Source of the DNA: Isosphaera sp.
GTDB taxonomy: Bacteria; Planctomycetota; Planctomycetia; Gemmatales; Gemmataceae
Length of the DNA stretch: 59,818 nucleotides
Assembly (NCBI GenBank): GCA_013822345.1
Contig: PNKH01000041.1
Coordinates: forward strand, 1 to 59,818
Direction of reading: 5' to 3'
This document shows positions 1 to 59,818 of this stretch, piece by piece. Position 1 is the first letter of the stretch; every line of letters starts with the position of its first letter. The notes under the pieces are model-generated. The model did not search any database, was not told the origin of the DNA, and saw only the letters and a list, made by a program, of their open reading frames with translations. The position numbers and the translations under genes are program-made.

Positions 1-5
1 CCGTG

Positions 6-79
6 TGCGCGTACCTGGATTCGAACCAGGGACCTCAGCTTTATCAGAGCTGCGCTCTAGCCAACTGAGCTATACGCGC
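6..79 (-). tRNA. tRNA-Ile (anticodon GAT)
   Basis: Read on the minus strand, positions 79-6 fold as a complete cloverleaf: acceptor GCGCGTA pairs with TACGCGC, D-arm GCTC/GAGC, anticodon stem CAGCT/AGCTG with loop CTGATAA (anticodon GAT), and T-arm CCTGG/CCAGG around TTCGAAT. The discriminator base is A and CCA is not encoded. The gene lies about 35 nt after a candidate small RNA terminator and is not part of an rRNA operon within the window. Confidence 0.96.
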
Positions 80-114
80 AATCCCGACTCCGGAGGCCCC
101 ACATGAAACGCGAA

Positions 115-136
115 GGCCAAACCTCTCGGTTTGGCC
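115..136 (-). terminator. Terminator-like hairpin between small RNA and tRNA-Ile
   Basis: GGCCAAACC (115-123) and GGTTTGGCC (128-136) form a perfect 9-bp stem with a 4-nt loop. On the minus strand it is followed by TTCGCGTTTC, a weak U-rich tail. It closes the candidate small RNA, or could be a processing hairpin before tRNA-Ile. Confidence 0.55.
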
Positions 137-249
137 TCATCGACACCGGGTTGCGTCGGCAAGGCTACCCACTCGGGAGCGGGTTCAGAACTGCGGTAGC
201 AACCGGGATCGTAGTCATGCAGCCCCCACGGGGTGGTCTTGCACCCGGG
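115..249 (-). ncRNA. Candidate structured small RNA of unknown family
   Basis: A consensus-like promoter (278-251) and a 9-bp terminator hairpin (136-115) bracket a segment of about 130 nt on the minus strand. The segment can form a long-range stem CCGGTTGC (about 206-199) with GCAACCCGG (about 158-150), enclosing a CCCGCT/AGTGGG hairpin. The 5' part holds a GGGTG/CACCC-type hairpin and CCCCGTGGGG. I tried to match it to SRP RNA, 6S RNA, tmRNA and 5S rRNA and saw none of their conserved cores. A 71-codon reading frame crosses the region but its start is upstream of the promoter, so I favour RNA over protein. Confidence 0.5.
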
Positions 250-250
250 A

Positions 251-278
251 ATTGTAAACACCCCCGCCGTCCTGTCAA
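251..278 (-). promoter_or_regulatory. Sigma70-type promoter, TTGACA-16-TACAAT
   Basis: On the minus strand, TTGACA (278-273) is followed after 16 nt by TACAAT (256-251). It is the best match to the housekeeping promoter consensus seen in this very G+C-rich window. The predicted start of transcription is near 244, at the head of the candidate small RNA, and transcription may continue into tRNA-Ile. Confidence 0.65.
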
Positions 279-433
279 GCCGCAACCCGGTTTCGGACCG
301 GCCGGGCGATTCGCGGCGTCTTGCGGACGAACAACTTCCGTCGATCCTTGACTTCCCGATTTTTCTTCCGCGGGCTAACCCGTCCGGCTAAAATTGAGCC
401 CGACTTCACCCGCGCCTGACCAGGCTGGAGCCC

Positions 434-1333
434 ATGCCGCCAACCCCTTCACCGGGACGGAAACTCCGCGACGCGTGGGCGGCCGGGCCGGTGGTTCTGC
501 CGGGCGTCTTCTCCCCGCTCGTCGCGAAGCTCGCCGAGCAGCTCGGGTTCCGGGCCGTCTACCTGTCCGGCGGTGCCCTGTCCGCCGGCAACGGCGTCCC
601 CGACATCGGCCTCCTCACCCTCACCGAGTTCGCCGCCCAGGCCCAGCTCACGGCCCAGGCCACGAGCCTGCCGCTCCTCTGCGACGCGGACACCGGGTTC
701 GGTGAAGCCCTCAACGTCGAGCGCACCGTCAAGATGTTCGAGGCCGCCGGCGCCGCGGGGATTCACCTCGAAGACCAGGAGATGCCGAAGCGGTGCGGGC
801 ACCTGTCGGGGAAGTCACTCGTCTCCCCTGAAGAAATGGCGGCCAAGATTCGGGCCGCCACCGCCGCCCGCCGCGACCCGGACTTCGTCCTGATCGCCCG
901 CACCGACGCCCGCGGCGTCACCGACTTCGACGACGCGGTGGCCCGCGCCCGCCTCTACCTCGACGCCGGGGCCGACGCCATCTTCCCCGAAGCCCTCCAG
1001 TCGGCCGACGAGTTCGCCCGGTTCGCCGCCGCCGTCCCGTGCCCGCTGTTGGCGAACATGACCGAGTTCGGCAAGGGCCCGCTCCTCGACGCGAAGACCC
1101 TCGGCGACCTCGGCTACCGCCTGGTGCTGTTCCCGCTGACCGCGTTCCGCGTCGCGATGCGGGCGGCCGAGGAAACCCTACGGGACCTCCTCGCCGCCGG
1201 GACGCAGGCGGCGTCCGTCCCGAGGATGATGACGCGGGCCGAGCTGTACGATCTCCTCGGGTACACCGGGTACGAGGAGCGCGACCGGGCGTACTTCGGC
1301 AGTCGTGGGGCGAGGAGTAGCTCGACCGGATGA
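434..1333 (+). CDS. prpB: Methylisocitrate lyase / PEP mutase family enzyme
   Basis: A 299-residue member of the isocitrate lyase/PEP mutase superfamily, most like 2-methylisocitrate lyase, which cleaves methylisocitrate to pyruvate and succinate in the methylcitrate cycle of propionate breakdown. The substrate and metal motif DADTGFG and the catalytic loop KRCGH (Cys at about residue 121) are both present, and the length is typical (about 290-300). The start is ATG 434, just after GGAG. A citrate synthase-like gene follows about 90 bp downstream, which supports the PrpB role over oxaloacetate decarboxylase or carboxyphosphonoenolpyruvate mutase relatives. No prpD (methylcitrate dehydratase) is in the window. 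Confidence 0.88.
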   Translation: MPPTPSPGRKLRDAWAAGPVVLPGVFSPLVAKLAEQLGFRAVYLSGGALSAGNGVPDIGLLTLTEFAAQAQLTAQATSLPLLCDADTGFGEALNVERTVKMFEAAGAAGIHLEDQEMPKRCGHLSGKSLVSPEEMAAKIRAATAARRDPDFVLIARTDARGVTDFDDAVARARLYLDAGADAIFPEALQSADEFARFAAAVPCPLLANMTEFGKGPLLDAKTLGDLGYRLVLFPLTAFRVAMRAAEETLRDLLAAGTQAASVPRMMTRAELYDLLGYTGYEERDRAYFGSRGARSSSTG

Positions 1334-1423
1334 CCGGACGGGCGGGACGAAAAGCATGGTTTCTTGATCCTCCTCATCCTGTTATCCTGTCAACACTCTT
1401 CCTCACGACCCCCGGGAGCAGCC

Positions 1424-2554
1424 ATGTCCACCCCCGCGCCGGCGTACTCCCCCGGGCTCGAAGGCGTGGTCGCGGGGGAGTCCGCGATCTGCACCGTCGA
1501 GGGCGGCCTCAGCTACCGCGGGTACGGCGTCGGCGACCTCGCCGCGCACTGCTCGTTCGACGAGGTCGCCCACCTCCTCCTGCACGGCGAGCTGCCGACC
1601 GCCAGGCAACTCCAGGACTTCCAGACCCGGGTCGCGGCCGCCCGCCGGCTCCCGCCCCCGCTCCGCGACCTCCTCGCCGCCCTCCCGAAGTGGACCACCC
1701 CGCTCGACGCCCTCCGCACCGCCGTCTCCGCCCTCGGCCACTTCGACCAGGACGCCGCCGACAACGGCCACGACGCCAACCTGCGGAAGGCCGAGCGGCT
1801 CCTCGCCCAGATCCCGGTCGCGGTCGCCGACCAGTACCGGCTCAGCAAGGGGCTGCAGCCGATCCCCGCCCGACAGGACCTCGGCCAGGCCGCGAACTTC
1901 CTGTTCATGCTCCGCGGCACCGACTCGCCGTCCGAGGAGGTGAAGGCCCTCGACGTGTCGCTGATCCTGTACGCCGAGCACGAGTTCAACGCCAGCACGT
2001 TCGCCGCCCGGGTGATCGTGTCCACGCTGTCCGACATCCACTCCGGCGTCACCGGGGCGATCGGCGCTCTGAAGGGTCCGCTCCACGGCGGGGCGAACGA
2101 GAAGGTCATGGACATCCTCCTCGCGGTCGGCGGCCCGGGCCAAGCCGAGGAGTGGACGAAGGCGGCGCTGGCCCGGAAGGAACGGATCATGGGATTCGGC
2201 CACCGGGTGTACAAGGCCGGGGACGTGCGGGCCGGCATCCTGAAGGGATTCGCCCGGAAGATGGCGGAGGCGGCCGGGGAGACGAAGTGGGAGGACACGG
2301 CCGACACCATCGAGCGGGTGATGGCGGCCGAGAAGAACATGTTCCCGAACCTGGACTGGCCGGCCGGCCGGCTGTACCACGCGATGAAGCTGGAGATCCC
2401 GCTGTACACCCCGATCTTCGCCATGTCGCGGATCGCCGGGTGGTCGGCCCACGTGGTCGAGCAGCTCGACAACAACCGGCTGATCCGCCCGCGGAGTCTG
2501 TACAAGGGGCCGGGGCCGCGGGCCGTGACGCCGATCGCCGGGCGAGGGGCGTAG
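1424..2554 (+). CDS. prpC: Citrate / 2-methylcitrate synthase
   Basis: A 376-residue type II-like citrate synthase family protein. The conserved active-site stretches are visible: GPLHGGANEKVMDIL and GFGHRVYK carry the catalytic histidines, and the C-terminal region has a RPRSLYKGP arginine motif. The small size matches the citrate/methylcitrate synthases of Gram-positive bacteria and PrpC. The start at ATG 1424 is preceded by GGGAG; the frame stays open upstream to 1364, but that part is non-coding in character and contains TCCTGTTATCCTGT. Next to prpB, its likely job is condensing propionyl-CoA with oxaloacetate, although a main citrate synthase role cannot be excluded. The TAG stop lies inside an inverted repeat. 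Confidence 0.86.
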   Translation: MSTPAPAYSPGLEGVVAGESAICTVEGGLSYRGYGVGDLAAHCSFDEVAHLLLHGELPTARQLQDFQTRVAAARRLPPPLRDLLAALPKWTTPLDALRTAVSALGHFDQDAADNGHDANLRKAERLLAQIPVAVADQYRLSKGLQPIPARQDLGQAANFLFMLRGTDSPSEEVKALDVSLILYAEHEFNASTFAARVIVSTLSDIHSGVTGAIGALKGPLHGGANEKVMDILLAVGGPGQAEEWTKAALARKERIMGFGHRVYKAGDVRAGILKGFARKMAEAAGETKWEDTADTIERVMAAEKNMFPNLDWPAGRLYHAMKLEIPLYTPIFAMSRIAGWSAHVVEQLDNNRLIRPRSLYKGPGPRAVTPIAGRGA

Positions 2555-2610
2555 GTCAGGCTTTCCAGCCTGACGACCGGCGAAGAGTCAGGCTGGAAAG
2601 CCTGACCTAC
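2551..2610. repeat. Perfect inverted repeat, 23-bp arms
   Basis: Arms at 2551-2573 (GTAGGTCAGGCTTTCCAGCC...) and 2588-2610 are perfect reverse complements around a 14-nt loop. The first arm supplies the TAG stop codon of prpC and the second ends one base before the next ATG. It could act as a bidirectional terminator or be a mobile palindrome. Confidence 0.95.
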
Positions 2611-2611
2611 G

Positions 2612-3178
2612 ATGGCGTCCGCCCGAAATGTTCACCCGGCCGCGGCGAACACCACCACAACGTCGCCCGTTTCCCCGGAGTCGGCCGTGGACTACCTGCT
2701 CGACCGCCTGGCCCCGTCGCACATCGTCGCGGTGATCTCCGTCGTCTGCGGCTGCACCGTCGCCCTGGCGATGATCGTGGCCATCACCAAGTACCAGTTC
2801 CAGTCGCTCGCCGACGACACCACCCTGCGGCGGGAGAAGCAGCAGGCGGAACTCGAGCTGAAGCAGAAGCTCGCCGCCCGCGGGGTCGCCAGCCCGTCCC
2901 TCGACACGCTGCTGAAGCCGGACGGCCCGGCGGTGGAGGAGGACGACGGGACGGTCCTGATGAACGCGGAGCTGGCCAAGCGGTTCGGGGCGCTCGACCT
3001 GCCGGCGGACGAGATCGAGGACGCCCTGCGGCGGGCGATGGCCGCGGACGCCACCCGGAAGGCCGCGATCATCGAGATCATGGACACGCTCGTCGACGAG
3101 GTCAAGCCGGCGGCGATCCTGGCCGCCGTCCGGCCGCTGTGCGGCGGCCCGGCCGGCGCGAAGGCCGGCGCCTGCTGA
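2612..3178 (+). CDS. Single-pass membrane protein of unknown function
   Basis: A 188-residue protein with one clear membrane segment (HIVAVISVVCGCTVALAMIVAI, about residues 37-58), followed by a charged, coiled-coil-prone stretch (LRREKQQAELELKQKLAAR) and a C-terminal acidic/alanine-rich domain. ATG 2612 follows immediately after an inverted repeat and lacks a ribosome site; GTG 2687, after GGAG, is a credible alternative that would leave the membrane segment close to the N-terminus. I do not recognise the family. The layout suggests a cytoplasmic or periplasmic regulator anchored to the membrane. Confidence 0.65.
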   Translation: MASARNVHPAAANTTTTSPVSPESAVDYLLDRLAPSHIVAVISVVCGCTVALAMIVAITKYQFQSLADDTTLRREKQQAELELKQKLAARGVASPSLDTLLKPDGPAVEEDDGTVLMNAELAKRFGALDLPADEIEDALRRAMAADATRKAAIIEIMDTLVDEVKPAAILAAVRPLCGGPAGAKAGAC

Positions 3179-3259
3179 CCGCCTGTCGTCGGAAAAGTCT
3201 GTACGCGCGGTGGCCTGGTCGGGAGTAGCACACCGACAACACCCCCGCGGGGCCGCCGC

Positions 3260-5071
3260 GTGCGTCTCACCCTCCCCCACACCCTGACCCACTTGTCCGA
3301 CGCGTCGGCCGGCGACGGCGAACTCGTATGCCGGTTCCGCGACGCGAACGATCAGGCGGCGTTCGCGGAACTCGTCCGCCGGCACGGCCCGATGGTGTTC
3401 GGCGCCTGCCGGCGGATGCTCCCGTGCCGGCAGGACGCCGAGGACGCGTTCCAGGCGACGTTCCTGGTGCTGGCGGTGAAGCCGGACGCCGTCCGCCCGC
3501 CGGACCGGGTCGGGGCGTTCCTGCACGGCGTCGCCTGCCGGGCGGCGCTCAAGGCCCGCCGCACCGCCGCCCGGCGGGCGGCGGCCGAGTCCCGCGCCGC
3601 CGAACTCCACCGCCCCGCCCCGCAACCCGACCCCGACCTCGCGGCGGTCCTCGACGACGCGCTCCTGGCGCTGCCGGCGAAGTACCGGCTACCGGTAATC
3701 GAGTGTCACCTCGCCGGGCGGTCGCGGAAGGACGCGGCGGCGCGGCTCGGGTGGTCGGAGGGGACGCTGTCGGGTCGGCTGGCCCGGGCGCTGGACCTGC
3801 TCGCCGCCCGGCTCGCCCGGCGCGGCGTCGGGCTGCCCGCGGCGGCCCTCGTGGGAGTGTTGTCGGCGGGGCCGCTCCCGGCCGCGGTGCCGGCGGGCCT
3901 GGTCGCGTCCACACTGTCCGTGGCGGACCTGGTGCGGGGCGGGTTGCCGCCGCCGGCCGGGGTCGCCGCGGCGCTCTCGCACGGGGTCCTCAACGCCATG
4001 TGGTGGAAGAAGCTCGCGACGCTGTCCGTCGCCGTCCTGATAGCCGGGATGCTCGTCGCAACTGCCGGATTCCTCGCCCCGACCCGGGCGACCGCCGACC
4101 CGCGGCCGGCCGCCCCGGTCCCGCAGCCGGGGGCGAAGTGGGGGGTGAAGCACACGGTCACCCGCGAACACCCGGTCACGGAACTCGCGGTGAAGGAGGA
4201 CTTGGTTGCGTTCGCCGACGGGGGCGGGAACGTCCTGTTGTGGAAGATCGGCGCGAAGGAGCCCCGGACCGTCGCGGAGCCCGCGAAGCGGAAGGGGGTC
4301 GCCGGCCCCATCGCCCACCTACGGTTCACGCCGGACCCGGATTTCCTGTGCTTCGTCTCCGGGAACGGCGCCTACTTCTGGGTGCACGACCTCGACACCG
4401 GGCTCGACACCGGGGGGGTGTACGGAGCGGGGAAGGAGGACGCGCCCTACAGGTGCATCGGCTTCTCGGCCGACGGCCGGGTGATGGTCGAGGCGCACCG
4501 GATGAGGCAGGTCCTTCGCCTGCAGCCGATCAACTGGGAGGGCGAGGAGTGGGCCCCGCCCGAGCGCGTCCGGCTCGACGCCGCCATCACCCACGCGGCC
4601 TTCGCCCCCGCCGGCGACCGGCTGGCGGCCACCACCGACGACGGGAAGCTCCGGATCATCAACCGGAACCCGCGGAAGGAGGCCGAAGACCGGCTGGAGG
4701 TCGCACACACCATCGGGGTGAAGAACGTGCGGGCGAACGCGGTCCGCTTTTCGCCAGACGGGAAGCTGCTAGCCGTCGTCGGCGAGAACGGGTTCGCCAA
4801 GCTCTACGACCCCGCGACCGGCGTCGAGGCGGCCGAGCTGAAGGGGCTGAAGGGGATCGTCTTCGACGTGGCGTTCAGCCCCGACGGCCGGACGGTCGCC
4901 ACCGGCTCGGACGACAACGTAGCCCGGCTGTGGGACGTGAAGTCCGGCGAGCCGGTCGCGGTGCTCGAAGGTCACAAAGATTCGGTGCTGCGGGTCGCGT
5001 TCGGGCCGGGCGGCACGCTCGTCACCGGCTCCGCCGACAAGACGTTGAGGGTGTGGGGGTTGAAGAAGTAG
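3260..5071 (+). CDS. ECF sigma factor fused to WD40 repeats
   Basis: A 603-residue fusion. Residues about 15-195 are an ECF sigma factor: region 2 has FRDANDQAAFAELVRRHGPMVF and the DAEDAFQATFLVLA motif; region 4 contains the helix-turn-helix SRKDAAARLGWSEGTLSGRL. A membrane helix follows at about 255-275 (LATLSVAVLIAGMLVATAGF), then a C-terminal beta-propeller with at least three clear WD40 blades (for example FSPDGRTVATGSDDNVARLWD). Such sigma-propeller fusions are known from planctomycetes (ECF01-Gob type); the propeller is thought to act as a built-in sensor. The start codon is GTG 3260. No separate anti-sigma gene is nearby, consistent with self-contained regulation. Confidence 0.88.
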   Translation: MRLTLPHTLTHLSDASAGDGELVCRFRDANDQAAFAELVRRHGPMVFGACRRMLPCRQDAEDAFQATFLVLAVKPDAVRPPDRVGAFLHGVACRAALKARRTAARRAAAESRAAELHRPAPQPDPDLAAVLDDALLALPAKYRLPVIECHLAGRSRKDAAARLGWSEGTLSGRLARALDLLAARLARRGVGLPAAALVGVLSAGPLPAAVPAGLVASTLSVADLVRGGLPPPAGVAAALSHGVLNAMWWKKLATLSVAVLIAGMLVATAGFLAPTRATADPRPAAPVPQPGAKWGVKHTVTREHPVTELAVKEDLVAFADGGGNVLLWKIGAKEPRTVAEPAKRKGVAGPIAHLRFTPDPDFLCFVSGNGAYFWVHDLDTGLDTGGVYGAGKEDAPYRCIGFSADGRVMVEAHRMRQVLRLQPINWEGEEWAPPERVRLDAAITHAAFAPAGDRLAATTDDGKLRIINRNPRKEAEDRLEVAHTIGVKNVRANAVRFSPDGKLLAVVGENGFAKLYDPATGVEAAELKGLKGIVFDVAFSPDGRTVATGSDDNVARLWDVKSGEPVAVLEGHKDSVLRVAFGPGGTLVTGSADKTLRVWGLKK

Positions 5072-5087
5072 TCGCCGCCCGTATCAT
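5060..5087 (+). promoter_or_regulatory. Promoter candidate for rplU, TTGAAG-16-TATCAT
   Basis: TTGAAG (5060-5065) and TATCAT (5082-5087) are 16 nt apart and overlap the last codons of the upstream gene. The expected start of transcription near 5094 would leave a leader of about 40 nt before the rplU ATG. Confidence 0.4.
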
Positions 5088-5132
5088 GACCGTCTTCGCT
5101 TGTGCGTTGCGTTCACGTATTGGACACGAGTC

Positions 5133-5510
5133 ATGTACGCGATCTTCGAAGACGGCAGCCGGCAGTACCGGGCGGAAGTCGGCAAGCGGATCGTCATCGA
5201 CTACCGGGACATCGAGCCGGGGCAGCAGTTGGAGTTGCCGAACGTGCTGCTGCTGCAGGACGGCGACGGCACCCTGATCGGCCGGCCGCGGGTCGAGGGG
5301 GCGCGGGTGGTGGCCGAGGTGGTGGACCTGCCGCGGGTCAAGACCATGACCCAGAAGTTCCGCCGGCGGAAAAACTACCGCCGGCTGAAGGGCCACACCC
5401 AGCCGCACGTCGGGGTGCGGATCACCCACATCCTGAAGGCCGGCGAGGCGACCCCGCCGCCGGCCCCCAAGCCCGAGCCGAAGCCCGAAGCGACGCCGGC
5501 GACGACCTGA
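5133..5510 (+). CDS. rplU: Large ribosomal subunit protein bL21
   Basis: A 125-residue bL21 protein that binds 23S rRNA in the 50S subunit. Family hallmarks are the N-terminal YAIFEDGSRQYRAEVGKR, the central LIGRPRVEGARV, and the C-terminal KFRRRKNYRRLKGHTQPHVGVRI. The last 20 or so residues are a Pro/Ala/Glu tail not needed for the fold. The start is ATG 5133; the frame is open to 5100 but the bL21 domain begins at this methionine. Most bacteria carry rpmA (bL27) directly downstream; here the next gene is an unrelated secreted protein, so the usual pair is split. Confidence 0.95.
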   Translation: MYAIFEDGSRQYRAEVGKRIVIDYRDIEPGQQLELPNVLLLQDGDGTLIGRPRVEGARVVAEVVDLPRVKTMTQKFRRRKNYRRLKGHTQPHVGVRITHILKAGEATPPPAPKPEPKPEATPATT

Positions 5511-5531
5511 CCAAGCCTTCGACACCACCTG

Positions 5532-5569
5532 CCGGCCGCGGCACGTTCGGATTGCGTGCCCGCGGCCGG
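5532..5569 (+). terminator. Strong GC hairpin after rplU
   Basis: CCGGCCGCGGCACG (5532-5545) pairs with CGTGCCCGCGGCCGG (5555-5569), leaving one bulge and a 9-nt loop. It lies 21 nt after the rplU stop and is followed by TTCGCTT, so it may end rplU transcription, though the U-tract is poor. Confidence 0.45.
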
Positions 5570-5616
5570 TTCGCTTAGCATGCCGCCGTCACCGTTCCGG
5601 CCACGGAGGGCAGGTC

Positions 5617-6930
5617 ATGCGGCGGGTGCTGTTTGCGGGGTTCGTCGTCGGGGCCGTCGGGATGACCGTGGTCGCGGTCGCCCAACCCCCTGCCCCTCTG
5701 CCCGTTATCCCACCGCCGGCAGCCCCGCCGGTCGACCCCGCCCCACCACACAACCGATTCGTACCGCCCGCGGTCGCCGAGGTGCCGCTCCGCCGGTTCG
5801 ACCCGCTCGAAGCGTTCCCCCGGCAGACCCAGAACGCCGTCCGCGGCGTCCTCCTCGGGGCCGACTGGATGGCCCGCATGAACCAGCCGCACGGCCGGTT
5901 CCTGTACGGTTACAACCCCGCCCTCCGCCAGCCGCTGGCGGGCGACCACGACCTGGCCCAGGCCCGGGCCGCCGTCGCCCTGGCCCAGGCGGCGAAGTTC
6001 AGTGGCGACGAGCGGCAGGCGGTGCTCGCCAGCCAAGCCGTCCTGTCGCTGCTCGCCGCGACCCGCCCCGACCCGGCCGACGCGAACTGCCGCGTTCCGG
6101 TCCACTCGTCGCTGGTGTGTAACCGGGTCGGGTTCGCCGCCGCCGTCGCGCTCGCCATCTACGAGCTGCCGAACCCCGACGCGAAGCTGGTCGGGGAGGC
6201 CGACCGGCTGTGCCAGTTCCTCCGCAAGCAGTGCCGGCCGGACGGGTCGGTCCACTGCGGCGACGGCCCGGCCGACCTCACCGCGAAGAACGACCCGGGC
6301 GTCGACAACGAGCACCCGGGGGCGGCCCTGCACGCCGTCCTGGTCGGCAACCGGGTGAAGCCGGAGGCGTGGAAGACCGACGCGGCGAAGAAGGGCGTCG
6401 AGTTCTACCGGGCAGCGTTCCGGGCGAAGCCGCACCCGGCGCTGGCCGCGTCGCTGACGCCGGCGTGCGCGGAGTTGTTCGTCCAGACGAAGCACGCCGA
6501 CGCGGCGGCCGCCGCGTTCGAGATGAACGACTGGCTGTGCGGGCTGCAGATCCCCGGTAACGACCCGCGGTCGCCGCAGTGGGCCGGCGGGTTCCGGGCG
6601 GTGGTCGACGGCCGGCAGGCGGACGCCCCGCCCGGCCCGGAAACGGGGCTGTACGTCCAGAGCCTGGCGTGCGCCTGCCAGCTGTCCCGGCTCACCCCGG
6701 ACCTCGCCCGCCACGGGCGGTACAAGGCGGCGGGGACCGACGCGGTCCAGTTCCTGACCGGGATGCAGTACGGGGAGGCAAACACCCGGCACTTCGAGGC
6801 GACGTTCCGGGCGAACATGCTGGTCGGCGGGTTCCACCTGTCCCCGGCCGACGGCAACCTCCGGGTCGACGCCACCGCGTCGGCCGTCACCGGCCTGGTG
6901 CGGTTCCTCGGGTCGGGGGCGGAGAAGTAA
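5617..6930 (+). CDS. Secreted protein with alpha-helical toroid-like repeats
   Basis: A 437-residue protein with a signal peptide (residues 1-23, ending AVAQ) and a proline-rich spacer to about residue 45. The rest is rich in helical hairpins with recurring motifs such as GVLLGADWMARMNQPHGRF and QSLACACQLSRL, reminiscent of the alpha/alpha barrel folds of terpene cyclase/prenyltransferase-like and AGE-type proteins common in planctomycetes. No catalytic motif can be assigned. It appears exported to the periplasm or beyond. The start at ATG 5617 follows GGAGG. Neighbours (rplU, fabH) give no functional hint. Confidence 0.7.
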   Translation: MRRVLFAGFVVGAVGMTVVAVAQPPAPLPVIPPPAAPPVDPAPPHNRFVPPAVAEVPLRRFDPLEAFPRQTQNAVRGVLLGADWMARMNQPHGRFLYGYNPALRQPLAGDHDLAQARAAVALAQAAKFSGDERQAVLASQAVLSLLAATRPDPADANCRVPVHSSLVCNRVGFAAAVALAIYELPNPDAKLVGEADRLCQFLRKQCRPDGSVHCGDGPADLTAKNDPGVDNEHPGAALHAVLVGNRVKPEAWKTDAAKKGVEFYRAAFRAKPHPALAASLTPACAELFVQTKHADAAAAAFEMNDWLCGLQIPGNDPRSPQWAGGFRAVVDGRQADAPPGPETGLYVQSLACACQLSRLTPDLARHGRYKAAGTDAVQFLTGMQYGEANTRHFEATFRANMLVGGFHLSPADGNLRVDATASAVTGLVRFLGSGAEK

Positions 6931-7038
6931 CGCGACCGAGGAAAGGCCGACCCCCACTACCCACTACCGACTTTCATAGAATTCCCCCTCACGGCCGGTG
7001 GCGACGCCCGGGCCGGGCATCCGAGCGGGTGGGGCCTG

Positions 7039-8058
7039 ATGAGCAACGAGCGACCGTCCCCGCGGCCGGCGTGCCGGCCGCTGATGGGCGTCCGGGTGGT
7101 CGGGACCGGGAAGTACGTCCCGGACATGGTGGTGGCGAACAGCCACCTGCACGCCCGGCTCGGGTTCGACTCGGACTGGATCGTGAAGCGGACCGGCATC
7201 CTGGAGCGGCGGCACGCGGCCCCGCACCAGGCCACGTCGGACCTGTGCGTCGAGGCGTGCCACGACCTGTTCGCCAAGACCGGCCTCGGGGCGAAGGACT
7301 GCGACCTGCTGGTCCTCGGCACGTTCACCCCGGACATGTCGTTCCCGAGTACCGCGTGCCTGGTCCAGGACCGGCTGGGGCTGGTCGGCCCGGCGATCGA
7401 GGTGGAGGCGGCGTGCGCCGGGTTCATGTACGCGCTGATCACCGCCGCCGCCTACGTGAAGTCCGGGGCGAGTGACCGGGCGCTGGTGATCGGCGGGGAC
7501 ACGAACAGCCGGGTGCTGAACCCGTCGGACATCAAGACGTACCCTTTGTTCGGGGACGGGGCGGGGGCGGTGTTCGTGGAGCGCGGGCGGCCGGACCAGG
7601 GGATCCTGGCGTACAGCATGGGGTCGGACGGGGCGGGCGGGCCGCTGTTGTGGCGCGAGGCGTGCGGCAGCCGCTTGCCGCCGACGCCGGGGCTGTTGGC
7701 CGAGAACAAGCACTACATGGTGATGAACGGGCACGCGGTGTTCAAGTGGGCGGTGAACATCCTGTGCGACACGATCACGGACGTGCTGGACGCGGCCGGG
7801 CTGACGGTGGACGACGTGGCCTTGTTCGTGGCGCACCAGGCGAACATCCGGATCATCAACGCCGCGATCGACACGCTGAACATCCCGCGGGCGAAGGTGT
7901 TCAACAACCTGGAGCGGTACGGGAACACGTCGGCCGGGAGCATCCCGATCGCGCTGGACGAGGCGGCGGCGGAGGGGCGGTTCCGGGACGGCGACCTGGT
8001 GGTGCTGAGCGGGTTCGGGGCGGGGCTGGCGTGGGGCACCGCGGTCATGCGGTGGTGA
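7039..8058 (+). CDS. fabH: 3-oxoacyl-ACP synthase III (KAS III)
   Basis: A 339-residue KAS III that starts fatty-acid synthesis by condensing an acyl-CoA with malonyl-ACP. The Cys-His-Asn triad is intact: Cys126 in EAACAGF, His266 in VAHQANIRI, Asn296 in NTSAGSIP. The C-terminal GFGAGLAWG loop is also typical. The first 15 residues before MGVRVVGTGKYVP are an extension beyond the usual N-terminus, so ATG 7084 is a possible start. It is not in a fab cluster here. Some planctomycete FabH paralogues act in secondary metabolism, but nothing nearby suggests that. Confidence 0.92.
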   Translation: MSNERPSPRPACRPLMGVRVVGTGKYVPDMVVANSHLHARLGFDSDWIVKRTGILERRHAAPHQATSDLCVEACHDLFAKTGLGAKDCDLLVLGTFTPDMSFPSTACLVQDRLGLVGPAIEVEAACAGFMYALITAAAYVKSGASDRALVIGGDTNSRVLNPSDIKTYPLFGDGAGAVFVERGRPDQGILAYSMGSDGAGGPLLWREACGSRLPPTPGLLAENKHYMVMNGHAVFKWAVNILCDTITDVLDAAGLTVDDVALFVAHQANIRIINAAIDTLNIPRAKVFNNLERYGNTSAGSIPIALDEAAAEGRFRDGDLVVLSGFGAGLAWGTAVMRW

Positions 8059-8114
8059 CCGCCGGCGGGCGCTGGTAGGATGAAGGCGGCACCGTATCTT
8101 CCGGAGTCGCCGTG

Positions 8115-8375
8115 ATGCAGAAGATCCAAGTCCCGGCCGACCTGTCCGCGAAGTTGGGGCAGGTGACTTCGCCGGCCGAGTTGTGCGACGAGTCCGGTGC
8201 GACCAAGGGCGTCGTGCTCCCACTCGAGTTGTACCGGGAGTTGGTTCACGTCTGGGCGGACGCGGTATTCGACCAAGAATCCTTGAAGCGTGCCCGGCAG
8301 GAGACCGGCGGGTACACGACGGCGGAGGCGGTCGCGTACCTGCGGAAGCTGGCCGACGAGCACCGCAAGCCATGA
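8115..8375 (+). CDS. Small antitoxin-like protein
   Basis: An 86-residue protein (GTG 8112 is an equally good start after GGAG). The N-terminal half, containing PAELCDESGATKGVVLPLELYREL, resembles proteins of planctomycetes that precede RelE/ParE-like genes; the C-terminal half (RQETGGYTTAEAVAYLRKLA) is helical. Its stop overlaps the start of the next gene as ATGA, so the pair is translationally coupled. An antitoxin role is inferred from size, order and coupling; I see no clear DNA-binding domain. Confidence 0.55.
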   Translation: MQKIQVPADLSAKLGQVTSPAELCDESGATKGVVLPLELYRELVHVWADAVFDQESLKRARQETGGYTTAEAVAYLRKLADEHRKP

Positions 8376-8662
8376 CCCCCGGGACCCACCGCGTCGTCTG
8401 GAAGCGGTCGGCCATCGAGATCGAGCTGGCCCGGGCGGTCGTGACCGCGATCGAGCAGGGCCACGACGTGGAAGCCATCACCCGGGCGATGGAGGAGGCC
8501 GACCAGGTTCTGGCCGTCAACCCAAGCGAGGTCGGTGAGGACCGTCCGAACTTCGAGCGGGTCACCCACATCTCCCCGCTCACGGTCCGGTTCGCGGTCC
8601 ACGACGACGAGCGGCTCGTCTACGTCCTCAGTGTGGTTTACGCCCCACCCCGTCGCCGGTGA
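8372..8662 (+). CDS. Small toxin-like protein, possibly RelE/ParE-related
   Basis: A 96-residue protein starting at ATG 8372, coupled to the preceding gene. It has an N-terminal helical part (VVWKRSAIEIELARAVVTAIEQGHD) and a C-terminal beta-strand part ending VRFAVHDDERLVYVLSVVYAPPRRR, which resembles the last strands of RelE/ParE folds (a response-type LVYVLxV strand). If so it would be an mRNA interferase or gyrase poison held in check by the upstream protein. The call rests mainly on gene arrangement and the C-terminal strand pattern. Confidence 0.5.
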   Translation: MTPGTHRVVWKRSAIEIELARAVVTAIEQGHDVEAITRAMEEADQVLAVNPSEVGEDRPNFERVTHISPLTVRFAVHDDERLVYVLSVVYAPPRRR

Positions 8663-8668
8663 CCGGTC

Positions 8669-9250
8669 ATGTCGTCTCACCCGGACGCCGACGCCTTCGT
8701 GGCGGCGATTCTCCGCGGCCCGGCCGAGGTCACGACCCGGCTCGTCTTCGCCGACTGGCTGGAGGAGACCGGCGACCCGTCGAACGTCGCCTGGGCACAC
8801 TTCATCCGGCTGAATGTCGAAGCCGACCGGCAGCTGGCCGGGGTCCGCAGGGAGGACGCGATCACGGCCGCCTTCGAGCACAGCGGGCGGATCCGCGCCC
8901 GCCTGACGGCTCCCGCCCGAGTGATCGTCCGCCATTACGCGACCCTACGAGAACTGCTCCCACCTGAACGCCTCACCGCCCGCCTCCGCGGTTTCGTTCC
9001 CGATCCGACGGCGACCCTCTTGGTGACCGAGGGGATGGCAAAGGCCTACCGCCTGTTCCCACTGGGTCTCACCCGGTCCGAGGTGATGGTCGCGGTCGAA
9101 CCTGCGAACACCTCGGCGGTCGGTGGGCTTGCCAGCCTCCTCGGTGTTCCCTTGATTTCGGTCTCGGCCCGGGCCGAGGACATCGAGGACGCGATCAGCC
9201 GGACCTACCCTGTTCCGCCTTGTCGGGCGCTTTCAGTTGCCATCGCGTGA
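8669..9250 (+). CDS. TIGR02996 domain protein with GspE-N (MshEN)-like C-terminus
   Basis: A 193-residue protein. Residues about 6-50 (DAFVAAILRGPAEVTTRLVFADWLEETGDPSNVAWAHFIRL) are a TIGR02996 domain, a short module expanded in Gemmata relatives and often attached to repeat proteins. Residues about 130-188 (AKAYRLFPLGLTRSEVMVAVEPANTSAV... ISVSARAEDIEDAISRTYP) follow the pattern of the N-terminal domain of GspE/PilB ATPases (MshEN), some of which bind cyclic di-GMP. The combination without an ATPase is unusual. The start lies 6 nt after the toxin-like gene, suggesting one transcript. Function unknown. Confidence 0.6.
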   Translation: MSSHPDADAFVAAILRGPAEVTTRLVFADWLEETGDPSNVAWAHFIRLNVEADRQLAGVRREDAITAAFEHSGRIRARLTAPARVIVRHYATLRELLPPERLTARLRGFVPDPTATLLVTEGMAKAYRLFPLGLTRSEVMVAVEPANTSAVGGLASLLGVPLISVSARAEDIEDAISRTYPVPPCRALSVAIA

Positions 9251-9319
9251 TGGCGAACCGCCCTTCCCGTCCCGGTGTCCGTGGTTCCGCGTGAGCGGCG
9301 GGCCGGGTATCATCGCGGC

Positions 9320-9730
9320 ATGCACGAACTCTTCGAGCACACCGCCGACCTCGGCCTCCGCGTCCGGGCCGCCGACCTCGACACCCTGTTCGCCGAGGCC
9401 GCCGCGTGCCTGTTCTCGGCCGTCCTCGAAGACCCGGCGTCGGCCCAACCGCGGACGGCCGTCACGGTCGAACTCGCGGGCAGCGACCGCGAGTTCCTCC
9501 TGTTCGACTGGCTCCGCGAACTGCTCCTGAAGTTCGACGCCGACCACCTCGTGTTCAGACGGTTCGAGGTGCGGGTGCGGGACGACGGGCTGACCGGGAC
9601 TACGTGGGGCGAGCCGTTCGACCCGGCACGCCACCTGCTCGCCCACGAGGTCAAGGCGATCACCTACCACGAGTTGAAGGTGGTCCGCGACGGGGACGGG
9701 TGGCTCGCCGAGGTCATCGTGGACATCTGA
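9320..9730 (+). CDS. Archease, activator of RtcB
   Basis: A 136-residue archease. Archease speeds guanylylation of the RNA ligase RtcB and allows multiple turnover. The family signatures are visible: HTADLGLRV near the N-terminus, DREFLLFDWLRELL in the middle, EVKAITYHELKV, and the C-terminal acidic VDI that contributes to metal binding. The start is ATG 9320. It sits immediately upstream of rtcB, separated only by a long inverted repeat, as expected for partners in RNA repair or tRNA maturation. Confidence 0.93.
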   Translation: MHELFEHTADLGLRVRAADLDTLFAEAAACLFSAVLEDPASAQPRTAVTVELAGSDREFLLFDWLRELLLKFDADHLVFRRFEVRVRDDGLTGTTWGEPFDPARHLLAHEVKAITYHELKVVRDGDGWLAEVIVDI

Positions 9731-9740
9731 GGCAAACATC

Positions 9741-9827
9741 AGCCACGGATGAACACGGATGAAACACGGATCAGAACCAAGATCGAATTTTGTCTGATCC
9801 GTGTTTCATCCGTGTTCATCCGTGGCT
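9741..9827. repeat. Perfect inverted repeat, 34-bp arms of CACGGATGA-type units
   Basis: Arms 9741-9774 and 9794-9827 are perfect reverse complements with a 19-nt A/T-rich loop. Each arm is itself built from near-tandem ACGGATGA/ACACGGAT units. It fills the gap between archease and rtcB and ends 14 nt before the rtcB ATG, so it should place a strong hairpin in the rtcB leader. Confidence 0.95.
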
Positions 9828-9841
9828 CAACTGGATTTGTC

Positions 9842-12829
9842 ATGGCAAAGCCCGCGTTCGCCGGCCCGCTGGAGAAGATCGGCACCAACCTGTGGCGCAT
9901 CCCGCGCGAGTACAAGCCGGGGATGCGCGTGGACGGCCACGTCTTCGCCAGCGACGCCCTGATCGAGTCGATCCGCAAGGACCAGGCCCCGGACCAGGTG
10001 GCGAACGTCGCCACCCTGCCCGGCATCCAGCACGCCAGCCTCGCGATGCCGGACATCCACTGGGGGTACGGGTTCTGCATCGGCGGCGTCTGCGCCACCG
10101 ACCCGGAAGAGGGCGGCGTCATCTCGCCCGGCGGGGTCGGGTACGACATCAACTGCCTCACCCCCGACGCCCGCGTCCTGCACCGCCACGGGTACACCCG
10201 CCCGATCGGCGACATGGCCGCGGCGTGGCGGACCGCCGAACTGGCCTGCCACGACCTCGACTCCGCGACCCGCACCGCCACGACCGCCTGCCGGTGGTTC
10301 GGGCAGCAGCCGCGGTCGCCGGTCCTCGAACTCCGCGCCGCCGCCGGCGACGCCGTCCGGGCGACCGCCGACCACCCGTTCTGGACCCCGGACGGGATGA
10401 AACCGCTCGGCGAACTCAAGCCGGGTGACCGCGTCGCCCGGTCGCCGTTCGAGGGCGTCCCGTTCGAGCCGCCGACCGACGAGGTGATCCTGTCCGAGGA
10501 GGCGTTCCGGGCCGCCCTGCCCCGGTTCGGGGTCGCCGACGCCGGGAACGGGGCCGAGCAGGTCGTGACCTACCTGAAGGAGCGGGGGCTGCTCCCGCTC
10601 CGGTACTCGTCGCCGGCCACCCCGGTGCTGTGCAAGCTCGCCGGGTTCGTCTTCGGTGACGGAAGCCTCCACTTCGACAAGTCCGGCAAGGGGGTCGTCT
10701 CGTTCCACGCGAAGGCCGAAGACCTCGAGGACATCCGGGCGGACATCGCCTCGCTCGGGGTGACCGCGTCGCGGGTTTACCGCCGCGACCGGACGCACAC
10801 CATCACCACCGCCTACAAGACCTACACGTTCGACCGTACCGAGGAGTGGTTCAAGGTCGTCGGCCGCAGCTTCGCGGCGCTGCTGGCGTCGCTCGGCGTC
10901 CCGGTCGGGCCTAAGGCGAAGCAGGACTACGGCCTGCCCGGGTGGCTGGAAGCGGCCCCGCTCTGGCACCGCCGGCTGTTCCTCGCCGCGCTGTTCGGCG
11001 CCGAGTTGAGCACGCCCGCGACGGTGCCGGGGCACGACACCGTCTTCGCCACCCCAGTCCTGAGCGTGAGCAAGCGGGGGGCGGGGGCGGCCGGCGGTGC
11101 ACAACTCCTCGACCGCCTCGCTGCCTGGCTCGCCGGGTTCGGGGTGACGGTGCAGAAGCACGGCCGGCGGGACGAGCAGGTGAACCCGGACGGGGACCGC
11201 TCGGTCCGGCTACGGCTGGTGGTCGCGAACGACTCGGCGAACCTCGTGCGCCTCTGGTCGCGGGTCGGGTTCGAGTACAACCGGGAGCGGGCGGCCCTGG
11301 CCGCGGTCGCCGTCCAGTACCTGAAGGAGAAAGAGCGGGCCGTCGGCCGCCGCGAGGTCGTCGCCGCCTCGGCGGTCGCGCTCGCCGCGGCCGGCACCCC
11401 GCGGGCCGACATCTTCGCCCGTCTCGTCGGCCCCGACGCCAACACCAAGTTCGTCGAGCGGTCGCTGTACGGCGGGCGGAAGTCCCGCGCCCGGGTGGCG
11501 GACGGCTTCACCCGGTTCGCCGCCTTCCTCGCCGACCGCCGCGTCGGGTCCGGCGGGATGGTCTGGGATGTCGTCGAGTCGATCGACCCCGTCCCGGACT
11601 ACGACGGGCTGGTCTACGACTTCACCGTCAACCACCCGGACCACAACTTCGTCGCCAACGGGTTCGTCGTCTCCAACTGCGGCGTCCGGCTGGTGAAGAC
11701 GAACCTGTTCCTCGACGACGTGAAGCACCGCGTCCGCGAACTGGTGAAGGAACTGTTCTACACCATCCCGTCCGGGGCGGGGCGGACCGGGCGGTACAAG
11801 TTCGACCCGGTCGAGACCCGCCGGCTCATGGGCGAGGGGCCGAAGTTCGTCATCGACCGCGACCTCGGCGTCCCCCGCGACCTCGTCCACACCGAGTCGA
11901 ACGGCCGCATCCCGGACGGCGACCCGCACGAGGTCTCCGACCACGCCGTCAAGCGCGGGGCCGAGCAGTGCGGCACCCTCGGCAGCGGCAACCACTTCCT
12001 CGAAGTCCAGGTCGTCGACGCGGTCCTCGACGGCGACGTGGCCGCCGCCTTCGGGCTGGAGCTGAACCAGGTCTGCGTGATGATCCACAGCGGCAGCCGC
12101 GGCCTCGGCTACCAGGTGTGCGACGACGCCCTCGCCACCTTCCGCAACTGCCCGGCGAAGTACGGCATCGACCTCCCCGACCGCCAACTTGCCTGCGCGC
12201 CGGTCGACACCCCCGAGGGGCGGAAGTACATCGCCGCGATGCGTGCCGCCGCGAACTACGGGTTCTGCAACCGCCAACTGCTCATGCAGCAGGCCCGCGA
12301 GGTGTTCGCCTCGGTGTTCGGCCGGTCGTGGGAGGACCTCGGCATGGAACTCCTCTACGACGTCGCCCACAACATCGCCAAGCTTGAAGAGCACACTGTG
12401 GGCGGCAAGCGGAAGAAGGTGTGGGTCCACCGCAAGGGGGCGACGCGGGCGTTCCCGGCGGGTCACCCGGAGGTGCCGGCGCAGTTCCGGGCGGTCGGCC
12501 AGCCGGTCATCATCCCGGGCGACATGGGGCGGGCGTCGTGGGTGCTGGTGGGCGGGGCCGGGAGCATGGAGAAGTCGTTCGGCAGCACCTGCCACGGGGC
12601 CGGCCGGGCGATGAGCCGGACCGCCGCGAAGATGGACGGGATGGGCCGGAAGATCGACAAGGAGCTGGAGCACCGCGGGGTGATCGCGATGGCCGCGAGC
12701 CGGGCCGGGTTGGCGGAGGAGCAGCCGAAGGCGTACAAGAACGTGGACGACGTGGTGGACGCGGTCCACGGGGCCGACCTGTCGCGGAAGGTCGCCCGGA
12801 TGCGGCCGATCGGGGTGATCAAGGGATGA
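9842..12829 (+). CDS. rtcB: RNA-splicing ligase RtcB, intein-containing precursor
   Basis: A 995-residue precursor. The exteins (residues 1-104 and 613-995, 487 residues when joined) form a normal RtcB, which joins 2',3'-cyclic phosphate or 3'-phosphate ends to 5'-OH ends using GTP and Mn2+. Motifs include GVGYDINCGVRL (metal-binding Asp and Cys, formed only after splicing), GSGNHFLEVQ, HSGSRGLGYQ, and the C-terminal HGAGR (guanylylated His). The frame is open upstream to 9749, but that part is the inverted repeat; ATG 9842 (MAKPAFAGPLEKIG) is the natural start although no clear ribosome site precedes it. The stop overlaps the next start (ATGA). Archease is upstream. Confidence 0.96.
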   Translation: MAKPAFAGPLEKIGTNLWRIPREYKPGMRVDGHVFASDALIESIRKDQAPDQVANVATLPGIQHASLAMPDIHWGYGFCIGGVCATDPEEGGVISPGGVGYDINCLTPDARVLHRHGYTRPIGDMAAAWRTAELACHDLDSATRTATTACRWFGQQPRSPVLELRAAAGDAVRATADHPFWTPDGMKPLGELKPGDRVARSPFEGVPFEPPTDEVILSEEAFRAALPRFGVADAGNGAEQVVTYLKERGLLPLRYSSPATPVLCKLAGFVFGDGSLHFDKSGKGVVSFHAKAEDLEDIRADIASLGVTASRVYRRDRTHTITTAYKTYTFDRTEEWFKVVGRSFAALLASLGVPVGPKAKQDYGLPGWLEAAPLWHRRLFLAALFGAELSTPATVPGHDTVFATPVLSVSKRGAGAAGGAQLLDRLAAWLAGFGVTVQKHGRRDEQVNPDGDRSVRLRLVVANDSANLVRLWSRVGFEYNRERAALAAVAVQYLKEKERAVGRREVVAASAVALAAAGTPRADIFARLVGPDANTKFVERSLYGGRKSRARVADGFTRFAAFLADRRVGSGGMVWDVVESIDPVPDYDGLVYDFTVNHPDHNFVANGFVVSNCGVRLVKTNLFLDDVKHRVRELVKELFYTIPSGAGRTGRYKFDPVETRRLMGEGPKFVIDRDLGVPRDLVHTESNGRIPDGDPHEVSDHAVKRGAEQCGTLGSGNHFLEVQVVDAVLDGDVAAAFGLELNQVCVMIHSGSRGLGYQVCDDALATFRNCPAKYGIDLPDRQLACAPVDTPEGRKYIAAMRAAANYGFCNRQLLMQQAREVFASVFGRSWEDLGMELLYDVAHNIAKLEEHTVGGKRKKVWVHRKGATRAFPAGHPEVPAQFRAVGQPVIIPGDMGRASWVLVGGAGSMEKSFGSTCHGAGRAMSRTAAKMDGMGRKIDKELEHRGVIAMAASRAGLAEEQPKAYKNVDDVVDAVHGADLSRKVARMRPIGVIKG
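10154..11677 (+). mobile_element. Intein with LAGLIDADG homing endonuclease, inserted in rtcB
   Basis: A 508-residue in-frame intein between Asn104 and the extein Cys of the RtcB motif DIN/CGVR. It starts with Cys (CLTPDARVL), has the splicing block B TADHPFW with its conserved His, and ends in VYDFTVNHPDHNFVANGFVVSN followed by Cys. The penultimate residue is Ser rather than the usual His; the terminal Asn is kept. The central part carries two dodecapeptide motifs, LAGFVFGDGS (about 10638) and FLAALFGAEL (about 10980), typical of a LAGLIDADG endonuclease. The second motif has Glu as its last acidic residue and looks intact, so homing activity is possible. Confidence 0.93.
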
Positions 12830-13371
12830 GCGAGACGTTCCAGGTGGCGATGGAGCTGCTCCGGACGGCCGCGTCCCTGGCGGTCCCGTTCATCCTCGTG
12901 TGGGCGACGCACCGGCTCCAGCGGCGGCAGAAGCTGGTCGAGTCGGTGATGGCCGAGAAGGCCCGGCACTACGCCACCCTCAGCCCGCTCCTGAACACCG
13001 TCTTCTCGTACCGGATGCGGGTCGGCGACTTCCTGGAGCGTAGTCCGGAGTCGGTGCTGGAGGCGAAGCGGAAGGCCGACCACGAGTTCTGGACGTTCGA
13101 GTACCTGTGGTCACCGGAGTTCCGCGCGGCCTACCACGTCTTCATGGACGCCGCCTTCCAGACGTTCAACACCGAGGGGACGAAGGCCCGGGTCCGGGCC
13201 GACGGGAACCTATACCCGGTGAAGCCGGCCGACCCCGCGTGGCAGGCGTACACCGGCGAGCCGGTGGACCGGAAGGAGTGGGTCGGGCAGTACAACCGGC
13301 TGAAAGCCGCGATCGCCCGCGACCTCGGGTTCACCGGGTTCGAGGCGGGCACGGTCGGACTCGGAAAGTAG
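12826..13371 (+). CDS. Membrane-anchored protein of unknown function
   Basis: A 181-residue protein whose ATG overlaps the rtcB stop codon (ATGA), so it is co-translated with rtcB. It has an N-terminal membrane segment (about residues 12-27, AASLAVPFILVWATHRL) followed by a cytoplasmic domain rich in aromatic residues (HEFWTFEYLWSPEFRAAYHVFMDAAF). I do not recognise a family. Coupling to rtcB may reflect only transcription convenience. Confidence 0.65.
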   Translation: MSETFQVAMELLRTAASLAVPFILVWATHRLQRRQKLVESVMAEKARHYATLSPLLNTVFSYRMRVGDFLERSPESVLEAKRKADHEFWTFEYLWSPEFRAAYHVFMDAAFQTFNTEGTKARVRADGNLYPVKPADPAWQAYTGEPVDRKEWVGQYNRLKAAIARDLGFTGFEAGTVGLGK

Positions 13372-13437
13372 CTCGCGTCTCGCCCTGCCGCCGGTACAAT
13401 CGCGGCAGCCCGTCCCGTCCCCTCCCGGACCCGACCC

Positions 13438-14808
13438 ATGAACCTCCGTCCCCGCGGCGCGTTGGTCCTCGCCGCCCTCCTGGCCTGGCCCGCCGCCGGC
13501 CCGGCGGCCGACGACAACCCGTTCGACAAGCACGGCCGGCTGCGGGTGGCGAAGTCCGGGACGCACCTCGAGCACGAGGACGGCACCCCGTTCTTCTTCC
13601 TCGCCGACACCGCCTGGACCGGCCCGGCCCTCAGCACCGTCGACGAGTGGGAGTTGTACCTCGCGGACCGGAAGAAGAAGGGGTTCACCGCGATCCAGTT
13701 CAACTGCGTCAGCCCGTGGCGGACCGCCCCGACCGACCTCAACGACCGCACGTCCTACGAGGTCCGCGACGGCAAGCTCGTCCCGCACGAGGCGTTCTTC
13801 GAGCAACTCGACGCCCGGCTGAAGGCGGTGCGCGACGCCGGGCTGCTCGCCGTCCCCGTGCTGGTGTGGGCGCACAAGAAGGGCGACGCCGGGTTCGACC
13901 TGACCGACGAGCAGGTCGTCACCCTGGTGAGGTTCCAGGTCGAGCGGTACAAGCGCGAGCACTGCCTGTTCGTCCTGGCCGGGGACGCCCGGTACAACCA
14001 GACGGACGCCGAGAAGTGGCGGACGATCGGGCGGGCGGTGTTCAAGGACCACCCGGGGCTGCTGGTCACCACCCACCCGACCGGGAAGAACTTCCCGTGG
14101 GCGGCGAAGGAGTGGGAGGACCAGGCGTGGCTCACCGTACTCGGGTACCAGAGCGGGCACGGGGACGACGACGCGGCGGCGAAGTGGATCCACTCCGGCC
14201 CGGTCGCCGAGTACGGCAAGCGGAAGACGTTCACCCGCCCGGTCATCAACCTGGAGCCGCCCTACGAGGACCACAACGGGTACCAGTCGAAGAAGCCGCA
14301 CTCGGCGTACAGCGTCCGCCGGGCGGTGTACCAGAGCCTGCTGGCCGCCCCGGTCGCGGGGTTCACCTACGGCGGGCACGGGGTGTGGAGCTGGCATTCG
14401 AAGCCGGGCGAGGAGCCGACCGACCACAAGGGGACCGGGGTCGCCAAGGTGTGGAAGGACGCGCTCGCACTCCCCGGGGCAACGCAAATGGGGCACGTCC
14501 GGACGTTCTTCGAGAGCGTCCGGTGGGCGGACCTCCGGCCAGGCCAGGAGTACGTCGAGCAGAACACCGGCAAGGACGACCCGACGAAGTTCGTGTCCTG
14601 CGCCGCGGCCCCGAAGCAGGGGGTGTACGTCTACTACTTCCCGGCCGGGGCGAAGGGGACGATCCTGTTGCACGTCGTCGCGGCGCCCGGGGCGGTGCGG
14701 TGGTTCAACCCGCGGACCGGTGAGTGGAAGGCCGGCGGGCTGGAGCCGCCGGACGCCGAGGACTGGGCGGTCGTGGTCCGGCCGGCCGGCGGGAAGGGGA
14801 AGCCGTGA
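13438..14808 (+). CDS. Secreted apiosidase-like glycoside hydrolase (DUF4038)
   Basis: A 456-residue exported protein: signal peptide (residues 1-24, ending GPAAD), then an apiosidase-like TIM-barrel domain (former DUF4038; [52 protein letters not shown]), and a C-terminal beta domain of the collagen-binding-2 type, ending [15 protein letters not shown]... DWAVVV. Members cleave apiose or related residues from plant cell-wall polysaccharides (family GH140); the exact substrate here is unknown. The stop overlaps the purE GTG start. It fits with the pectate-lyase-like protein encoded 2.6 kb downstream. Confidence 0.82.
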
Positions 14809-15332
14809 CCGACGACACCACCCCGACCCCGATGCCGGCGGACCGGCCGCGGGTCGGGATCATCATGGGGTCGCGCTCCGACTGGGCGACGCTGCAGCAC
14901 GCGGCCGGCGTGCTCGCCGAGCTGGGGGTCGCGCACGAGGTGCGGGTGGTGTCGGCCCACCGCACCCCGGACCTCCTGTTCGACTACGCCGAGCGGGCCG
15001 AGGGGCGCGGGATCGAGGTCATCATCGCCGGGGCCGGCGGGGCAGCGCACCTGCCGGGGATGTGCGCCGCGAAGACGGCCCTGCCGGTGCTCGGGGTGCC
15101 GGTCGAGTCGGCGATGCTGCGGGGCGTTGATTCGTTGTTGTCGATCGTGCAGATGCCGGCCGGGGTGCCGGTCGGGACGCTGGCGATCGGGAAGGCCGGG
15201 GCGGTGAATGCCGGGCTGCTGGCGGCGGCGATCCTGGCCGGCCGATACCCGAGCCTCCGGGACCGGCTCGGGGAGTGGCGGCGGAAGCAGACCCAGGCGG
15301 TGCTCGACGACCCGGACCCGCGGAAGGGGTGA
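14805..15332 (+). CDS. purE: N5-carboxyaminoimidazole ribonucleotide mutase
   Basis: A 175-residue class I PurE, which converts N5-CAIR to CAIR in purine synthesis. Signatures: [28 protein letters not shown] (catalytic His), [14 protein letters not shown], and [38 protein letters not shown] chose GTG 14805, which follows GGGGAAG and overlaps the preceding stop (GTGA); the longer frame from 14724 lies inside the upstream gene, and ATG 14832 would also preserve the fold. purK is not in the window. Confidence 0.95.
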
Positions 15333-15370
15333 ACGTCGGAGACGGTTCGGGGAGGGGAATTGGTGCGGAA

Positions 15371-15422
15371 GGGCGAGGCTCCCGCCGAGCCGTGGGGCTC
15401 CGGCTCGGCGGGAGCCTCGCCC
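15371..15422. repeat. Perfect inverted repeat, 21-bp arms
   Basis: Arms 15371-15391 (GGGCGAGGCTCCCGCCGAGC...) and 15402-15422 are perfect reverse complements around a 10-nt loop. It lies 39 nt after the purE stop, and followed by another inverted repeat it fills the space between convergent purE and the PaiB-like gene. Confidence 0.93.
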
Positions 15423-15470
15423 TCCCAGCAGCTCGGCAGGCGCTTCCGGAACAACTACTTCGAAGTCAGG

Positions 15471-15545
15471 CCCGGGCCGCCACGGAGGGCGGCCCCTACG
15501 GGACAGGGTTGGTCCGGTAGGGGCCGCCCTCCGTGGCGGCCCGGG
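15471..15545. repeat. Family E inverted repeat, perfect 29-bp arms
   Basis: Arms 15471-15499 and 15517-15545 (GTAGGGGCCGCCCTCCGTGG...) are perfect reverse complements. The element overlaps the 3' end of the PaiB-like gene and supplies its TAG stop. A solo arm differing at one base occurs at 55350-55378, showing that this is a dispersed repeat. Confidence 0.95.
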
Positions 15546-16218
15546 CTCCACCCCCCGAATCGGCCTCCGGAACCGCTTCTGAGTCGTACTCCGGGAGTGT
15601 CGCCCGCATCAGCCCGGCGACCGCCGCCGCGTCCGACCCGCCGTCGGCCTCCAGCGCCCGGATCACCTTCTCGCGCCGCTCGGCCGGGTGGTTCTGGCTC
15701 AGCTTCCACTTCCCCTCGATCCCGGCGATCTCGATCCGGAACCCGACGATCTGGGCGAGGAGCCGGTCCACGAACGGGCCGGTGGGGTCGAGCGACCAGG
15801 GGTTGGGAAAGCCCGCCTCGTACACGGCCACGCTGCGGCGGACGATGTCCAGCAGTTCGCCCGGGTCCTCGACCAGCGCGGCCCGCCCGCGGGCGTGGAC
15901 GGCGACGTAGTTCCAGGTCGGGACGACGTTGTCGGCCTCGTACCAGGTCGGAGAGACGTAGGCGTGCGGCCCGGTGAACACGGCCAGGGCGGTCTGGCCG
16001 GCGAGTTCGGTCCAGTGCGGGTTCGCCCGGGCCACGTGGCCGACCAGGGTGCCGTGCGGGCCGGCGGCGCGGTCGAGGAGGAACGGCAGGTGGGTGGCGA
16101 ACGGCCCGCCGTCCACGTCGGAGACGAGCAGGCCGAAGCTGTGCCGCTCGATGAAGGCGTGGAGGGTGTCGCGGTCGGTCTCGGCGAAGTGCGGCGGGAC
16201 GTACACGGGCGAGTCCAC
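15496..16218 (-). CDS. FMN-binding PaiB-family protein
   Basis: A 240-residue protein of the PaiB/FMN-binding split-barrel family (negative transcriptional regulators in Bacillus, flavoproteins elsewhere). Family stretches: YVPPHFAETDRDTLHAFIERHSFGLLVS, FATHLPFLLDR, GTLVGHVARANPHW, FTGPHAYVSPTWY, VPTWNYVAVHARG, and KWKLSQNHPAERREKVIRAL. The domain proper ends near residue 215; the final residues (about ARAATEGGPYRTNPVP) are translated from a palindromic repeat, which also provides the stop. It is transcribed towards purE. Function in this organism is unknown. Confidence 0.85.
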   Translation of the reverse strand: MDSPVYVPPHFAETDRDTLHAFIERHSFGLLVSDVDGGPFATHLPFLLDRAAGPHGTLVGHVARANPHWTELAGQTALAVFTGPHAYVSPTWYEADNVVPTWNYVAVHARGRAALVEDPGELLDIVRRSVAVYEAGFPNPWSLDPTGPFVDRLLAQIVGFRIEIAGIEGKWKLSQNHPAERREKVIRALEADGGSDAAAVAGLMRATLPEYDSEAVPEADSGGGARAATEGGPYRTNPVP

Positions 16219-16232
16219 CCTGGGAACGCAGG

Positions 16233-16254
16233 ACGCCCCGGTGGGCCGGGGCGT
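16233..16254 (-). terminator. Hairpin downstream of tRNA-Gly
   Basis: ACGCCCCGG (16233-16241) and CCGGGGCGT (16246-16254) form a 9-bp stem with a 4-nt loop, 17 nt after the tRNA-Gly 3' end on the minus strand. No U-tract follows, so termination is only inferred. It may also lie in the leader of the PaiB-like gene. Confidence 0.4.
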
Positions 16255-16270
16255 TCGGGCGGGCTCGGAG

Positions 16271-16341
16271 AGCGGGATAGGGGAGTCGAACCCCTTTCAC
16301 AGCCTTGGGAAGGCTGGGCACGGCCGATATACCAATCCCGC
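16271..16341 (-). tRNA. tRNA-Gly (anticodon CCC)
   Basis: On the minus strand, acceptor GCGGGAT pairs with ATCCCGC; the anticodon stem CAGCC/GGCTG holds loop TTCCCAA (anticodon CCC), and the T-arm GGGG/CCCC holds TTCGACT. Discriminator base T; CCA not encoded. It reads GGG codons. Confidence 0.95.
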
Positions 16342-16445
16342 AACACCTGCGATTCTAGCACCCCGCCCGACCCGATCAAGACCGTTTTCCCGGTCCCTTC
16401 ACGCCGGCCCGGTGTTTGACCCGCGCAGCCCTCCGGAGGTTCGCC

Positions 16446-17345
16446 ATGACCCGCGTCTTGCTCCCCGCCGCCGTCCTCGCGCTCGCCGCCCCGACGGCCG
16501 CCCTCGCCCAGCCGAAGCTGCCCGACGGCACCGCCGAGCACCGCGACCTGCGGTACGGGCCGCACCAGGAGCGGAACACCCTCGACCTGTTCGTCCCCAA
16601 GTCCGCCGCCCCGGTCCCGCTCGTCATCTGGGTCCACGGCGGGGCGTGGAGCGCCGGCAGCAAGAGCGGCAACAACCCGGCGATGCCGCTCCTGGCGAAG
16701 GGGTACGCGGTGGCGTCGATCAACTACCGGCTCAGCCAGCACGACGTGTTCCCGGCCCAGATCGAGGACTGCAAGGCGGCCGTCCGCCTCCTGCGGGCGA
16801 ACGCGAAGAAGTACAATCTGAACCCGGACGCGTTCGGGGCGTGGGGGTCGTCGGCCGGCGGGCACCTGGTCGCCCTCCTCGGCACCGCCGGCGAGGTGAA
16901 GGAGTTGGAGGGCAAGGTCGGCGACCACGCGGGGGTGTCGAGCAAGGTGCAGTGCGTCGTCGACTTCTACGGCCCGACCGAGCTGGCCACGATGGGTAAG
17001 CAGTCCGGGCCGAACAGCAAGATCGACCACGACGACCCGAAGTCGCCCGAGTCCCGGCTGATCGGCGGGCCGATCAAGGAGAACAAGGCGAAGGCCGACA
17101 AGGCCAGCCCGCTCACCCACGCCTCCAAGGGGTCCCCGCCGTTCCTGTTCCTGCACGGCGACGCCGACCCGCTCGTCCCGCTCGCACAGAGCGAATCGCT
17201 GCACGCGGCGCTGAAGAAGCTCGGAGTCGAGTCGGAGCTGGTGGTGCTCAAGGGGGCCGGGCACGGCGGGGCGGCGTTCGGCAGCCCCGAGAGCCGCGAC
17301 ACGATCACCGCCTTCCTCGACAAGCACCTCAAGGGGAAGAAGTAG
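16446..17345 (+). CDS. Secreted alpha/beta-hydrolase, carboxylesterase-like
   Basis: A 299-residue exported esterase of the BD-FAE/carbohydrate esterase-like alpha/beta-hydrolase group. Signal peptide: residues 1-21 (ends ALAQ). Oxyanion-hole motif HGGAW, nucleophile elbow GSSAGG, acid residue in HGDADPLVP, and catalytic His in GAGHGG are all present. The start ATG 16446 follows GGAGG. It lies next to a pectate-lyase-like gene, so deacetylation or de-esterification of plant or algal polysaccharides is plausible but not shown. Confidence 0.87.
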   Translation: MTRVLLPAAVLALAAPTAALAQPKLPDGTAEHRDLRYGPHQERNTLDLFVPKSAAPVPLVIWVHGGAWSAGSKSGNNPAMPLLAKGYAVASINYRLSQHDVFPAQIEDCKAAVRLLRANAKKYNLNPDAFGAWGSSAGGHLVALLGTAGEVKELEGKVGDHAGVSSKVQCVVDFYGPTELATMGKQSGPNSKIDHDDPKSPESRLIGGPIKENKAKADKASPLTHASKGSPPFLFLHGDADPLVPLAQSESLHAALKKLGVESELVVLKGAGHGGAAFGSPESRDTITAFLDKHLKGKK

Positions 17346-17426
17346 GCGACGATTCTGCCGCCCCGGCGCGCGCCCCGGCCTCCTGCCGGGATAACCCTAC
17401 GACCCACGCCCCGCACGGAGTCGCTC

Positions 17427-19304
17427 ATGCGCCGCCCGCTCGCCGCCCTCGTTCTCGCCGTCTCGGCCGCCCCCGCCCCGGCCGAGGACATCCGCTTCCC
17501 GGCCGACGCCCGGGTGGTGGACGTGACCCGGCCGCCGTACTCGGCCAAGGGCGACGGCACGGCCGACGACACGAGAGCGATCCAGCAGGCGCTCGAGGAC
17601 CACCCGAACGCCGGGGCCGTCGTCTACCTTCCGAACGGCACCTACCTCGTGTCCGACACGCTGACCTGGCCGAAGGGTAGCCGGGGCGGGATGGAGCACA
17701 AGAACACCATCCTCCAGGGCCAGAGCCGGGACGGCACCGTGATCCGGCTGAAGGACGACTGCCCGGGCTTCGGCGACCCGGCGAAGCGGAAGGGGGTGAT
17801 CTGGACCGGGCAGAAGCCGGCCCAGCGGTTCCGCAACGCCGTCCGCAACCTGACCGTCGATGTCGGCCGGGGCAACCCCGGGGCGAGCGGGATGCAGTTC
17901 ATGGCCAATAACCAGGGCGGGGTGTTCGACGTCCGCCTCCGGGCCCCCGAGAAGTCCGGGGCGGTCGGGCTGGACATGGGGTACACCGACGAGATCGGCC
18001 CGCTCCTCGTACGCAACCTGCTGGTCGAGGGTTTCGACACCGGCGTGCTCTGCGCCTTCGCCGTGGACAGCATGACGCTCGAGCACGTCACCCTGAAGGG
18101 CCAGCGGACCGCCGGGCTCGTCAACCGCGGGCAGGTGGTGAGCGTCCGCGGGCTGACCAGCGAGAACGCCGTCCCGGCCGTCGTCAACGCCAAGGGCGGC
18201 GGGATGATGGTGCTCCTCGACGCCACCCTGACCGGGTCGGGCGACGCGGCGGTGGTGAACGACGCCCTCCTGTTCGCCCGCAACCTGAAGACGAAGGGGT
18301 ACGCCGCGGCGCTCGGCGGGGCGAAGGCGGTCGCCGGCCCGGACTTGACCGAGTTCTGCTCCCGCGACGTGGTGGCGCCGTTCGGCGGCCCGAAGGCCTC
18401 GCTCAACCTGCCGGTGAAGGAGGCCCCGACGGTCCCGTGGGACGACCCGAAGGACTGGGCCACCCCGTTCCAGCACGGGTACGACCCGAAGAGCCTGGAG
18501 CGGCCGGCGAAGGCCCCGCTGAACTGGCAGCCGCCGGACGCGACGGCGGCGATCCAGGCCGCCATCGACTCCGGGAAGTCGACCGTCTGCCTGCCGCGCG
18601 GGCAGTGGGTGCTGAGCAAGCCGATCGTGGTCCGCGGGAAGTGCCGACGGCTGGTCGGGACGGAGGGGCAGATCGCCCTGACCCGCGACTTCCCGGCGGC
18701 CCCGGTCATCCGGATCGAGGACGGGGACGGGGACTGCGTGGTGATCGAGCGGCTCCGCGGCGGGTACGAGCAGGCCCCGGACGTGCGGTTCGAGCACGCC
18801 ACCAAGCGGGCGCTGGTGCTACGGAACGTCACCTGCGGGAACAGCAAGGTCGGGGCGTACCGGAACGCCGCCGGGGCCGGGCCGCTGTTCCTCGACGACG
18901 TGGTCGGCGGCGGGTTCGTGTTCACCAGGCAGGAAGTCTACGCCCGCCAGTTGAACGTCGAGAACGAGGGGGTGAAGGTACGGAACGACGGCGGGACGCT
19001 GTGGGTGCTCGGGCTGAAGACGGAGCGGGCCGGCACCCTGATCGAGACGGTGAACGGCGGGAAGACGGAGCTGCTCGGGTGCTTCTGCTACACCACCGCG
19101 AAGGCCGCCCACGACGCCCCGATGTTCGTGGTCAAGGACTCGGCCGCCTGGCTGTTCGCCGGGGAGACGTGCTTCAGCGGGTTCCCGTTCGCGACGGTCG
19201 TGCGGGAGACGCGGGGCGGGGAGACGAAGGACCTCGGGGCGAAGGACAGCCCGCGGCGGGCGAACGGGTCGGCGGCCGTCTATGCGACCGGGGGCGGGCG
19301 GTAG
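17427..19304 (+). CDS. Secreted pectate lyase superfamily (beta-helix) protein
   Basis: A 625-residue exported protein: signal peptide (residues 1-19), then a right-handed parallel beta-helix of the pectate lyase 3/rhamnogalacturonase type. The domain opens with the typical YSAKGDGTADDTRAIQQAL and VVYLPNGTYLVSDTLTWP, and a second start-like motif (PDATAAIQAAIDSGKSTVCLPRGQWVLSKPI, from about residue 370) suggests two tandem helices or a long interrupted one. Catalytic residues cannot be assigned from sequence alone. It follows an esterase gene and likely acts on polysaccharides outside the cytoplasm. Confidence 0.82.
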   Translation: MRRPLAALVLAVSAAPAPAEDIRFPADARVVDVTRPPYSAKGDGTADDTRAIQQALEDHPNAGAVVYLPNGTYLVSDTLTWPKGSRGGMEHKNTILQGQSRDGTVIRLKDDCPGFGDPAKRKGVIWTGQKPAQRFRNAVRNLTVDVGRGNPGASGMQFMANNQGGVFDVRLRAPEKSGAVGLDMGYTDEIGPLLVRNLLVEGFDTGVLCAFAVDSMTLEHVTLKGQRTAGLVNRGQVVSVRGLTSENAVPAVVNAKGGGMMVLLDATLTGSGDAAVVNDALLFARNLKTKGYAAALGGAKAVAGPDLTEFCSRDVVAPFGGPKASLNLPVKEAPTVPWDDPKDWATPFQHGYDPKSLERPAKAPLNWQPPDATAAIQAAIDSGKSTVCLPRGQWVLSKPIVVRGKCRRLVGTEGQIALTRDFPAAPVIRIEDGDGDCVVIERLRGGYEQAPDVRFEHATKRALVLRNVTCGNSKVGAYRNAAGAGPLFLDDVVGGGFVFTRQEVYARQLNVENEGVKVRNDGGTLWVLGLKTERAGTLIETVNGGKTELLGCFCYTTAKAAHDAPMFVVKDSAAWLFAGETCFSGFPFATVVRETRGGETKDLGAKDSPRRANGSAAVYATGGGR

Positions 19305-19396
19305 GGCCGGCAAGGTCGCCTTGCCCGGGACGTGCTACGCTGGTGCAATGGGGTCACCCGGCCCGCCGCCCGCCGGGCCACCCGCCCGGTTGACGC

Positions 19397-21442
19397 ATGA
19401 CCACCGTCCGCCTGACCTGCCCCCGCGGCCACACCTGGGACCACCCCGTGGCCGGGCCGACCCCGCCCGACCCGCGGGCCGTCTGCCCCGTCTGCAACCC
19501 GGTCGCCGGGTCGGGCACGATCGTCCAGTCGGCCGCCCAGCAGGCGGCGTCGGCGGCCGAGTCGGAGATCTCCCCCGCCCGGCCGGCCGACCCCCCCCCC
19601 GACCCCGCCGCCCCAACGCCGGCCGCGCCCGCCCCGCCGCAGAGCCGGGTGGTGTCCGGGTTCGAGCTGATGGAGGAGCTGAACCGGGGCGGGATGGGGG
19701 TGATCTACAAGGCCCGCCAGCTCGCCCTGAACCGGGTGGTGGCGCTGAAGGCGATCATCCCGGCGAAGCTCGAGAAGCCGGGGGTGCGGGAGCGGTTCCT
19801 GTCCGAAGTGCGGGCGTCCGCCCGGCTGAACCACCCGAACATCGTGACCGTCTACCACACCGACCTGGACGGGCCGTTCCCGTACCTGGCGATGGAGTAC
19901 GTCCCCGGGGTCGACCTCCGCCGCCTCGTCGCGGACCGCGGCCCGGTCCCGGTGGCGGACGCCGTGTCCTACGCCCGGCAGGCGGCCGAGGGGCTGCAGC
20001 ACGCCCACGAGCAGGGCCTGGTGCACCGGGACATCAAGCCGAGCAACCTGATGGTCACCCCCGCCCCGGTCCCGGGAGGCGGGGTGAAGAGCGCCCGGCT
20101 GCCGCGGGTCAAGATCCTCGACATGGGCCTGGCCCGGGAGGTCGGCCCGGAGCGGACCGGGGTCGGGACCGGGCTGACCGAGACCGGGGTGTTCCTCGGC
20201 ACCCCGGACTACGTCGCCCCGGAGCAGGCGGAGGACGCCCGGAGGGCCGACGCCCGGTCCGACCTGTACAGCCTCGGCGCCGCCCTGTACTTCCTCCTCA
20301 CCGCGGCGGCCCCGTTCCCCGGCAAGACGCTCGTCGACAAGATCCGCAAGGCCCTGCACGACCCGCCCCCGTCCCCCGCGGCGAAGCGGAAAGACGTGCC
20401 GCCGGCCCTCGACGGGGTCGTCCGCAAGCTGCTGTCCGCCGACCCGGCGGACCGGTACCAGTCGGCGGCCGAGCTGATCGTCGCCCTGGACCGGATCCTG
20501 CGCGGGGAGGGCGGGCCGGTGCCGGCGACCGCCCCGGTGCCGCCCGACCCCGAGCCGGTCGCCCCGCTCGCCCGGGCCCGGGCCCACGACGGCCCGATCC
20601 GCGGGCTGGCCCTGACCCTCGACGGGCAGACCCTGGTGACCGCCGGGGAGGACAGCCGGCTGCGGCTGTGGGGGCCGCTCGACCTGCGGGAGGTGAAGAC
20701 GTTCGACGGCGACTTCGGGGCGGTCGAACACATGGCCCTGGCCCCGAACGGGAAGCGGGTGGCCACCTGCGCCACCCGCCTGACGACGGGCGAGATGGGG
20801 GTGCAACTGTGGGACCTGTCGACCGGGGCGGAGCAGCGGCGGCTGCGCGGCCCGGCGGCGAACGTCCGGTGCGTCGCCCTGTCCCCGGACAGCCGGGCGA
20901 TCGCCGCCGGGGCCGAGGACAGCCTGGTGTGGGTGTGGCTGGCGGACGCGAGCGGGCCGAAGACGTTCTGCATGAAGGGGCACTCCGGGGCGGTGACGGC
21001 GGTGTGGTTCGTGGCCCCGGAGTCGCTGCTGTCGGCCGGGGCGGACGGGACGGTCCGGCAGTGGGACCTGGCGGCCGGGAAGGTGAAGGCGACGCTCCCG
21101 GCCGGGGCCGGGCCGGTGTCGGCGCTGGCGTTCGGCGGGAAGCGAGTGGCGGTGGCCGGGGAGCACCTGACGGTGCGCCAGCCGTCGGGGGCGTTCGCCC
21201 GGTTCGTGGGCCACGCCGGGAACGTGCTGGCGGTGGCGTTCAGCCCGGACGGGCGGCTGCTGGCGAGCGGCGGGGCGGACCGGACGGTGCGGGTGTGGGC
21301 GACCGACGACGGGGCGGAGTTGGCGTCGTACGCCGGGCACGGCGGGCCGGTGCGGGCGGTCGGGTTCGCCCCGGACGGGCGGTCGCTGTACTCCGGCGGG
21401 GCCGACGGCCTGCTGCTGCGGTGGCCCGTCCCGGTGGTGTGA
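19397..21442 (+). CDS. Ser/Thr protein kinase fused to WD40 repeats
   Basis: A 681-residue kinase. The N-terminus has a zinc-ribbon-like CPRGHTW...CPVC pattern (residues 8-33), then a low-complexity linker. The Hanks-type kinase domain (about 90-370) has NRGGMGVIYKA, the ATP-binding Lys118 in ALKAI, HRDIKPSN (catalytic loop, His210), DMG in place of DFG, and APEQ. The C-terminal third is a beta-propeller with six or seven WD40 blades (for example FSPDGRLLASGGADRTVRVWA). No membrane segment is evident between the two, so it is probably cytoplasmic. Such fusions are a planctomycete hallmark; partners are unknown. Confidence 0.92.
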   Translation: MTTVRLTCPRGHTWDHPVAGPTPPDPRAVCPVCNPVAGSGTIVQSAAQQAASAAESEISPARPADPPPDPAAPTPAAPAPPQSRVVSGFELMEELNRGGMGVIYKARQLALNRVVALKAIIPAKLEKPGVRERFLSEVRASARLNHPNIVTVYHTDLDGPFPYLAMEYVPGVDLRRLVADRGPVPVADAVSYARQAAEGLQHAHEQGLVHRDIKPSNLMVTPAPVPGGGVKSARLPRVKILDMGLAREVGPERTGVGTGLTETGVFLGTPDYVAPEQAEDARRADARSDLYSLGAALYFLLTAAAPFPGKTLVDKIRKALHDPPPSPAAKRKDVPPALDGVVRKLLSADPADRYQSAAELIVALDRILRGEGGPVPATAPVPPDPEPVAPLARARAHDGPIRGLALTLDGQTLVTAGEDSRLRLWGPLDLREVKTFDGDFGAVEHMALAPNGKRVATCATRLTTGEMGVQLWDLSTGAEQRRLRGPAANVRCVALSPDSRAIAAGAEDSLVWVWLADASGPKTFCMKGHSGAVTAVWFVAPESLLSAGADGTVRQWDLAAGKVKATLPAGAGPVSALAFGGKRVAVAGEHLTVRQPSGAFARFVGHAGNVLAVAFSPDGRLLASGGADRTVRVWATDDGAELASYAGHGGPVRAVGFAPDGRSLYSGGADGLLLRWPVPVV

Positions 21443-21472
21443 GTCAAGTGATCTCGCCCCAGAGGACCTGTC

Positions 21473-21754
21473 ATGAAGCAGCCGTCACAGATCGAACTGG
21501 AACGGCTCGGGCTGACTGAGGACACGGACGCCGCGATGGCGTCGGTCTTCTGGTTCGATGATGAACTCGGGGCCCGGCGACTGGAACAGTACCGAGGGAT
21601 GGACGTGGCCATCCTCGGCGAGCAGATCATCGACGCCGACCGGGACGGGGAGGCGATGTTCCAGCGGCTGAAGACGCGCGGGGACGCGATCAACATGAAT
21701 CGGGTGGTGATCAAGCACGTCGCGGCCCTGACGGACGCCCCGCTCGACGGTTGA
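21473..21754 (+). CDS. Small protein, DUF5678-like
   Basis: A 93-residue protein. The second half (LEQYRGMDVAILGEQIIDADRDGEAMFQRLKTRGDAINMNRVVIKHV) fits the pattern of DUF5678-like small proteins, in which a short strand (VAILGEQII) is followed by a helix and another strand. The first half is acidic. Start ATG 21473, 30 nt after the kinase gene. A retropepsin-like gene follows closely, an order often seen for this kind of protein pair; function unknown. Confidence 0.6.
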   Translation: MKQPSQIELERLGLTEDTDAAMASVFWFDDELGARRLEQYRGMDVAILGEQIIDADRDGEAMFQRLKTRGDAINMNRVVIKHVAALTDAPLDG

Positions 21755-21841
21755 ACGAGGTGCCCATGGCACGCGTCCAGCTCTACCTCGGTCCGGCCAC
21801 GTCGCCCCACGACTACATCTTCTTCCGCCCGGACGGGAGCG

Positions 21842-22300
21842 TTGGGCACGGTCGAGGGGTTGCGCCTCCGCGCGTATGTCCGCTTCCAGGGGTTGGTGGA
21901 CGCGCGGACGGACGGGGGGAAGGAGGCTGCCTACCCCGAGTGCGTGGTGGACACGGGCTCGTACCTCACGATCGTGCCCGAGAAGATCTGGAGCTACTTC
22001 CTCCCCGGCGTCGTCACCCCGCTCCCGTTCCACCCGTCGATGCCGGCCCACCTCCGCCGCCTCACGATCGCCGGCGGCACGTTCGACTACGACCTCGGCG
22101 AACTGGTCATCCCGCTCCGGGATCGCCGCGGCGGGGCGCTGGACGTGACTGTCGTGGCGAAGTTCACCCGTGACGGCGGCCGGCTCAACGTCCCGCTCAC
22201 CCTCGGCTTCCGCGGCGGGTTCCTCGACGGCCGCGTCCTCCGGACCGAGCCGGACCCGGCCGCCCCGCACGGCCAGCGGTGGACGCTCGAAGACCCGTGA
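21842..22300 (+). CDS. Retropepsin-like aspartic protease-fold protein
   Basis: A 152-residue protein with the retroviral-type aspartic protease signature VVDTGSYLTIVPEKIW and a later hydrophobic-Gly motif (VPLTLGFRGGFLDGRVL). These single-domain proteins are common in planctomycetes, usually beside a small DUF5678-like gene as here. The start is uncertain: TTG 21842 follows GGGAG, but the other frame from ATG 21766 (MARVQLYLGPATSPHDYIFFRPDG) looks coding up to the same point, and removing one base near 21847 would join the two. So this is either a TTG-started gene or a frameshifted longer gene. Confidence 0.6.
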   Translation: MGTVEGLRLRAYVRFQGLVDARTDGGKEAAYPECVVDTGSYLTIVPEKIWSYFLPGVVTPLPFHPSMPAHLRRLTIAGGTFDYDLGELVIPLRDRRGGALDVTVVAKFTRDGGRLNVPLTLGFRGGFLDGRVLRTEPDPAAPHGQRWTLEDP

Positions 22301-22375
22301 CCGCCACCTTTTCGCTTCTCCCGCACGCCCGGCCGCGGTACTCTCGGGGGATTCCCACCCCCACGGAGTGCCGCC

Positions 22376-23125
22376 GTGCAATCCCGCCGCGAGTTCCACG
22401 CCAAACTGCTCGGGTCCGCGATCGCGTTCGGCCTGGTCGAACTGCTCCGGTCCCGCGACCTCCTCGCCGACCCGATCAAGCCGACCGTCGACAAGTGGTT
22501 CCTCGAACTGACCGAGATGACCAAGGACCTCCGCGGCCGGAAGCTCACCGACCTCGAGTTCCAGGCGAAGATGGAGGAGCTGTACAAGCGGGTTGACCTG
22601 AAGGCGCTGTGCGGGCTGATCAAGCTGGACGAGGTGGAGGCGAAGACGAAGCTGCCGGCGAACGGGGCGGCGAACGTCGGGTTCGACCTGTCGAAGGTGG
22701 ACGGGCTGCCGGGCAACCTGGGGTTCGGGAAGCAGATCTTCGGGTGCGGGAAGGGGCGGTCGGTGGTGCCGCACGGGCACGCGAACATGTGTACCGGGTT
22801 CATCATCCTCAAGGGGAAGTGGCACGGCCGGCACTACGACCGGATGGAGACGCACGCCGACCACTACGTCATCAAGCCGACCATCGACAAGGTGTTCGGG
22901 CCGGGCGACGTGTCGACGGTGAGCGACCACAAGGACAACGTCCACTGGTTCAAGGCGGACGCCGACGCGGCGTTCATCTTCAACGTGCACGTGATCGGGT
23001 ACGACCCGAAGATCAAGGAGAGCAGCGGCCGGCTGTACCTCGACCCGGACGGGGAGAAGCTGGCCGGCGGGCTGGTCAAGGCCCCGAAGATGTCGTCCGC
23101 CGACTGCCACAAGAAGTACGGCTGA
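22376..23125 (+). CDS. Tat-exported cupin-like protein
   Basis: A 249-residue protein starting at GTG 22376 (GGAG 9 nt upstream). The N-terminus SRREFHAKLLGSAIAFGLVELL is a twin-arginine signal. The central part (VPHGHANMCTGFIILKGKWHGRHYDRMETHADHYVIKPTID ... VSDHKDNVHWFKAD) has the spaced histidines and glutamate of a cupin metal site. Substrate unknown. Tat export suggests a folded, cofactor-loaded periplasmic protein. Confidence 0.68.
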   Translation: MQSRREFHAKLLGSAIAFGLVELLRSRDLLADPIKPTVDKWFLELTEMTKDLRGRKLTDLEFQAKMEELYKRVDLKALCGLIKLDEVEAKTKLPANGAANVGFDLSKVDGLPGNLGFGKQIFGCGKGRSVVPHGHANMCTGFIILKGKWHGRHYDRMETHADHYVIKPTIDKVFGPGDVSTVSDHKDNVHWFKADADAAFIFNVHVIGYDPKIKESSGRLYLDPDGEKLAGGLVKAPKMSSADCHKKYG

Positions 23126-23133
23126 CTGCCGCT

Positions 23134-23185
23134 CTGGGAGCGCGGCCGGGACGGCCGCTGCTTTCCTGAACGGCCGCGCTCCCAG
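23134..23185. repeat. Perfect inverted repeat, 15-bp arms
   Basis: CTGGGAGCGCGGCCG (23134-23148) and its exact reverse complement (23171-23185) lie between the cupin-like gene and the next small gene; the second arm ends 4 nt before the ribosome site GGAGG of that gene. Confidence 0.88.
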
Positions 23186-23201
23186 AACTGGAGGTGCGCC
23201 C

Positions 23202-23540
23202 GTGAACCCAACCGCCCTGATCGCCGACGCCGGCGGCGTGCTGATCATCCCAGTCTTCGGCGGGCTGGGCGTCGCCGGGCTGTTCGCGGCCGCGGCCGCC
23301 GTCGCCGGCGGGTTCTGGCTCGTCAACCGGCCGGCCGCCCCGCTCGCCCGCCGGTGGTTCCTTGCGTTGGCCGGGGTCGCGTGCCTCGGCGGGGCGACGA
23401 CCCTCGGCGTCTTCGGCCTGTTCGGAGAACCGCTCCCGGGGGTCGGGGCGGCCGCCCTCGCCGTCGCGGCCGTCGCCCTGTTCTACTTGGCGTCCCGGCC
23501 CGTGCCGCCGGACCCGGGCGAAGCCGACTCGCGTCCGTAG
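23202..23540 (+). CDS. Small membrane protein of unknown function
   Basis: A 112-residue protein with about three predicted membrane segments (residues about 10-37, 50-72 and 80-97), starting at GTG 23202 after GGAGG. It is Ala/Gly-rich and has no recognisable motif. It sits 40 nt before an MFS gene and may be co-transcribed with it. Confidence 0.6.
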   Translation: MNPTALIADAGGVLIIPVFGGLGVAGLFAAAAAVAGGFWLVNRPAAPLARRWFLALAGVACLGGATTLGVFGLFGEPLPGVGAAALAVAAVALFYLASRPVPPDPGEADSRP

Positions 23541-23580
23541 AACGACCGGGGGCCCGCCCCTCCCCCGCCCCGGCGGCCGC

Positions 23581-24879
23581 ATGACCCACGACGTCCCGCC
23601 CGTCGCCCGCGGCCTCCTCGCCGCCCTCCGCGACACCACCTTCCGGTCGCTCCGTCACCGCAACTACCGCCGCTACTTCCTCGGCCAGATCGTCTCGTTC
23701 ACCGGGTCGTGGATGCAGTCCGCCGCACTCATGTGGCTCCTGTACGACCGCACCGGCGACCCGCGGTGGCCGGCCTGGCTGCTCGTCGCCCAGGTCGGGC
23801 CGACGCTGCTGCTCGGGCCGTGGGGCGGCGGACTCGCCGACCGCGTGCCGAAGCGCCGCCTCGTCCTCACCACCCAGTCCGCGTTCCTCGCCCACGCCGT
23901 CCTCCTCACCCTCCTCGTCGCCACCGACCTCGCCACCCCGCCGCTCGTCCTCGGGCTGATGGCCGTCAGCGGGGTGATCCAGGCGGCCGACCTCCCGGCC
24001 CGCCTCGCGTTCGTTCCCGACCTGGTGCCGCGCGAGGACCTCATCAACGCCGTCGGGCTGAACTCGCTCCTGTTCAACTCCGCCCGGGCGCTCGGACCGG
24101 CGCTCGCCGCCGGCGTCTTCGCGGCCACCGCCGCGGCCGCCCCGCACCTGCCCGACGGCGTGAACCCGGTCACCGCCGGGGCAGTCGCGTGCTTCGCCCT
24201 GAACGCGGTCAGCTACCTGGCGGTTCTGCTCGCCCTGCGCGGGATCGACGTGCCGGGGGAGGCGGGCGGAAGGAGAGCAGCGGCGGGGTCGGCGTGGGAC
24301 GGGGTGCGGTACCTGCGCGACCACCCGGCGCTCGGCGGGCTGGTGCTCATGACCCTGGTCGTCTGCGTGTTCGGCTGGCCGCTGCTCACCACCCTGCCGG
24401 CGTACACCCGCCAGCACCTCGGGCGGGACGAAACCACGTACAGCCTGCTGGTCAGCGCGGTCGGGGCGGGGGCGCTGCTCGGGGCGCTGACCACCGCCAC
24501 GTTCGGCACCCCGGGCCGGCGGTGGGCGTTCCTGACCGCCGGGGCGGCGGCGGCGGCGGCCGGGATACTCGCGGTGTCGTTCGCCGACGGGGCGGTGCCG
24601 GCGGCGGTCGGGTGCGCGGCCGCCGGGTTCGGGCTGATCCTGTACCTGTCGACCGGCCAGTCGACGGTGCAGCTGGCGGTCCCGGACGCGACGCGGGGGC
24701 GGGTCATGGCCCTGTGGGCGATGACCCTGAGCGCGAGCGCCCCGCTCGGGCACCTGCTGGCCGGGCACGCGGTCGCCGGGTTCGGGGTGGTGCCGGTGCT
24801 GACGGGGATGGCCGCCGGAGTCGGCGCGGCGGCGGCGGCACTCGGCGGGATGCTGGCGTGGCGGGCCAGGAGAGGGTAG
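23581..24879 (+). CDS. MFS transporter, EntS/MFS_3-like
   Basis: A 432-residue major facilitator with about 12 membrane helices. The N-terminus (FRSLRHRNYRRYFLGQIVSFTGSWMQSAALMWLLY) and motif GGGLADRVPKRRLVL are typical of the MFS_3 group, which includes enterobactin exporters and macrolide-efflux-like proteins. The likely role is proton-driven export of a small molecule; the substrate is unknown. The TAG stop is contributed by a family A inverted repeat that begins in the last codons. Confidence 0.88.
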   Translation: MTHDVPPVARGLLAALRDTTFRSLRHRNYRRYFLGQIVSFTGSWMQSAALMWLLYDRTGDPRWPAWLLVAQVGPTLLLGPWGGGLADRVPKRRLVLTTQSAFLAHAVLLTLLVATDLATPPLVLGLMAVSGVIQAADLPARLAFVPDLVPREDLINAVGLNSLLFNSARALGPALAAGVFAATAAAAPHLPDGVNPVTAGAVACFALNAVSYLAVLLALRGIDVPGEAGGRRAAAGSAWDGVRYLRDHPALGGLVLMTLVVCVFGWPLLTTLPAYTRQHLGRDETTYSLLVSAVGAGALLGALTTATFGTPGRRWAFLTAGAAAAAAGILAVSFADGAVPAAVGCAAAGFGLILYLSTGQSTVQLAVPDATRGRVMALWAMTLSASAPLGHLLAGHAVAGFGVVPVLTGMAAGVGAAAAALGGMLAWRARRG

Positions 24880-24973
24880 GGTGGGCCGAGCCGGCGCTTC
24901 GCCGGCGAGTCCCACCACCCCGCGCGACAAGAGGTGGGACTCGCCCTCAGAGCCGGGCTCGGCCCACCCTACC
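24875..24973. repeat. Family A inverted repeat, copy 1
   Basis: The outer arms GGTAGGGTGGGCCGAGCC (from 24875) and their reverse complement (to 24973) are perfect, and the hinge has GAGTCCCACC/GGTGGGACTC; the stretch between is only partly complementary in this copy. The first arm overlaps and supplies the stop codon of the MFS gene. Two further copies are at 29209 and 46411. Confidence 0.93.
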
Positions 24974-24991
24974 CCGCCGAGGACCCGCCGG

Positions 24992-25567
24992 TCACCTCTT
25001 GATCGACCGGCGGAGCTCGTCCAGCTCCTTCGACAACTGGTCGAGCCGCTTCAAGACCTCGTCCTGGTTCGCGGCCGGCTTCGCCGGCTTCACCGGGTCC
25101 TTCACGGGGTCCTTCCCCGCCCCGGCCTTCGCCTTCGCGTCGAGCGCCTTCTGGAGCGCCCCCATCAGGTCCTTCAGCTGGTCGGTGTCCATCCGGTCGA
25201 ACGGGAACCCGGGGCCGAACCCGCCGCGGAAGTCCCAGTTCCCCATCCCGGGCCCGCCGAACCGGAACCCGAAGTCGCCGGGGCCGAACCCGCCCGGGCC
25301 GCCCGGCTTCGCCGGCCCGCCCTTCAGCTCCCGCAGCTTCGCCGTCAGATCCGCCTCCGCCTCCTTCAGCCTCGCCAGCTTCTCCTCGATCGCCCTCACC
25401 TGGTCGGCGACCGCCGGGTCCGGCTTCCCGGCCGGGGCCGGCTTCTGCTCCGGGCCGCGGTCCCTGTCGAACCCCCGGCCCTTGGCGAACGGGGGCTGGG
25501 CCGCGGCCGGGGCGGTGAGCGCCAGGGCGACCGCCGCCGCGAAGGCCATCCGACACGCACGAGACAT
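24992..25567 (-). CDS. Secreted coiled-coil protein with Gly/Phe-rich centre
   Basis: A 191-residue protein: signal peptide (residues 1-23, ending PAAAQ), an N-terminal coiled coil (VADQVRAIEEKLARLKEAEADLTAKLREL), a central GGFGPGDFGFRFGGPGMGNW-type Gly/Phe-rich segment, and a second coiled coil at the C-terminus (DEVLKRLDQLSKELDELRR). A TACAAT hexamer (25655-25650) could serve as its -10. It follows a sensor kinase gene on the same strand. Similar small extracytoplasmic helical proteins can be sensors, but the role here is unknown. Confidence 0.65.
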   Translation of the reverse strand: MSRACRMAFAAAVALALTAPAAAQPPFAKGRGFDRDRGPEQKPAPAGKPDPAVADQVRAIEEKLARLKEAEADLTAKLRELKGGPAKPGGPGGFGPGDFGFRFGGPGMGNWDFRGGFGPGFPFDRMDTDQLKDLMGALQKALDAKAKAGAGKDPVKDPVKPAKPAANQDEVLKRLDQLSKELDELRRSIKR

Positions 25568-25709
25568 CGCGTTCTCCTCGATCGGGTCCCGCGGGGAGGA
25601 AGCCGGACTCAGGGGCGAAACCGGCCGGTGCGGGGATACCCGTGGAGTGATTGTACGCCCCGCGTGATGAGGACGCGGGGAGTGATGTGCGGGCGTGACC
25701 GGGGTGGTT

Positions 25710-28277
25710 TCAGCACCCCGGGAGTTCGAGCCGGAAGCACGCCCCGACGCCGCCGTCCGCCGGGCGGTAGGTGAGCCGCCCGCCGACCACCTCCGCCCAC
25801 GACTTCGCCAGCGCCAGCCCGAGGCCGGCCCCGCCGGCCGTACTGTCCGCGGACGCCCCCCGGCGGAACGGCTTGAAGATGCTCTTCCGCTCCCCGGCCG
25901 GCACCCCCGGCCCGCGGTCCTCCACCTCCAGCACCACCGTGCTCCCGGCCCCCGGCTTCGCCCACAGCCAGATCCGCCGGTCGGCCGCGTCCCGGGTGTA
26001 CTTCCGGGCGTTGTCGATCAGGTTGCCGACGATCTGGGCGACCATCCCCGGGTCGGTCCGGACCTCCCGGTCCGCCGGCAGGGTCGAGACGACGACCAGG
26101 TCCCTCCCGTCCTGCGCAACCCGATCGGCCCACGTCGCCCGGAGCGGGTCGAGCAGGTCGGACACCTTCACCGGCCGGACGTCCCCGCCCTTCCGCCGCT
26201 TCTCCAGCCGGGCGAAGTCGAGGACGTTGTCGATCAGCCGGTGGAGCCGGTCCGACTCGGTCGCCAGGGTGCTCAGGTACTCCTGCCGCTTCGCCTCGTC
26301 GGTGATCATCCCGCTGACCAGCAGGTCGAGGTACAGCCGGAGCGAGGTGAGCGGGGTGCGGAGCTCGTGGGTGACGGCGGACACGAACCGCATCCGCCGC
26401 TCGGCGTGGTCGACCAGCGTCCACCCGCTGAACCCGACGGCGGCCACGGCGAGGATTGCCGCCGCCCAGGCGGTGAGCAGGCCGATCCGCAGCGGGGTCC
26501 ACCCGGCCGGCGGGAGCGGCGGCTCGGGGCCGGGGTCGAGCTGCACCGGCAGGGCGGTCATCGCCCGGTCCGGGGACACCCCGTCCGGGTCCTTGACCGG
26601 CACCAGCCGGGCGTCCGGGAACAGGCCCTTCACCTCCTCTTGGAGGGCGGCCTGGAGCTTCGGCCAGTCGAGGACGACGCCCTGGTAGACGGTCTTGGTG
26701 TCGAACCGGGCGGTCCGCACCAAGACGAGCAGGTCGCCGCCGCCGGGGGCGGTCACCCACTGCGGCCGCATCGACCCGAGTTGGACGACCGGCGGCGGGG
26801 CGGCCGGCTGCGGCGGGCGGTCCTCGCCCGGCGGGGCGGCCGGCGCCGGCGGCGTGATCGCCTCCCGGGCCTTCTCCGCCAGCCGGGCCCGGTTCTCGTC
26901 AACCGACTCGGACAACTTCCCGTCGCCCGGGGCGGGCCCCTTCTTCCAGGCGTCCGTGTCGGACTTCAGGCCGCCCGCGCCCTTCCGCTCGGCCTCGACG
27001 GACCGCAGCAGGTCGGCGAGCCACTCGGCCAGGGCCGCCCGGTCGCGATCGGTCTCCGGCCAACCCCTGCCCGCCTTCTCCTTGTCCCGGTACGCGCCGA
27101 GTGCCGCCCCAGGGTCAGCGGGGGGGGGCACTGTGGCGGGCGCCGGCGGCCCGGCCCCCGGGGCGACCGGCGGGGACGCGGTCGGGGTCGTCACCGGCGG
27201 CCCGGGCGGACCGAGTGGGGCCGGCTTGACCGACGGGTCGGGCGGGGGGGTCACCGCGTTCCGCGGGTCGGCGGGAGGCATCAGGTTCTGTTGGTACGCT
27301 CCCGGCACCGGGTAGTCGTTCGCCTGCTTCGCGTCCTGCATCGCCTTGCCGACAGTCTGGGCGCGGTTCGCCAACTCGGTCCACTCGGGCGTGTCCTTCT
27401 GCCCGCCGCGGGGCGAGATGCGGCCGCCGTACGTGGTGTTGTTCGCCGCGCCCGTCCGGCCGCCGTCGCCCGCCTTCCGCCGGTTCGGGTCGTCGCCGTC
27501 CGCGCGGAGGTTGAGGTTGTTCCCCAGTTGCTGCTGCTGGGCGGCCTGGCCCTCCGGAGACCGCGCGCACAGCTCGTACCCGAACAGCCGGTAGGTGTCC
27601 GGGGTCGGGTCGGCGGCGGTCGGCTTGACCGGGACGGGGTCGACCGGGGGCGGGGGCTTCGGGGGCGGGGTCGGGGCCTGGGCGGGCGGGGGCAGCTCGG
27701 CCGGGTCGGCGTTCACCTCGGTGAACAGCGGGGCGGCGAGCGGCAGGGAGTTGTCCGGGATGGCCCGCTCCCGGGCGGCGAACGTCTCGCAGGCCACCGG
27801 GGCCGGGAACTTCCGGTTCAGGTCGGCGAGCACCTCCTCCCGCCCGCCGTACCAGTTCCGCAGCGGCAACTCCGGCCACGCCCGGCGGACCCGCTCGCCC
27901 TCGGCCGGGTCGGCCGGGGCCTGGTTCGACGCCCACCCGCCGGCCTGGTCGAGCTGGAAGTGGAGCTGCATCCAGTCGGGCAGCGGGGCGGCGATCAGGG
28001 GGGTGGCGATCGGGCCGTACGGCCCGGCCGGGTCCGGGGTGCCGTAGTGGTAGAACGGCCGGCTGTCCTCGACCCCCAGCGCCGGGAGCATCCGCCCGTC
28101 GAGCCGCCACAGGGCGACCCGGAGGTTGTTCCCGAGCTCCGCCCGGGCGGCCGACTCCCGCTGGGCCCGCTCGACCCCGAGGGCGGCGTACGTCACCCAC
28201 CCGAGCCCGGCGAACACCAGCCCGGCCACCAGGAGGAACACCACCGGCCACCCGACCCGACCCGGGAACCGCCTCAT
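25710..28277 (-). CDS. Sensor histidine kinase with large N-terminal extracytoplasmic region
   Basis: An 855-residue histidine kinase. A membrane helix near the N-terminus (about 8-32) and a second at about 594-615 enclose a periplasmic region of some 560 residues that includes long Pro-rich, low-complexity stretches. The catalytic core has the H-box THELRTPL (phosphorylated His637), N-box GNLIDNARKYTRD, G1 DRGPGVP and G2 GAGLGLALAK. The signal is unknown. The response regulator gene lies just upstream; the two are separated by a family C inverted repeat. Confidence 0.93.
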   Translation of the reverse strand: MRRFPGRVGWPVVFLLVAGLVFAGLGWVTYAALGVERAQRESAARAELGNNLRVALWRLDGRMLPALGVEDSRPFYHYGTPDPAGPYGPIATPLIAAPLPDWMQLHFQLDQAGGWASNQAPADPAEGERVRRAWPELPLRNWYGGREEVLADLNRKFPAPVACETFAARERAIPDNSLPLAAPLFTEVNADPAELPPPAQAPTPPPKPPPPVDPVPVKPTAADPTPDTYRLFGYELCARSPEGQAAQQQQLGNNLNLRADGDDPNRRKAGDGGRTGAANNTTYGGRISPRGGQKDTPEWTELANRAQTVGKAMQDAKQANDYPVPGAYQQNLMPPADPRNAVTPPPDPSVKPAPLGPPGPPVTTPTASPPVAPGAGPPAPATVPPPADPGAALGAYRDKEKAGRGWPETDRDRAALAEWLADLLRSVEAERKGAGGLKSDTDAWKKGPAPGDGKLSESVDENRARLAEKAREAITPPAPAAPPGEDRPPQPAAPPPVVQLGSMRPQWVTAPGGGDLLVLVRTARFDTKTVYQGVVLDWPKLQAALQEEVKGLFPDARLVPVKDPDGVSPDRAMTALPVQLDPGPEPPLPPAGWTPLRIGLLTAWAAAILAVAAVGFSGWTLVDHAERRMRFVSAVTHELRTPLTSLRLYLDLLVSGMITDEAKRQEYLSTLATESDRLHRLIDNVLDFARLEKRRKGGDVRPVKVSDLLDPLRATWADRVAQDGRDLVVVSTLPADREVRTDPGMVAQIVGNLIDNARKYTRDAADRRIWLWAKPGAGSTVVLEVEDRGPGVPAGERKSIFKPFRRGASADSTAGGAGLGLALAKSWAEVVGGRLTYRPADGGVGACFRLELPGC

Positions 28278-28290
28278 CGGAACCTCTTCC

Positions 28291-28362
28291 CGGCGGCGAG
28301 CCGGGAGCGTGAGCGACCGGAGAGACGTTGCTCCGGTCGCTCACGCTCCCGGCTCGCCGCCG
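28291..28362. repeat. Family C inverted repeat, copy 1, perfect 32-bp arms
   Basis: Arms 28291-28322 (containing GAGCCGGGAGCGTGAGCGAC) and 28331-28362 are perfect reverse complements with an 8-nt loop. It lies between the response regulator stop (28364) and the kinase start (28277), so it would fold in the mRNA between two partner genes. The second copy is at 54418. Confidence 0.95.
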
Positions 28363-28363
28363 A

Positions 28364-29083
28364 TCACCTGCCGACGGACAGCGCGGGCCCCGCCATGTAC
28401 CCGTGCGCCCGGACCGTGACGATCGCGTCCGGCTGATCGCCGCCCCCGTCGGGGGTCTTGAGCTTCGCCCGCAGCCGGGCCACGTGCATGTCCACCGCCC
28501 GCGTCTCCAGCCCGGCGGTGCCGATCCCCCACACCCGGGAGAGCAGCTCCTCCCGCGACACCGCCCGCTCCCGGTTACTCACCAGGTACTTGAGCAGGGC
28601 CGCCTCGGTCTCCGACAGGTCCGCCCGGCCGCCGCCCGGCCACCGCACCTCGCGGCGGTCCAGGTCGATCGTCCCGCACCCGACCCCGACCAGGTGGACC
28701 TCCGGGACCGCCCGCATCGTCCGCCGCAGGATGGCCTCGACCCGGGCGATCAACTCCTTGGCCGAGAACGGCTTGACCACGTAGTCGTCGGCCCCCATCT
28801 TCAGCCCGCGGACCCGGTCGTCCTCGCTCCCGCGGGCGGTCAGCAGGATGACCGGGCGGGTCGGGTTGGTCCGCCGGAGTTCGGACAGCACCTCCAGCCC
28901 GTCCCGCCTCGGGAGCATGATGTCGAGCAGGACGAGGTCGACCCCGGCGGCCGCCGCCTCGCGGAGGCCGGCCCCGCCGTCCGGGGCCTCGGTCACCTCG
29001 TACCCGCTCAGCCGCAGGGCGTCGGACAGCCCCCGGCGGATCGCCGCCTCGTCCTCGACCACCACGATCCGGGCCTTCGGCAT
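28364..29083 (-). CDS. OmpR-family response regulator
   Basis: A 239-residue regulator. Receiver domain: acidic pocket EDE (residues 10-12), phospho-acceptor Asp54 in LVLLDIMLP, Thr82 in LLTARG, Lys104 in VVKPF. The C-terminal winged helix (ADLSETEAALLKYLVSNRERAVSREELLSRVWG ... VDMHVARLRAKL) binds DNA. Start ATG 29083 (MPKARIVVVEDE); the frame stays open far upstream over other genes. It pairs with the downstream histidine kinase. Confidence 0.95.
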   Translation of the reverse strand: MPKARIVVVEDEAAIRRGLSDALRLSGYEVTEAPDGGAGLREAAAAGVDLVLLDIMLPRRDGLEVLSELRRTNPTRPVILLTARGSEDDRVRGLKMGADDYVVKPFSAKELIARVEAILRRTMRAVPEVHLVGVGCGTIDLDRREVRWPGGGRADLSETEAALLKYLVSNRERAVSREELLSRVWGIGTAGLETRAVDMHVARLRAKLKTPDGGGDQPDAIVTVRAHGYMAGPALSVGR

Positions 29084-29208
29084 GGGACACCCCGCGCGGG
29101 CGCTCGGTGACTGGGTCGGCGGAACCGTGATCGCTCCCAGATAAGACGAGCGGCGCGGCCTTTCTGTTTGCGATTCCGCTGATTCTCCGACCGGTCCCGT
29201 CCGAGATC

Positions 29209-29298
29209 GTAGGGTGGGCCGAGGTCCGCTCCGGACCGAGTCCCACCACCCCGCAGCCCGGTGGGACTCGGTCCGGAGCGGACCTCGGCCCACCCTAC
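29209..29298. repeat. Family A inverted repeat, copy 2, perfect 39-bp arms
   Basis: Arms 29209-29247 and 29260-29298 are perfect reverse complements (outer end GTAGGGTGGGCCGAG, hinge GAGTCCCACC). The middle of the arms (GTCCGCTCCGGACC) differs from the other two copies but is still fully complementary. It sits between the response regulator gene and the 3' end of the DUF4139 gene. Confidence 0.96.
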
Positions 29299-29322
29299 TA
29301 CCGACCCTTGCGACGCCACCGG

Positions 29323-31146
29323 CTACTTCACCAGGAACGGACCGAGGTTGACGTTCTTGTCCAGCTCCATCTTGAACTCGTAGTCGATCGTCAGGGCCTT
29401 CTCCCCGTGCTGCTTCGGGTCGACGGTCACGTCCCACCGCAACAGCCCCTTCGGCTTCTCGTCCCGGGCGTACAGCGGGTCGGCGCTCAGCTCCGGCCTC
29501 GGGTCCTTCAGGGTGACGGCGATGGTCATGGCCGCCTCGGCGTGCGGGGTCCGGTCCCACACCTGGACCGGCACCGGGGCCGTCTTGTAGCTCGAGATCG
29601 TGATCCGGTACTTGAAGCTGAGCACCTGGTTCCCGCCCTGGGTGGTGCGGGTCCGGTCGACCAGGGTCCGCGACGCCTGCAGCTGCGGGTCGACCCCGAA
29701 CCCGACGGTGAACGGCTTCCCGGCCGCCACCAGCGGCACCTTCGCCGACCCGACGAAGTCCCCGGCCAGGTACATCGTCGCCTCGCCCGGCAGCAGCACC
29801 ACCTCGCCGGTGTTGGTCAGGTCGGCGAGGCGGTACACGTTCGGGGTCAGGACCGGGACGGCCTTGTAGTAGAACTTCGGGGCGAAGTCGAGGCGGGTGA
29901 TCTCGACCACCTGCTCGTCGCTCCGGCTCGGGATGCTGATCTTGTTCTTCAGGGTGTAGGTGACGCTCGGGCCGTCGGCCCCGGGGAGGCGGTCCGCCCG
30001 GGCCAGCTCCTCCCGGCTGACGAACAGGTCGCTGAACTGCTCCAGCGCGGCGGCGTCGTTCTGCAGCTTGGCCGCCTCGGCCGCCTTCTTCTGGGCGTAG
30101 TTGTCGGCGACCTGCCCGCGCAACTCCCGGGACATCTTCTCCAGGTCCCCGCGGTAGGCGCTCGGGGACGGCATCCCGCCGCCCGGCCCGCCCGGCCCCG
30201 GGGCGAGCGGGTCGCGCGGGTCGCCGGTCGCGACGACGGCGGCCCCGGCGGGCCCGACGGACACCGCCAGCGCCCGCAGGTCCGGCGGGGCGGCGTTCAA
30301 CAGCGGCTGGGCGGTCGACAGGGTGACGGTCGCGTTCACCCAGTCCTCCCCGGTCTTCTGCTCGACCGCCGCCTGGTACTCGACCGTCACCGGGTCCTTG
30401 TCCTTCCCGCTCGCCCGGAACTTGTACTGCGGCCGCCACGCCGCGTTCCCGACGAGGTAGTTCAGCCGGACCGTCGCCGCCCCGGCCTTCTTGTCCACCA
30501 GGATGACCGCGTCCCGCTCGGTCCGCACCGCCCCGCCGGACTTCTCGTCGAGCACCCGCCGGGCGAACGCGATCTGGGCCTGCACCTCCTCCAGCTGCTG
30601 CTTGACGGCCAACTGGTCCTTGGTCCGCTTCGTCCGGTCTTCCTGGACGAACTTGGCCAGGGCGATGATCTTCTCGGTGTCGAGCTGGCCCTTGTCGGTC
30701 AGGTGCTCGAGCGACTTGGCGGTGAACCCCTCGAGCTTGTCGAGGAGCTTCAGGTTCTCGCCCGCGGCCTTCAGCTCGGACTCGAGCTGCTGCTGCTTGG
30801 CGGCGAGGGTCTTGATCTGGGCGTCGACCTTGCGGACCTCCTCGCGGGTGTCCTCGGCGATCGCCCGGGTGCGGAACCGGACGCTCAGGACGCGGGTCTT
30901 GTCGTCCCCGCCCTCGGCGTACAGCGACGACTGCATCGTGTACGGCGGCATCGGGGAGACGACGACCTCGGCCAGCCCGGCGGCGTCCGGGACGGTCACC
31001 TCGCGGGTGACCAGGGCGGTGTTCGCGTACACCGTGACGGCGGTGATCTTGCTGGCGGCCGGCTTCACCGCCTCGGGCTTTTCCTGTCCCCGCGCGGCGG
31101 TGGTGAGGAGCAGGGCGAGGACGAGCGGGGAGAGGCGGAACTTCAT
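29323..31146 (-). CDS. DUF4139 / MuiA-like secreted protein
   Basis: A 607-residue exported protein: signal peptide (residues 1-20, ending AARGQ), an N-terminal DUF4140-type beta domain (ITAVTVYANTALVTREVTVPDAAGLAEVVV), a long coiled coil (about 95-200), and the C-terminal DUF4139 domain (VRLNYLVGNAAWRPQYKFRA ... DKNVNLGPFLVK). The family is named after the mucoidy inhibitor MuiA; its biochemical role is unknown. A VWA protein gene lies upstream on the same strand, a pairing that suggests envelope functions. Confidence 0.87.
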   Translation of the reverse strand: MKFRLSPLVLALLLTTAARGQEKPEAVKPAASKITAVTVYANTALVTREVTVPDAAGLAEVVVSPMPPYTMQSSLYAEGGDDKTRVLSVRFRTRAIAEDTREEVRKVDAQIKTLAAKQQQLESELKAAGENLKLLDKLEGFTAKSLEHLTDKGQLDTEKIIALAKFVQEDRTKRTKDQLAVKQQLEEVQAQIAFARRVLDEKSGGAVRTERDAVILVDKKAGAATVRLNYLVGNAAWRPQYKFRASGKDKDPVTVEYQAAVEQKTGEDWVNATVTLSTAQPLLNAAPPDLRALAVSVGPAGAAVVATGDPRDPLAPGPGGPGGGMPSPSAYRGDLEKMSRELRGQVADNYAQKKAAEAAKLQNDAAALEQFSDLFVSREELARADRLPGADGPSVTYTLKNKISIPSRSDEQVVEITRLDFAPKFYYKAVPVLTPNVYRLADLTNTGEVVLLPGEATMYLAGDFVGSAKVPLVAAGKPFTVGFGVDPQLQASRTLVDRTRTTQGGNQVLSFKYRITISSYKTAPVPVQVWDRTPHAEAAMTIAVTLKDPRPELSADPLYARDEKPKGLLRWDVTVDPKQHGEKALTIDYEFKMELDKNVNLGPFLVK

Positions 31147-31184
31147 GGGTGGTCGGGTTGTGGTTGGTGTGGTGTCGTGAGAGT

Positions 31185-31265
31185 TCAGCCGCGACGCGGA
31201 GTCTTCGGAGCGGAGCGCGGCGTGGGCCTCGCGCTCCCCTCCGCGGACTCCGGGTCGCGGCTAAA
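31185..31265. repeat. Family B inverted repeat, copy 1 (imperfect)
   Basis: The left arm starting near 31185 (TTCAGCCGCGACGCGGAGTC) and the right arm ending at 31265 (GGGTCGCGGCTAAAC) are largely complementary, with several mismatches. It lies between the VWA and DUF4139 genes. Better-kept copies are at 47969 and 49749. Confidence 0.85.
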
Positions 31266-31274
31266 CGGGGGTGG

Positions 31275-32480
31275 TCACTTCTTCTCGCCCGGGACCTCGA
31301 ACCCCTTGGACTTGGCCTGGTCGCGGATCAGCCCCTTGAGGGCCTCGTCCAGGGCCTTGTCGGCGTCCGACTTCGGGGTCTTGGCCAGCTCGGCGTCGAT
31401 CTGCTTCTGCCGCTTGGCCGACAGGTCGGAGATCTTCTTCTGGATGTCCGCCCGCTCGTCCGCCTTCTTCTTCAGGAACGCCAGCCGCTCCTCCGGCTTC
31501 AGCTTCTTCAGCTCGTCGCACAGCTCCTCTTCCTTGACCTTGGACAGGTCGAAGTCCTTCTCTTTCATCCGGTCGACGAGGTCCCAGGTGCTGTTCCGGT
31601 ACAGGGCCCCGGCCTTCGACTCGGCCCGGGCGACGGCGGCGGCCGGGGCGGCCCCGGGGGCGGCCGCCTTGCCGGCGTTCGCGTCCTGGGCGAGCTGGTT
31701 CGCCGCCCGGTCCTTCCCGTCCTTCCCGTAGGCGACGTACGTCTTGTTCAGCTCCTCCCCGAGCTTGATGATCTGGTCGTCGAACTCGGTCTTCACCACC
31801 ACCTGCTTGACCGCCTTGTTCTGGTCGATGTTCATGTACTTCCCGCCGGCCTCGGCCGCGAACTTCTCCCACCCCCGGGCCTCGTTGTTCCCGCCCGGCC
31901 CGCAGTAGATGGTGTTCACCACCACCCCGAGCTTCTTCGCCTGCCCGGCCACCTCCTCCAGCGCCACCGCCTTGTCCTGGTCGACGGCCTCGTTCCCGGC
32001 GACGAAGATCATCCGCAGGGCGTTCTTGTCGGTGCTCCACTTCTGCTGGTCGAGGGCGGCCTTGCTGACCCGGGCGACCAGCTCCGTCCCGCCGGTGATG
32101 GTCAGCCCGTTCAGGGCCTTGTACACGTCGTCCAGGTCTTCCGTCAGGTCGACGTCCTTCCGCACCCACCCGGTCGCCGCCGGGTACGTCGCGGTCGACC
32201 CGCCGTAGCTGTACAGGGCGACCCGCAGGTTCGGGGTCGGCTTCAGCCGGGCCAGCTCGTTCACGATGTCCCACAGCCGGAGCTTGGCCGAGTCGACCAG
32301 CCCGTTCATGCTGCCGGAGATGTCCAGGCACAGGACCAGGTCGATCGACGGGCCGACGGCCGGGGCCGGGGGGGCGGCCGGCTTCTCGGCGGCCGGCCTG
32401 TCGTCGGCCCAGACCGGGGCGACGACGGTGCCGGCGGCGACGGCCAGGACGGCCACCGCGAGAGGCTTGGCGAGACGCAT
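31275..32480 (-). CDS. Secreted VWA-domain protein
   Basis: A 401-residue exported protein. Signal peptide residues 1-25 (ends VWADD). The VWA domain (about 45-235) keeps the metal-ion-dependent adhesion motif DISGS in LVLCLDISGSMNG; the C-terminal part is a charged coiled coil (KEEELCDELKKLKPEERLAFLKKKADERAD). Start ATG 32480, preceded by AGGAG; the longer frame adds 15 residues without a ribosome site. It is upstream of the MuiA-like gene and probably acts with it in the cell envelope. Confidence 0.85.
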   Translation of the reverse strand: MRLAKPLAVAVLAVAAGTVVAPVWADDRPAAEKPAAPPAPAVGPSIDLVLCLDISGSMNGLVDSAKLRLWDIVNELARLKPTPNLRVALYSYGGSTATYPAATGWVRKDVDLTEDLDDVYKALNGLTITGGTELVARVSKAALDQQKWSTDKNALRMIFVAGNEAVDQDKAVALEEVAGQAKKLGVVVNTIYCGPGGNNEARGWEKFAAEAGGKYMNIDQNKAVKQVVVKTEFDDQIIKLGEELNKTYVAYGKDGKDRAANQLAQDANAGKAAAPGAAPAAAVARAESKAGALYRNSTWDLVDRMKEKDFDLSKVKEEELCDELKKLKPEERLAFLKKKADERADIQKKISDLSAKRQKQIDAELAKTPKSDADKALDEALKGLIRDQAKSKGFEVPGEKK

Positions 32481-32586
32481 CGGGAACTCCTCGGTCGGGG
32501 GCGGGCGGGCGGCGGCTGCCGCCACCCTTCCGACGCGATTGTAACGGCCGCGGATTGGGGGTGCTGTAACGACTTGGTAACCCCTT

Positions 32587-32683
32587 TTGCCAGTTGCCAG
32601 TCGCCAGTGGCCAGTTGTTCAAAACCCCGCCCGACGACGCCGGAGTCTTCAACAACTGGCCACTGGCGACTGGCAACTGGCAA
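32587..32683. repeat. Perfect inverted repeat, 33-bp arms
   Basis: Arms 32587-32619 and 32651-32683 are exact reverse complements. Each arm is itself built of near-repeats of CCAGTTGCCAGT/CGCCAGTGG. It occupies the divergent gap between the VWA gene and a lipoprotein gene, where promoters of both are expected. Confidence 0.95.
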
Positions 32684-32777
32684 TGCCGGTCGAGACGGGT
32701 TTGTCCAAAGTTCCGGGTGTGCGGCGGCCGAAAGTTCTCCTGACGCGAACGGATCGCGCAGTCGTCGGGGGGGAACC

Positions 32778-34022
32778 ATGAAGCGGACCGCGACCACGTT
32801 GGCACTCTTGGCCGGGTTCGGCGGCGGTTGCGCCAGCCCCGGCGGGACGGCGAAGACGGAACCGGCCGGGTTCGGCACCGTCACCCGGGGCAAGCCGATC
32901 GGCGGATACCAGGGGCCGAACGGCGAGCCGGTGCTGGCCGCGGCCGCCCGCGGGGCCGCTCCGGAATCGTCCCCGATCCAGCCGGTGATCTTCCGCAAGG
33001 CCGGGACGCCGTCGGCGGCCGACTGCAACACCTGCGCACACGTCCCCGGCGGGCACGGGCTGAAGGACAAGTCCGGCGGGCACTTCGGGCACGGCGGCCT
33101 CAGCCACGGCGGGTTCGGGCCGGGCGGCCCGGGGTACCCGCCCGGGCCTCCGGGCGGCGGCATCCTGCCGGTGCCCGGGCAGGGGCCGCCCGGCGGTGTG
33201 GCCGGGGTCGGGGCGCTGGTCGGGGCGGGCGGCAACCCGGCGGTGGCGAACGGCCGGGCGTCGGTCCGGTTCACCGGCCCGGCCGGGATGAAGGTGACGT
33301 GGCAGATCCCGGGCGGCGGGTTCCTGGACGAGGCCGGCGGGCTGACCGCCCCGAAGGAGTACAACTTCGTCCAGGGGCAGGTGTACCGGCTGCGGCTGAC
33401 GCAGATCCTCCCGACCCACCCGGGGCGGTCGTTCTACCCGACCCTGGAGATCGCCCCGGCGAACCCGAAGACGGTCACCTTCCTGGCCCACGCGTCCGTC
33501 CCGATCACCTTCACCGCCGACGACTTCGACCAGGCGATCGCCGGGAACCTCGTGGTCAAGGTGGTGTACCTGCCGGACCGGGAGAACCAGGACTACCTGA
33601 CGGTGGCCGGGGCCGAGGAGCTGAACTCGACCCGGCTGGAGCCGGGCGCCGACCCGGTGGCCGAGGCCCAGCGGCGCGGGTCGGTGCTGGCGATCATCCG
33701 GCTCGGGAACATCGACCTGGAGAACCGCACCTCGCCGGCCATCAACGCCCCGCCCGGCGGGTTCGGCCCGCCGCCGGGCGCGGTCATGATGCCCCCCCCG
33801 GGCGCCGGCGGGCCGGCCCCGCTCCCGCCGGGCGGCGGCCTGATGAAGCCGCCGGCCCCGCCGGGCGGTCAGGGCGGCCTGCCGCCGGGGACGAGCAACC
33901 TGGGCGGTCGGCCGAACCTGGCCCCGCCGGCGGCCCCGACCGCCCCGTCCGGGCCGGTCGCCCCCGGCCCGCTCCCGCCGGCGGTCGGCGGCAAGCCGGC
34001 GATGCTGCCGCCGGTGAAGTGA
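32778..34022 (+). CDS. Gly/Pro-rich putative lipoprotein
   Basis: A 414-residue protein. The N-terminus KRTATTLALLAGFGGGCASPGG looks like a lipoprotein signal with Cys18. A Gly/His/Pro-rich stretch (residues about 95-155, containing GGHFGHGGLSHGGFGPGG and GGGILPVPGQGPPGG) is followed by a beta-rich domain (SVRFTGPAGMKVTWQIPGGGF ... VYLPDRENQDYLTV) and a long Pro/Gly tail. The next gene encodes a related protein with the same linker motif. Probably an envelope structural protein; function unknown. Confidence 0.7.
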   Translation: MKRTATTLALLAGFGGGCASPGGTAKTEPAGFGTVTRGKPIGGYQGPNGEPVLAAAARGAAPESSPIQPVIFRKAGTPSAADCNTCAHVPGGHGLKDKSGGHFGHGGLSHGGFGPGGPGYPPGPPGGGILPVPGQGPPGGVAGVGALVGAGGNPAVANGRASVRFTGPAGMKVTWQIPGGGFLDEAGGLTAPKEYNFVQGQVYRLRLTQILPTHPGRSFYPTLEIAPANPKTVTFLAHASVPITFTADDFDQAIAGNLVVKVVYLPDRENQDYLTVAGAEELNSTRLEPGADPVAEAQRRGSVLAIIRLGNIDLENRTSPAINAPPGGFGPPPGAVMMPPPGAGGPAPLPPGGGLMKPPAPPGGQGGLPPGTSNLGGRPNLAPPAAPTAPSGPVAPGPLPPAVGGKPAMLPPVK

Positions 34023-34055
34023 CCCGGGCCGGCGAGCCGATCTGACACGCGAGCA

Positions 34056-34081
34056 GCCCACGGATCACGCGGTCCGTGGGC
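34056..34081 (+). terminator. Intrinsic terminator
   Basis: GCCCACGGA (34056-34064) and TCCGTGGGC (34073-34081) form a perfect 9-bp stem with an 8-nt loop, followed by TTTCTT. It lies 34 nt after the lipoprotein stop codon and just before the next gene. Confidence 0.72.
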
Positions 34082-34104
34082 TTTCTTCCTGACCGGGGTC
34101 AGCT

Positions 34105-35652
34105 ATGCACGTCGGAGTCCTTCCCCTGTTGGGGTCGCTGGCGGTGGGCGGCCCCGTCGCCCCCGCGCCCGTCCCGCCTGGGGCGGGCATCCTCCCGGTC
34201 CCGGGGATGGGACCGCCCGGGGCCGTCGCCGCGTTCGGGGCGAACGTCCCGCGCGTCGCACCCGGACCCGGCGAGCCGCTCCCGTCGCCGGCCCCACTGG
34301 TGGCCGCGAAGTTCCTCACCCCGAACGGCGTTCGCGTCACTGCCTTTCCCGGGTCGGACCTGGCCCGGATGTACGACGCCCCGACCGTCGTCGGCCTCCG
34401 CCCCGGGTACGTCTACCGGTTCGAGCTGTCGAACCTGCCGTACTTCCCCGGGGTGGCCCTGTACCCCGAGGTCGAGTTGCGCGGGGTGCTGGTGCCGCGG
34501 CCCGGGATGAAGTACATGGACTACCCGATCCCGCTGACGTTCACGGTGCCGGACCTCGCCCGGGCGGCCGGCGGGGCGGTGGTGACCAAGGTCATCTACC
34601 TGGAAGACCCGGAGAAGGCGATCCCGACCGACACCACCCCCGACACCCCGATCGAGGTGCCGGACGACACCGAGACGGCGGCGCTCCGGAACGCCCGAGA
34701 GAACGGCCGGCTGATGGCGGTGGTGCGGCTCGGCAACCGCAAGCCGCCGGCGGACGAGCTGCGGCGGTCGGCGGTCGAAGGGACGGTCCTGCTGCCCGGG
34801 GAGAAGTACCTGCGGGCGCCGGCCGCGCCGCCGGCGTTCCCGTTCTGGGGCGTCCCGCTGTTCGACCCGATCCTCGGGCCGCGCGGGCCGAAGGAGGAGT
34901 GCCTGGTCAACGGGGACGACAAGGGGCCGGGCCTGGGGATCGGGCCGGGCGGGGTGCTCGGCGGGCTCGACCCGACGGACGTGGGGGTGGAGTACACGTC
35001 CGGCGGGAAGCGGAAGGTGACCAGCTCGTGCGTGGTCTGCATCTGCGCCCCGCGGTACGTGATCCGCCGGGTGGAGCTGCTGCCGACCGGGTTCGACCAG
35101 CGGGTCGGGCTGATCCTGCACGTCGGCCGGGAGCGGCCGCAGGGGTTCCTCGACCTGGCCCCGCCGGGGGCGGTGGTCGGGCGGGAGAAGCCGACCGAGT
35201 TCCTCGGCCGGGTCCGCCCGTCGGCGTACGTCGGGCAGGTCGGCACGTCGCTGTTCATCGGGACGAGCCGGCCGAGCGCGTTCGGGCAGGTGTTCGGGGT
35301 GAAGGTGGAGGCGACGTACGTCGAGCCGGTGCAGCTGACGGCGTACCCGACGCTGTGCCCGCTGACGGTGACGAAGACGGTCGACCCGCCGGGGCCGAAG
35401 CAGTCGGGCGAGGTGGTGACGATCACGATCCGGTACGCGAACACCGGGTCGAAGCCGGCCGACGACCTGGTGGTGAGCGACAGCCTGAGCGGCCGGCTGG
35501 AGTACGTCCCGGGGTCGGCGCAGACGGACCGGCCGGCGAACTTCACGACGGCGGAGAACGAGGCGGGTTCGGTGGTACTGCGGTGGGAGCTGCCCGGGAC
35601 GCTGCTGCCGGGGCAGAGCGGGACGATCAAGTTCAAGGCGAAGGTGCGGTGA
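34105..35652 (+). CDS. Envelope protein with C-terminal DUF11 domain, paralogue of upstream gene
   Basis: A 515-residue protein. The N-terminal PPGAGILPVPGMGPPGAVAAFG repeats the linker of the upstream lipoprotein, and residues about 68-185 align with its beta-domain (FLTPNGVRVTAFPG ... VVTKVIYLEDPEKA). The C-terminal 100 residues (LTVTKTVDPPGPKQSGEVVTITIRYANTGSKPADDLVVSDSLSGRLEYVPGSA) are a DUF11/conserved repeat domain typical of surface proteins. The start ATG 34105 gives a weak signal-like segment. Cys-rich SSCVVCICAP may form disulfides. Confidence 0.72.
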   Translation: MHVGVLPLLGSLAVGGPVAPAPVPPGAGILPVPGMGPPGAVAAFGANVPRVAPGPGEPLPSPAPLVAAKFLTPNGVRVTAFPGSDLARMYDAPTVVGLRPGYVYRFELSNLPYFPGVALYPEVELRGVLVPRPGMKYMDYPIPLTFTVPDLARAAGGAVVTKVIYLEDPEKAIPTDTTPDTPIEVPDDTETAALRNARENGRLMAVVRLGNRKPPADELRRSAVEGTVLLPGEKYLRAPAAPPAFPFWGVPLFDPILGPRGPKEECLVNGDDKGPGLGIGPGGVLGGLDPTDVGVEYTSGGKRKVTSSCVVCICAPRYVIRRVELLPTGFDQRVGLILHVGRERPQGFLDLAPPGAVVGREKPTEFLGRVRPSAYVGQVGTSLFIGTSRPSAFGQVFGVKVEATYVEPVQLTAYPTLCPLTVTKTVDPPGPKQSGEVVTITIRYANTGSKPADDLVVSDSLSGRLEYVPGSAQTDRPANFTTAENEAGSVVLRWELPGTLLPGQSGTIKFKAKVR

Positions 35653-35753
35653 CGGCCGTCCGGGCCGAGGCGTGGACACCGACCGGGCCGCGGGGCGATC
35701 CGCGGCCCGGTTCGCGTTCCCGCCCCGGGCGCGGTATCCTGACGGGGGCGGCG

Positions 35754-36637
35754 ATGCGCCAGGACAAGGACCGCAGCGCGAAGTGGCTCCTCGCCCGCCA
35801 CGGCGACGCCGTCCTCCGGCTCGGCGGGCTGACCGGCTTCACGTCGTGGCGGCCGCTGCAGCCGGAGACGGTCGCCCCGCGGCGGCTCCCCGACGGCTGT
35901 TCGAGGTGCGGTTCCCGGGCGAGCCCGACCCGGCGCTGGTGCTGGTCGAGATCGAAACCTACCCCGACGCGGAGGTCGACCGGCAGGTGCTGGACGACCT
36001 GATGCTGATCGCGGTGGACCGGAAGGCGGTGCCGGAGGTGGTGTGCCTGGTGTTGAAGCCGAAGGGGAACCTGACGGTGGCCGGGGTGTCGGAGCGGGCC
36101 AGTCCGCGGGGCCCGACGCGGGTCGGCGGGTCGTGGCCGGTGGTGCGGTTGTGTGAGGTGGACGCCGAGGAGCTGTTCGCGGCCGGCGACGTGGGGCTGA
36201 TCCCGTGGGTGCCGCTGACGCGGACGACGCAGACGCCCGACGAGCTGATGGTCCGGTGCCGCGACCGGATTGCGACGGTGCCCGACCGGGGCGATCGGCA
36301 GGGACTGGCGGCGGTGACGTGGATTCTTGCGAGGTCGGTGTTCCCTGACCGGGATTACCAGGATCTTTTCGGAGGACAACTCATGGGTCTCGAAGTGGCG
36401 TTCCGGGAGGGCCTGGAAGGGATCGCACGCGACGTGGGCCGGGCGGAGGGCCGGGCCGAGGCGCAGCGTGAGAACGTCGCCGCCGCGTTGGAAGTCCGGT
36501 TCGGGTCGGTCCCCGCGGACCGGATCGCCGCGCTCGCCACAGTCACCGACGAGGTCCGCCTGCGGGCGCTACTCCGGCTGGCGATGACCTGTCCCGACCT
36601 CGACTCATTCGTGGCGGGGCTGACTTCCGAGGCGTGA
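35754..36637 (+). pseudogene. Rpn-like PD-(D/E)XK nuclease family gene, frameshifted
   Basis: The N-terminal part (MRQDKDRSAKWLLARHGDAVLRLGG..., from ATG 35754) and the rest (LFEVRFPGEPDPALVLVEIETYPDAEVDRQ... to 36637) are in different frames; they join naturally near 35896-35903 if one base is removed or two are added (LPDG/RLFEVRF). The product resembles planctomycete Rpn/YadD-type putative transposase-related nucleases: the core VLVEIETYPD fits a PD-(D/E)XK site, and the C-terminal part is helical (GLEVAFREGLEGIARDVGRAEGRAEAQ). It may be a true pseudogene, a sequencing error or, less likely, a programmed shift. Confidence 0.65.
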
Positions 36638-36645
36638 CGACCGGA

Positions 36646-38127
36646 TCAGCCCGCCTCGCCGAGCGCCGGCGGGGCCGGCCGCTCCCGCTCCACGAACCGC
36701 ACCTTCACCGTCGGCCCGGCGATGTGGTGCAGCAGGTGCCGCGGCAGGTGGCACCGCACCACCACCTCGTTCGACTCGTCCCGGAACTCCTGCCGGTACA
36801 CCTCGGCGTGCGCGTTCAGGAACGCCAGCACCCGCCCGTTCCCCGCGTCCGTCACCACCTCCGCGTCGGCGAACTCCGCCGCCAGCGCCCCCATCACCGC
36901 GTCCTCCAGCCGGTCGACGCCCTCCCCCGTCAGCCCGCTCACCGCCACCGCCCGCGGGTGGTGCGCCTCCAGCACCTTCAGCACCGACGGGTCCGTCACC
37001 TTGTCCACCTTGTTCAGCACCAGGATCGTCGGCTTGTCGTGGCAGTCGAGCTCCTTCAGCACCGCGTTCACGGCGCGGATGTGGTCCTCCGCCTGCGGGC
37101 TGCTCGCGTCCACGACGTGCAGCAGCAACTTCGCGTGCCGGGCCTCCGACAGCGTCGCCCGGAACGACGCCACCAGGTGGTGCGGCAGGTCGCGGATGAA
37201 CCCGACCGTGTCCGACAGCAGCACCCGGCCCCAGTCCCGGATGTGCCACTGCCGGGTCCGGGTGTCGAGCGTCGAGAACAACTGGTTCTTCACGTACACC
37301 CCCGCCTTCGTGAGGGTGTTCATCAGCTGCGACTTGCCGGCGTTCGTGTACCCGACGAGCGAGACGGTGTGCTCCCCGCTCCGGCTCTTCACCTCCCGCT
37401 CCTTGCGGGCCTGCACCTCGGCGAGCCGCGACTTCAGGTCGCGGATCCGCCCGCCGACCAGCCGGCGGTCACTTTCCAGCTGCGTCTCACCAGGCCCGCG
37501 CAAGCCGATCCCGCCGCCCTTCTGCCGGGACAGGTGGGTCCACATCTGCTTCAGCCGCGGCAGCGAGTACTCGAGCTGCGCCAGCTCGACCTGCAGCCGG
37601 GCCTCGACCGTCTGCGCCCGGGTCGCGAAGATGTCGAGGATCAGCTCGCTCCGGTCGAGCACCTTCACCCCGACCGCCTTCTCCAGGTTCCGGGCCTGCG
37701 CCGGCGACAGGTCGTTGTCGAAGATGACCACGTCGGCGTCGGTGCTCTGCACCAACTCGCCCAACTCGGCCAGCTTCCCCGACCCGATGTACGTCCCGAG
37801 CTGGATGTCCTGCCGCTTCTGCGTCAGCTCCCCGACGACGGCCGCCCCGGCCGCCCCGGCCAGGCCCCGGACCTCGTCGCACGGGTCGTCCGTCGCCCAC
37901 GGCCGGCCCGGCAGCGCCACGCTGACCAGGACCGCCCGCTCGCTGGCGACCGAGAACTCGTCCCGCTGGTGGTCGAATGCCCTGCTGATAGTGTGCTCCA
38001 GGAAAGAGGGTCGGCAACCGCCGGGCGAACCGCGACCGTCAGGGAGCGGGTGTCGGTGGGCGACACCCGCTCCCTGACGGTCGCGGTTCGCCCAACACCC
38101 GTAGTAATCCGGCCGGGCCTTCTCCAC
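36646..38127 (-). CDS. hflX: GTPase HflX (start uncertain)
   Basis: HflX is a ribosome-splitting GTPase acting under heat stress. The N-terminal domain (ERAVLVSVALPGRP ... LGTYIGSGKLAELGELVQSTDADVVIFDNDLSPAQARNLE), the linker GGGIGLRGPGETQLESDRR and the G domain (GYTNAGKS, DTVGFIRDLPHHLVASF, NKVDKV) are complete. The start is not: homology predicts translation to begin near 38000, but there is no in-frame ATG, GTG or TTG between 38022 and about 37917; the only candidates (TTG 38157, GTG 38127) lie upstream of a perfect inverted repeat, so the first 40 or so residues would be translated from that repeat. I list GTG 38127 as a provisional start. Confidence 0.88.
   Translation of the reverse strand: MEKARPDYYGCWANRDRQGAGVAHRHPLPDGRGSPGGCRPSFLEHTISRAFDHQRDEFSVASERAVLVSVALPGRPWATDDPCDEVRGLAGAAGAAVVGELTQKRQDIQLGTYIGSGKLAELGELVQSTDADVVIFDNDLSPAQARNLEKAVGVKVLDRSELILDIFATRAQTVEARLQVELAQLEYSLPRLKQMWTHLSRQKGGGIGLRGPGETQLESDRRLVGGRIRDLKSRLAEVQARKEREVKSRSGEHTVSLVGYTNAGKSQLMNTLTKAGVYVKNQLFSTLDTRTRQWHIRDWGRVLLSDTVGFIRDLPHHLVASFRATLSEARHAKLLLHVVDASSPQAEDHIRAVNAVLKELDCHDKPTILVLNKVDKVTDPSVLKVLEAHHPRAVAVSGLTGEGVDRLEDAVMGALAAEFADAEVVTDAGNGRVLAFLNAHAEVYRQEFRDESNEVVVRCHLPRHLLHHIAGPTVKVRFVERERPAPPALGEAG
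38023..38093. repeat. Perfect inverted repeat, 33-bp arms, at the 5' end of hflX
   Basis: Arms 38023-38055 (containing CGCGACCGTCAGGGAGCGGG) and 38061-38093 are exact reverse complements with a 5-nt loop. It lies between a promoter-like sequence (38129-38101) and the conserved HflX coding region, so it is either a leader hairpin or translated as part of the protein. Confidence 0.95.
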
Positions 38128-38129
38128 AA
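38101..38129 (-). promoter_or_regulatory. Promoter candidate for hflX, TTGTGG-17-TACTAC
   Basis: On the minus strand TTGTGG (38129-38124) and TACTAC (38106-38101) are 17 nt apart. Transcription would begin near 38094, exactly at the edge of the inverted repeat. If this is real, the GTG at 38127 could not be the translation start and a non-standard start downstream (for example CTG 38001) would be needed. Confidence 0.35.
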
Positions 38130-38154
38130 TCCCCAATCTGCCACGCCCGATCCA

Positions 38155-38197
38155 CAAAAAAAGAACCCGCCCGGGGGGTTAGAGTCCCCGGGCGGGT
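38155..38197 (-). terminator. Intrinsic terminator of the giant VWA gene
   Basis: On the minus strand ACCCGCCCGGGG (38197-38186) pairs with CCCCGGGCGGGT (38176-38165), followed by TCTTTTTTTG. It is a textbook intrinsic terminator, 34 nt after the stop codon of the 1500-residue protein gene. Confidence 0.9.
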
Positions 38198-38230
38198 GTG
38201 AGGTTCAGTCCGAACCGTCGATTACCACGA

Positions 38231-41200
38231 TCACCGGCCCTCGCCGCCCGGGAGCAGCGGCACCCGCGGCATCGGGACCGGCTTGCCGGTCCCGAACACC
38301 GGGTTCGCCTCGACCGTCCAGGACTTCCGGTCCGGGTTCACCCGCATCGTCGTCCGGAGGTCGGCCGCGCTCGCCCCGATCCCCGGGATCCGGGCCTCGG
38401 CCGCCGCGTTCACCACCGGCAGGTTCGCCCCGCCGGTCGTCGCCTCCGGCCCGGCGGCCAGCGACCCGAACCCGCCGCCGAACCCGCTCCCGAGCGCCGC
38501 CCCGGTCGACTCCGCCCGGAACTCGTCGGCGTCGGCCGAGACCACCGCCAGTTCCGTCCGGGTCCCGTGGTCCAGCTTCACCTCGACCGACTTCGCGGTC
38601 CGCAGGTCGACCGTCACCAGGTCGTGCGACTCCCGCGGCGTCCCCTTGTACTTCGTGATCTTCAGGGTGGCGGTCTGGCCGACCGGCTGGCCGTAGGCCT
38701 GCCGCACCGTCACCTTGTACGTCCCCTTGAACCCGAGCGCGGCGGTGTACACCTCGGCCCGGCCCTTGTCGTCCGTCTGGTCGAGGATGTCGGACTTCAG
38801 CACCCCGCCGCCGGTCGTCCGCTTGTGGGTCGTCGAGCAGACCGACCCGTTCGGCTCGGCGACGACGAGGTCCAGGTCCGCCGCCCCGGTCCACAGCAAC
38901 TCGACCACCAGGTCGCGGCGGGTCTGCTCGGCCAGGGCGGTCCTCAGCCCGTCCGCCTTCCGCCCGGCCGCCTCGGCGTCGGCGACCAACTTCGGCAGCC
39001 GGGCCCTCACCTTGGCGTGGTAGTCGATCCCGTCGGTCGTGCTCCAGTCCCGGCGGAGCAGGTTGTCGGCCGCCCACGCCACCGCGTCGGTGGCGACCGC
39101 GTTGCCGCCGGCCTCGGCGTAGGCCAGGGCGTTGGCGTAGGCCGCCGGCTGGTCCGGGGCACACGCCGCCGCCCGCCTGCAGAAGGCCACCGCCTGGGCG
39201 TGGTTCTTCAGGTCGGCCTCGGCCTTGGCCGCCCTCAGGTACGCCTTGTGGTCGGTCGGGTCCAGGTCGATCCCGGACACCGCCGCCCGCTCCACCTCGA
39301 CCGGGTTCGCGCTCCCCGTCGCCTGCAGCGCGACGGCCAGCGACTCGTGCGCCCAGGCGTCGGTCGTCAGCCCCTTCCGGAGCGACCCCTTGAGCACCTC
39401 GGCCGCGTGCCCGAACTCGTCCATCTCCATCAGGAACTCGGCCGAGGCGACGATCAGCCCGGGGTCGCTGACGGTCCAGTCGATCGCCTGGGTCCACATC
39501 ACCCGCGGGTCCTTGCTCAGGTTCTTCTTCAGGGCCACCGCGTCGACCTTCGGGTCGGTCAGGGTCGGCTTCCCGGCGGCCACCGCCTTCGGGTCGACGG
39601 CCGGGGCGGCCGGCGGGTCCTTCGGGGCGGCGTTGTTCCCGGCGATCGCCCCGCCGCCCCGCGGGTTGAACGGCGCGGCCGCCATCCCCTCCTGCTTCTT
39701 TAGCTTCACCGTCGCGGCCGGGTGGTACCGGCTCGTCCCGCGGATGATCAGCGCCCGGGCCGGCGGGTAGTACCCCAGCGAGTTGAGCTGGTTGATCGGC
39801 ACGACCGGGACGGCGTTCGGGTCGTTCGGGTCGACCATCTGCCCGGTCTGGGCCCACTCGCCCCGGGCGACCGTCTCGGTGATGATGTTCAGCAGGAGCT
39901 GGCTCTGGTCGCCGCCCTGCAGCCCGAACTGGCCGCCGAGGTTCCCGAACTGGCCGAGCTGCCCGCCGCCGACCTGCAGCCCGCCGGCCCCGAACCCCTG
40001 GTTCACCATCCCGGCGTTCTGCTGCCCGAACATCTGCATCCCTTGCATGCCGAACGGGTTGTTGCCGAAGTTGTTGTTGTTCCCCCCCTGGTTGTTGAAC
40101 CCGTTGTTGAACCCGCCGTTGTTCCCGAAGAAGTTCGCCGCCCCGATCACCTGCCCGAAGATCGCCAGCTGCGACTGCTGGAAGGCCAGGTTCTGGAACA
40201 GCGTCGACTGGTTCACCGAGCTCGGGATCGGGATCACCAGGTCGGCGACCGGGAACACCCGGGTCACCTTCTCCTCCAGCCGGCGGTTGAAGGTGGTGAT
40301 CTCGATGTACTCCGGCCGGACGATGTACGTGTAGTTCAGCGACAGCAGGACGATGTCCAGGTAGGTGCCGAGCTTCAGCCCGCGGAGCTGGGCCGCCCCG
40401 ACCTTCGGCTTCTTCTCGTCCACCGCGTCCGGCTGGGTCGCGTCCTCGGCCTGGATCGCCTGGTAGTTGACCACGAAGGTGAACCCGTGCTGCCGGGCCA
40501 GGTTGTTCATCAGGTCCTTCAGCGACATCTCGTTGATGTTCCCCTCGAGCCGGACCTCGTCGTTCTCCAGCTTGCTCTTGAGCAGCCGCTGGGTCGGGCT
40601 CGGGTTCGGGCCGAGGTTCGAGTTCTCGTAGGCTTCCTTCCGGAGCGAGGTCAGCTCCCGCCACACCGCGGCCGGCGGGAAGTGGACCGGCGGCTCGTCG
40701 GGGTACGGGATGTGCGACTTCTCGGTCTGGAGCATGGTCAGGAGGAACCGCTCCTCGCGGATCCGGGTCAGCTCCCGCCACTCCCGCAGCTGCGTCGCCT
40801 GCTGGCCGATGATGTAGCTGGCGACCGCCTGCGGCGGGATCGACTGGCCGCGGACGACCCGCTCCTGGATCAGGAGCTGGGCCTCCTGGTAGGCCAGCTC
40901 GAACCGGGCCTGCTTCATCAGCTGGCGGAACTGGTCGAGCCGGTTCTTGGTCCGGGCCTCCTCGTCCTGCTGCTGGTCGAACTCGTTGAGCCGCTGCCGG
41001 GACCGGGCGACCGCCTCCCGCTCCAGGGCCGCCTGCCGCTTGATCTCGCCGCCCTTCAGGAAGATCTGCCGCATCACCGCCTCCAGGTCGGTGATGAGCT
41101 GGGCCCGGGCCGCCGGCCCGAGGGCGTCGTACCCGGCCACCTCGTCCCGCTGCCGCTTCAGGTCCTGGTACGCGGCGTCCGGGTCGGTCCGCAGCAGCTG

Positions 41201-42733
41201 CTGGCCGCGGCGGATGGTGGCGTCGACCAGCACCCGGTACCGCTGCTCCTCGACCTGCCGGCGGGCGGCGGCCTCACGGAGCAGGTCGGCGGCGCCGGGC
41301 GGCGGGGCGCCGGCGCCGGCGCCGGGGGCCGGGGGCTCCGGGGCGGCCGGGGCGCCGGCCGGCGGGACCTGGGTCGAGACCTTCTTCTGGATGTCGGCCA
41401 GGGTCATCTTCCCGGCCTTCAGCTTGTCGATCATGGCTACCCCGGCGGCCGCCTCCGGGTCGCGCGGGTCGATCTTCAGGGCCGCCTGGTACAGCTTGGC
41501 CGCGTCGTCCCACTGCGACTTGGTGACGGCCCACACCGCCTGGGTGAGGAACTCGTCCCGGTACAGCTTGACCTGGGTGCTGGCCAGCGCCAGGGCCCGG
41601 TCCGACTGGAGCATCGCCGGGGCTTCCTTGTGCGGGGCGTCGCGCCACTGGTCGAGCATCATGTTCAGGAAGAAGTGCTCGAGCTGCGGGGCCGGCAGGG
41701 CCTCGGTCATCGTCTGGGCGACGGGCCGCCCGGCGACGGTCCCCTTCACCTCCAGCGCGACCTTGGCGGCCGGGTTCGCCAGCTTCCCCATGACGAGCGT
41801 GGTGCGGTCCGCCCGGAGCGGCGGGATCTTCGCCGGGTAGACCTCGGCGACATCCTCGGAGAACTTGAACTTCTCGACCTTCACCACCGGGGCGTCGATC
41901 GCAGCGACCAGCTTCGTCACCCACCCGCCGCGCTTCGCCGGGTCGGCCAGATCCTGGTCGAGGCGGACGACCACCCCGCCGGTCTGGGCGGCCAGGCCGT
42001 GCAGGTTCTGCGGGTTCACCTTCACCCCGAGCGGGACGGCGAAGAACCCGATGTCCTTCGCGTCCATCCGGGTCCCGAGGGCGAGCCGGTCGGCCTCCGT
42101 CACCGGGTTGTACGCGCTCTCGCCGTCGCCCAGGAACAGCACCACCTGCTGCCGGCCGCGGGCCGGGGCCATGCTCGCCAGGGCCTTGTTCAGGGCGTCC
42201 TTCAGGTCGGTCGCCCCGGACCCGTACTCGACATCGGTCAGGGCGACGGCGGCGTCCCGGACCTCCTCGGCGGTCGGCGGGAAGAACCCCTTGGTGAGCG
42301 GCTTGGTGGCGGCCGGGGTGCTGGCGGCCCAGATCGCGACGCGGTCGGCCGGGGTCAGCCCGCCGGCCACGGCGGTGAGGACCTGCCGGGCCTGCTGGAG
42401 CGGCCGGCCGGCCTGGCTGGCGGACACGTCGACGACCACGAGCACGTCCCGCGGGCGGGCCGGCCCGGCCTCGACGGCCGGCTTGACCTGCCAGGCGAAC
42501 AGCGTCTCGCCGTCCCGCGGCTGGTAGGTCAGGGCCGGGAGCTTGCTGAACTTGGTGACCGCGAGGTCCTCGACGAACCGGCCGGTGTCGGCCCGGACCG
42601 GGTCGGGCGGGCGGACCGGGTTGGCCCCCGGCCGCATGTCGCCGAACAGGGTGGTGCCGACGGCGGCGAGGGCGGCGAGGGCCCCCAGGACCACGGGCAC
42701 GACCCGGAGGCGTTGCAGGACTGTCATGCCCAT
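38231..42733 (-). CDS. Giant mosaic VWA / secretin-N-like / DUF2135-like protein
   Basis: A 1500-residue protein (ATG 42733, with AAGGAG just upstream; ATG 42727 is equally possible). Order: N-terminal membrane anchor or signal (about 11-31); VWA domain (about 95-290) with the metal motif DVSAS; helical/TPR-like segment with long coiled coil (about 410-690); a secretin/STN-like small domain (about 725-830: MSLKDLMNNLARQHGFTFVV ... VFPVADLVIPIPSS); an Asn/Gly/Gln-rich, prion-like stretch (about 868-945); the IITETVARGEW domain; TPR-like repeats (about 1085-1200); a YfaP/DUF2135-like beta domain (about 1275-1370: DLDLVVAEPNG). Exported, probably envelope-bound; function unknown. A smaller protein at 44319-45266 shares the secretin-N-like part and the phrase DPNDPNAVP. 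Confidence 0.8.
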   Translation of the reverse strand: MGMTVLQRLRVVPVVLGALAALAAVGTTLFGDMRPGANPVRPPDPVRADTGRFVEDLAVTKFSKLPALTYQPRDGETLFAWQVKPAVEAGPARPRDVLVVVDVSASQAGRPLQQARQVLTAVAGGLTPADRVAIWAASTPAATKPLTKGFFPPTAEEVRDAAVALTDVEYGSGATDLKDALNKALASMAPARGRQQVVLFLGDGESAYNPVTEADRLALGTRMDAKDIGFFAVPLGVKVNPQNLHGLAAQTGGVVVRLDQDLADPAKRGGWVTKLVAAIDAPVVKVEKFKFSEDVAEVYPAKIPPLRADRTTLVMGKLANPAAKVALEVKGTVAGRPVAQTMTEALPAPQLEHFFLNMMLDQWRDAPHKEAPAMLQSDRALALASTQVKLYRDEFLTQAVWAVTKSQWDDAAKLYQAALKIDPRDPEAAAGVAMIDKLKAGKMTLADIQKKVSTQVPPAGAPAAPEPPAPGAGAGAPPPGAADLLREAAARRQVEEQRYRVLVDATIRRGQQLLRTDPDAAYQDLKRQRDEVAGYDALGPAARAQLITDLEAVMRQIFLKGGEIKRQAALEREAVARSRQRLNEFDQQQDEEARTKNRLDQFRQLMKQARFELAYQEAQLLIQERVVRGQSIPPQAVASYIIGQQATQLREWRELTRIREERFLLTMLQTEKSHIPYPDEPPVHFPPAAVWRELTSLRKEAYENSNLGPNPSPTQRLLKSKLENDEVRLEGNINEMSLKDLMNNLARQHGFTFVVNYQAIQAEDATQPDAVDEKKPKVGAAQLRGLKLGTYLDIVLLSLNYTYIVRPEYIEITTFNRRLEEKVTRVFPVADLVIPIPSSVNQSTLFQNLAFQQSQLAIFGQVIGAANFFGNNGGFNNGFNNQGGNNNNFGNNPFGMQGMQMFGQQNAGMVNQGFGAGGLQVGGGQLGQFGNLGGQFGLQGGDQSQLLLNIITETVARGEWAQTGQMVDPNDPNAVPVVPINQLNSLGYYPPARALIIRGTSRYHPAATVKLKKQEGMAAAPFNPRGGGAIAGNNAAPKDPPAAPAVDPKAVAAGKPTLTDPKVDAVALKKNLSKDPRVMWTQAIDWTVSDPGLIVASAEFLMEMDEFGHAAEVLKGSLRKGLTTDAWAHESLAVALQATGSANPVEVERAAVSGIDLDPTDHKAYLRAAKAEADLKNHAQAVAFCRRAAACAPDQPAAYANALAYAEAGGNAVATDAVAWAADNLLRRDWSTTDGIDYHAKVRARLPKLVADAEAAGRKADGLRTALAEQTRRDLVVELLWTGAADLDLVVAEPNGSVCSTTHKRTTGGGVLKSDILDQTDDKGRAEVYTAALGFKGTYKVTVRQAYGQPVGQTATLKITKYKGTPRESHDLVTVDLRTAKSVEVKLDHGTRTELAVVSADADEFRAESTGAALGSGFGGGFGSLAAGPEATTGGANLPVVNAAAEARIPGIGASAADLRTTMRVNPDRKSWTVEANPVFGTGKPVPMPRVPLLPGGEGR

Positions 42734-43277
42734 TCGCTCCTTCAGGGGACGGCGGCGCGGTGGGCCGTCCGGGTGAAGAACAAAGCGTAGCCTGATTTTA
42801 TGGCACGAGCCCCGTTTCCCGCCACGCCAAACCGGTCGGTTTTCGGCGCCGGGCGGTCGGGGTCGGGAAGGCGGGGCCGGCGGCCCACTTCGACCCACGG
42901 GGCAAGTCTACCCGGCGTAACACGCCCTCCCCCCGGCCGTTTGCGTGTTCAGCCGAAGTGGGCGCGGCGGTTCGGGTTACCCGCTGCCAACCTGGCAGGA
43001 CCCGCACGACCGGTCCGGGGGGTTGGATCGAATGGGGTGTCCGAGTCCGAGCGGGGTCCGTGCTTGACCCTCGCCGGCGCTCGGACACGGGCGCCGCGCT
43101 CGCCGGTTTCGATTTGACTTGCCCCCTCCGCGACCTAATCTCGTTCCGTCCGGGTAAACGGATTCCGCCGAACAGGTTGCGACTAACGACCGCCCCCGCA
43201 TCGGGTTCGAGCACGCGGCCCTCCCGCCTCTGCCCGCCCGGGTCCCGGTCGGACGCCCCCCGTGAGAGCCCGTTCCC
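42734..43277. other. 544-bp divergent intergenic region
   Basis: The gap between the divergent giant VWA gene and the coiled-coil gene holds a promoter candidate on the plus strand (43114-43141) and, on the minus strand, a TAAAAT hexamer (42800-42795) that could be the -10 of the VWA gene, without a good -35. No repeat or RNA gene is evident; the reading frames crossing it look like chance. Confidence 0.5.
43114..43141 (+). promoter_or_regulatory. Promoter candidate, TTGACT-16-TAATCT
   Basis: TTGACT (43114-43119) and TAATCT (43136-43141) are separated by 16 nt. Transcription would start near 43148, leaving a leader of about 130 nt before the coiled-coil gene. Confidence 0.45.
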
Positions 43278-44243
43278 ATGTCCCACCCCGACCCGGCGCC
43301 CGAATCTCCGTCGATCACCGCCGCGGAACTCCGCCGCCGACTCCTGACCACCACCCCTCCGCCCCCCGGCGGCCCCCCGGCCGCGGACGGGGAGGCCGCG
43401 GACACCCCGGCCCCGGCCGACGCCCCGCCGGCGTGGTCCCCGAACAGCGCGCAGGACCTGCTGGCCCGGCTCCGGATGCCGGGCAAGTCGGGGCCGATCC
43501 CGGTCCCGGCGAGCCGCCCGCAGCCGGCCGTCCCGGTCGCCACCGACCCGTCCCCGGCCCGGTCGTCGGTCAACCGCCGGACCGGTCAGTCGGTCTCCCG
43601 CCTCGACGGCGCCCTGAACCAACTGGCCGGGCTCCCCGACGGGAGCCGGTACCTGGACGACTCGCCGCACGGCGAGGTGCTCCGGCTGAAGGCCGAGAAC
43701 AAGGAGCTGCGGACCCTGCTGGAGGAGATGAAGCACCTGCTCCAGGAGGCGAGCGACACCGAGCAGAAGCTGACCGCCAAGGAGAAGGAGTTCGAGGCGG
43801 CGGCGGCGGCGAAGGACGCCCAGATCGAGGAGCTGAGTGCGCAGCTCGGGGCGATCGAGGAGCAGATCGCCAAGGGCGAGCTGGCCCCGCCCCCGCCGGT
43901 CCCGAAGACCCGGACCGAGCTGGAGGAGTGGAGCGACGAGTTGGAGAAGGAGAGCGCCAAGCTCCAGCAGGCCCGGAAGAAGCTGGACGAGGACCGGCGG
44001 CAGCTGCGGGAGGACGAGGAGGCGTCGGAGACGCAGATGAAGGAGATGGAGATCGCGATGGCCCGGGACCGGGCCCTGATCGCCCGGCAGGAGACCGAGC
44101 TGAAGCGGCTCTCGGCCGAGATCCAGCACGAGCTGGAGCTGATGCAGCGCGGCGACACCGGCCTGCGGGACCAGATGGCGAAGTTCCAGCGCCGCGCCCA
44201 GGAGGTGATGGTCAAGCCGCCGGGGACGAACGGGCGGAAGTGA
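43278..44243 (+). CDS. Coiled-coil protein with Pro-rich N-terminus
   Basis: A 321-residue cytoplasmic protein. Residues 1-110 are Pro/Ala-rich and probably disordered, with a short conserved-looking [19 protein letters not shown] and SVSRLDGALNQLAGLPDGSRYL. Residues about 130-305 form a long, almost continuous coiled coil (EVLRLKAENKELRTLLEEMKHLLQEA ... RQETELKRLSAEIQHELELMQRG) broken by a Pro-rich PPPPVPKTR hinge. Divergently transcribed from the giant VWA gene, so the two could share regulation. Function unknown. Confidence 0.72.
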   Translation: MSHPDPAPESPSITAAELRRRLLTTTPPPPGGPPAADGEAADTPAPADAPPAWSPNSAQDLLARLRMPGKSGPIPVPASRPQPAVPVATDPSPARSSVNRRTGQSVSRLDGALNQLAGLPDGSRYLDDSPHGEVLRLKAENKELRTLLEEMKHLLQEASDTEQKLTAKEKEFEAAAAAKDAQIEELSAQLGAIEEQIAKGELAPPPPVPKTRTELEEWSDELEKESAKLQQARKKLDEDRRQLREDEEASETQMKEMEIAMARDRALIARQETELKRLSAEIQHELELMQRGDTGLRDQMAKFQRRAQEVMVKPPGTNGRK

Positions 44244-44251
44244 CAACTCCT

Positions 44252-44305
44252 GGGTGGGGCAGACATTCCTGTCTGCCCCCGGCAGGCAAGAATGCCTGCC
44301 CCACC
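44252..44305. repeat. Family D inverted repeat, copy 1 (imperfect)
   Basis: GGGTGGGGCAGACATTCCTG (from 44252) pairs with the segment ending CTGCCCCACCC at 44305, with a few mismatches; each arm is also palindromic on its own (GCAGACATTCCTGTCTGC; GCAGGCAAGAATGCCTGC). It fills the gap between two convergent genes. A perfect copy is at 55220. Confidence 0.88.
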
Positions 44306-44318
44306 CGGTTGCGTCCCG

Positions 44319-45266
44319 TCACTTCTTCAGCGCCTTCCGCAGCTCCTCGACCTCCGCCTTCAGCGCCGCGATCTCGTCCTTCAGCCCGGCGACCCGCTCG
44401 GCCCGGGCCGGCAGCAACCCGTTGCCGAAGAACTGCTGCGGGTTCAGGGCCGCGTCCGCGGCGAGCTTGGCCTTCGCCTTGTCGGCTGCCTTCTTCTCCA
44501 CCTCCGCGGCCCGCTCCCGGGTGGTCACCGTCAGGGTGTTCGCGTCCTCGATCACCCCGAGGTCGGCCAGCTCGCACACCGTCCGGACGGCGGCGTCGAC
44601 CGGGGTGTTGGCGAACCGGACGGTCAGCCGGGTGTCCGCCTTGTTCCCGACCAGCGGGGACAGGTTGACCGTCGCCCCGGTGCCGGTCGCGATCTCGTCC
44701 AGGATGTCGGACACCGCGACCGCCTTGAACGCTTTCGTGACCACCGCCCGCTTGATCAGCGGCTTCGACTTCTCCAGGTCGGTGATGGACAGGATCGGGA
44801 CGGCGTTCGGGTCGTTCGGGTCGGCCGGTGACGCGTCGTTGGAGGTGTCCTGCCGCACCCGGGTCTCGTACAGCCAGAACCCGAGGGTCGCGATCCGGAC
44901 CCGGTCCGGGTAGACCAGGAACTTCGCGTTCGCCTGGTCGCACAGGATGGTGAGGAGCGTCTCCAGCTTCACGTCCGCGAGCTTCGGCAGCCGGACCGTG
45001 CCGGGCACTTGCTCGACCCCGTCGTCCGACTCCAGCAGGTACCTCAGCACCTCCCGGTCGACCGTCAGCGGCAGGTCGAACTTCTCGGCGAGCATCTTGA
45101 CCGCGTCGGGGAACTTCCCCTCGAACGCCTTGTCCAGGGTGACCCGGGCGGCGAGCCGCTTGGCCAAGTCGGCGGCGCCGTCGGTGGTGGCCTTCGGGTC
45201 GGCCGGCTTGGGTTGCTGCGCGGGGGCCGGCGCGAGCGCCAGCAGGAGTACGGCGACGGCGGACAT
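44319..45266 (-). CDS. Secreted secretin-N-like protein
   Basis: A 315-residue exported protein: signal peptide (residues 1-17, ending APAQQ), two small alpha/beta modules that resemble secretin N-domain or STN folds (KMLAEKFDLPLTVDREVLRYLL ... LETLLTILCDQANAKFLVYPDRVRI; FKAVAVSDILDEIATGTGATVNLSPLVGNKADTRLTVRFANTPVDAAVRTV), and a C-terminal coiled coil (VAGLKDEIAALKAEVEELRKALKK). It contains DPNDPNAVP, also found in the giant VWA protein at 38231-42733. Start ATG 45266, with GGAGG upstream. No outer-membrane secretin domain is present. Confidence 0.72.
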   Translation of the reverse strand: MSAVAVLLLALAPAPAQQPKPADPKATTDGAADLAKRLAARVTLDKAFEGKFPDAVKMLAEKFDLPLTVDREVLRYLLESDDGVEQVPGTVRLPKLADVKLETLLTILCDQANAKFLVYPDRVRIATLGFWLYETRVRQDTSNDASPADPNDPNAVPILSITDLEKSKPLIKRAVVTKAFKAVAVSDILDEIATGTGATVNLSPLVGNKADTRLTVRFANTPVDAAVRTVCELADLGVIEDANTLTVTTRERAAEVEKKAADKAKAKLAADAALNPQQFFGNGLLPARAERVAGLKDEIAALKAEVEELRKALKK

Positions 45267-45416
45267 GAGGGCCTCCGGGTGCGGGCGGACGGGTGCGGGA
45301 CGTGGCAGCAGAGGTTAACGTACCGCCCGCCGCCGGCGTTGGCGGGTTCGCCGCCCCGCGAGCCGGTCGCTACCCTGAACCCTCACGATCCCGCTCTCCC
45401 ACACGAGGTCCCTCCC

Positions 45417-46406
45417 ATGTCGAAGGTGGTGCGCGTCGCGGTGACCGGGGCGGCCGGCCGGGTGTCCAGCAGCCTGATCGTCCGGCTCGCGTCCGGCGAG
45501 GTGTTCGGCCCGGACACGAAGGTCGTCCTGCAACTGCTCGAGCTGCCCGTGGCGCTGAAGAACCTCGAAGGGGCGATGTACGAGCTGCAGGACTGCGGGT
45601 TCCCGACCCTCCAGGACGTGATCGTCACCGACGACGCGGACAAGGCGTTCAAGGACTGCAACTGGGCGCTCCTGGTCGGGGCGGCCCCGCGCGGCCCGGG
45701 CGAGCAGCGGAGCGACCTCATCAAGAAGAACGGCCCGATCTTCGTCGGCCAGGGGAAGGCGATCGCCAAGAACGCCGCGGCCGACGTGCGGATCCTGGTC
45801 GTCGGCAACCCGTGCAACACGAACTGCCTGATCGCCCAGCGGAACGGCCGGGAGGTGCCGGCCGACCGGTGGCACGCGATGACCCGGCTCGACCACAACC
45901 GGGCCGTGTCGGCGCTGGCGGCGAAGGCGGGGGTGGGGAACGCCGCGGTGACGTGCATGACCATCTGGGGGAACCACTCGAACACCCAGTACCCGGACTT
46001 CACCAACGCGAAGGTGAACGGCAAGCCGGCGACCGAGGTGGTCACCGACCGGGCTTGGTTGGAAGGGACGTTCGTCCCGGCGACGCAGGAGCGGGGCAAG
46101 TTCATCATCGACACCACCAAGGTGTCGTCGTCGTTCTCGGCCGCGAACGGGGCGATCGACCACGTCAAGAGCTGCGTCCGCGGCACGCCGGCCGGCGACT
46201 GGACGAGTGCGGCGCTGGTGTCGAAGGGCGAGTACGGGGTGCCGGCCGGGCTGGTGTTCGGCTACCCGGTCACGGCGACCGGGAACGGCGACTGGAAGGT
46301 GGTCGACGGGCTGAAGCTGGACGCGTTCGGGCAGGCGAAGTTCAAGGCCACGCTCGACGAGTTGCTGAAGGAGCAGGAGGTGGTGAAGGACCTGTTGCCG
46401 GGGTGA
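45417..46406 (+). CDS. mdh: Malate dehydrogenase
   Basis: A 329-residue NAD-dependent malate dehydrogenase of the cytosolic/MDH type 2 group, converting malate to oxaloacetate. Motifs: Rossmann VAVTGAAGRVSSSL, substrate loop GAAPRGPGEQRSDLIKKNG, VVGNPCNTNCLIA, and the catalytic WGNHSNTQYPDF with TRLDHNRA. The nucleotide loop reads GAAGRVSSS instead of the common GAAGQIGYS. The ATG 45417 lacks a strong ribosome site. It could feed oxaloacetate to the citrate synthase-like enzyme encoded at 1424-2554. Confidence 0.95.
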   Translation: MSKVVRVAVTGAAGRVSSSLIVRLASGEVFGPDTKVVLQLLELPVALKNLEGAMYELQDCGFPTLQDVIVTDDADKAFKDCNWALLVGAAPRGPGEQRSDLIKKNGPIFVGQGKAIAKNAAADVRILVVGNPCNTNCLIAQRNGREVPADRWHAMTRLDHNRAVSALAAKAGVGNAAVTCMTIWGNHSNTQYPDFTNAKVNGKPATEVVTDRAWLEGTFVPATQERGKFIIDTTKVSSSFSAANGAIDHVKSCVRGTPAGDWTSAALVSKGEYGVPAGLVFGYPVTATGNGDWKVVDGLKLDAFGQAKFKATLDELLKEQEVVKDLLPG

Positions 46407-46410
46407 CCCC

Positions 46411-46505
46411 GGTAGGGTGGGCCGAGCCGGCGCCTCGCCGGCGAGTCCCACCGGGAGGGCGGTGGTGGGACTCGCCGGCGAGGCGCCGGCTCGGCCCACC
46501 CTACC
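46411..46505. repeat. Family A inverted repeat, copy 3, perfect 42-bp arms
   Basis: Arms 46411-46452 and 46464-46505 are perfect reverse complements (outer end GGTAGGGTGGGCCGAGCC, hinge GAGTCCCACC). It starts 4 nt after the mdh stop codon. Confidence 0.96.
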
Positions 46506-46585
46506 AGCCGCACTCGGCGTGACGACGGGGGGGCGGCCGCCGCGTACACTTCCCCTGTCCCGCCCGCGCCCCCCGGAGACGCCCC

Positions 46586-46966
46586 ATGCCCTCGGCCAAG
46601 AACGTGCTCGGCGGCCCGCTCAAGACCTGCTCGACCGACCCGCTGACCGGGTTCTACCGGAACGGGTGCTGCGACACCGGCCCGGACGACGAGGGCCTGC
46701 ACACGATCTGCTGCCAGGTGACGGCGGCGTTCCTGGCCCACCAGCGGGACATCGGGAACGACCTGTCGACGCCGTTCCCGGCGTACGGGTTCCCGGGGCT
46801 GAAGCCGGGCGACCGGTGGTGCGTGTGCATCACCCGGTGGAAGCAGTCGCTGGAGGCCGGGGTGGCCTGCCCGGTGATCCTGGAGGCGACGCACATCCAC
46901 GCCCTCGAGTTCGTCGACCTGGAAGACCTGCAGCGGCACGCCGTCGCCCTGAACCCCGGGGCGTGA
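46586..46966 (+). CDS. DUF2237 family protein
   Basis: A 126-residue DUF2237 protein. The family pattern is nearly complete: NVLGGPLKTCSTDPLTGFYRNGCCDTGPDDEGLHTICCQVT, then LAHQRDIGNDLSTP, FPGLKPGDRWCVC, and CPVILEATHIHAL. Several conserved cysteines suggest metal or redox chemistry, but no function is established. Start ATG 46586 with GGAG upstream. Confidence 0.9.
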   Translation: MPSAKNVLGGPLKTCSTDPLTGFYRNGCCDTGPDDEGLHTICCQVTAAFLAHQRDIGNDLSTPFPAYGFPGLKPGDRWCVCITRWKQSLEAGVACPVILEATHIHALEFVDLEDLQRHAVALNPGA

Positions 46967-46981
46967 CCTCAGTTAAGTCCT

Positions 46982-47060
46982 TCTGTAGCCGGCCGCTGTG
47001 AGGCCGGTGCCACGCACCCGGGCCCGCCACGCCCCGGGGGTCACAGACCCCGGCTACAGA
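46982..47060. repeat. Imperfect inverted repeat
   Basis: TCTGTAGCCGG at 46982 pairs with CCGGCTACAGA ending at 47060, with CTGTGA/TCACAG inside. It separates the DUF2237 gene from the metallopeptidase gene. Confidence 0.75.
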
Positions 47061-47090
47061 CCGGCCCGCCACGCACCCGGAGACACCGCC

Positions 47091-47954
47091 GTGGACCTGA
47101 GCCAAGCACCCGAAAGCTCGAACGTCGAGGACCGCCGCGGGATGAAGGCGACCGGCGGGCTGGTCGCCGGCGGCGGCGGGCTGCTCATCCTCATCGTCGG
47201 GCTGCTGTTCGGGGTCGACGTGAGCAAGCTCGGGATCGGCGGCGGGCGGCAGACCGGGCCGCCGCCGAATGACAAGTACGACGTGTTCGCCAGGAAGGTG
47301 GTGGGGACTCTCGAGGCGGTTTGGACGAAGGAGTTCGCCAACAAGCGGAACGGATACCCGGTGGCGAAGTACGAAGCGCCGGAGTTGGTACTGTTCAGCG
47401 GCGGGGTGAACACCGGGTGCGGGGCGGCCGACTCGAACGTCGGCCCGTTCTACTGCCCGGCCGACGACACCATGTACCTGGACCCGACGTTCTTCCAGGA
47501 CCTGGAGAAGCAGCTCGGCGGGTCGGCGGCCGAGTTCTCCCAGGCGTACGTGATCGCCCACGAGAACGGGCACCACGTCCAGAACCTGCTCGGGTTCAAC
47601 AAGCGGGTCGGGCGCGGGGACAAGCAGGCGTCGGTCCGGCTGGAGCTGCAGGCCGACTACCTGGCCGGGGTGTGGGCGCACCACGGGCAGAAGCAGTTCA
47701 ACTTCATCCGCCCCGGGGACATCGAGGCCGCGCTGAAGAGCGCCGAGGCGATCGGGGACGACCGCCTCCAGCGCCGCCAGGGGGGCGGTCGCGGCCGGGT
47801 GAACCCGGGGGAGTTCACCCACGGGACGGCCCGCCAGCGGGTGGCGGCGTTCACCGCCGGGTACAAGTCCGGGGACGCGTCGATGGGGAAGCTGACCCGG
47901 TTCTTCGAGGTCGGGATGCGGGACGGGGAGTTGGACGACATTCTGTTCCGGTGA
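47091..47954 (+). CDS. Neutral zinc metallopeptidase, YpfJ family
   Basis: A 287-residue membrane-anchored metallopeptidase. After an N-terminal cytoplasmic tail, a membrane helix (about 23-42, LVAGGGGLLILIVGLLFGVDV) is followed by the peptidase domain with GCGAADSNVGPFYCPADDTMYLDPTFF, the zinc site HENGHH, and QADYLAGVWAHH (third ligand region). Start GTG 47091 has GGAG 8 nt upstream; the longer frame from 46998 lies in the inverted repeat. Substrate unknown. Confidence 0.9.
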   Translation: MDLSQAPESSNVEDRRGMKATGGLVAGGGGLLILIVGLLFGVDVSKLGIGGGRQTGPPPNDKYDVFARKVVGTLEAVWTKEFANKRNGYPVAKYEAPELVLFSGGVNTGCGAADSNVGPFYCPADDTMYLDPTFFQDLEKQLGGSAAEFSQAYVIAHENGHHVQNLLGFNKRVGRGDKQASVRLELQADYLAGVWAHHGQKQFNFIRPGDIEAALKSAEAIGDDRLQRRQGGGRGRVNPGEFTHGTARQRVAAFTAGYKSGDASMGKLTRFFEVGMRDGELDDILFR

Positions 47955-47968
47955 CAGCCGCGGTTCAC

Positions 47969-48055
47969 CGCGTAGCCGCGACGCGGAGTCCGCGGAGCGG
48001 AGCGCGGGCGCTGACCTCGCGCTCCGCTCCGCGGACTCCGCGTCGCGGCTACGCG
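47969..48055. repeat. Family B inverted repeat, copy 2, perfect 38-bp arms
   Basis: Arms 47969-48006 (CGCGTAGCCGCGACGCGGAG...) and 48018-48055 are exact reverse complements with an 11-nt loop, between the metallopeptidase gene and the convergent DUF1501 gene. Confidence 0.96.
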
Positions 48056-48129
48056 ATCTGATGGGTTGGGAAACGAGCCGGCCGCCGGGTCGCCCCGGCG
48101 GCCGGTCGCGCGAGTCGTGGGCGGGAAGG

Positions 48130-49488
48130 TCAGCTCACCAGGTCCTTGATCCACAGGCTGTTCGTCTTCTCGTTCGGCTTGTCCCCGGCGATGTAGTACG
48201 GCCGGCCGAGGTTGTCCCGGACGCTCGCGTTCGTCTCCGGGGTCGGGTCGATCCCGAGGCCCTTGTACACCGTCGCGAACAGCTCCAGCACGCTCACCTC
48301 GTCCTTGGCGACGCCCGTCCCGTCCTTGTCGGTCGCCCCGTAGGCGACCCCGCCCTTGATGTCGCCGCCGCCGAGCACCACGCTCCAGCACCGGCTCCAG
48401 TGGTCCCGGCCGGCGTTCTGGTTGATCCGCGGGGTCCGGCCGAAGTCGCCCATCCACAGGATGACGGTGTCCTTCAGCTTGCCGCGCTGCTCCAGGTCCT
48501 TGACCAGGGTGCCCATCGCCCGGTCGAGGACCGGCAGCCGCTGGTTCTGCAGGGTGGCGTGGGTGTTGTTGTGCAGGTCCCACCCGCCGAGGGTGATCTG
48601 CACCGCCGCCGTCCCGGCCTCGACCAGCTTGCGGGCCAGCAGCGCCGACCGGCCGAACCCGTCGTTCCCGTACTCCTCCTTCAGCTTCGGGTCGATCGGC
48701 TTGCCGTCGATCTCCTTGTCCAGGCTGAACACGTCCTTGCGGGTCGAGACGACCAGGTTCAGGGCCTTCTCGTACACCTCCTTGTGGGCCTGGGCGGCGT
48801 CCAGCACCGTCGGCTTGCCGGTCTTCGGGTCGACCGGCATGCCGGTGGTGAAGCTCCCCTCGACCCGGCTGAACAGGGCCGCCCGGCGGGCCATCCGGCC
48901 GTCGTCGATCCCGTCCGGGGCCTTGATGTTCTCCGGCGGGGTGCCGGCGTTCTGGACGTTGAACGGGGCGAACTTCATCCCGAGGAACCCGGCCCCGCCG
49001 CGCGGCCCGCCGACCGAGATGAACGCCGGCAGGTCGGCGTTCTTCATCGCCTCGGCGTCGAGGGCCTGGTAGTACGACAGGACCGAGCCCATCGCCGGGT
49101 AGTCGAGCAGCGGGTTCGGGGCCCGGCCGGTGTTCATCATCCGGGTGCCGCGGTCGTGGTCACCCTCGCGGGAGTTCAGCGACCGGATGATCGACAGGTT
49201 CTTGAACGCGGACGCGACCTTCGGCAGGTGTTCGGAGATCTGGATGCCGCTGGCGGCGGTGTCCTTCGGCTTGTGCGGGCCGCCGTTGGCGCTCTCCGGC
49301 TTCATGTCCCACAGGTCGATGGTCGGGGGGCCGCCGGCCATCCACAGGACGATCAGGCTCTTCTGCTTCTTCTTCATCTCCGGGGCGGCGGCGCGGAGTT
49401 GGGTGAGGAAGCTGAGGCCGGGAACGGTGACGGCGGTGGCGGCGGCGGTGTGCTGGAGGAAGTGCCGGCGGTCGGTGATCCCGAACAT
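48130..49488 (-). CDS. DUF1501 protein, Tat-exported (sulfatase-like fold)
   Basis: A 452-residue DUF1501 protein. The N-terminus TDRRHFLQHTAAATAVTVPGL is a twin-arginine signal. The alkaline-phosphatase-like core has LIVLWMAGGPPTIDLWDMKP, ITLGGWDLHNNTHA, and VILWMGDFGRTPRINQNAGRDHWSR. In planctomycetes DUF1501 genes commonly sit beside DUF1553/DUF1549 cytochrome-like genes; none is here. The start at ATG 49488 has GGAG 8 nt upstream and agrees with the predicted promoter; the longer frame would begin inside it. Function unknown. Confidence 0.9.
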   Translation of the reverse strand: MFGITDRRHFLQHTAAATAVTVPGLSFLTQLRAAAPEMKKKQKSLIVLWMAGGPPTIDLWDMKPESANGGPHKPKDTAASGIQISEHLPKVASAFKNLSIIRSLNSREGDHDRGTRMMNTGRAPNPLLDYPAMGSVLSYYQALDAEAMKNADLPAFISVGGPRGGAGFLGMKFAPFNVQNAGTPPENIKAPDGIDDGRMARRAALFSRVEGSFTTGMPVDPKTGKPTVLDAAQAHKEVYEKALNLVVSTRKDVFSLDKEIDGKPIDPKLKEEYGNDGFGRSALLARKLVEAGTAAVQITLGGWDLHNNTHATLQNQRLPVLDRAMGTLVKDLEQRGKLKDTVILWMGDFGRTPRINQNAGRDHWSRCWSVVLGGGDIKGGVAYGATDKDGTGVAKDEVSVLELFATVYKGLGIDPTPETNASVRDNLGRPYYIAGDKPNEKTNSLWIKDLVS

Positions 49489-49570
49489 GCGAGTGCTCCG
49501 GAGGTTGGCCGGCTCGGCCGGCAGCGGGGAACCGCGAGTCTTGGACGCCCGATCGGACGGGGTCTGCCCG

Positions 49571-49599
49571 AGTGTATCTCGAAAGTCCGGCCGTGGCAA
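49571..49599 (-). promoter_or_regulatory. Promoter of the DUF1501 gene, TTGCCA-17-TACACT
   Basis: On the minus strand TTGCCA (49599-49594) and TACACT (49576-49571) are 17 nt apart. The predicted start of transcription near 49564 lies 76 nt before the chosen ATG. Confidence 0.55.
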
Positions 49600-49748
49600 C
49601 CGCTTGCGACCTGGGGGGCGATTGGGAGGGCCGGCTCATCTCTTCTGACGCGGGCTACCGGGTCGAGTTCCCCAAAACCCGAACGGAATGTGAACCTGGT
49701 CGGCCCGGGTGTGGTCCGGAACGAAACGGGCGACCCGGGGCGTGACCT

Positions 49749-49841
49749 CCCCCGTTTAGCCGCGACGCGGGGTCCTCGGAGCGGAGCGCGGCAGGCGCCC
49801 GCGCTCCGCTCCGAGGACCCCGCGTCGCGGCTAAACGGGGG
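49749..49841. repeat. Family B inverted repeat, copy 3, perfect 42-bp arms
   Basis: Arms 49749-49790 (containing GTTTAGCCGCGACGCGG) and 49800-49841 are exact reverse complements around a 9-nt loop, 61 nt before the start codon of the MFS gene. Confidence 0.96.
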
Positions 49842-49902
49842 TGTAACCCGCCCGCCGCAGCCCGGTATCCTTCCTGTCTGTCGTCCGCCCCGGAGAGGTT
49901 GC

Positions 49903-51201
49903 ATGTCCGAGCCCGCCGGTCCCCCGCCGCGACTCCGGCCGCCGCCGATCACCCGCGGGGAGTGGGCGCTGATCCTGGTGCTGGTCGCCATCCACTTCAC
50001 CCACATGGTCGACTTCGTCATCATCATGCCGCTCGGCAAGCCGCTGATGGACGAGCTGCGGATCGGGCCGCCGGAGTTCGGGCTGATCGTGTCCGCGTAC
50101 GCCGTCGCGGCCGGGGTCGCCGGCCTCCTCGCGTCGCTCGTCATGGACCGGTTCGACCGGCGGTCGGTGCTGCTCGCGATGTACGCCGGGTTCGGCCTCA
50201 GCACCTTGTACTGCGGCCTGGCCCCGACCTACGGCCACCTGCTCGCCGCCCGCACCCTGGCGGGGGTGTTCGGCGGGCTGGCGGCGGTGTCGATCATGGC
50301 GGTGATCGGCGACGTGTTCCCGCCGGAGAAGCGCGGCCGGGCGACCGGGGCGATCACCTCGTCGTTCGCGGTCGCCAGCATCGTCGGGCTGCCGGTCGGG
50401 CTGCTCCTGGCCGACCGGTACGGCCGCGGGGCGCCGTTCGTCGCGCTGGCCGTGATGAGCGCCGGGGTGTGGGCGGTGGCGGCGGTGCGGCTCCCGCCGG
50501 TCCGCGGGCACCTGGCCCACGCCCGCCGGCCGGCGGTCGCCGAGTTCGCCGCCGTCGTCCGCCACCCGACCCACCGGTGGACGTTCCTGTTCAGCTTCTT
50601 CCTGATCCTCGGGACGTTCACCATCGGGTCGTTCGTCGCCCCGTACTTCACGGCGGTGAACGGGTGGACCGGGGAGGATCTGGCGACGGTCTACCTGTGC
50701 GCCGGGGTGTGTACCCTGGTGGGGATGAACGTGGTCGGGCAGCTCGCGGACCGGGCGCCGCGGCTGGCGCTGTTCCGGGTACTGGGCGTCGGGGCGCTGG
50801 TCACCGGGCTGGTGGTGACGAACCTGCCGCCGACCCCGCTGTGGGTGGCGGCCGCGGCGATGACCGCGTTCATGGTGTTCGCGTCCGGGCGGATGGTGCC
50901 GGCCCAGGCGATGATGCTCGGGGCGGCGGAGCCGCGGGTGCGCGGGGCGTTCATGAGCCTGAACACCGCCGTCCAGCATTTGGCGACCGGGGTCGCCCCG
51001 CTCGTCGCCGGGCTGCTCATCACCGTGAGCGAGGACGGCAAGACGATGACCGGGTTCCCGCTGGTCGGGCTGGTGGCCGCGGCGGCGGCGGCCGTGTCGC
51101 TGGTGCTGGCCGGGCGGGTGCGGCCGGCCGAAGCCCCGACGCCCGAGTCGGGGCCGCCGGAACCGGAGCGTCAGGAAGAAGTCGCCGCAGTTGCGCAGTG
51201 A
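49903..51201 (+). CDS. MFS transporter, drug/sugar efflux (DHA1-like)
   Basis: A 432-residue major facilitator with 12 predicted helices. The N-terminus HFTHMVDFVIIMPLGKPLMDEL, motif A-like LVMDRFDRRSVLLAMY, and VFPPEKRGRATGAI are typical of the AraJ/YdhP efflux group. A Pro/Glu tail ends the protein. Start ATG 49903, with GGAGAGG upstream. Substrate unknown. Confidence 0.9.
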   Translation: MSEPAGPPPRLRPPPITRGEWALILVLVAIHFTHMVDFVIIMPLGKPLMDELRIGPPEFGLIVSAYAVAAGVAGLLASLVMDRFDRRSVLLAMYAGFGLSTLYCGLAPTYGHLLAARTLAGVFGGLAAVSIMAVIGDVFPPEKRGRATGAITSSFAVASIVGLPVGLLLADRYGRGAPFVALAVMSAGVWAVAAVRLPPVRGHLAHARRPAVAEFAAVVRHPTHRWTFLFSFFLILGTFTIGSFVAPYFTAVNGWTGEDLATVYLCAGVCTLVGMNVVGQLADRAPRLALFRVLGVGALVTGLVVTNLPPTPLWVAAAAMTAFMVFASGRMVPAQAMMLGAAEPRVRGAFMSLNTAVQHLATGVAPLVAGLLITVSEDGKTMTGFPLVGLVAAAAAAVSLVLAGRVRPAEAPTPESGPPEPERQEEVAAVAQ

Positions 51202-51255
51202 CCAATCCGGGCTGCCGACCGCCCGGACCGTTACACAAACTTTACGAGATTTCAC

Positions 51256-51285
51256 TTGCGGCCGGGCGGCCGGTTGGGGTACACG
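51256..51285 (+). promoter_or_regulatory. Weak promoter candidate for the DUF1559 gene
   Basis: TTGCGG (51256-51261) and TACACG (51280-51285) are 18 nt apart in a locally A/T-rich stretch before the DUF1559 start at 51352. Confidence 0.3.
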
Positions 51286-51351
51286 AGTAATCGTTCACGT
51301 CCGGAAATGACGTTTCGTCCGAGTGACCTCCCGTACCCCGAGGTGCTCGCC

Positions 51352-52260
51352 ATGTCACGCCGTCGCGGGTTCACGCTGATCGAGTTGTTGGTCGTCGTCG
51401 CCATCATCGCGGTGCTGGTCGGGCTGCTCCTCCCGGCCGTCCAGAAGGTCCGGGAGGCGGCCGCCCGGAGCACCTGCCAGAACAACCTGAAGCAGATCGG
51501 CCTGGCCTGCCACAACTACCACGACACCTACGGCCAGTTCCCCTACGCCTACCGCCGGATCGCCCCGATCAAGACGGTGTTCGTCGACTTGCTCCCGTAC
51601 GTCGAGCAGGCCAACCTGCAGACGAACTGGGACTACGCCGTCCACACCAACAACTACGGCACCGTCGCGGCCGGGGCGCGGGCCGCGCAGGCGATCAAGA
51701 TCTTGGTCTGCCCGTCGGACATCCTCCCGAATCCGGCCGTCGACGCCCGGGACCCGGCCCAGCACTTCGGCCTGACCAGCTACTACGGGTGCCCCGGGAC
51801 ACGGTCGTACCGCGATAGCGCCGGGCTCCTCCCCAGGGACGGGGTCATCGTCCCGGTCACCAGCGCCTACCCCGAGCTGAAGGTCACCCTGACCGGGGTG
51901 AAGGACGGGGCCAGCAACACCATCATGTTCGGGGAGCGGAGCCACCTCGACCCGGTGTTCGACGCACCGACCGCCTCCGGCGGGTGCGGCGGGGGCATGA
52001 TCGGCTGGGGCTGGTGGGCGTTCCGGGCCCCGGGCGACACGACCCTGTCGTCCTTCGTCCGGATCAACTACCTGGTGACCCCGCCGTGCGACGCGGTGAA
52101 GGCGGACGAGCGGATCAACGCGTTCGGCAGCCGCCACACCGGCGGGGCCGACTTCTGCCTGGCCGACGGGTCCGTCCGGTTCCTCCCCGACTCGACCGAC
52201 CTGATCACCCTGCGGGCCCTGACCACCCGGGACAACGGGGAGCCGATCAGCCCGCCCTGA
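51352..52260 (+). CDS. DUF1559 pseudopilin-like protein
   Basis: A 302-residue protein with a type IV prepilin leader: [35 protein letters not shown], cleaved after Gly and followed by the hydrophobic helix. The DUF1559 body starts [23 protein letters not shown] and ends in the typical [19 protein letters not shown] motif. DUF1559 proteins are massively expanded in planctomycetes and are thought to be assembled or exported by a type II secretion/pilus-like machinery. A lipoprotein gene follows after 15 nt. Confidence 0.95.
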
Positions 52261-52275
52261 CCGCCGGAGGCACCC

Positions 52276-52710
52276 GTGAACCGCCACACGCTCGCGCCCG
52301 TGGCCGGCCTCCTCGCCCTTCTGACCGGGTGCGGCGGGCCCGGCACGGCCGAGGTCGAGGGGACGGTGCGGATGGGCGGCCGGCCGCTGGAGGGGGTCCG
52401 GGTGGAGTTCCTCCCGGACCCCGAGAAGGGAACGAGCGGCCCCCGGTCGACCGGGGTCACCGACGCCGACGGGCGGTTCCGGCTGGTGTGCGAGAACCAG
52501 CAGCCCGGGGCCGTGGTCGGGACGCACCGGGTGCTGGTGACCGACCTGAAGCAGTGGGACGGGCTGCGGCCCGGGCGGGAGGACGCGGACAAGCCGCTGA
52601 AGCCGTCCCGCCTCCACCCGAAGTACACCGACGTGCTGAAGACGCCGTTCACCGGGGTCGAGGTGAAGCCCGGCGGCCCGCCCCACACCTTCGACGTGTC
52701 GGGCCCGTGA
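52276..52710 (+). CDS. Lipoprotein with carboxypeptidase regulatory-like domain
   Basis: A 144-residue lipoprotein (GTG 52276, GGAGG upstream). The lipobox LLTGC gives Cys19 as the lipidated residue. The rest (VEGTVRMGGRPLEGVRVEFLPDP ... TDADGRFRLVCENQQPGAVVGTHRVLVTD) is a prealbumin/carboxypeptidase-regulatory-like beta-sandwich, a protein type that commonly follows DUF1559 genes in planctomycetes, as here. Confidence 0.88.
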   Translation: MNRHTLAPVAGLLALLTGCGGPGTAEVEGTVRMGGRPLEGVRVEFLPDPEKGTSGPRSTGVTDADGRFRLVCENQQPGAVVGTHRVLVTDLKQWDGLRPGREDADKPLKPSRLHPKYTDVLKTPFTGVEVKPGGPPHTFDVSGP

Positions 52711-52714
52711 CCGG

Positions 52715-53785
52715 TCAGGCGGAGGCACCGGCCCGGAGCCGCGCCAGCAGCCCCGCGAAGTCCGCCGGCGGCGGCGCGTCCCAGCCCATCGCGTCGCCGG
52801 TCTCGGGGTGGGCGAACCCGAGGCGGGCGGCGTGGAGCATCGGCCGGGCCGCCCCGCTCCCGTCCGCGGCCGGCTTCCCGTTCACCGGCCGGTCGTACAC
52901 CGCCTCCCCGCACAGCGGCGCCCCCGCCTCCCCGAGGTGGATGCGGACCTGGTGCGTCCGCCCGGTCTCGAGCCGGCACTCGACCAGCGCGAACGCCCCC
53001 AGCTCCTCCAGCACCTTCACGTGCGTGACCGCCCGCTTCGCCCCCGCGGCGCTGCCGATCCGGTGGGTGCCGCGGCGGCCGTCGCCCCGGTCGCGGACGA
53101 ACAGCGACTCGATCCGGCCCGCCGGGGGGACGCCGCGGGTCAGGGCGAGGTAGCGGCGGTCGACGGCGTGCTTGCGGAACTGGGCGGCGAGGTGGTCGGC
53201 GGCGGCGCGGGTGCGGGCGAACACGACCAGCCCGCTGGTGTCGCGGTCGATCCGGTGGACGGCGATCACCGGCCGGTTCGGGCTGCCGAGCAACCCCGGC
53301 AGAAGGTCCGCGAGCGTCTTCGGCAGGAACTTCCGCCCGCGCTCGCCGAACTCCGCCGCCTCGTCCGCGTGCCGCATCGTGGTCAACCCGGCCGGCTTGT
53401 CCGCGACCACCACCGCGTCGTCCTGGTAGACCAGAGAAGGGGTGAGGGGGTGGGGGGGTGAAGGGGTGAAGGCCGGGCGGACCCGCCCGGGCTTCTGGAC
53501 CGTCGGCGGCCGCCTGTCGGGGTTCTTCTCACCCCTTCCCCCTTTCACCCCTTCACCCCTTCCGACCGACTCCGAAAGCTCGACGGTCCCGGCCGCCACC
53601 TCCACCGGCTTCCCGAGCTTCACCCGCCGGGCTACGTCCGTCTCGACCTGGCCGCTCACCTTGACGTGCCGGCCCTCGACCAGCCGCTTCGCCCGGGCCC
53701 AGCTCAGCCCGTACCGGGCCTTCAGGATCGCCGGCAGCGTCTTCCCGGCCTCCCGGCGGTCGACGACGAACTGGAGCGGGGGCAT
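52715..53785 (-). CDS. RluA-family 23S/tRNA pseudouridine synthase with repeat-derived spacer
   Basis: A 356-residue pseudouridine synthase. An N-terminal S4-type RNA-binding domain (residues about 5-70) is followed by a spacer (about 71-119) and the catalytic domain with HRIDRDTSGLVVF (catalytic Asp180), RYLALTRG and GRTHQVRIHLGEAGAPLCGE. The spacer (GRGEGVKGGRGEKNPDRRPP...AFTPSPPHPLTPS) is encoded by an imperfect inverted repeat of GGGGTGA/TCACCCC units inserted in frame. The exact target uridine (RluD, RluC or other) cannot be told from sequence. Confidence 0.9.
   Translation of the reverse strand: MPPLQFVVDRREAGKTLPAILKARYGLSWARAKRLVEGRHVKVSGQVETDVARRVKLGKPVEVAAGTVELSESVGRGEGVKGGRGEKNPDRRPPTVQKPGRVRPAFTPSPPHPLTPSLVYQDDAVVVADKPAGLTTMRHADEAAEFGERGRKFLPKTLADLLPGLLGSPNRPVIAVHRIDRDTSGLVVFARTRAAADHLAAQFRKHAVDRRYLALTRGVPPAGRIESLFVRDRGDGRRGTHRIGSAAGAKRAVTHVKVLEELGAFALVECRLETGRTHQVRIHLGEAGAPLCGEAVYDRPVNGKPAADGSGAARPMLHAARLGFAHPETGDAMGWDAPPPADFAGLLARLRAGASA
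53434..53572. repeat. Imperfect inverted repeat of GGGGTGA units inside the rluA-like gene
   Basis: The left part (53434-53473, units such as GAAGGGGTGAGGGGGTGG) and right part (53527-53572, TCACCCCTTCCCCCTTTCAC...) are inverted, imperfect copies. The reading frame of the pseudouridine synthase runs through without a stop. Confidence 0.8.
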
Positions 53786-53814
53786 GGGTCACTCGGTTCG
53801 GGGCGACATGCAGC

Positions 53815-53913
53815 GTAGGGTGCGGTCGAGGGCCGCGCCTCGCGGCCCGACGACGCACCGGCGCCGCGTGGTGCGTCGTCGGGCCGCGAGGCGCGGGGCT
53901 CGACACACCCTAC
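53815..53913. repeat. Near-perfect inverted repeat, about 44-bp arms
   Basis: GTAGGGTGCGGTCGAGGGCC (from 53815) and the segment ending TCGACACACCCTAC (53913) are complementary with a few mismatches; the inner 28 bp are perfect. It lies between the divergent rluA-like and yjbQ genes. Its outer GTAGGGTG matches the end of family A. Confidence 0.92.
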
Positions 53914-53965
53914 GTCGGGCGGGCGGCCCGGGGTTAGAATACACCCCGACCGGGAGGGCCTCCAC

Positions 53966-54376
53966 ATGACGGCGTTCGAGGTGCGGACGACGCGGCGGAC
54001 GGAGTTCGTCGAGGTGACGACGGAGGTGCGGCGGGCGGTCCACCAGTCCGGGGTCCGGTCCGGGGCGTGCGTGGTGTACTGCCCGCACACCACCGCCGCG
54101 ATCACGGTCCAGGAGAACGCCGACCCGGACGTGGTCCGGGACATGCTGCTGTGGCTGAACGACCGGGTGCCGAAGGACGGGCCCGGGTTCCGCCACGCCG
54201 AGGGGAACAGCGACGCCCACATCAAGAGTTCGCTCGTCGGCAGCTCGGCAACGCTGCCGGTGGAGAACGGCGACCTGGTGCTCGGGACGTGGCAGGGGGT
54301 GTACTTCTGCGAGTTCGACGGCCCGCGCACCCGGTCGGTGATGGTCCAGACGGTCGGGACCGCGGGTCCGAGTTGA
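53966..54376 (+). CDS. yjbQ: YjbQ / UPF0047 family protein
   Basis: A 136-residue YjbQ-type protein. The family signature CPHTTAAITVQENADPDV is complete, as are HAEGNSDAHIKSSLVGSS and LGTWQGVYFCEFDGPRTR. Members have weak thiamine-phosphate synthase activity in vitro and are often called secondary thiamine-phosphate synthase; the physiological role is unclear. Start ATG 53966, preceded by GGGAGGG. No thi genes are nearby. Confidence 0.92.
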   Translation: MTAFEVRTTRRTEFVEVTTEVRRAVHQSGVRSGACVVYCPHTTAAITVQENADPDVVRDMLLWLNDRVPKDGPGFRHAEGNSDAHIKSSLVGSSATLPVENGDLVLGTWQGVYFCEFDGPRTRSVMVQTVGTAGPS

Positions 54377-54417
54377 CGCCGCCGGCGTGCGGGGACTATC
54401 GTCTCGTGCCGGGGCCG

Positions 54418-54483
54418 GGCGAGCCGGGAGCGTGAGCGACCGGAGGCGTCAACCCCTCCGGTCGCTCACGCTCCCGGCTCGCC
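54418..54483. repeat. Family C inverted repeat, copy 2, perfect 29-bp arms
   Basis: Arms 54418-54446 (GGCGAGCCGGGAGCGTGAGC...) and 54455-54483 are exact reverse complements, ending 2 nt before the ribosome site of the next gene. Its arms match those of the copy at 28291. Confidence 0.95.
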
Positions 54484-54495
54484 GGGGAGGTGCCG

Positions 54496-55209
54496 ATGCA
54501 GCTGATCGCCCCCGACGTCCTGGCCGAGGCCCGCGGGCTGACCCCGGCGGCGGCCGGCACCCTGTGCGCCGTCGGCCTCGCCCTGTTCTTGTTCGGGTGG
54601 CGGTGGCACCGGTTCTGGGTCGTCGCCGGGGTGACCTTCTCCGCCGGGCTGCTGGGGTTGAACGCCGGGCAGGCGGCCGGCGGGGCGCGGATCATGGCCG
54701 GCGGCGTCCTGGTGGCCGTGGCCGCCGGGATGATGGCCCTGGAACTGGCGAAGGTGTTCGCGTTCGTGGCCGGCGGGTGCGGGGCGTTCCTGGCCGTCCA
54801 GTGGGTCGTCCCGCAGGCCCAGGAGCTGTGGGCGGTGTTCCTCTCCGGCGGGCTCCTCGGGCTGCTCCTGTACCGCCCGTGGACGATGCTCCTGACCAGC
54901 CTCGCCGGCGTCCTCCTCGCCGCCCACGCCGGGCTCCTCCTCCTCGAACCCCTCCTCCGCTTCGACGCGGCCGCCTGGGCCGACGCCCACCAGGCGGCCG
55001 CGAACGGGGTCGCCGTCGGCCTGACCGTCCTCGGCATCCTCATCCAGGCGCTGTACAGCCCCGACCGGGCCAAGCCCGAGGCGGAGCCGGCGGAGAAGCC
55101 GGCGAGGAAGCCGAAGCCGCCGGCCGACGAGGAGCCGGAGGAGGAACCCGAGCCGGCGAAGCCGGCCGGGTGGTGGCGGCGGCTGTTCCCGTTCCGGAAG
55201 GCGGCGTGA
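54496..55209 (+). CDS. Multi-pass membrane protein of unknown function
   Basis: A 237-residue protein with about six or seven predicted membrane helices in residues 20-190, rich in Gly/Ala/Leu, followed by a charged C-terminal tail (about 195-237) of Pro/Glu/Lys. ATG 54496 is preceded by GGGGAGG; GTG 54490 is the other choice. The arrangement of helices resembles TMEM198/DUF4203-type small channels or transporters, but that is a guess. Confidence 0.65.
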   Translation: MQLIAPDVLAEARGLTPAAAGTLCAVGLALFLFGWRWHRFWVVAGVTFSAGLLGLNAGQAAGGARIMAGGVLVAVAAGMMALELAKVFAFVAGGCGAFLAVQWVVPQAQELWAVFLSGGLLGLLLYRPWTMLLTSLAGVLLAAHAGLLLLEPLLRFDAAAWADAHQAAANGVAVGLTVLGILIQALYSPDRAKPEAEPAEKPARKPKPPADEEPEEEPEPAKPAGWWRRLFPFRKAA

Positions 55210-55219
55210 CCGGCGGTAG

Positions 55220-55312
55220 GGTAGTGTCTCAGTTTGGTGGGGCAGGCATTCCTGCCTGCCGAGCAAGACCCGGCAGGCAGGAATGCCTGCCCCACCAAAC
55301 TGAGACACTACC
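55220..55312. repeat. Family D inverted repeat, copy 2, perfect 42-bp arms
   Basis: Arms 55220-55261 and 55271-55312 are exact reverse complements; the inner part (GGTGGGGCAGGCATTCCTGC) is shared with the copy at 44252 while the outer part (GGTAGTGTCTCAGTTT) is not. Confidence 0.96.
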
Positions 55313-55349
55313 TGACCGACACTGGCGACGGCCGAGTGTCGCTACGGCC

Positions 55350-55378
55350 GTAGGGGCCGCTCTCCGTGGCGGCCCGGG
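55350..55378. repeat. Solo arm of family E repeat
   Basis: GTAGGGGCCGCTCTCCGTGG followed by CGGCCCGGG matches one arm of the element at 15471-15545 with one mismatch (C to T), but no second arm is present. It ends 6 nt before the stop codon of the amidohydrolase gene. Confidence 0.88.
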
Positions 55379-55384
55379 TCCAGT

Positions 55385-57112
55385 TCACTTCCGCTCGAAC
55401 ACCACCTTCCCGCCGACGACCGTCAGCAGCACCTTCGTGTCCCGCACGTCGTCGACCGGGCAGGTGAGGTAATCGCGGTCGATCACGATCAGGTCGGCCA
55501 GCTTCCCCACCTCCAGCGACCCCTTCTCCTTCTCCTCCCGGCCGAGGTAGGCGTTGTTGATCGTGTACAGCCGCAGCGCCTGCTCGCGGGTCAGCGCCTC
55601 GCCCGGCTCCAGCACCCCGCCGCGCTCTAGCTTCCGGGTGAGGGTCGTCCAGATCCCGAGCCACGGGCTCCACGGGTTGGTGCTGTCGAGCGGGTCGAAC
55701 CGGAGCATGTGGTCGCTCCCGCCGCCGACGGTGGTGTGCTCCAGCCACGACTTGTACGGCTGGAACCACCGCATCCGCTCCGGCCCGAGCACCTTCAGCA
55801 GGGTGTGCCCGTCCTTGTACAGCCAGGCCGGCTGCACGTCCGCGCAGACGCCGAGCTTCTTGCACCGCTCCAGGTTGTCCTTGCTCGGGAAGTTGGCGTG
55901 GGTGATGCAGAACCGGAGGTCGGTGATCGGCACCAAACGGTGGGTGAACTCGTAGGCGTCGAGGAGGACGTCCATCGCCCCCTCGCCGGCGGTGTGCGAG
56001 GTGACCGCCCACTTCCGCCGCGCCGCCTCCTCGCAGACGATCTGCAGCTGCTCCGCCTTCGCGAACAGCAGCCCGCGGTAACCGTCCTCGGTGATCTGGT
56101 AGGTGTCGCCCTTCGGCCACGGCTCCCGCATGTACGCGGTGCCGTTCAGCATCCCGCCGTCGGTGAACATCTTGATCGGCCCGACCCGCACCCACTCGTC
56201 CCCGACCCCGGTCGGGCCGCCGCGGCCGTCCTTCCCGGGGAGGTCGTCGAGCCGCCGGGCGATCTCGTCGCGGGTGCCGCCCGGGCTGAACCCGCGGGCC
56301 ACGTTCACCCGCACCGTCAGCTCGTTCCCCTTCTGCAGGGACAGGTACAGGTCGAGGTCGCCGCGGCCGGCGTTGCGGTCGGAGACGCTGGTGATGCCGT
56401 GCTCGTTGTAGAGCGAGAACAGCTTCTTCACCGCCTCGCGCTTCTTCTCGGCCGACACGTTCTCCCCGCCGCCGGGCACCCCCTTGAGCACCCCGTAGGC
56501 GCTGCGGAGCATCCCGGTCGGCTCGCCGGTGACCGGGTCCTTCACCACCACCCCGTTCGTCGGGTTCTTGGTGTCCTTGGTCACCCCGGACACCTTCAGG
56601 CCCATCGAGTTGGTCATCCCGGCCGGGCCGGCGTGGTACAGGACCGGGTGCTTCGGGGCGACCGCGTCGAGTTCGGCCTTGGTCGGGAACCGGGCCTCCT
56701 TCAGCCGAGTCGGGAAGGCGTACCGGAGGACGATCCAGTTCCCCTCGGGGGTGGTCGCGGCCCGCTTCTTGATGAAGTCGAACACCTCGGGGAGGGAGCG
56801 GAGGTCCGGGATCGGGTCGCCGACCTCGCTGAGGGCCGCCCCGGACGGGTGGACGTGGCTGTCGTACAGGCCGGGGAGGACGGTCTTCCCGCCGGCGTCG
56901 ACGACGCGGGTGTTCGGCCCCTTCAGCTTGAGCACGTCGGCGGAGGCGCCGACGGCCGCGACCTTCCCGCCGCGGACGGCGACCGCTTCGGCGAGCGAGA
57001 ACTTCGCGTCGACGGTCACGACCTTGGCGTTGTGGACGATCAGTTCGGCGGGGTCGGCCGCCCGGGCGAAGGTCGCGGTCAGCACGACCAGGGCGGCAGT
57101 GAGCAGCTTCAT
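55385..57112 (-). CDS. Secreted amidohydrolase, YtcJ-like
   Basis: A 575-residue exported metal-dependent hydrolase of the amidohydrolase 3/YtcJ type. Signal peptide residues 1-18 (ends ARAAD). The metal-binding motifs run in order: DSHVHPSG, KMFTDGGML, TSHTAGEGA, FCITHANFPS, and GGGSDHMLRFDP, with the C-terminal composite domain GSLEVGKLADLIVIDRD. Substrate unknown; members act on imides, amides and ring compounds. Start ATG 57112, with GAGG upstream. Confidence 0.92.
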   Translation of the reverse strand: MKLLTAALVVLTATFARAADPAELIVHNAKVVTVDAKFSLAEAVAVRGGKVAAVGASADVLKLKGPNTRVVDAGGKTVLPGLYDSHVHPSGAALSEVGDPIPDLRSLPEVFDFIKKRAATTPEGNWIVLRYAFPTRLKEARFPTKAELDAVAPKHPVLYHAGPAGMTNSMGLKVSGVTKDTKNPTNGVVVKDPVTGEPTGMLRSAYGVLKGVPGGGENVSAEKKREAVKKLFSLYNEHGITSVSDRNAGRGDLDLYLSLQKGNELTVRVNVARGFSPGGTRDEIARRLDDLPGKDGRGGPTGVGDEWVRVGPIKMFTDGGMLNGTAYMREPWPKGDTYQITEDGYRGLLFAKAEQLQIVCEEAARRKWAVTSHTAGEGAMDVLLDAYEFTHRLVPITDLRFCITHANFPSKDNLERCKKLGVCADVQPAWLYKDGHTLLKVLGPERMRWFQPYKSWLEHTTVGGGSDHMLRFDPLDSTNPWSPWLGIWTTLTRKLERGGVLEPGEALTREQALRLYTINNAYLGREEKEKGSLEVGKLADLIVIDRDYLTCPVDDVRDTKVLLTVVGGKVVFERK

Positions 57113-57177
57113 GGCGGTTCCTCGGCGGGCGGGTCCAGGAGTAACACGCCGGCGGGCCGCCCGCAACCGGTCATTCG

Positions 57178-58176
57178 TCAGAATCCTGTCGGCACGACCT
57201 CGCCGTTCGCCCGGGTGACCATCGCCGCCGCCACCCCGACCGGCAGCGCGTCCCGCAGCAACCGCACCGACCCGTCCCCCAGCAGCACGTGGCACCCGCC
57301 CGGGTGGAACGCGTACATCTCGTCCCGGTTGGTGCAGTTCACCGCCCGGGTGCGGCCGGCGTACACCGCCGACCCGGACGTCGCGGTGCTCATCGGGTCG
57401 GCCGGGTCGCACCCGTCCAGCACCATCGTCGCCCGGTGGTCCGACCACACCCCGGCCTGGTCGTTGTAGTCCGCCGTCGACCGGCCCAGCACGTACCACC
57501 CCGGGTTGCCGGCCGTCTCCGCCAGCAGGAACGTGTTCGACAGCCCGTCGGTCGCCATGGCCGACGGGTGCGGGCGGTTCGGGGCGAGCAGGGCGGCGTA
57601 GTTGCTCGGCGGGGCCGGGCTCAGGACCGACGGGTTGCTCCCGACCGCCGACCTGACCCGGACCACCACCTGGTAGTCGGTCACCGTCCCGAACACCTCC
57701 CCGCCGCCGAACTCGGCCTCGGTGGTGAACCGCCGGACCCGCGGCGTCCCCGGGGCCGACGGGCACTGGAGCATCTTCAGGGCGGTGGTGACCGCGGTCC
57801 GGTTCTGCCCGAGCTGCCGCCAGTCCCGGGCCTGGTCGAACAGGTCGTGGAGGTTCTGCTGCTCGACGTACGGCAGCAGCAGGGCGGCGAGGCTCCGCGG
57901 CCCCTGGTCCGGCGGCAGGGCAGGCACCACCACCGACCCGACGGTGTACGCCGCCGGCGGGCTCCAGCACGCCGGCGGGAGCTTCCCGGTGGCGGTCTCG
58001 TAGTGGTGGACGGCCAGCCCGAGCTGCTTCAGGTTGTTCTGGCAGCCGGTCCGCGCGGCACTCTCACGGACCTTCTGGACGGCCGGGAGGAGCAGGCCGA
58101 CCAGCACCGCGATGATGGCGACGACGACCAACAACTCGATCAGCGTGAACCCCCGGCGCGGTGCGGAGCGGGACAC
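57178..58176 (-). CDS. DUF1559 pseudopilin-like protein
   Basis: A 332-residue DUF1559 protein: prepilin-like leader [35 protein letters not shown], then [27 protein letters not shown], and the C-terminal [19 protein letters not shown] motif. Start GTG 58176 follows GGAGGG; the frame is open far upstream over the DUF1501 gene. It lies between a DUF1501 gene and the amidohydrolase gene, all on the minus strand. Confidence 0.94.
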
Positions 58177-58290
58177 GGGGTCGCCCTCCGGAATGACGGG
58201 TGGAGAGGACGGACGGGGCCGGGCGGGGGGGCCGCCCGGTACTGGGAGTGTAGCGGACGGACGGGCGGACCGGAAGTGCGACGGGGCGGT

Positions 58291-58344
58291 GTCGGGTCCG
58301 CCGCTTGCGGCGTTGCGCGCAACGCCGCAAGCGGCGGACCCGAC
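58291..58344. repeat. Perfect 54-bp palindrome without loop
   Basis: Positions 58291-58344 read the same on both strands (starting GTCGGGTCCGCCGCTTGCGG), with no spacer at the centre. It lies 8 nt after the DUF1501 stop codon. Confidence 0.96.
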
Positions 58345-58352
58345 CGGATGGG

Positions 58353-59708
58353 TCAGACCAACTCCGGCATCGCCTTGCCGTCGGCGAGGTGCTGCGGCCG
58401 GCCGGTCGGGTCGGTGATCGTGGTCGTCTCCGGGTTCAGCCCGAGGTTGTGGTACAGCGTCGCGAACACGTCCCCGAACGGCACCGGCCGGTCCTTCGCG
58501 TTCCCGCCGGTCCGGTCGGTGCTCCCGACCACCTGGCCGGTCCGCATCCCGCCGCCGGCGAGGATCGCGCCGCTGACCTGCGGCCAGTGGTCCCGGCCCG
58601 ACCCCTTGTTGATCGTCGGCGTCCGCCCGAACTCGCCCCACGCGATCACCGTCACGTCGTCCAGCATCCCGCGGACCTCGAGGTCCTCGACCAGGGCGGT
58701 GAGGCACTGGTCGAGCTTCGCCCCGTGGTCGCGGACGAGGTCGAAGTTCTTCCCGTGGCTGTCCCACCGGCCGTAGCTCAGGGTGACCACCCGCGCCCCC
58801 GCCTCGACCAGTCGGCGGGCCATCAGCAACTGGTCGTTCACCGTCGGGGCGCCGTCGAACTGGAACTGGTACGGCTTCCCGTCCCCGTACCGGTCGCGCA
58901 CCTTCTGCGGCTCCTTCGACACGTCCATCGCCTCGACCAGCCGGCTCGACGTCAGGACGTCGAACGCCCGGGCGGTGTGGACGTCGGCCCCCTTCAGCCC
59001 GCCGGCGTGGTCCATCTCGCGCTTCAGGTCGTCGAACCCGCGGAGGAGGGCCTTGCGGTCCGGCAGGTGGTCCCGGTTGGCGGGGTTCAGGGTCATGTTC
59101 GCCAGGTCCGGCCCGCTCGGCTTGAACGGGGCGAACGCGCTGCCGAGGAACCCGGTCTGGCCGGCGTCGCTCCACGGCATGTGCTGCGTCTTCTCGGCCA
59201 GCCCGACGAACGGCGGGACGCTCGGGTCGACGCTCCCCTGGAGCTTCATCACCGCGCTGCCGAGGCTCGGCCGGCCGCCGATCGGGGCGAGCGACGCCTT
59301 CTCGAACCCGGTCGTCACCTGGTACCCGTCGTGCCCGCCCTTCGCCCCGACGACGCTGCGGATGAAGGCGAACCTGTCGGCCATCGCGGCGATGCGGGGG
59401 AACGTCTCGCCGATCCGGATGCCGGGGACCTTGGTGGCGATCGGGTTGAACTCGCCGCGGATCTCGGCCGGGGCTTCGGTCTTGATGTCCCACATGTCCT
59501 GGTGCGGCGGGCCGCCGGCCAGGAAGATGTTGATGACCGCCTTGTGCCCGGTGCGGGGGAGGTCGTTCTGCTTCGCGGCGCCCTCGGCCCGGAGCACGTC
59601 GGCGAGGGTGAGGGCGGTCGTCCCGAACGCGAACGTGCCGACGCGGAGGAAGCTCCGCCGGCTGACGCCGTCGCAGAACCGCGTCCGGCCGATGGGGATG
59701 TTCAGCAT
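58353..59708 (-). CDS. DUF1501 protein, Tat-exported
   Basis: A 451-residue DUF1501 protein. The twin-arginine signal [25 protein letters not shown] starts at about residue 16. The core has [39 protein letters not shown], and [26 protein letters not shown]. It is a paralogue of the protein at 48130-49488, sharing the FGRTP-x-IN motif. Start ATG 59708; the 5' region runs to the end of the window, so its promoter is only partly visible. Confidence 0.92.
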
Positions 59709-59818
59709 GACCAGGCGCCCCGGGTGGGATGGGTGGGGTACAGGCGGGTGAGGTCCGGCAGGGGTCAGAGGTCGCATGCTCCGACCGATGTGAGCAGACT
59801 ACTCCCGCGCCCCGCCCG

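Follow-up and report, generated by a model that had tools for sequence, protein, structure and literature searches.

The family A palindromes of the Isosphaera sp. genome are very probably high-copy, GTAG-tagged REPs, organized in head-to-head pairs (BIMEs or REPINs) and putatively spread, now or formerly, by a RAYT (REP-associated tyrosine transposase, TnpA-REP-like). They are a known kind of element, paired REP hairpins, with new members, and with them comes a measured puzzle of arm matching. Three lie in the window, which is the whole stretch of 59,818 nucleotides that was analyzed (Table 1). These three, described in an earlier note on this DNA, are real, as GTAGGGTGGGCCGAG and GAGTCCCACC were found in six of the six arms. 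The outer end is constant in all six, as had been claimed, except that the additional leading G of that description is missing at 29209. The perfect match of the arms in two copies was also confirmed (39 of 39 bases at 29209 and 42 of 42 at 46411), and in the copy at 24875 the middles differ between the arms (CCGGCGCTTCGCCGG vs. CCCGGCTCTGAGGG). All three sit at or past the ends of plausible open reading frames, on a visual reading of mechanically generated ORF lists. At Rfam gathering scores no family covered the palindromes, the matches in the window being two tRNAs only.

Table 1. Coordinates of the family A palindromes, with their arms and spacers, and of a palindrome of the sister family A'
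Feature	Position	Strand	Remarks
Palindrome copy 1	24876-24972		Family A, arms with unlike tips
REP arm, family A	24876-24916	+	Tip CCGGCGCTTCGCCGG
Spacer ACCCCGCGCGACAAGA	24917-24932		Lineage common to spacers at C26, C42, C131
REP arm, family A	24933-24972	-	Tip CCCGGCTCTGAGGG, unlike its partner's
Palindrome copy 2	29209-29298		Family A, arms identical
REP arm, family A	29209-29247	+	Tip GTCCGCTCCGGAC
Spacer ACCCCGCAGCCC	29248-29259		10-copy lineage, 7 of 10 with unlike arms
REP arm, family A	29260-29298	-	Tip same as + arm
Palindrome copy 3	46412-46504		Family A, arms identical
REP arm, family A	46412-46452	+	Tip CCGGCGCCTCGCCGG
Spacer GGGAGGGCGGT	46453-46463		
REP arm, family A	46464-46504	-	Tip same as + arm
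REP arm, sister family A'	53815-53859	+	GTAGGGTGCGGTCGAG...GACGACGCACC, GGTGCG stem
Partner arm, sister-family A' palindrome	53870-53913	-	Imperfect match to + arm

Each arm consists of GTAG followed by a fixed lower stem of 6 bp (GGTGGG/CCCACC), above which come a 4x4 internal loop and then an upper stem that varies but pairs with itself. According to the predicted folds a single arm folds by itself, and GTAG is unpaired in all six of the window arms. Two such REPs face each other with 9-23 nt between them, which is the layout of a BIME or REPIN. Family A palindromes are far above chance expectation: the 16-mer end, with up to two mismatches, had 437 matches genome-wide against 17 for a reversed-pattern control, and GTAGGGTGGGNCGAG had 320 exact matches against 0 for the control. 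Among 18 genus relatives, the richest held 24 exact copies versus those 320, and in the three relatives inspected GTAGGGTGGGTCGAG was present with a different closing stem. The covariation count, restricted to 39 distinct arms of 41 bases each, found changes on both sides in five of the seven pairs of the upper helix and in none of the six of the lower; double-change cells numbered 19 versus 3.1 after shuffling, a value reached in none of 500 shuffles. The lower stem is almost invariant, and the upper stem changes in a compensating fashion. Folds and covariation thus speak against the premise of the earlier note that point mutation would break the pairing, since the middle pairs within its own arm and the other arm is unnecessary.

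The unpaired 5' GTAG, the imperfect palindrome with a conserved lower stem and the high copy number are those of GTAG REPs, and the inverted pairing, the near-fixed spacing (89 of 105 spacers measure 10-14 nt) and the unit-wise spread are those of BIMEs/REPINs. The GTAG REP families of PMC3733652 likewise have an unpaired GTAG at one end, a stem-loop, high copy number, and head-to-head dimers; they are mostly intergenic, and in some of them several types of loop occur, whose inner parts are self-complementary. Family A differs from them in its broad set of tips, common to a sister family with a different lower stem. GTAGGGTG is absent from the running text of that paper, whose 24 consensus sequences are given in a figure. 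The E. coli REP/BIME system with TnpA-REP (4er8, PMC8266576) shares with family A the GTAG, the lower stem, internal mismatches, and a variable upper stem-loop; its sequence and mismatches are different. In Pseudomonas fluorescens, REPINs are also inverted REP doublets around a spacer that spread as units and are linked to RAYTs, but those doublets are typically of identical REP groups (PMC3116915), while the tips of family A usually differ. A literature search returned no paper joining gemmata with "repetitive extragenic palindromic".

A RAYT adjoining the sister family lies at G000:C14:52532-52980, in a split reading frame with A' BIMEs on each side. Its larger piece scored 140 bits in NCBIfam, a PDB search related it to E. 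coli TnpA-REP (4er8) at 4e-31, and the fragment had no match in Pfam; the pairing of this related transposase with family A is putative. At the 62 loci where the RAYT flanks were complete, 138 GTAG hairpins were counted within 500 bp of the RAYT versus 7 in the two outermost stretches of 500 bp. Four planctomycete genomes carry RAYTs flanked by family-A-type REPs (GTAGGGTGGG[TC]CGA), which stand on both sides at L186, L188, L191, and L193, or 4 of the 80 loci examined. In the Isosphaera sp. genome, TAGGGTGGG was beside a RAYT/Y1_Tnp gene at none of seven places (L009-L013, L034, L051, L063, and C40, three loci overlapping others), and it was near a RAYT at none of 30 loci from this genome and its relatives, with flanks of up to 1.5 kb. 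The same REP flanking a RAYT was therefore seen for A' in this genome and for family-A-type REPs elsewhere, but not for family A itself in the Isosphaera sp. genome. A TnpA-REP-like RAYT would be the putative mobilizer that spreads the family A pairs or did so in the past, with GTAG and the lower stem as the recognition part, held constant, and a tip that may vary if its self-pairing is kept. According to PMC8266576, E. coli TnpA-REP depends on the lower stem as well as on GTAG and the bulge, and the role of the upper stem-loop is structural only; by analogy, we infer that the middle of family A may vary freely, provided that it pairs with itself, because its role would be structural here too.

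The matching of the arms was measured in 2,420,699 of the 7,468,024 bases of the genome: contigs C1-C4 and C7 whole, C5, C6, C8, and C10 for the most part and from their start, the window, C40 on account of its RAYT, and further tiles picked where a search showed an element, so that the sample is element-rich. In a first arm set, 10 of the 194 arm starts were left out for want of a recognizable closing stem. The looser finder, which excluded arms with more than three changes overall or more than one in the closing stem, gave 264 arms, 54 of them unpaired; pairs with spacers above 40 nt were excluded. The 105 pairs divide into 27 with identical and 78 with non-identical tips. The earlier expectation that middles are always complementary within a copy is thus rejected, these 78 being the many mismatched copies that the note itself had named as contrary evidence. 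Of its proposal that one arm is copied onto the other, what stands is a coupling of the arms in a minority of copies.

Among the 95 long-tip pairs, 20 had identical tips against 4.6 on random re-pairing (about fourfold), with a maximum of 14 in 20,000 shuffles. Five of the eight tips that occur exactly twice occupy both arms of a single palindrome, against an expected 0.03, and of 12 same-stem pairs, 11 agree between the arms in the loop bases left unpaired inside each arm, where 4.6 would be expected. The sister palindromes C5:31551 and C52:8447, which have a common spacer (one inverted), differ in a single loop base, changed in both arms. These results hint that a minority of palindromes behaves as though one arm had been copied onto the other. 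Several observations run against arm copying. The matching does not extend into the flanks or the spacer, neither of which has an excess of self-complementarity. The constant part often varies in a single arm, with 2 of 50 variants common to both arms, so that no copying is seen there, and in six other palindrome families the variants limited to one palindrome occupied a single arm in 40 cases and both arms in 7.

The distance between the tips of the two arms is two-peaked: of the 95 pairs, 23 are identical (5.1 expected), 10 lie at 1-3 changes (27.6 expected), and 62 at four or more. If identical arms were the original state, each palindrome arising as an inverted duplication of a single REP and diverging afterwards, stepwise divergence should fill the distances 1-3, and that gap argues against such a birth, with the caveat that re-pairing does not model divergence. 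The 23 identical pairs and the 6 at one change could nevertheless be recent, lightly mutated births, and there are several palindromes with identical arms and a tip in common whose spacers seem, on visual inspection, unrelated. Spacers fall into lineages in 47 of 105 palindromes (2.6 with letters shuffled). These lineages take in 39 of the 75 unlike pairs and 8 of the 30 same-tip pairs, and the lower share of the latter would suit a separate origin. On the other hand, unlike arms are carried by 14 of the 16 copies in the largest spacer lineage and by 7 of the 10 in the next, with identical arms in the remainder, and in the three lineages of at least four copies (30 palindromes) the sides on which the tips lie, taken relative to the spacer, depart from random (p 0.012). 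Birth by inverted duplication is, on balance, a possible but doubtful origin of the identical arms.

Because spacer lineages recur at many sites, the palindromes spread as units. Whole-unit copying could by itself account for the matches if a few identical-arm palindromes, rarely formed, had then spread and passed them on, and outside family A matching alleles are indeed few in number and widespread. That it suffices is unlikely, since five tips were found just twice in the sample, in both arms of a single palindrome, and identical-arm palindromes with the same tip differ in spacer. As for insertion, target-site duplications were present in 0 of 105 palindromes at each length of 5-8 nt, and in 1, 3, and 7 at 4, 3, and 2 nt. 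Derivation of the spacers from the flanking DNA was rejected, an 8-mer of the own flank being present in 13 of 105 against a mean of 17.8 with the flank of another copy.

Families D, E, and F show near-complete matching of the arms (33 of 34, 32 of 35, and 44 of 45), as would be expected if selection for a long hairpin of the whole palindrome, remarked upon for P. fluorescens REPINs, kept the arms complementary through compensating mutations. For family A this seems improbable, as the 78 palindromes with unlike tips indicate that full pairing is not needed there. We put at about even the chance that arm-to-arm copying produced the identical minority, the likeliest route being template switching during replication between the inverted arms, which is our best guess for the matching; the arms would normally be unlike, and an occasional switch would make them identical. 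Such correction of quasipalindromes is reported to equalize the arms of imperfect inverted repeats (PMC8604942; see also PMC7202029 and PMC8794818), the difference being that here it is deduced from patterns within a single genome. The dedicated arm-copying enzyme suggested earlier is very improbable: its sole support is the excess of arm matching, and it is unnecessary; in yeast, template switching reportedly homogenizes inverted-repeat arms (PMC8604942). Arm copying in REPs was found in none of the matches listed (titles and abstract openings) on REPINs or BIMEs with gene conversion or template switching; a 1988 review, considered as cited in PMC3116915, raises in its title the question of REP evolution via gene conversion.

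With these results, a puzzling family of palindromes is explained as belonging to a known type of transposase-linked repeat. Its copies number in the hundreds, with ends that stay constant and tips that vary, and are a natural data set in which arm-to-arm copying can be measured and not assumed. More tentatively, the tips may be cassettes, that is, upper stem-loops replaced whole, common to families with different lower stems, and sometimes copied from arm to arm in a single step. If this were true, different processes would drive the evolution of a mobile hairpin's tip and of its recognition part.

The window, contig 41 of a source genome of 7.47 Mb in 226 contigs, contains three palindromes of family A, the GTAG-tagged REP hairpins in which two facing arms and a spacer make up one palindrome (see table). 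The earlier note held that all copies keep constant ends and a hinge, while the middle of the arms is exchanged and one arm copied onto the other. The constant parts GTAGGGTGGGCCGAG and GAGTCCCACC were indeed present in six of six arms, and the perfect arm match was confirmed in two of the three copies; it does not extend to the first, whose arms are unlike. A 505-aa open frame ends at the TAG contained in the GTAG of this first palindrome (24876-24879).

Palindromes in the window and features associated with them
Feature	Window position	Remark
Family A, palindrome 1	24876-24972	arms differ
Family A, palindrome 2	29209-29298	perfect arm match
Family A, palindrome 3	46412-46504	perfect arm match
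Sister family, GTAGGGTGCG...GACGACGCACC	53815-53913	
Second palindrome family, TAGCCGCGACGCGG...GGAGCGGAGCGCG	49749-49841, 47969-48055, 31183-31266	variable middle agrees between arms in 33/34 sampled pairs
GGCAGGCAGGAATGCC-type palindromes	55214-55318, 44252-44306	type also flanks RAYT G000:C14:8378-8761
GGGCGAGGCTCC palindromes	15367-15426	also flank RAYT G000:C40:57907-58268, a match split over two frames

Six arms, five of family A and one of the sister family (GGTGCG lower stem), were folded singly with DNA parameters. GTAG was unpaired in all six predicted folds, and in the four long-tip arms of family A a 6-bp GGTGGG/CCCACC stem was predicted below a 4x4 internal loop, topped by an upper stem whose loop has 3 to 8 bases; the short TCTT form has a shorter predicted top. 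Among 39 distinct 41-base arms, both-side changes were found in five of the seven pairs of the upper helix and in none of the six of the lower helix, and double-change cells, which count sequences and not independent events, numbered 19, versus 3.1 after shuffling and no more than 6 when the structure was slid. Across the whole set of 73 distinct tip cores, pairing covers 81% of positions; for cores of equal length the value was 82%, versus 73% (maximum 77%, 500 trials) when halves of different cores were mated. Since the supposed middle pairs with itself within an arm, much of the apparent need for arm-to-arm copying falls away.

The frequency of matching arms was determined in a sample of 2,420,699 of the 7,468,024 bases, a pair being two head-to-head arms with a spacer of at most 40 nt. 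The sample holds 264 family-A arms, which carry 91 different tips between them and include 105 pairs; tips are identical in 27 of these pairs and whole arms in 17. Long-tip pairs were identical in 20 of 95 cases, versus a mean of 4.6 and a maximum of 14 when arms were re-paired at random (20,000 trials), and the tip core alone was identical in 23 of 95 (5.1 expected). Tip-core distances of 1, 2 and 3 were fewer than on re-pairing (6, 0 and 4 pairs versus 7.8, 8.2 and 11.6). This excess of identical pairs, together with the depletion of small distances, indicates that the two arms of most pairs are identical or else plainly unlike. Five of the eight tips present exactly twice formed both arms of one palindrome (0.03 expected), bearing in mind that the count covers a third of the genome and such tips may have more copies. 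The three loop bases, which are unpaired within an arm, agreed in 11 of 12 pairs with a CCGGCG/CGCCGG stem (4.6 expected, p 1e-4). Why both arms carry the same tip several times more often than expected by chance is a question that can be measured.

Spacers fell into lineages of 16, 10, 4 and 3 members plus seven pairs, with both orientations represented and 47 of 105 spacers included (2.6 with shuffled letters); the flanks of the first 78 pairs, judged by eye, seem unrelated. In the three lineages of at least four members (30 palindromes), the sides of the tips relative to the spacer were non-random (p 0.012). Within lineages the tips of the two arms mostly differ and seven members have identical arms, so that unlike arms appear to be usual and identical arms an occasional change. 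Because lineage membership was rarer for same-tip pairs (8/30) than for unlike pairs (39/75), a separate origin is possible for some of the former.

Template switching, which the earlier note had suggested as a copying process, is described as homogenising arms in yeast (PMC8604942). As evidence against arm copying in family A, 2 of 50 variants in the constant parts occurred in both arms, where re-pairing would give 0.64 (2 of 12 in same-tip pairs and 0 of 38 in unlike pairs); being so rarely in both arms, they indicate that single-arm mutations are common and remain single-armed. No self-complementarity of flanks or spacer above expectation was found for the family-A palindromes of the sample.

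The sample also held 18 sister-family pairs, four of them identical-armed (0.3 expected; maximum 4 in 5,000 shuffles). Two of these four, C5:31551 and C52:8447 on other contigs of the genome, share a 10-base spacer, inverted in one relative to the other, and are distinguished by one loop base, altered in both arms; a third palindrome with this spacer, C7:39069, has unlike arms. In the first 1.98 Mb, several tips are common to family A, the sister family and a third element, GGGGAGAGGTCG...CGGGTGAGGGG, and this sharing may reflect convergence, the tips being short and GC-rich. The third element is a purine-rich repeat whose outer parts are unable to pair mutually, and it carries some family-A hairpin tips. 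Three relatives (loci L168-L183) have a related REP, GTAGGGTGGGTCGAG, whose closing sequence is in most cases GGCCCACC or GCCCCACC, and there the tips differ too.

Variable bases number seven in palindrome family D, two in E, mostly two in F and one in G. The arms agreed at these bases in 33/34, 32/35 and 44/45 pairs of D, E and F (13.1, 13.4 and 14.8 expected) and in 49/52 pairs of G (41.0 expected). Over whole arms of families D, E, F, G, H and J, variants private to one palindrome were single-armed in 40 cases and two-armed in 7. We read this pattern as a few subtypes spreading as units, accompanied by a lesser proportion of two-arm changes private to one palindrome. The 2.42-Mb sample contained 331 perfect inverted repeats (arms of at least 25, loops of at most 30), 211 of them outside the family labels first used, some being G or H and a few A; judged from this genome alone, it seems rich in long palindromes.

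Seven matches to the model of the REP-associated tyrosine transposase (RAYT) were found at five places in the genome, and the Y1_Tnp model adds places on contigs C75 and C35. The best match lies at G000:C14:52532-52980, with a split reading frame; its similarity to E. coli TnpA-REP (4er8) reaches 4e-31, and sister-family palindromes flank it on both sides. The closest RAYT relatives are planctomycete (Pirellulales, 61%; Phycisphaerae, 60%; a Gemmataceae bacterium, 59%), so that the source organism is probably a planctomycete. Other palindrome families adjoin the C75, C14:8378, C35 and C40 places, and one hairpin lies near the C28 place; none was seen beside the transposase match on C49. Family A was not found adjoining any RAYT or Y1_Tnp place examined in this genome, nor beside 30 RAYT loci of its own genome and relatives (0/30). 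GTAG hairpins cluster at RAYTs: across 62 loci, 138 lie within 500 bp of the gene versus 7 in the outermost 2 x 500 bp. Among 80 RAYT loci of named genomes, four planctomycete ones (L186, L188, L191 and L193) are flanked on both sides by GTAGGGTGGG[TC]CGA REPs.

GTAG repeats, head-to-head dimers and variable self-complementary loops are already known (PMC3733652), as are REPINs with compensatory changes (PMC3116915). By comparison with the text of PMC3733652, family A belongs to this known kind of GTAG REP. For the activity of E. coli TnpA-REP, GTAG, the bulge and lower-stem positions are described as needed, swaps of the upper stem or loop as tolerated and their removal as abolishing binding, and some loop positions matter in other REP groups (PMC8266576). 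Family A has a like division into constant base, internal loop and free tip, and the variability of its tips may be explained by this E. coli-like division of parts.
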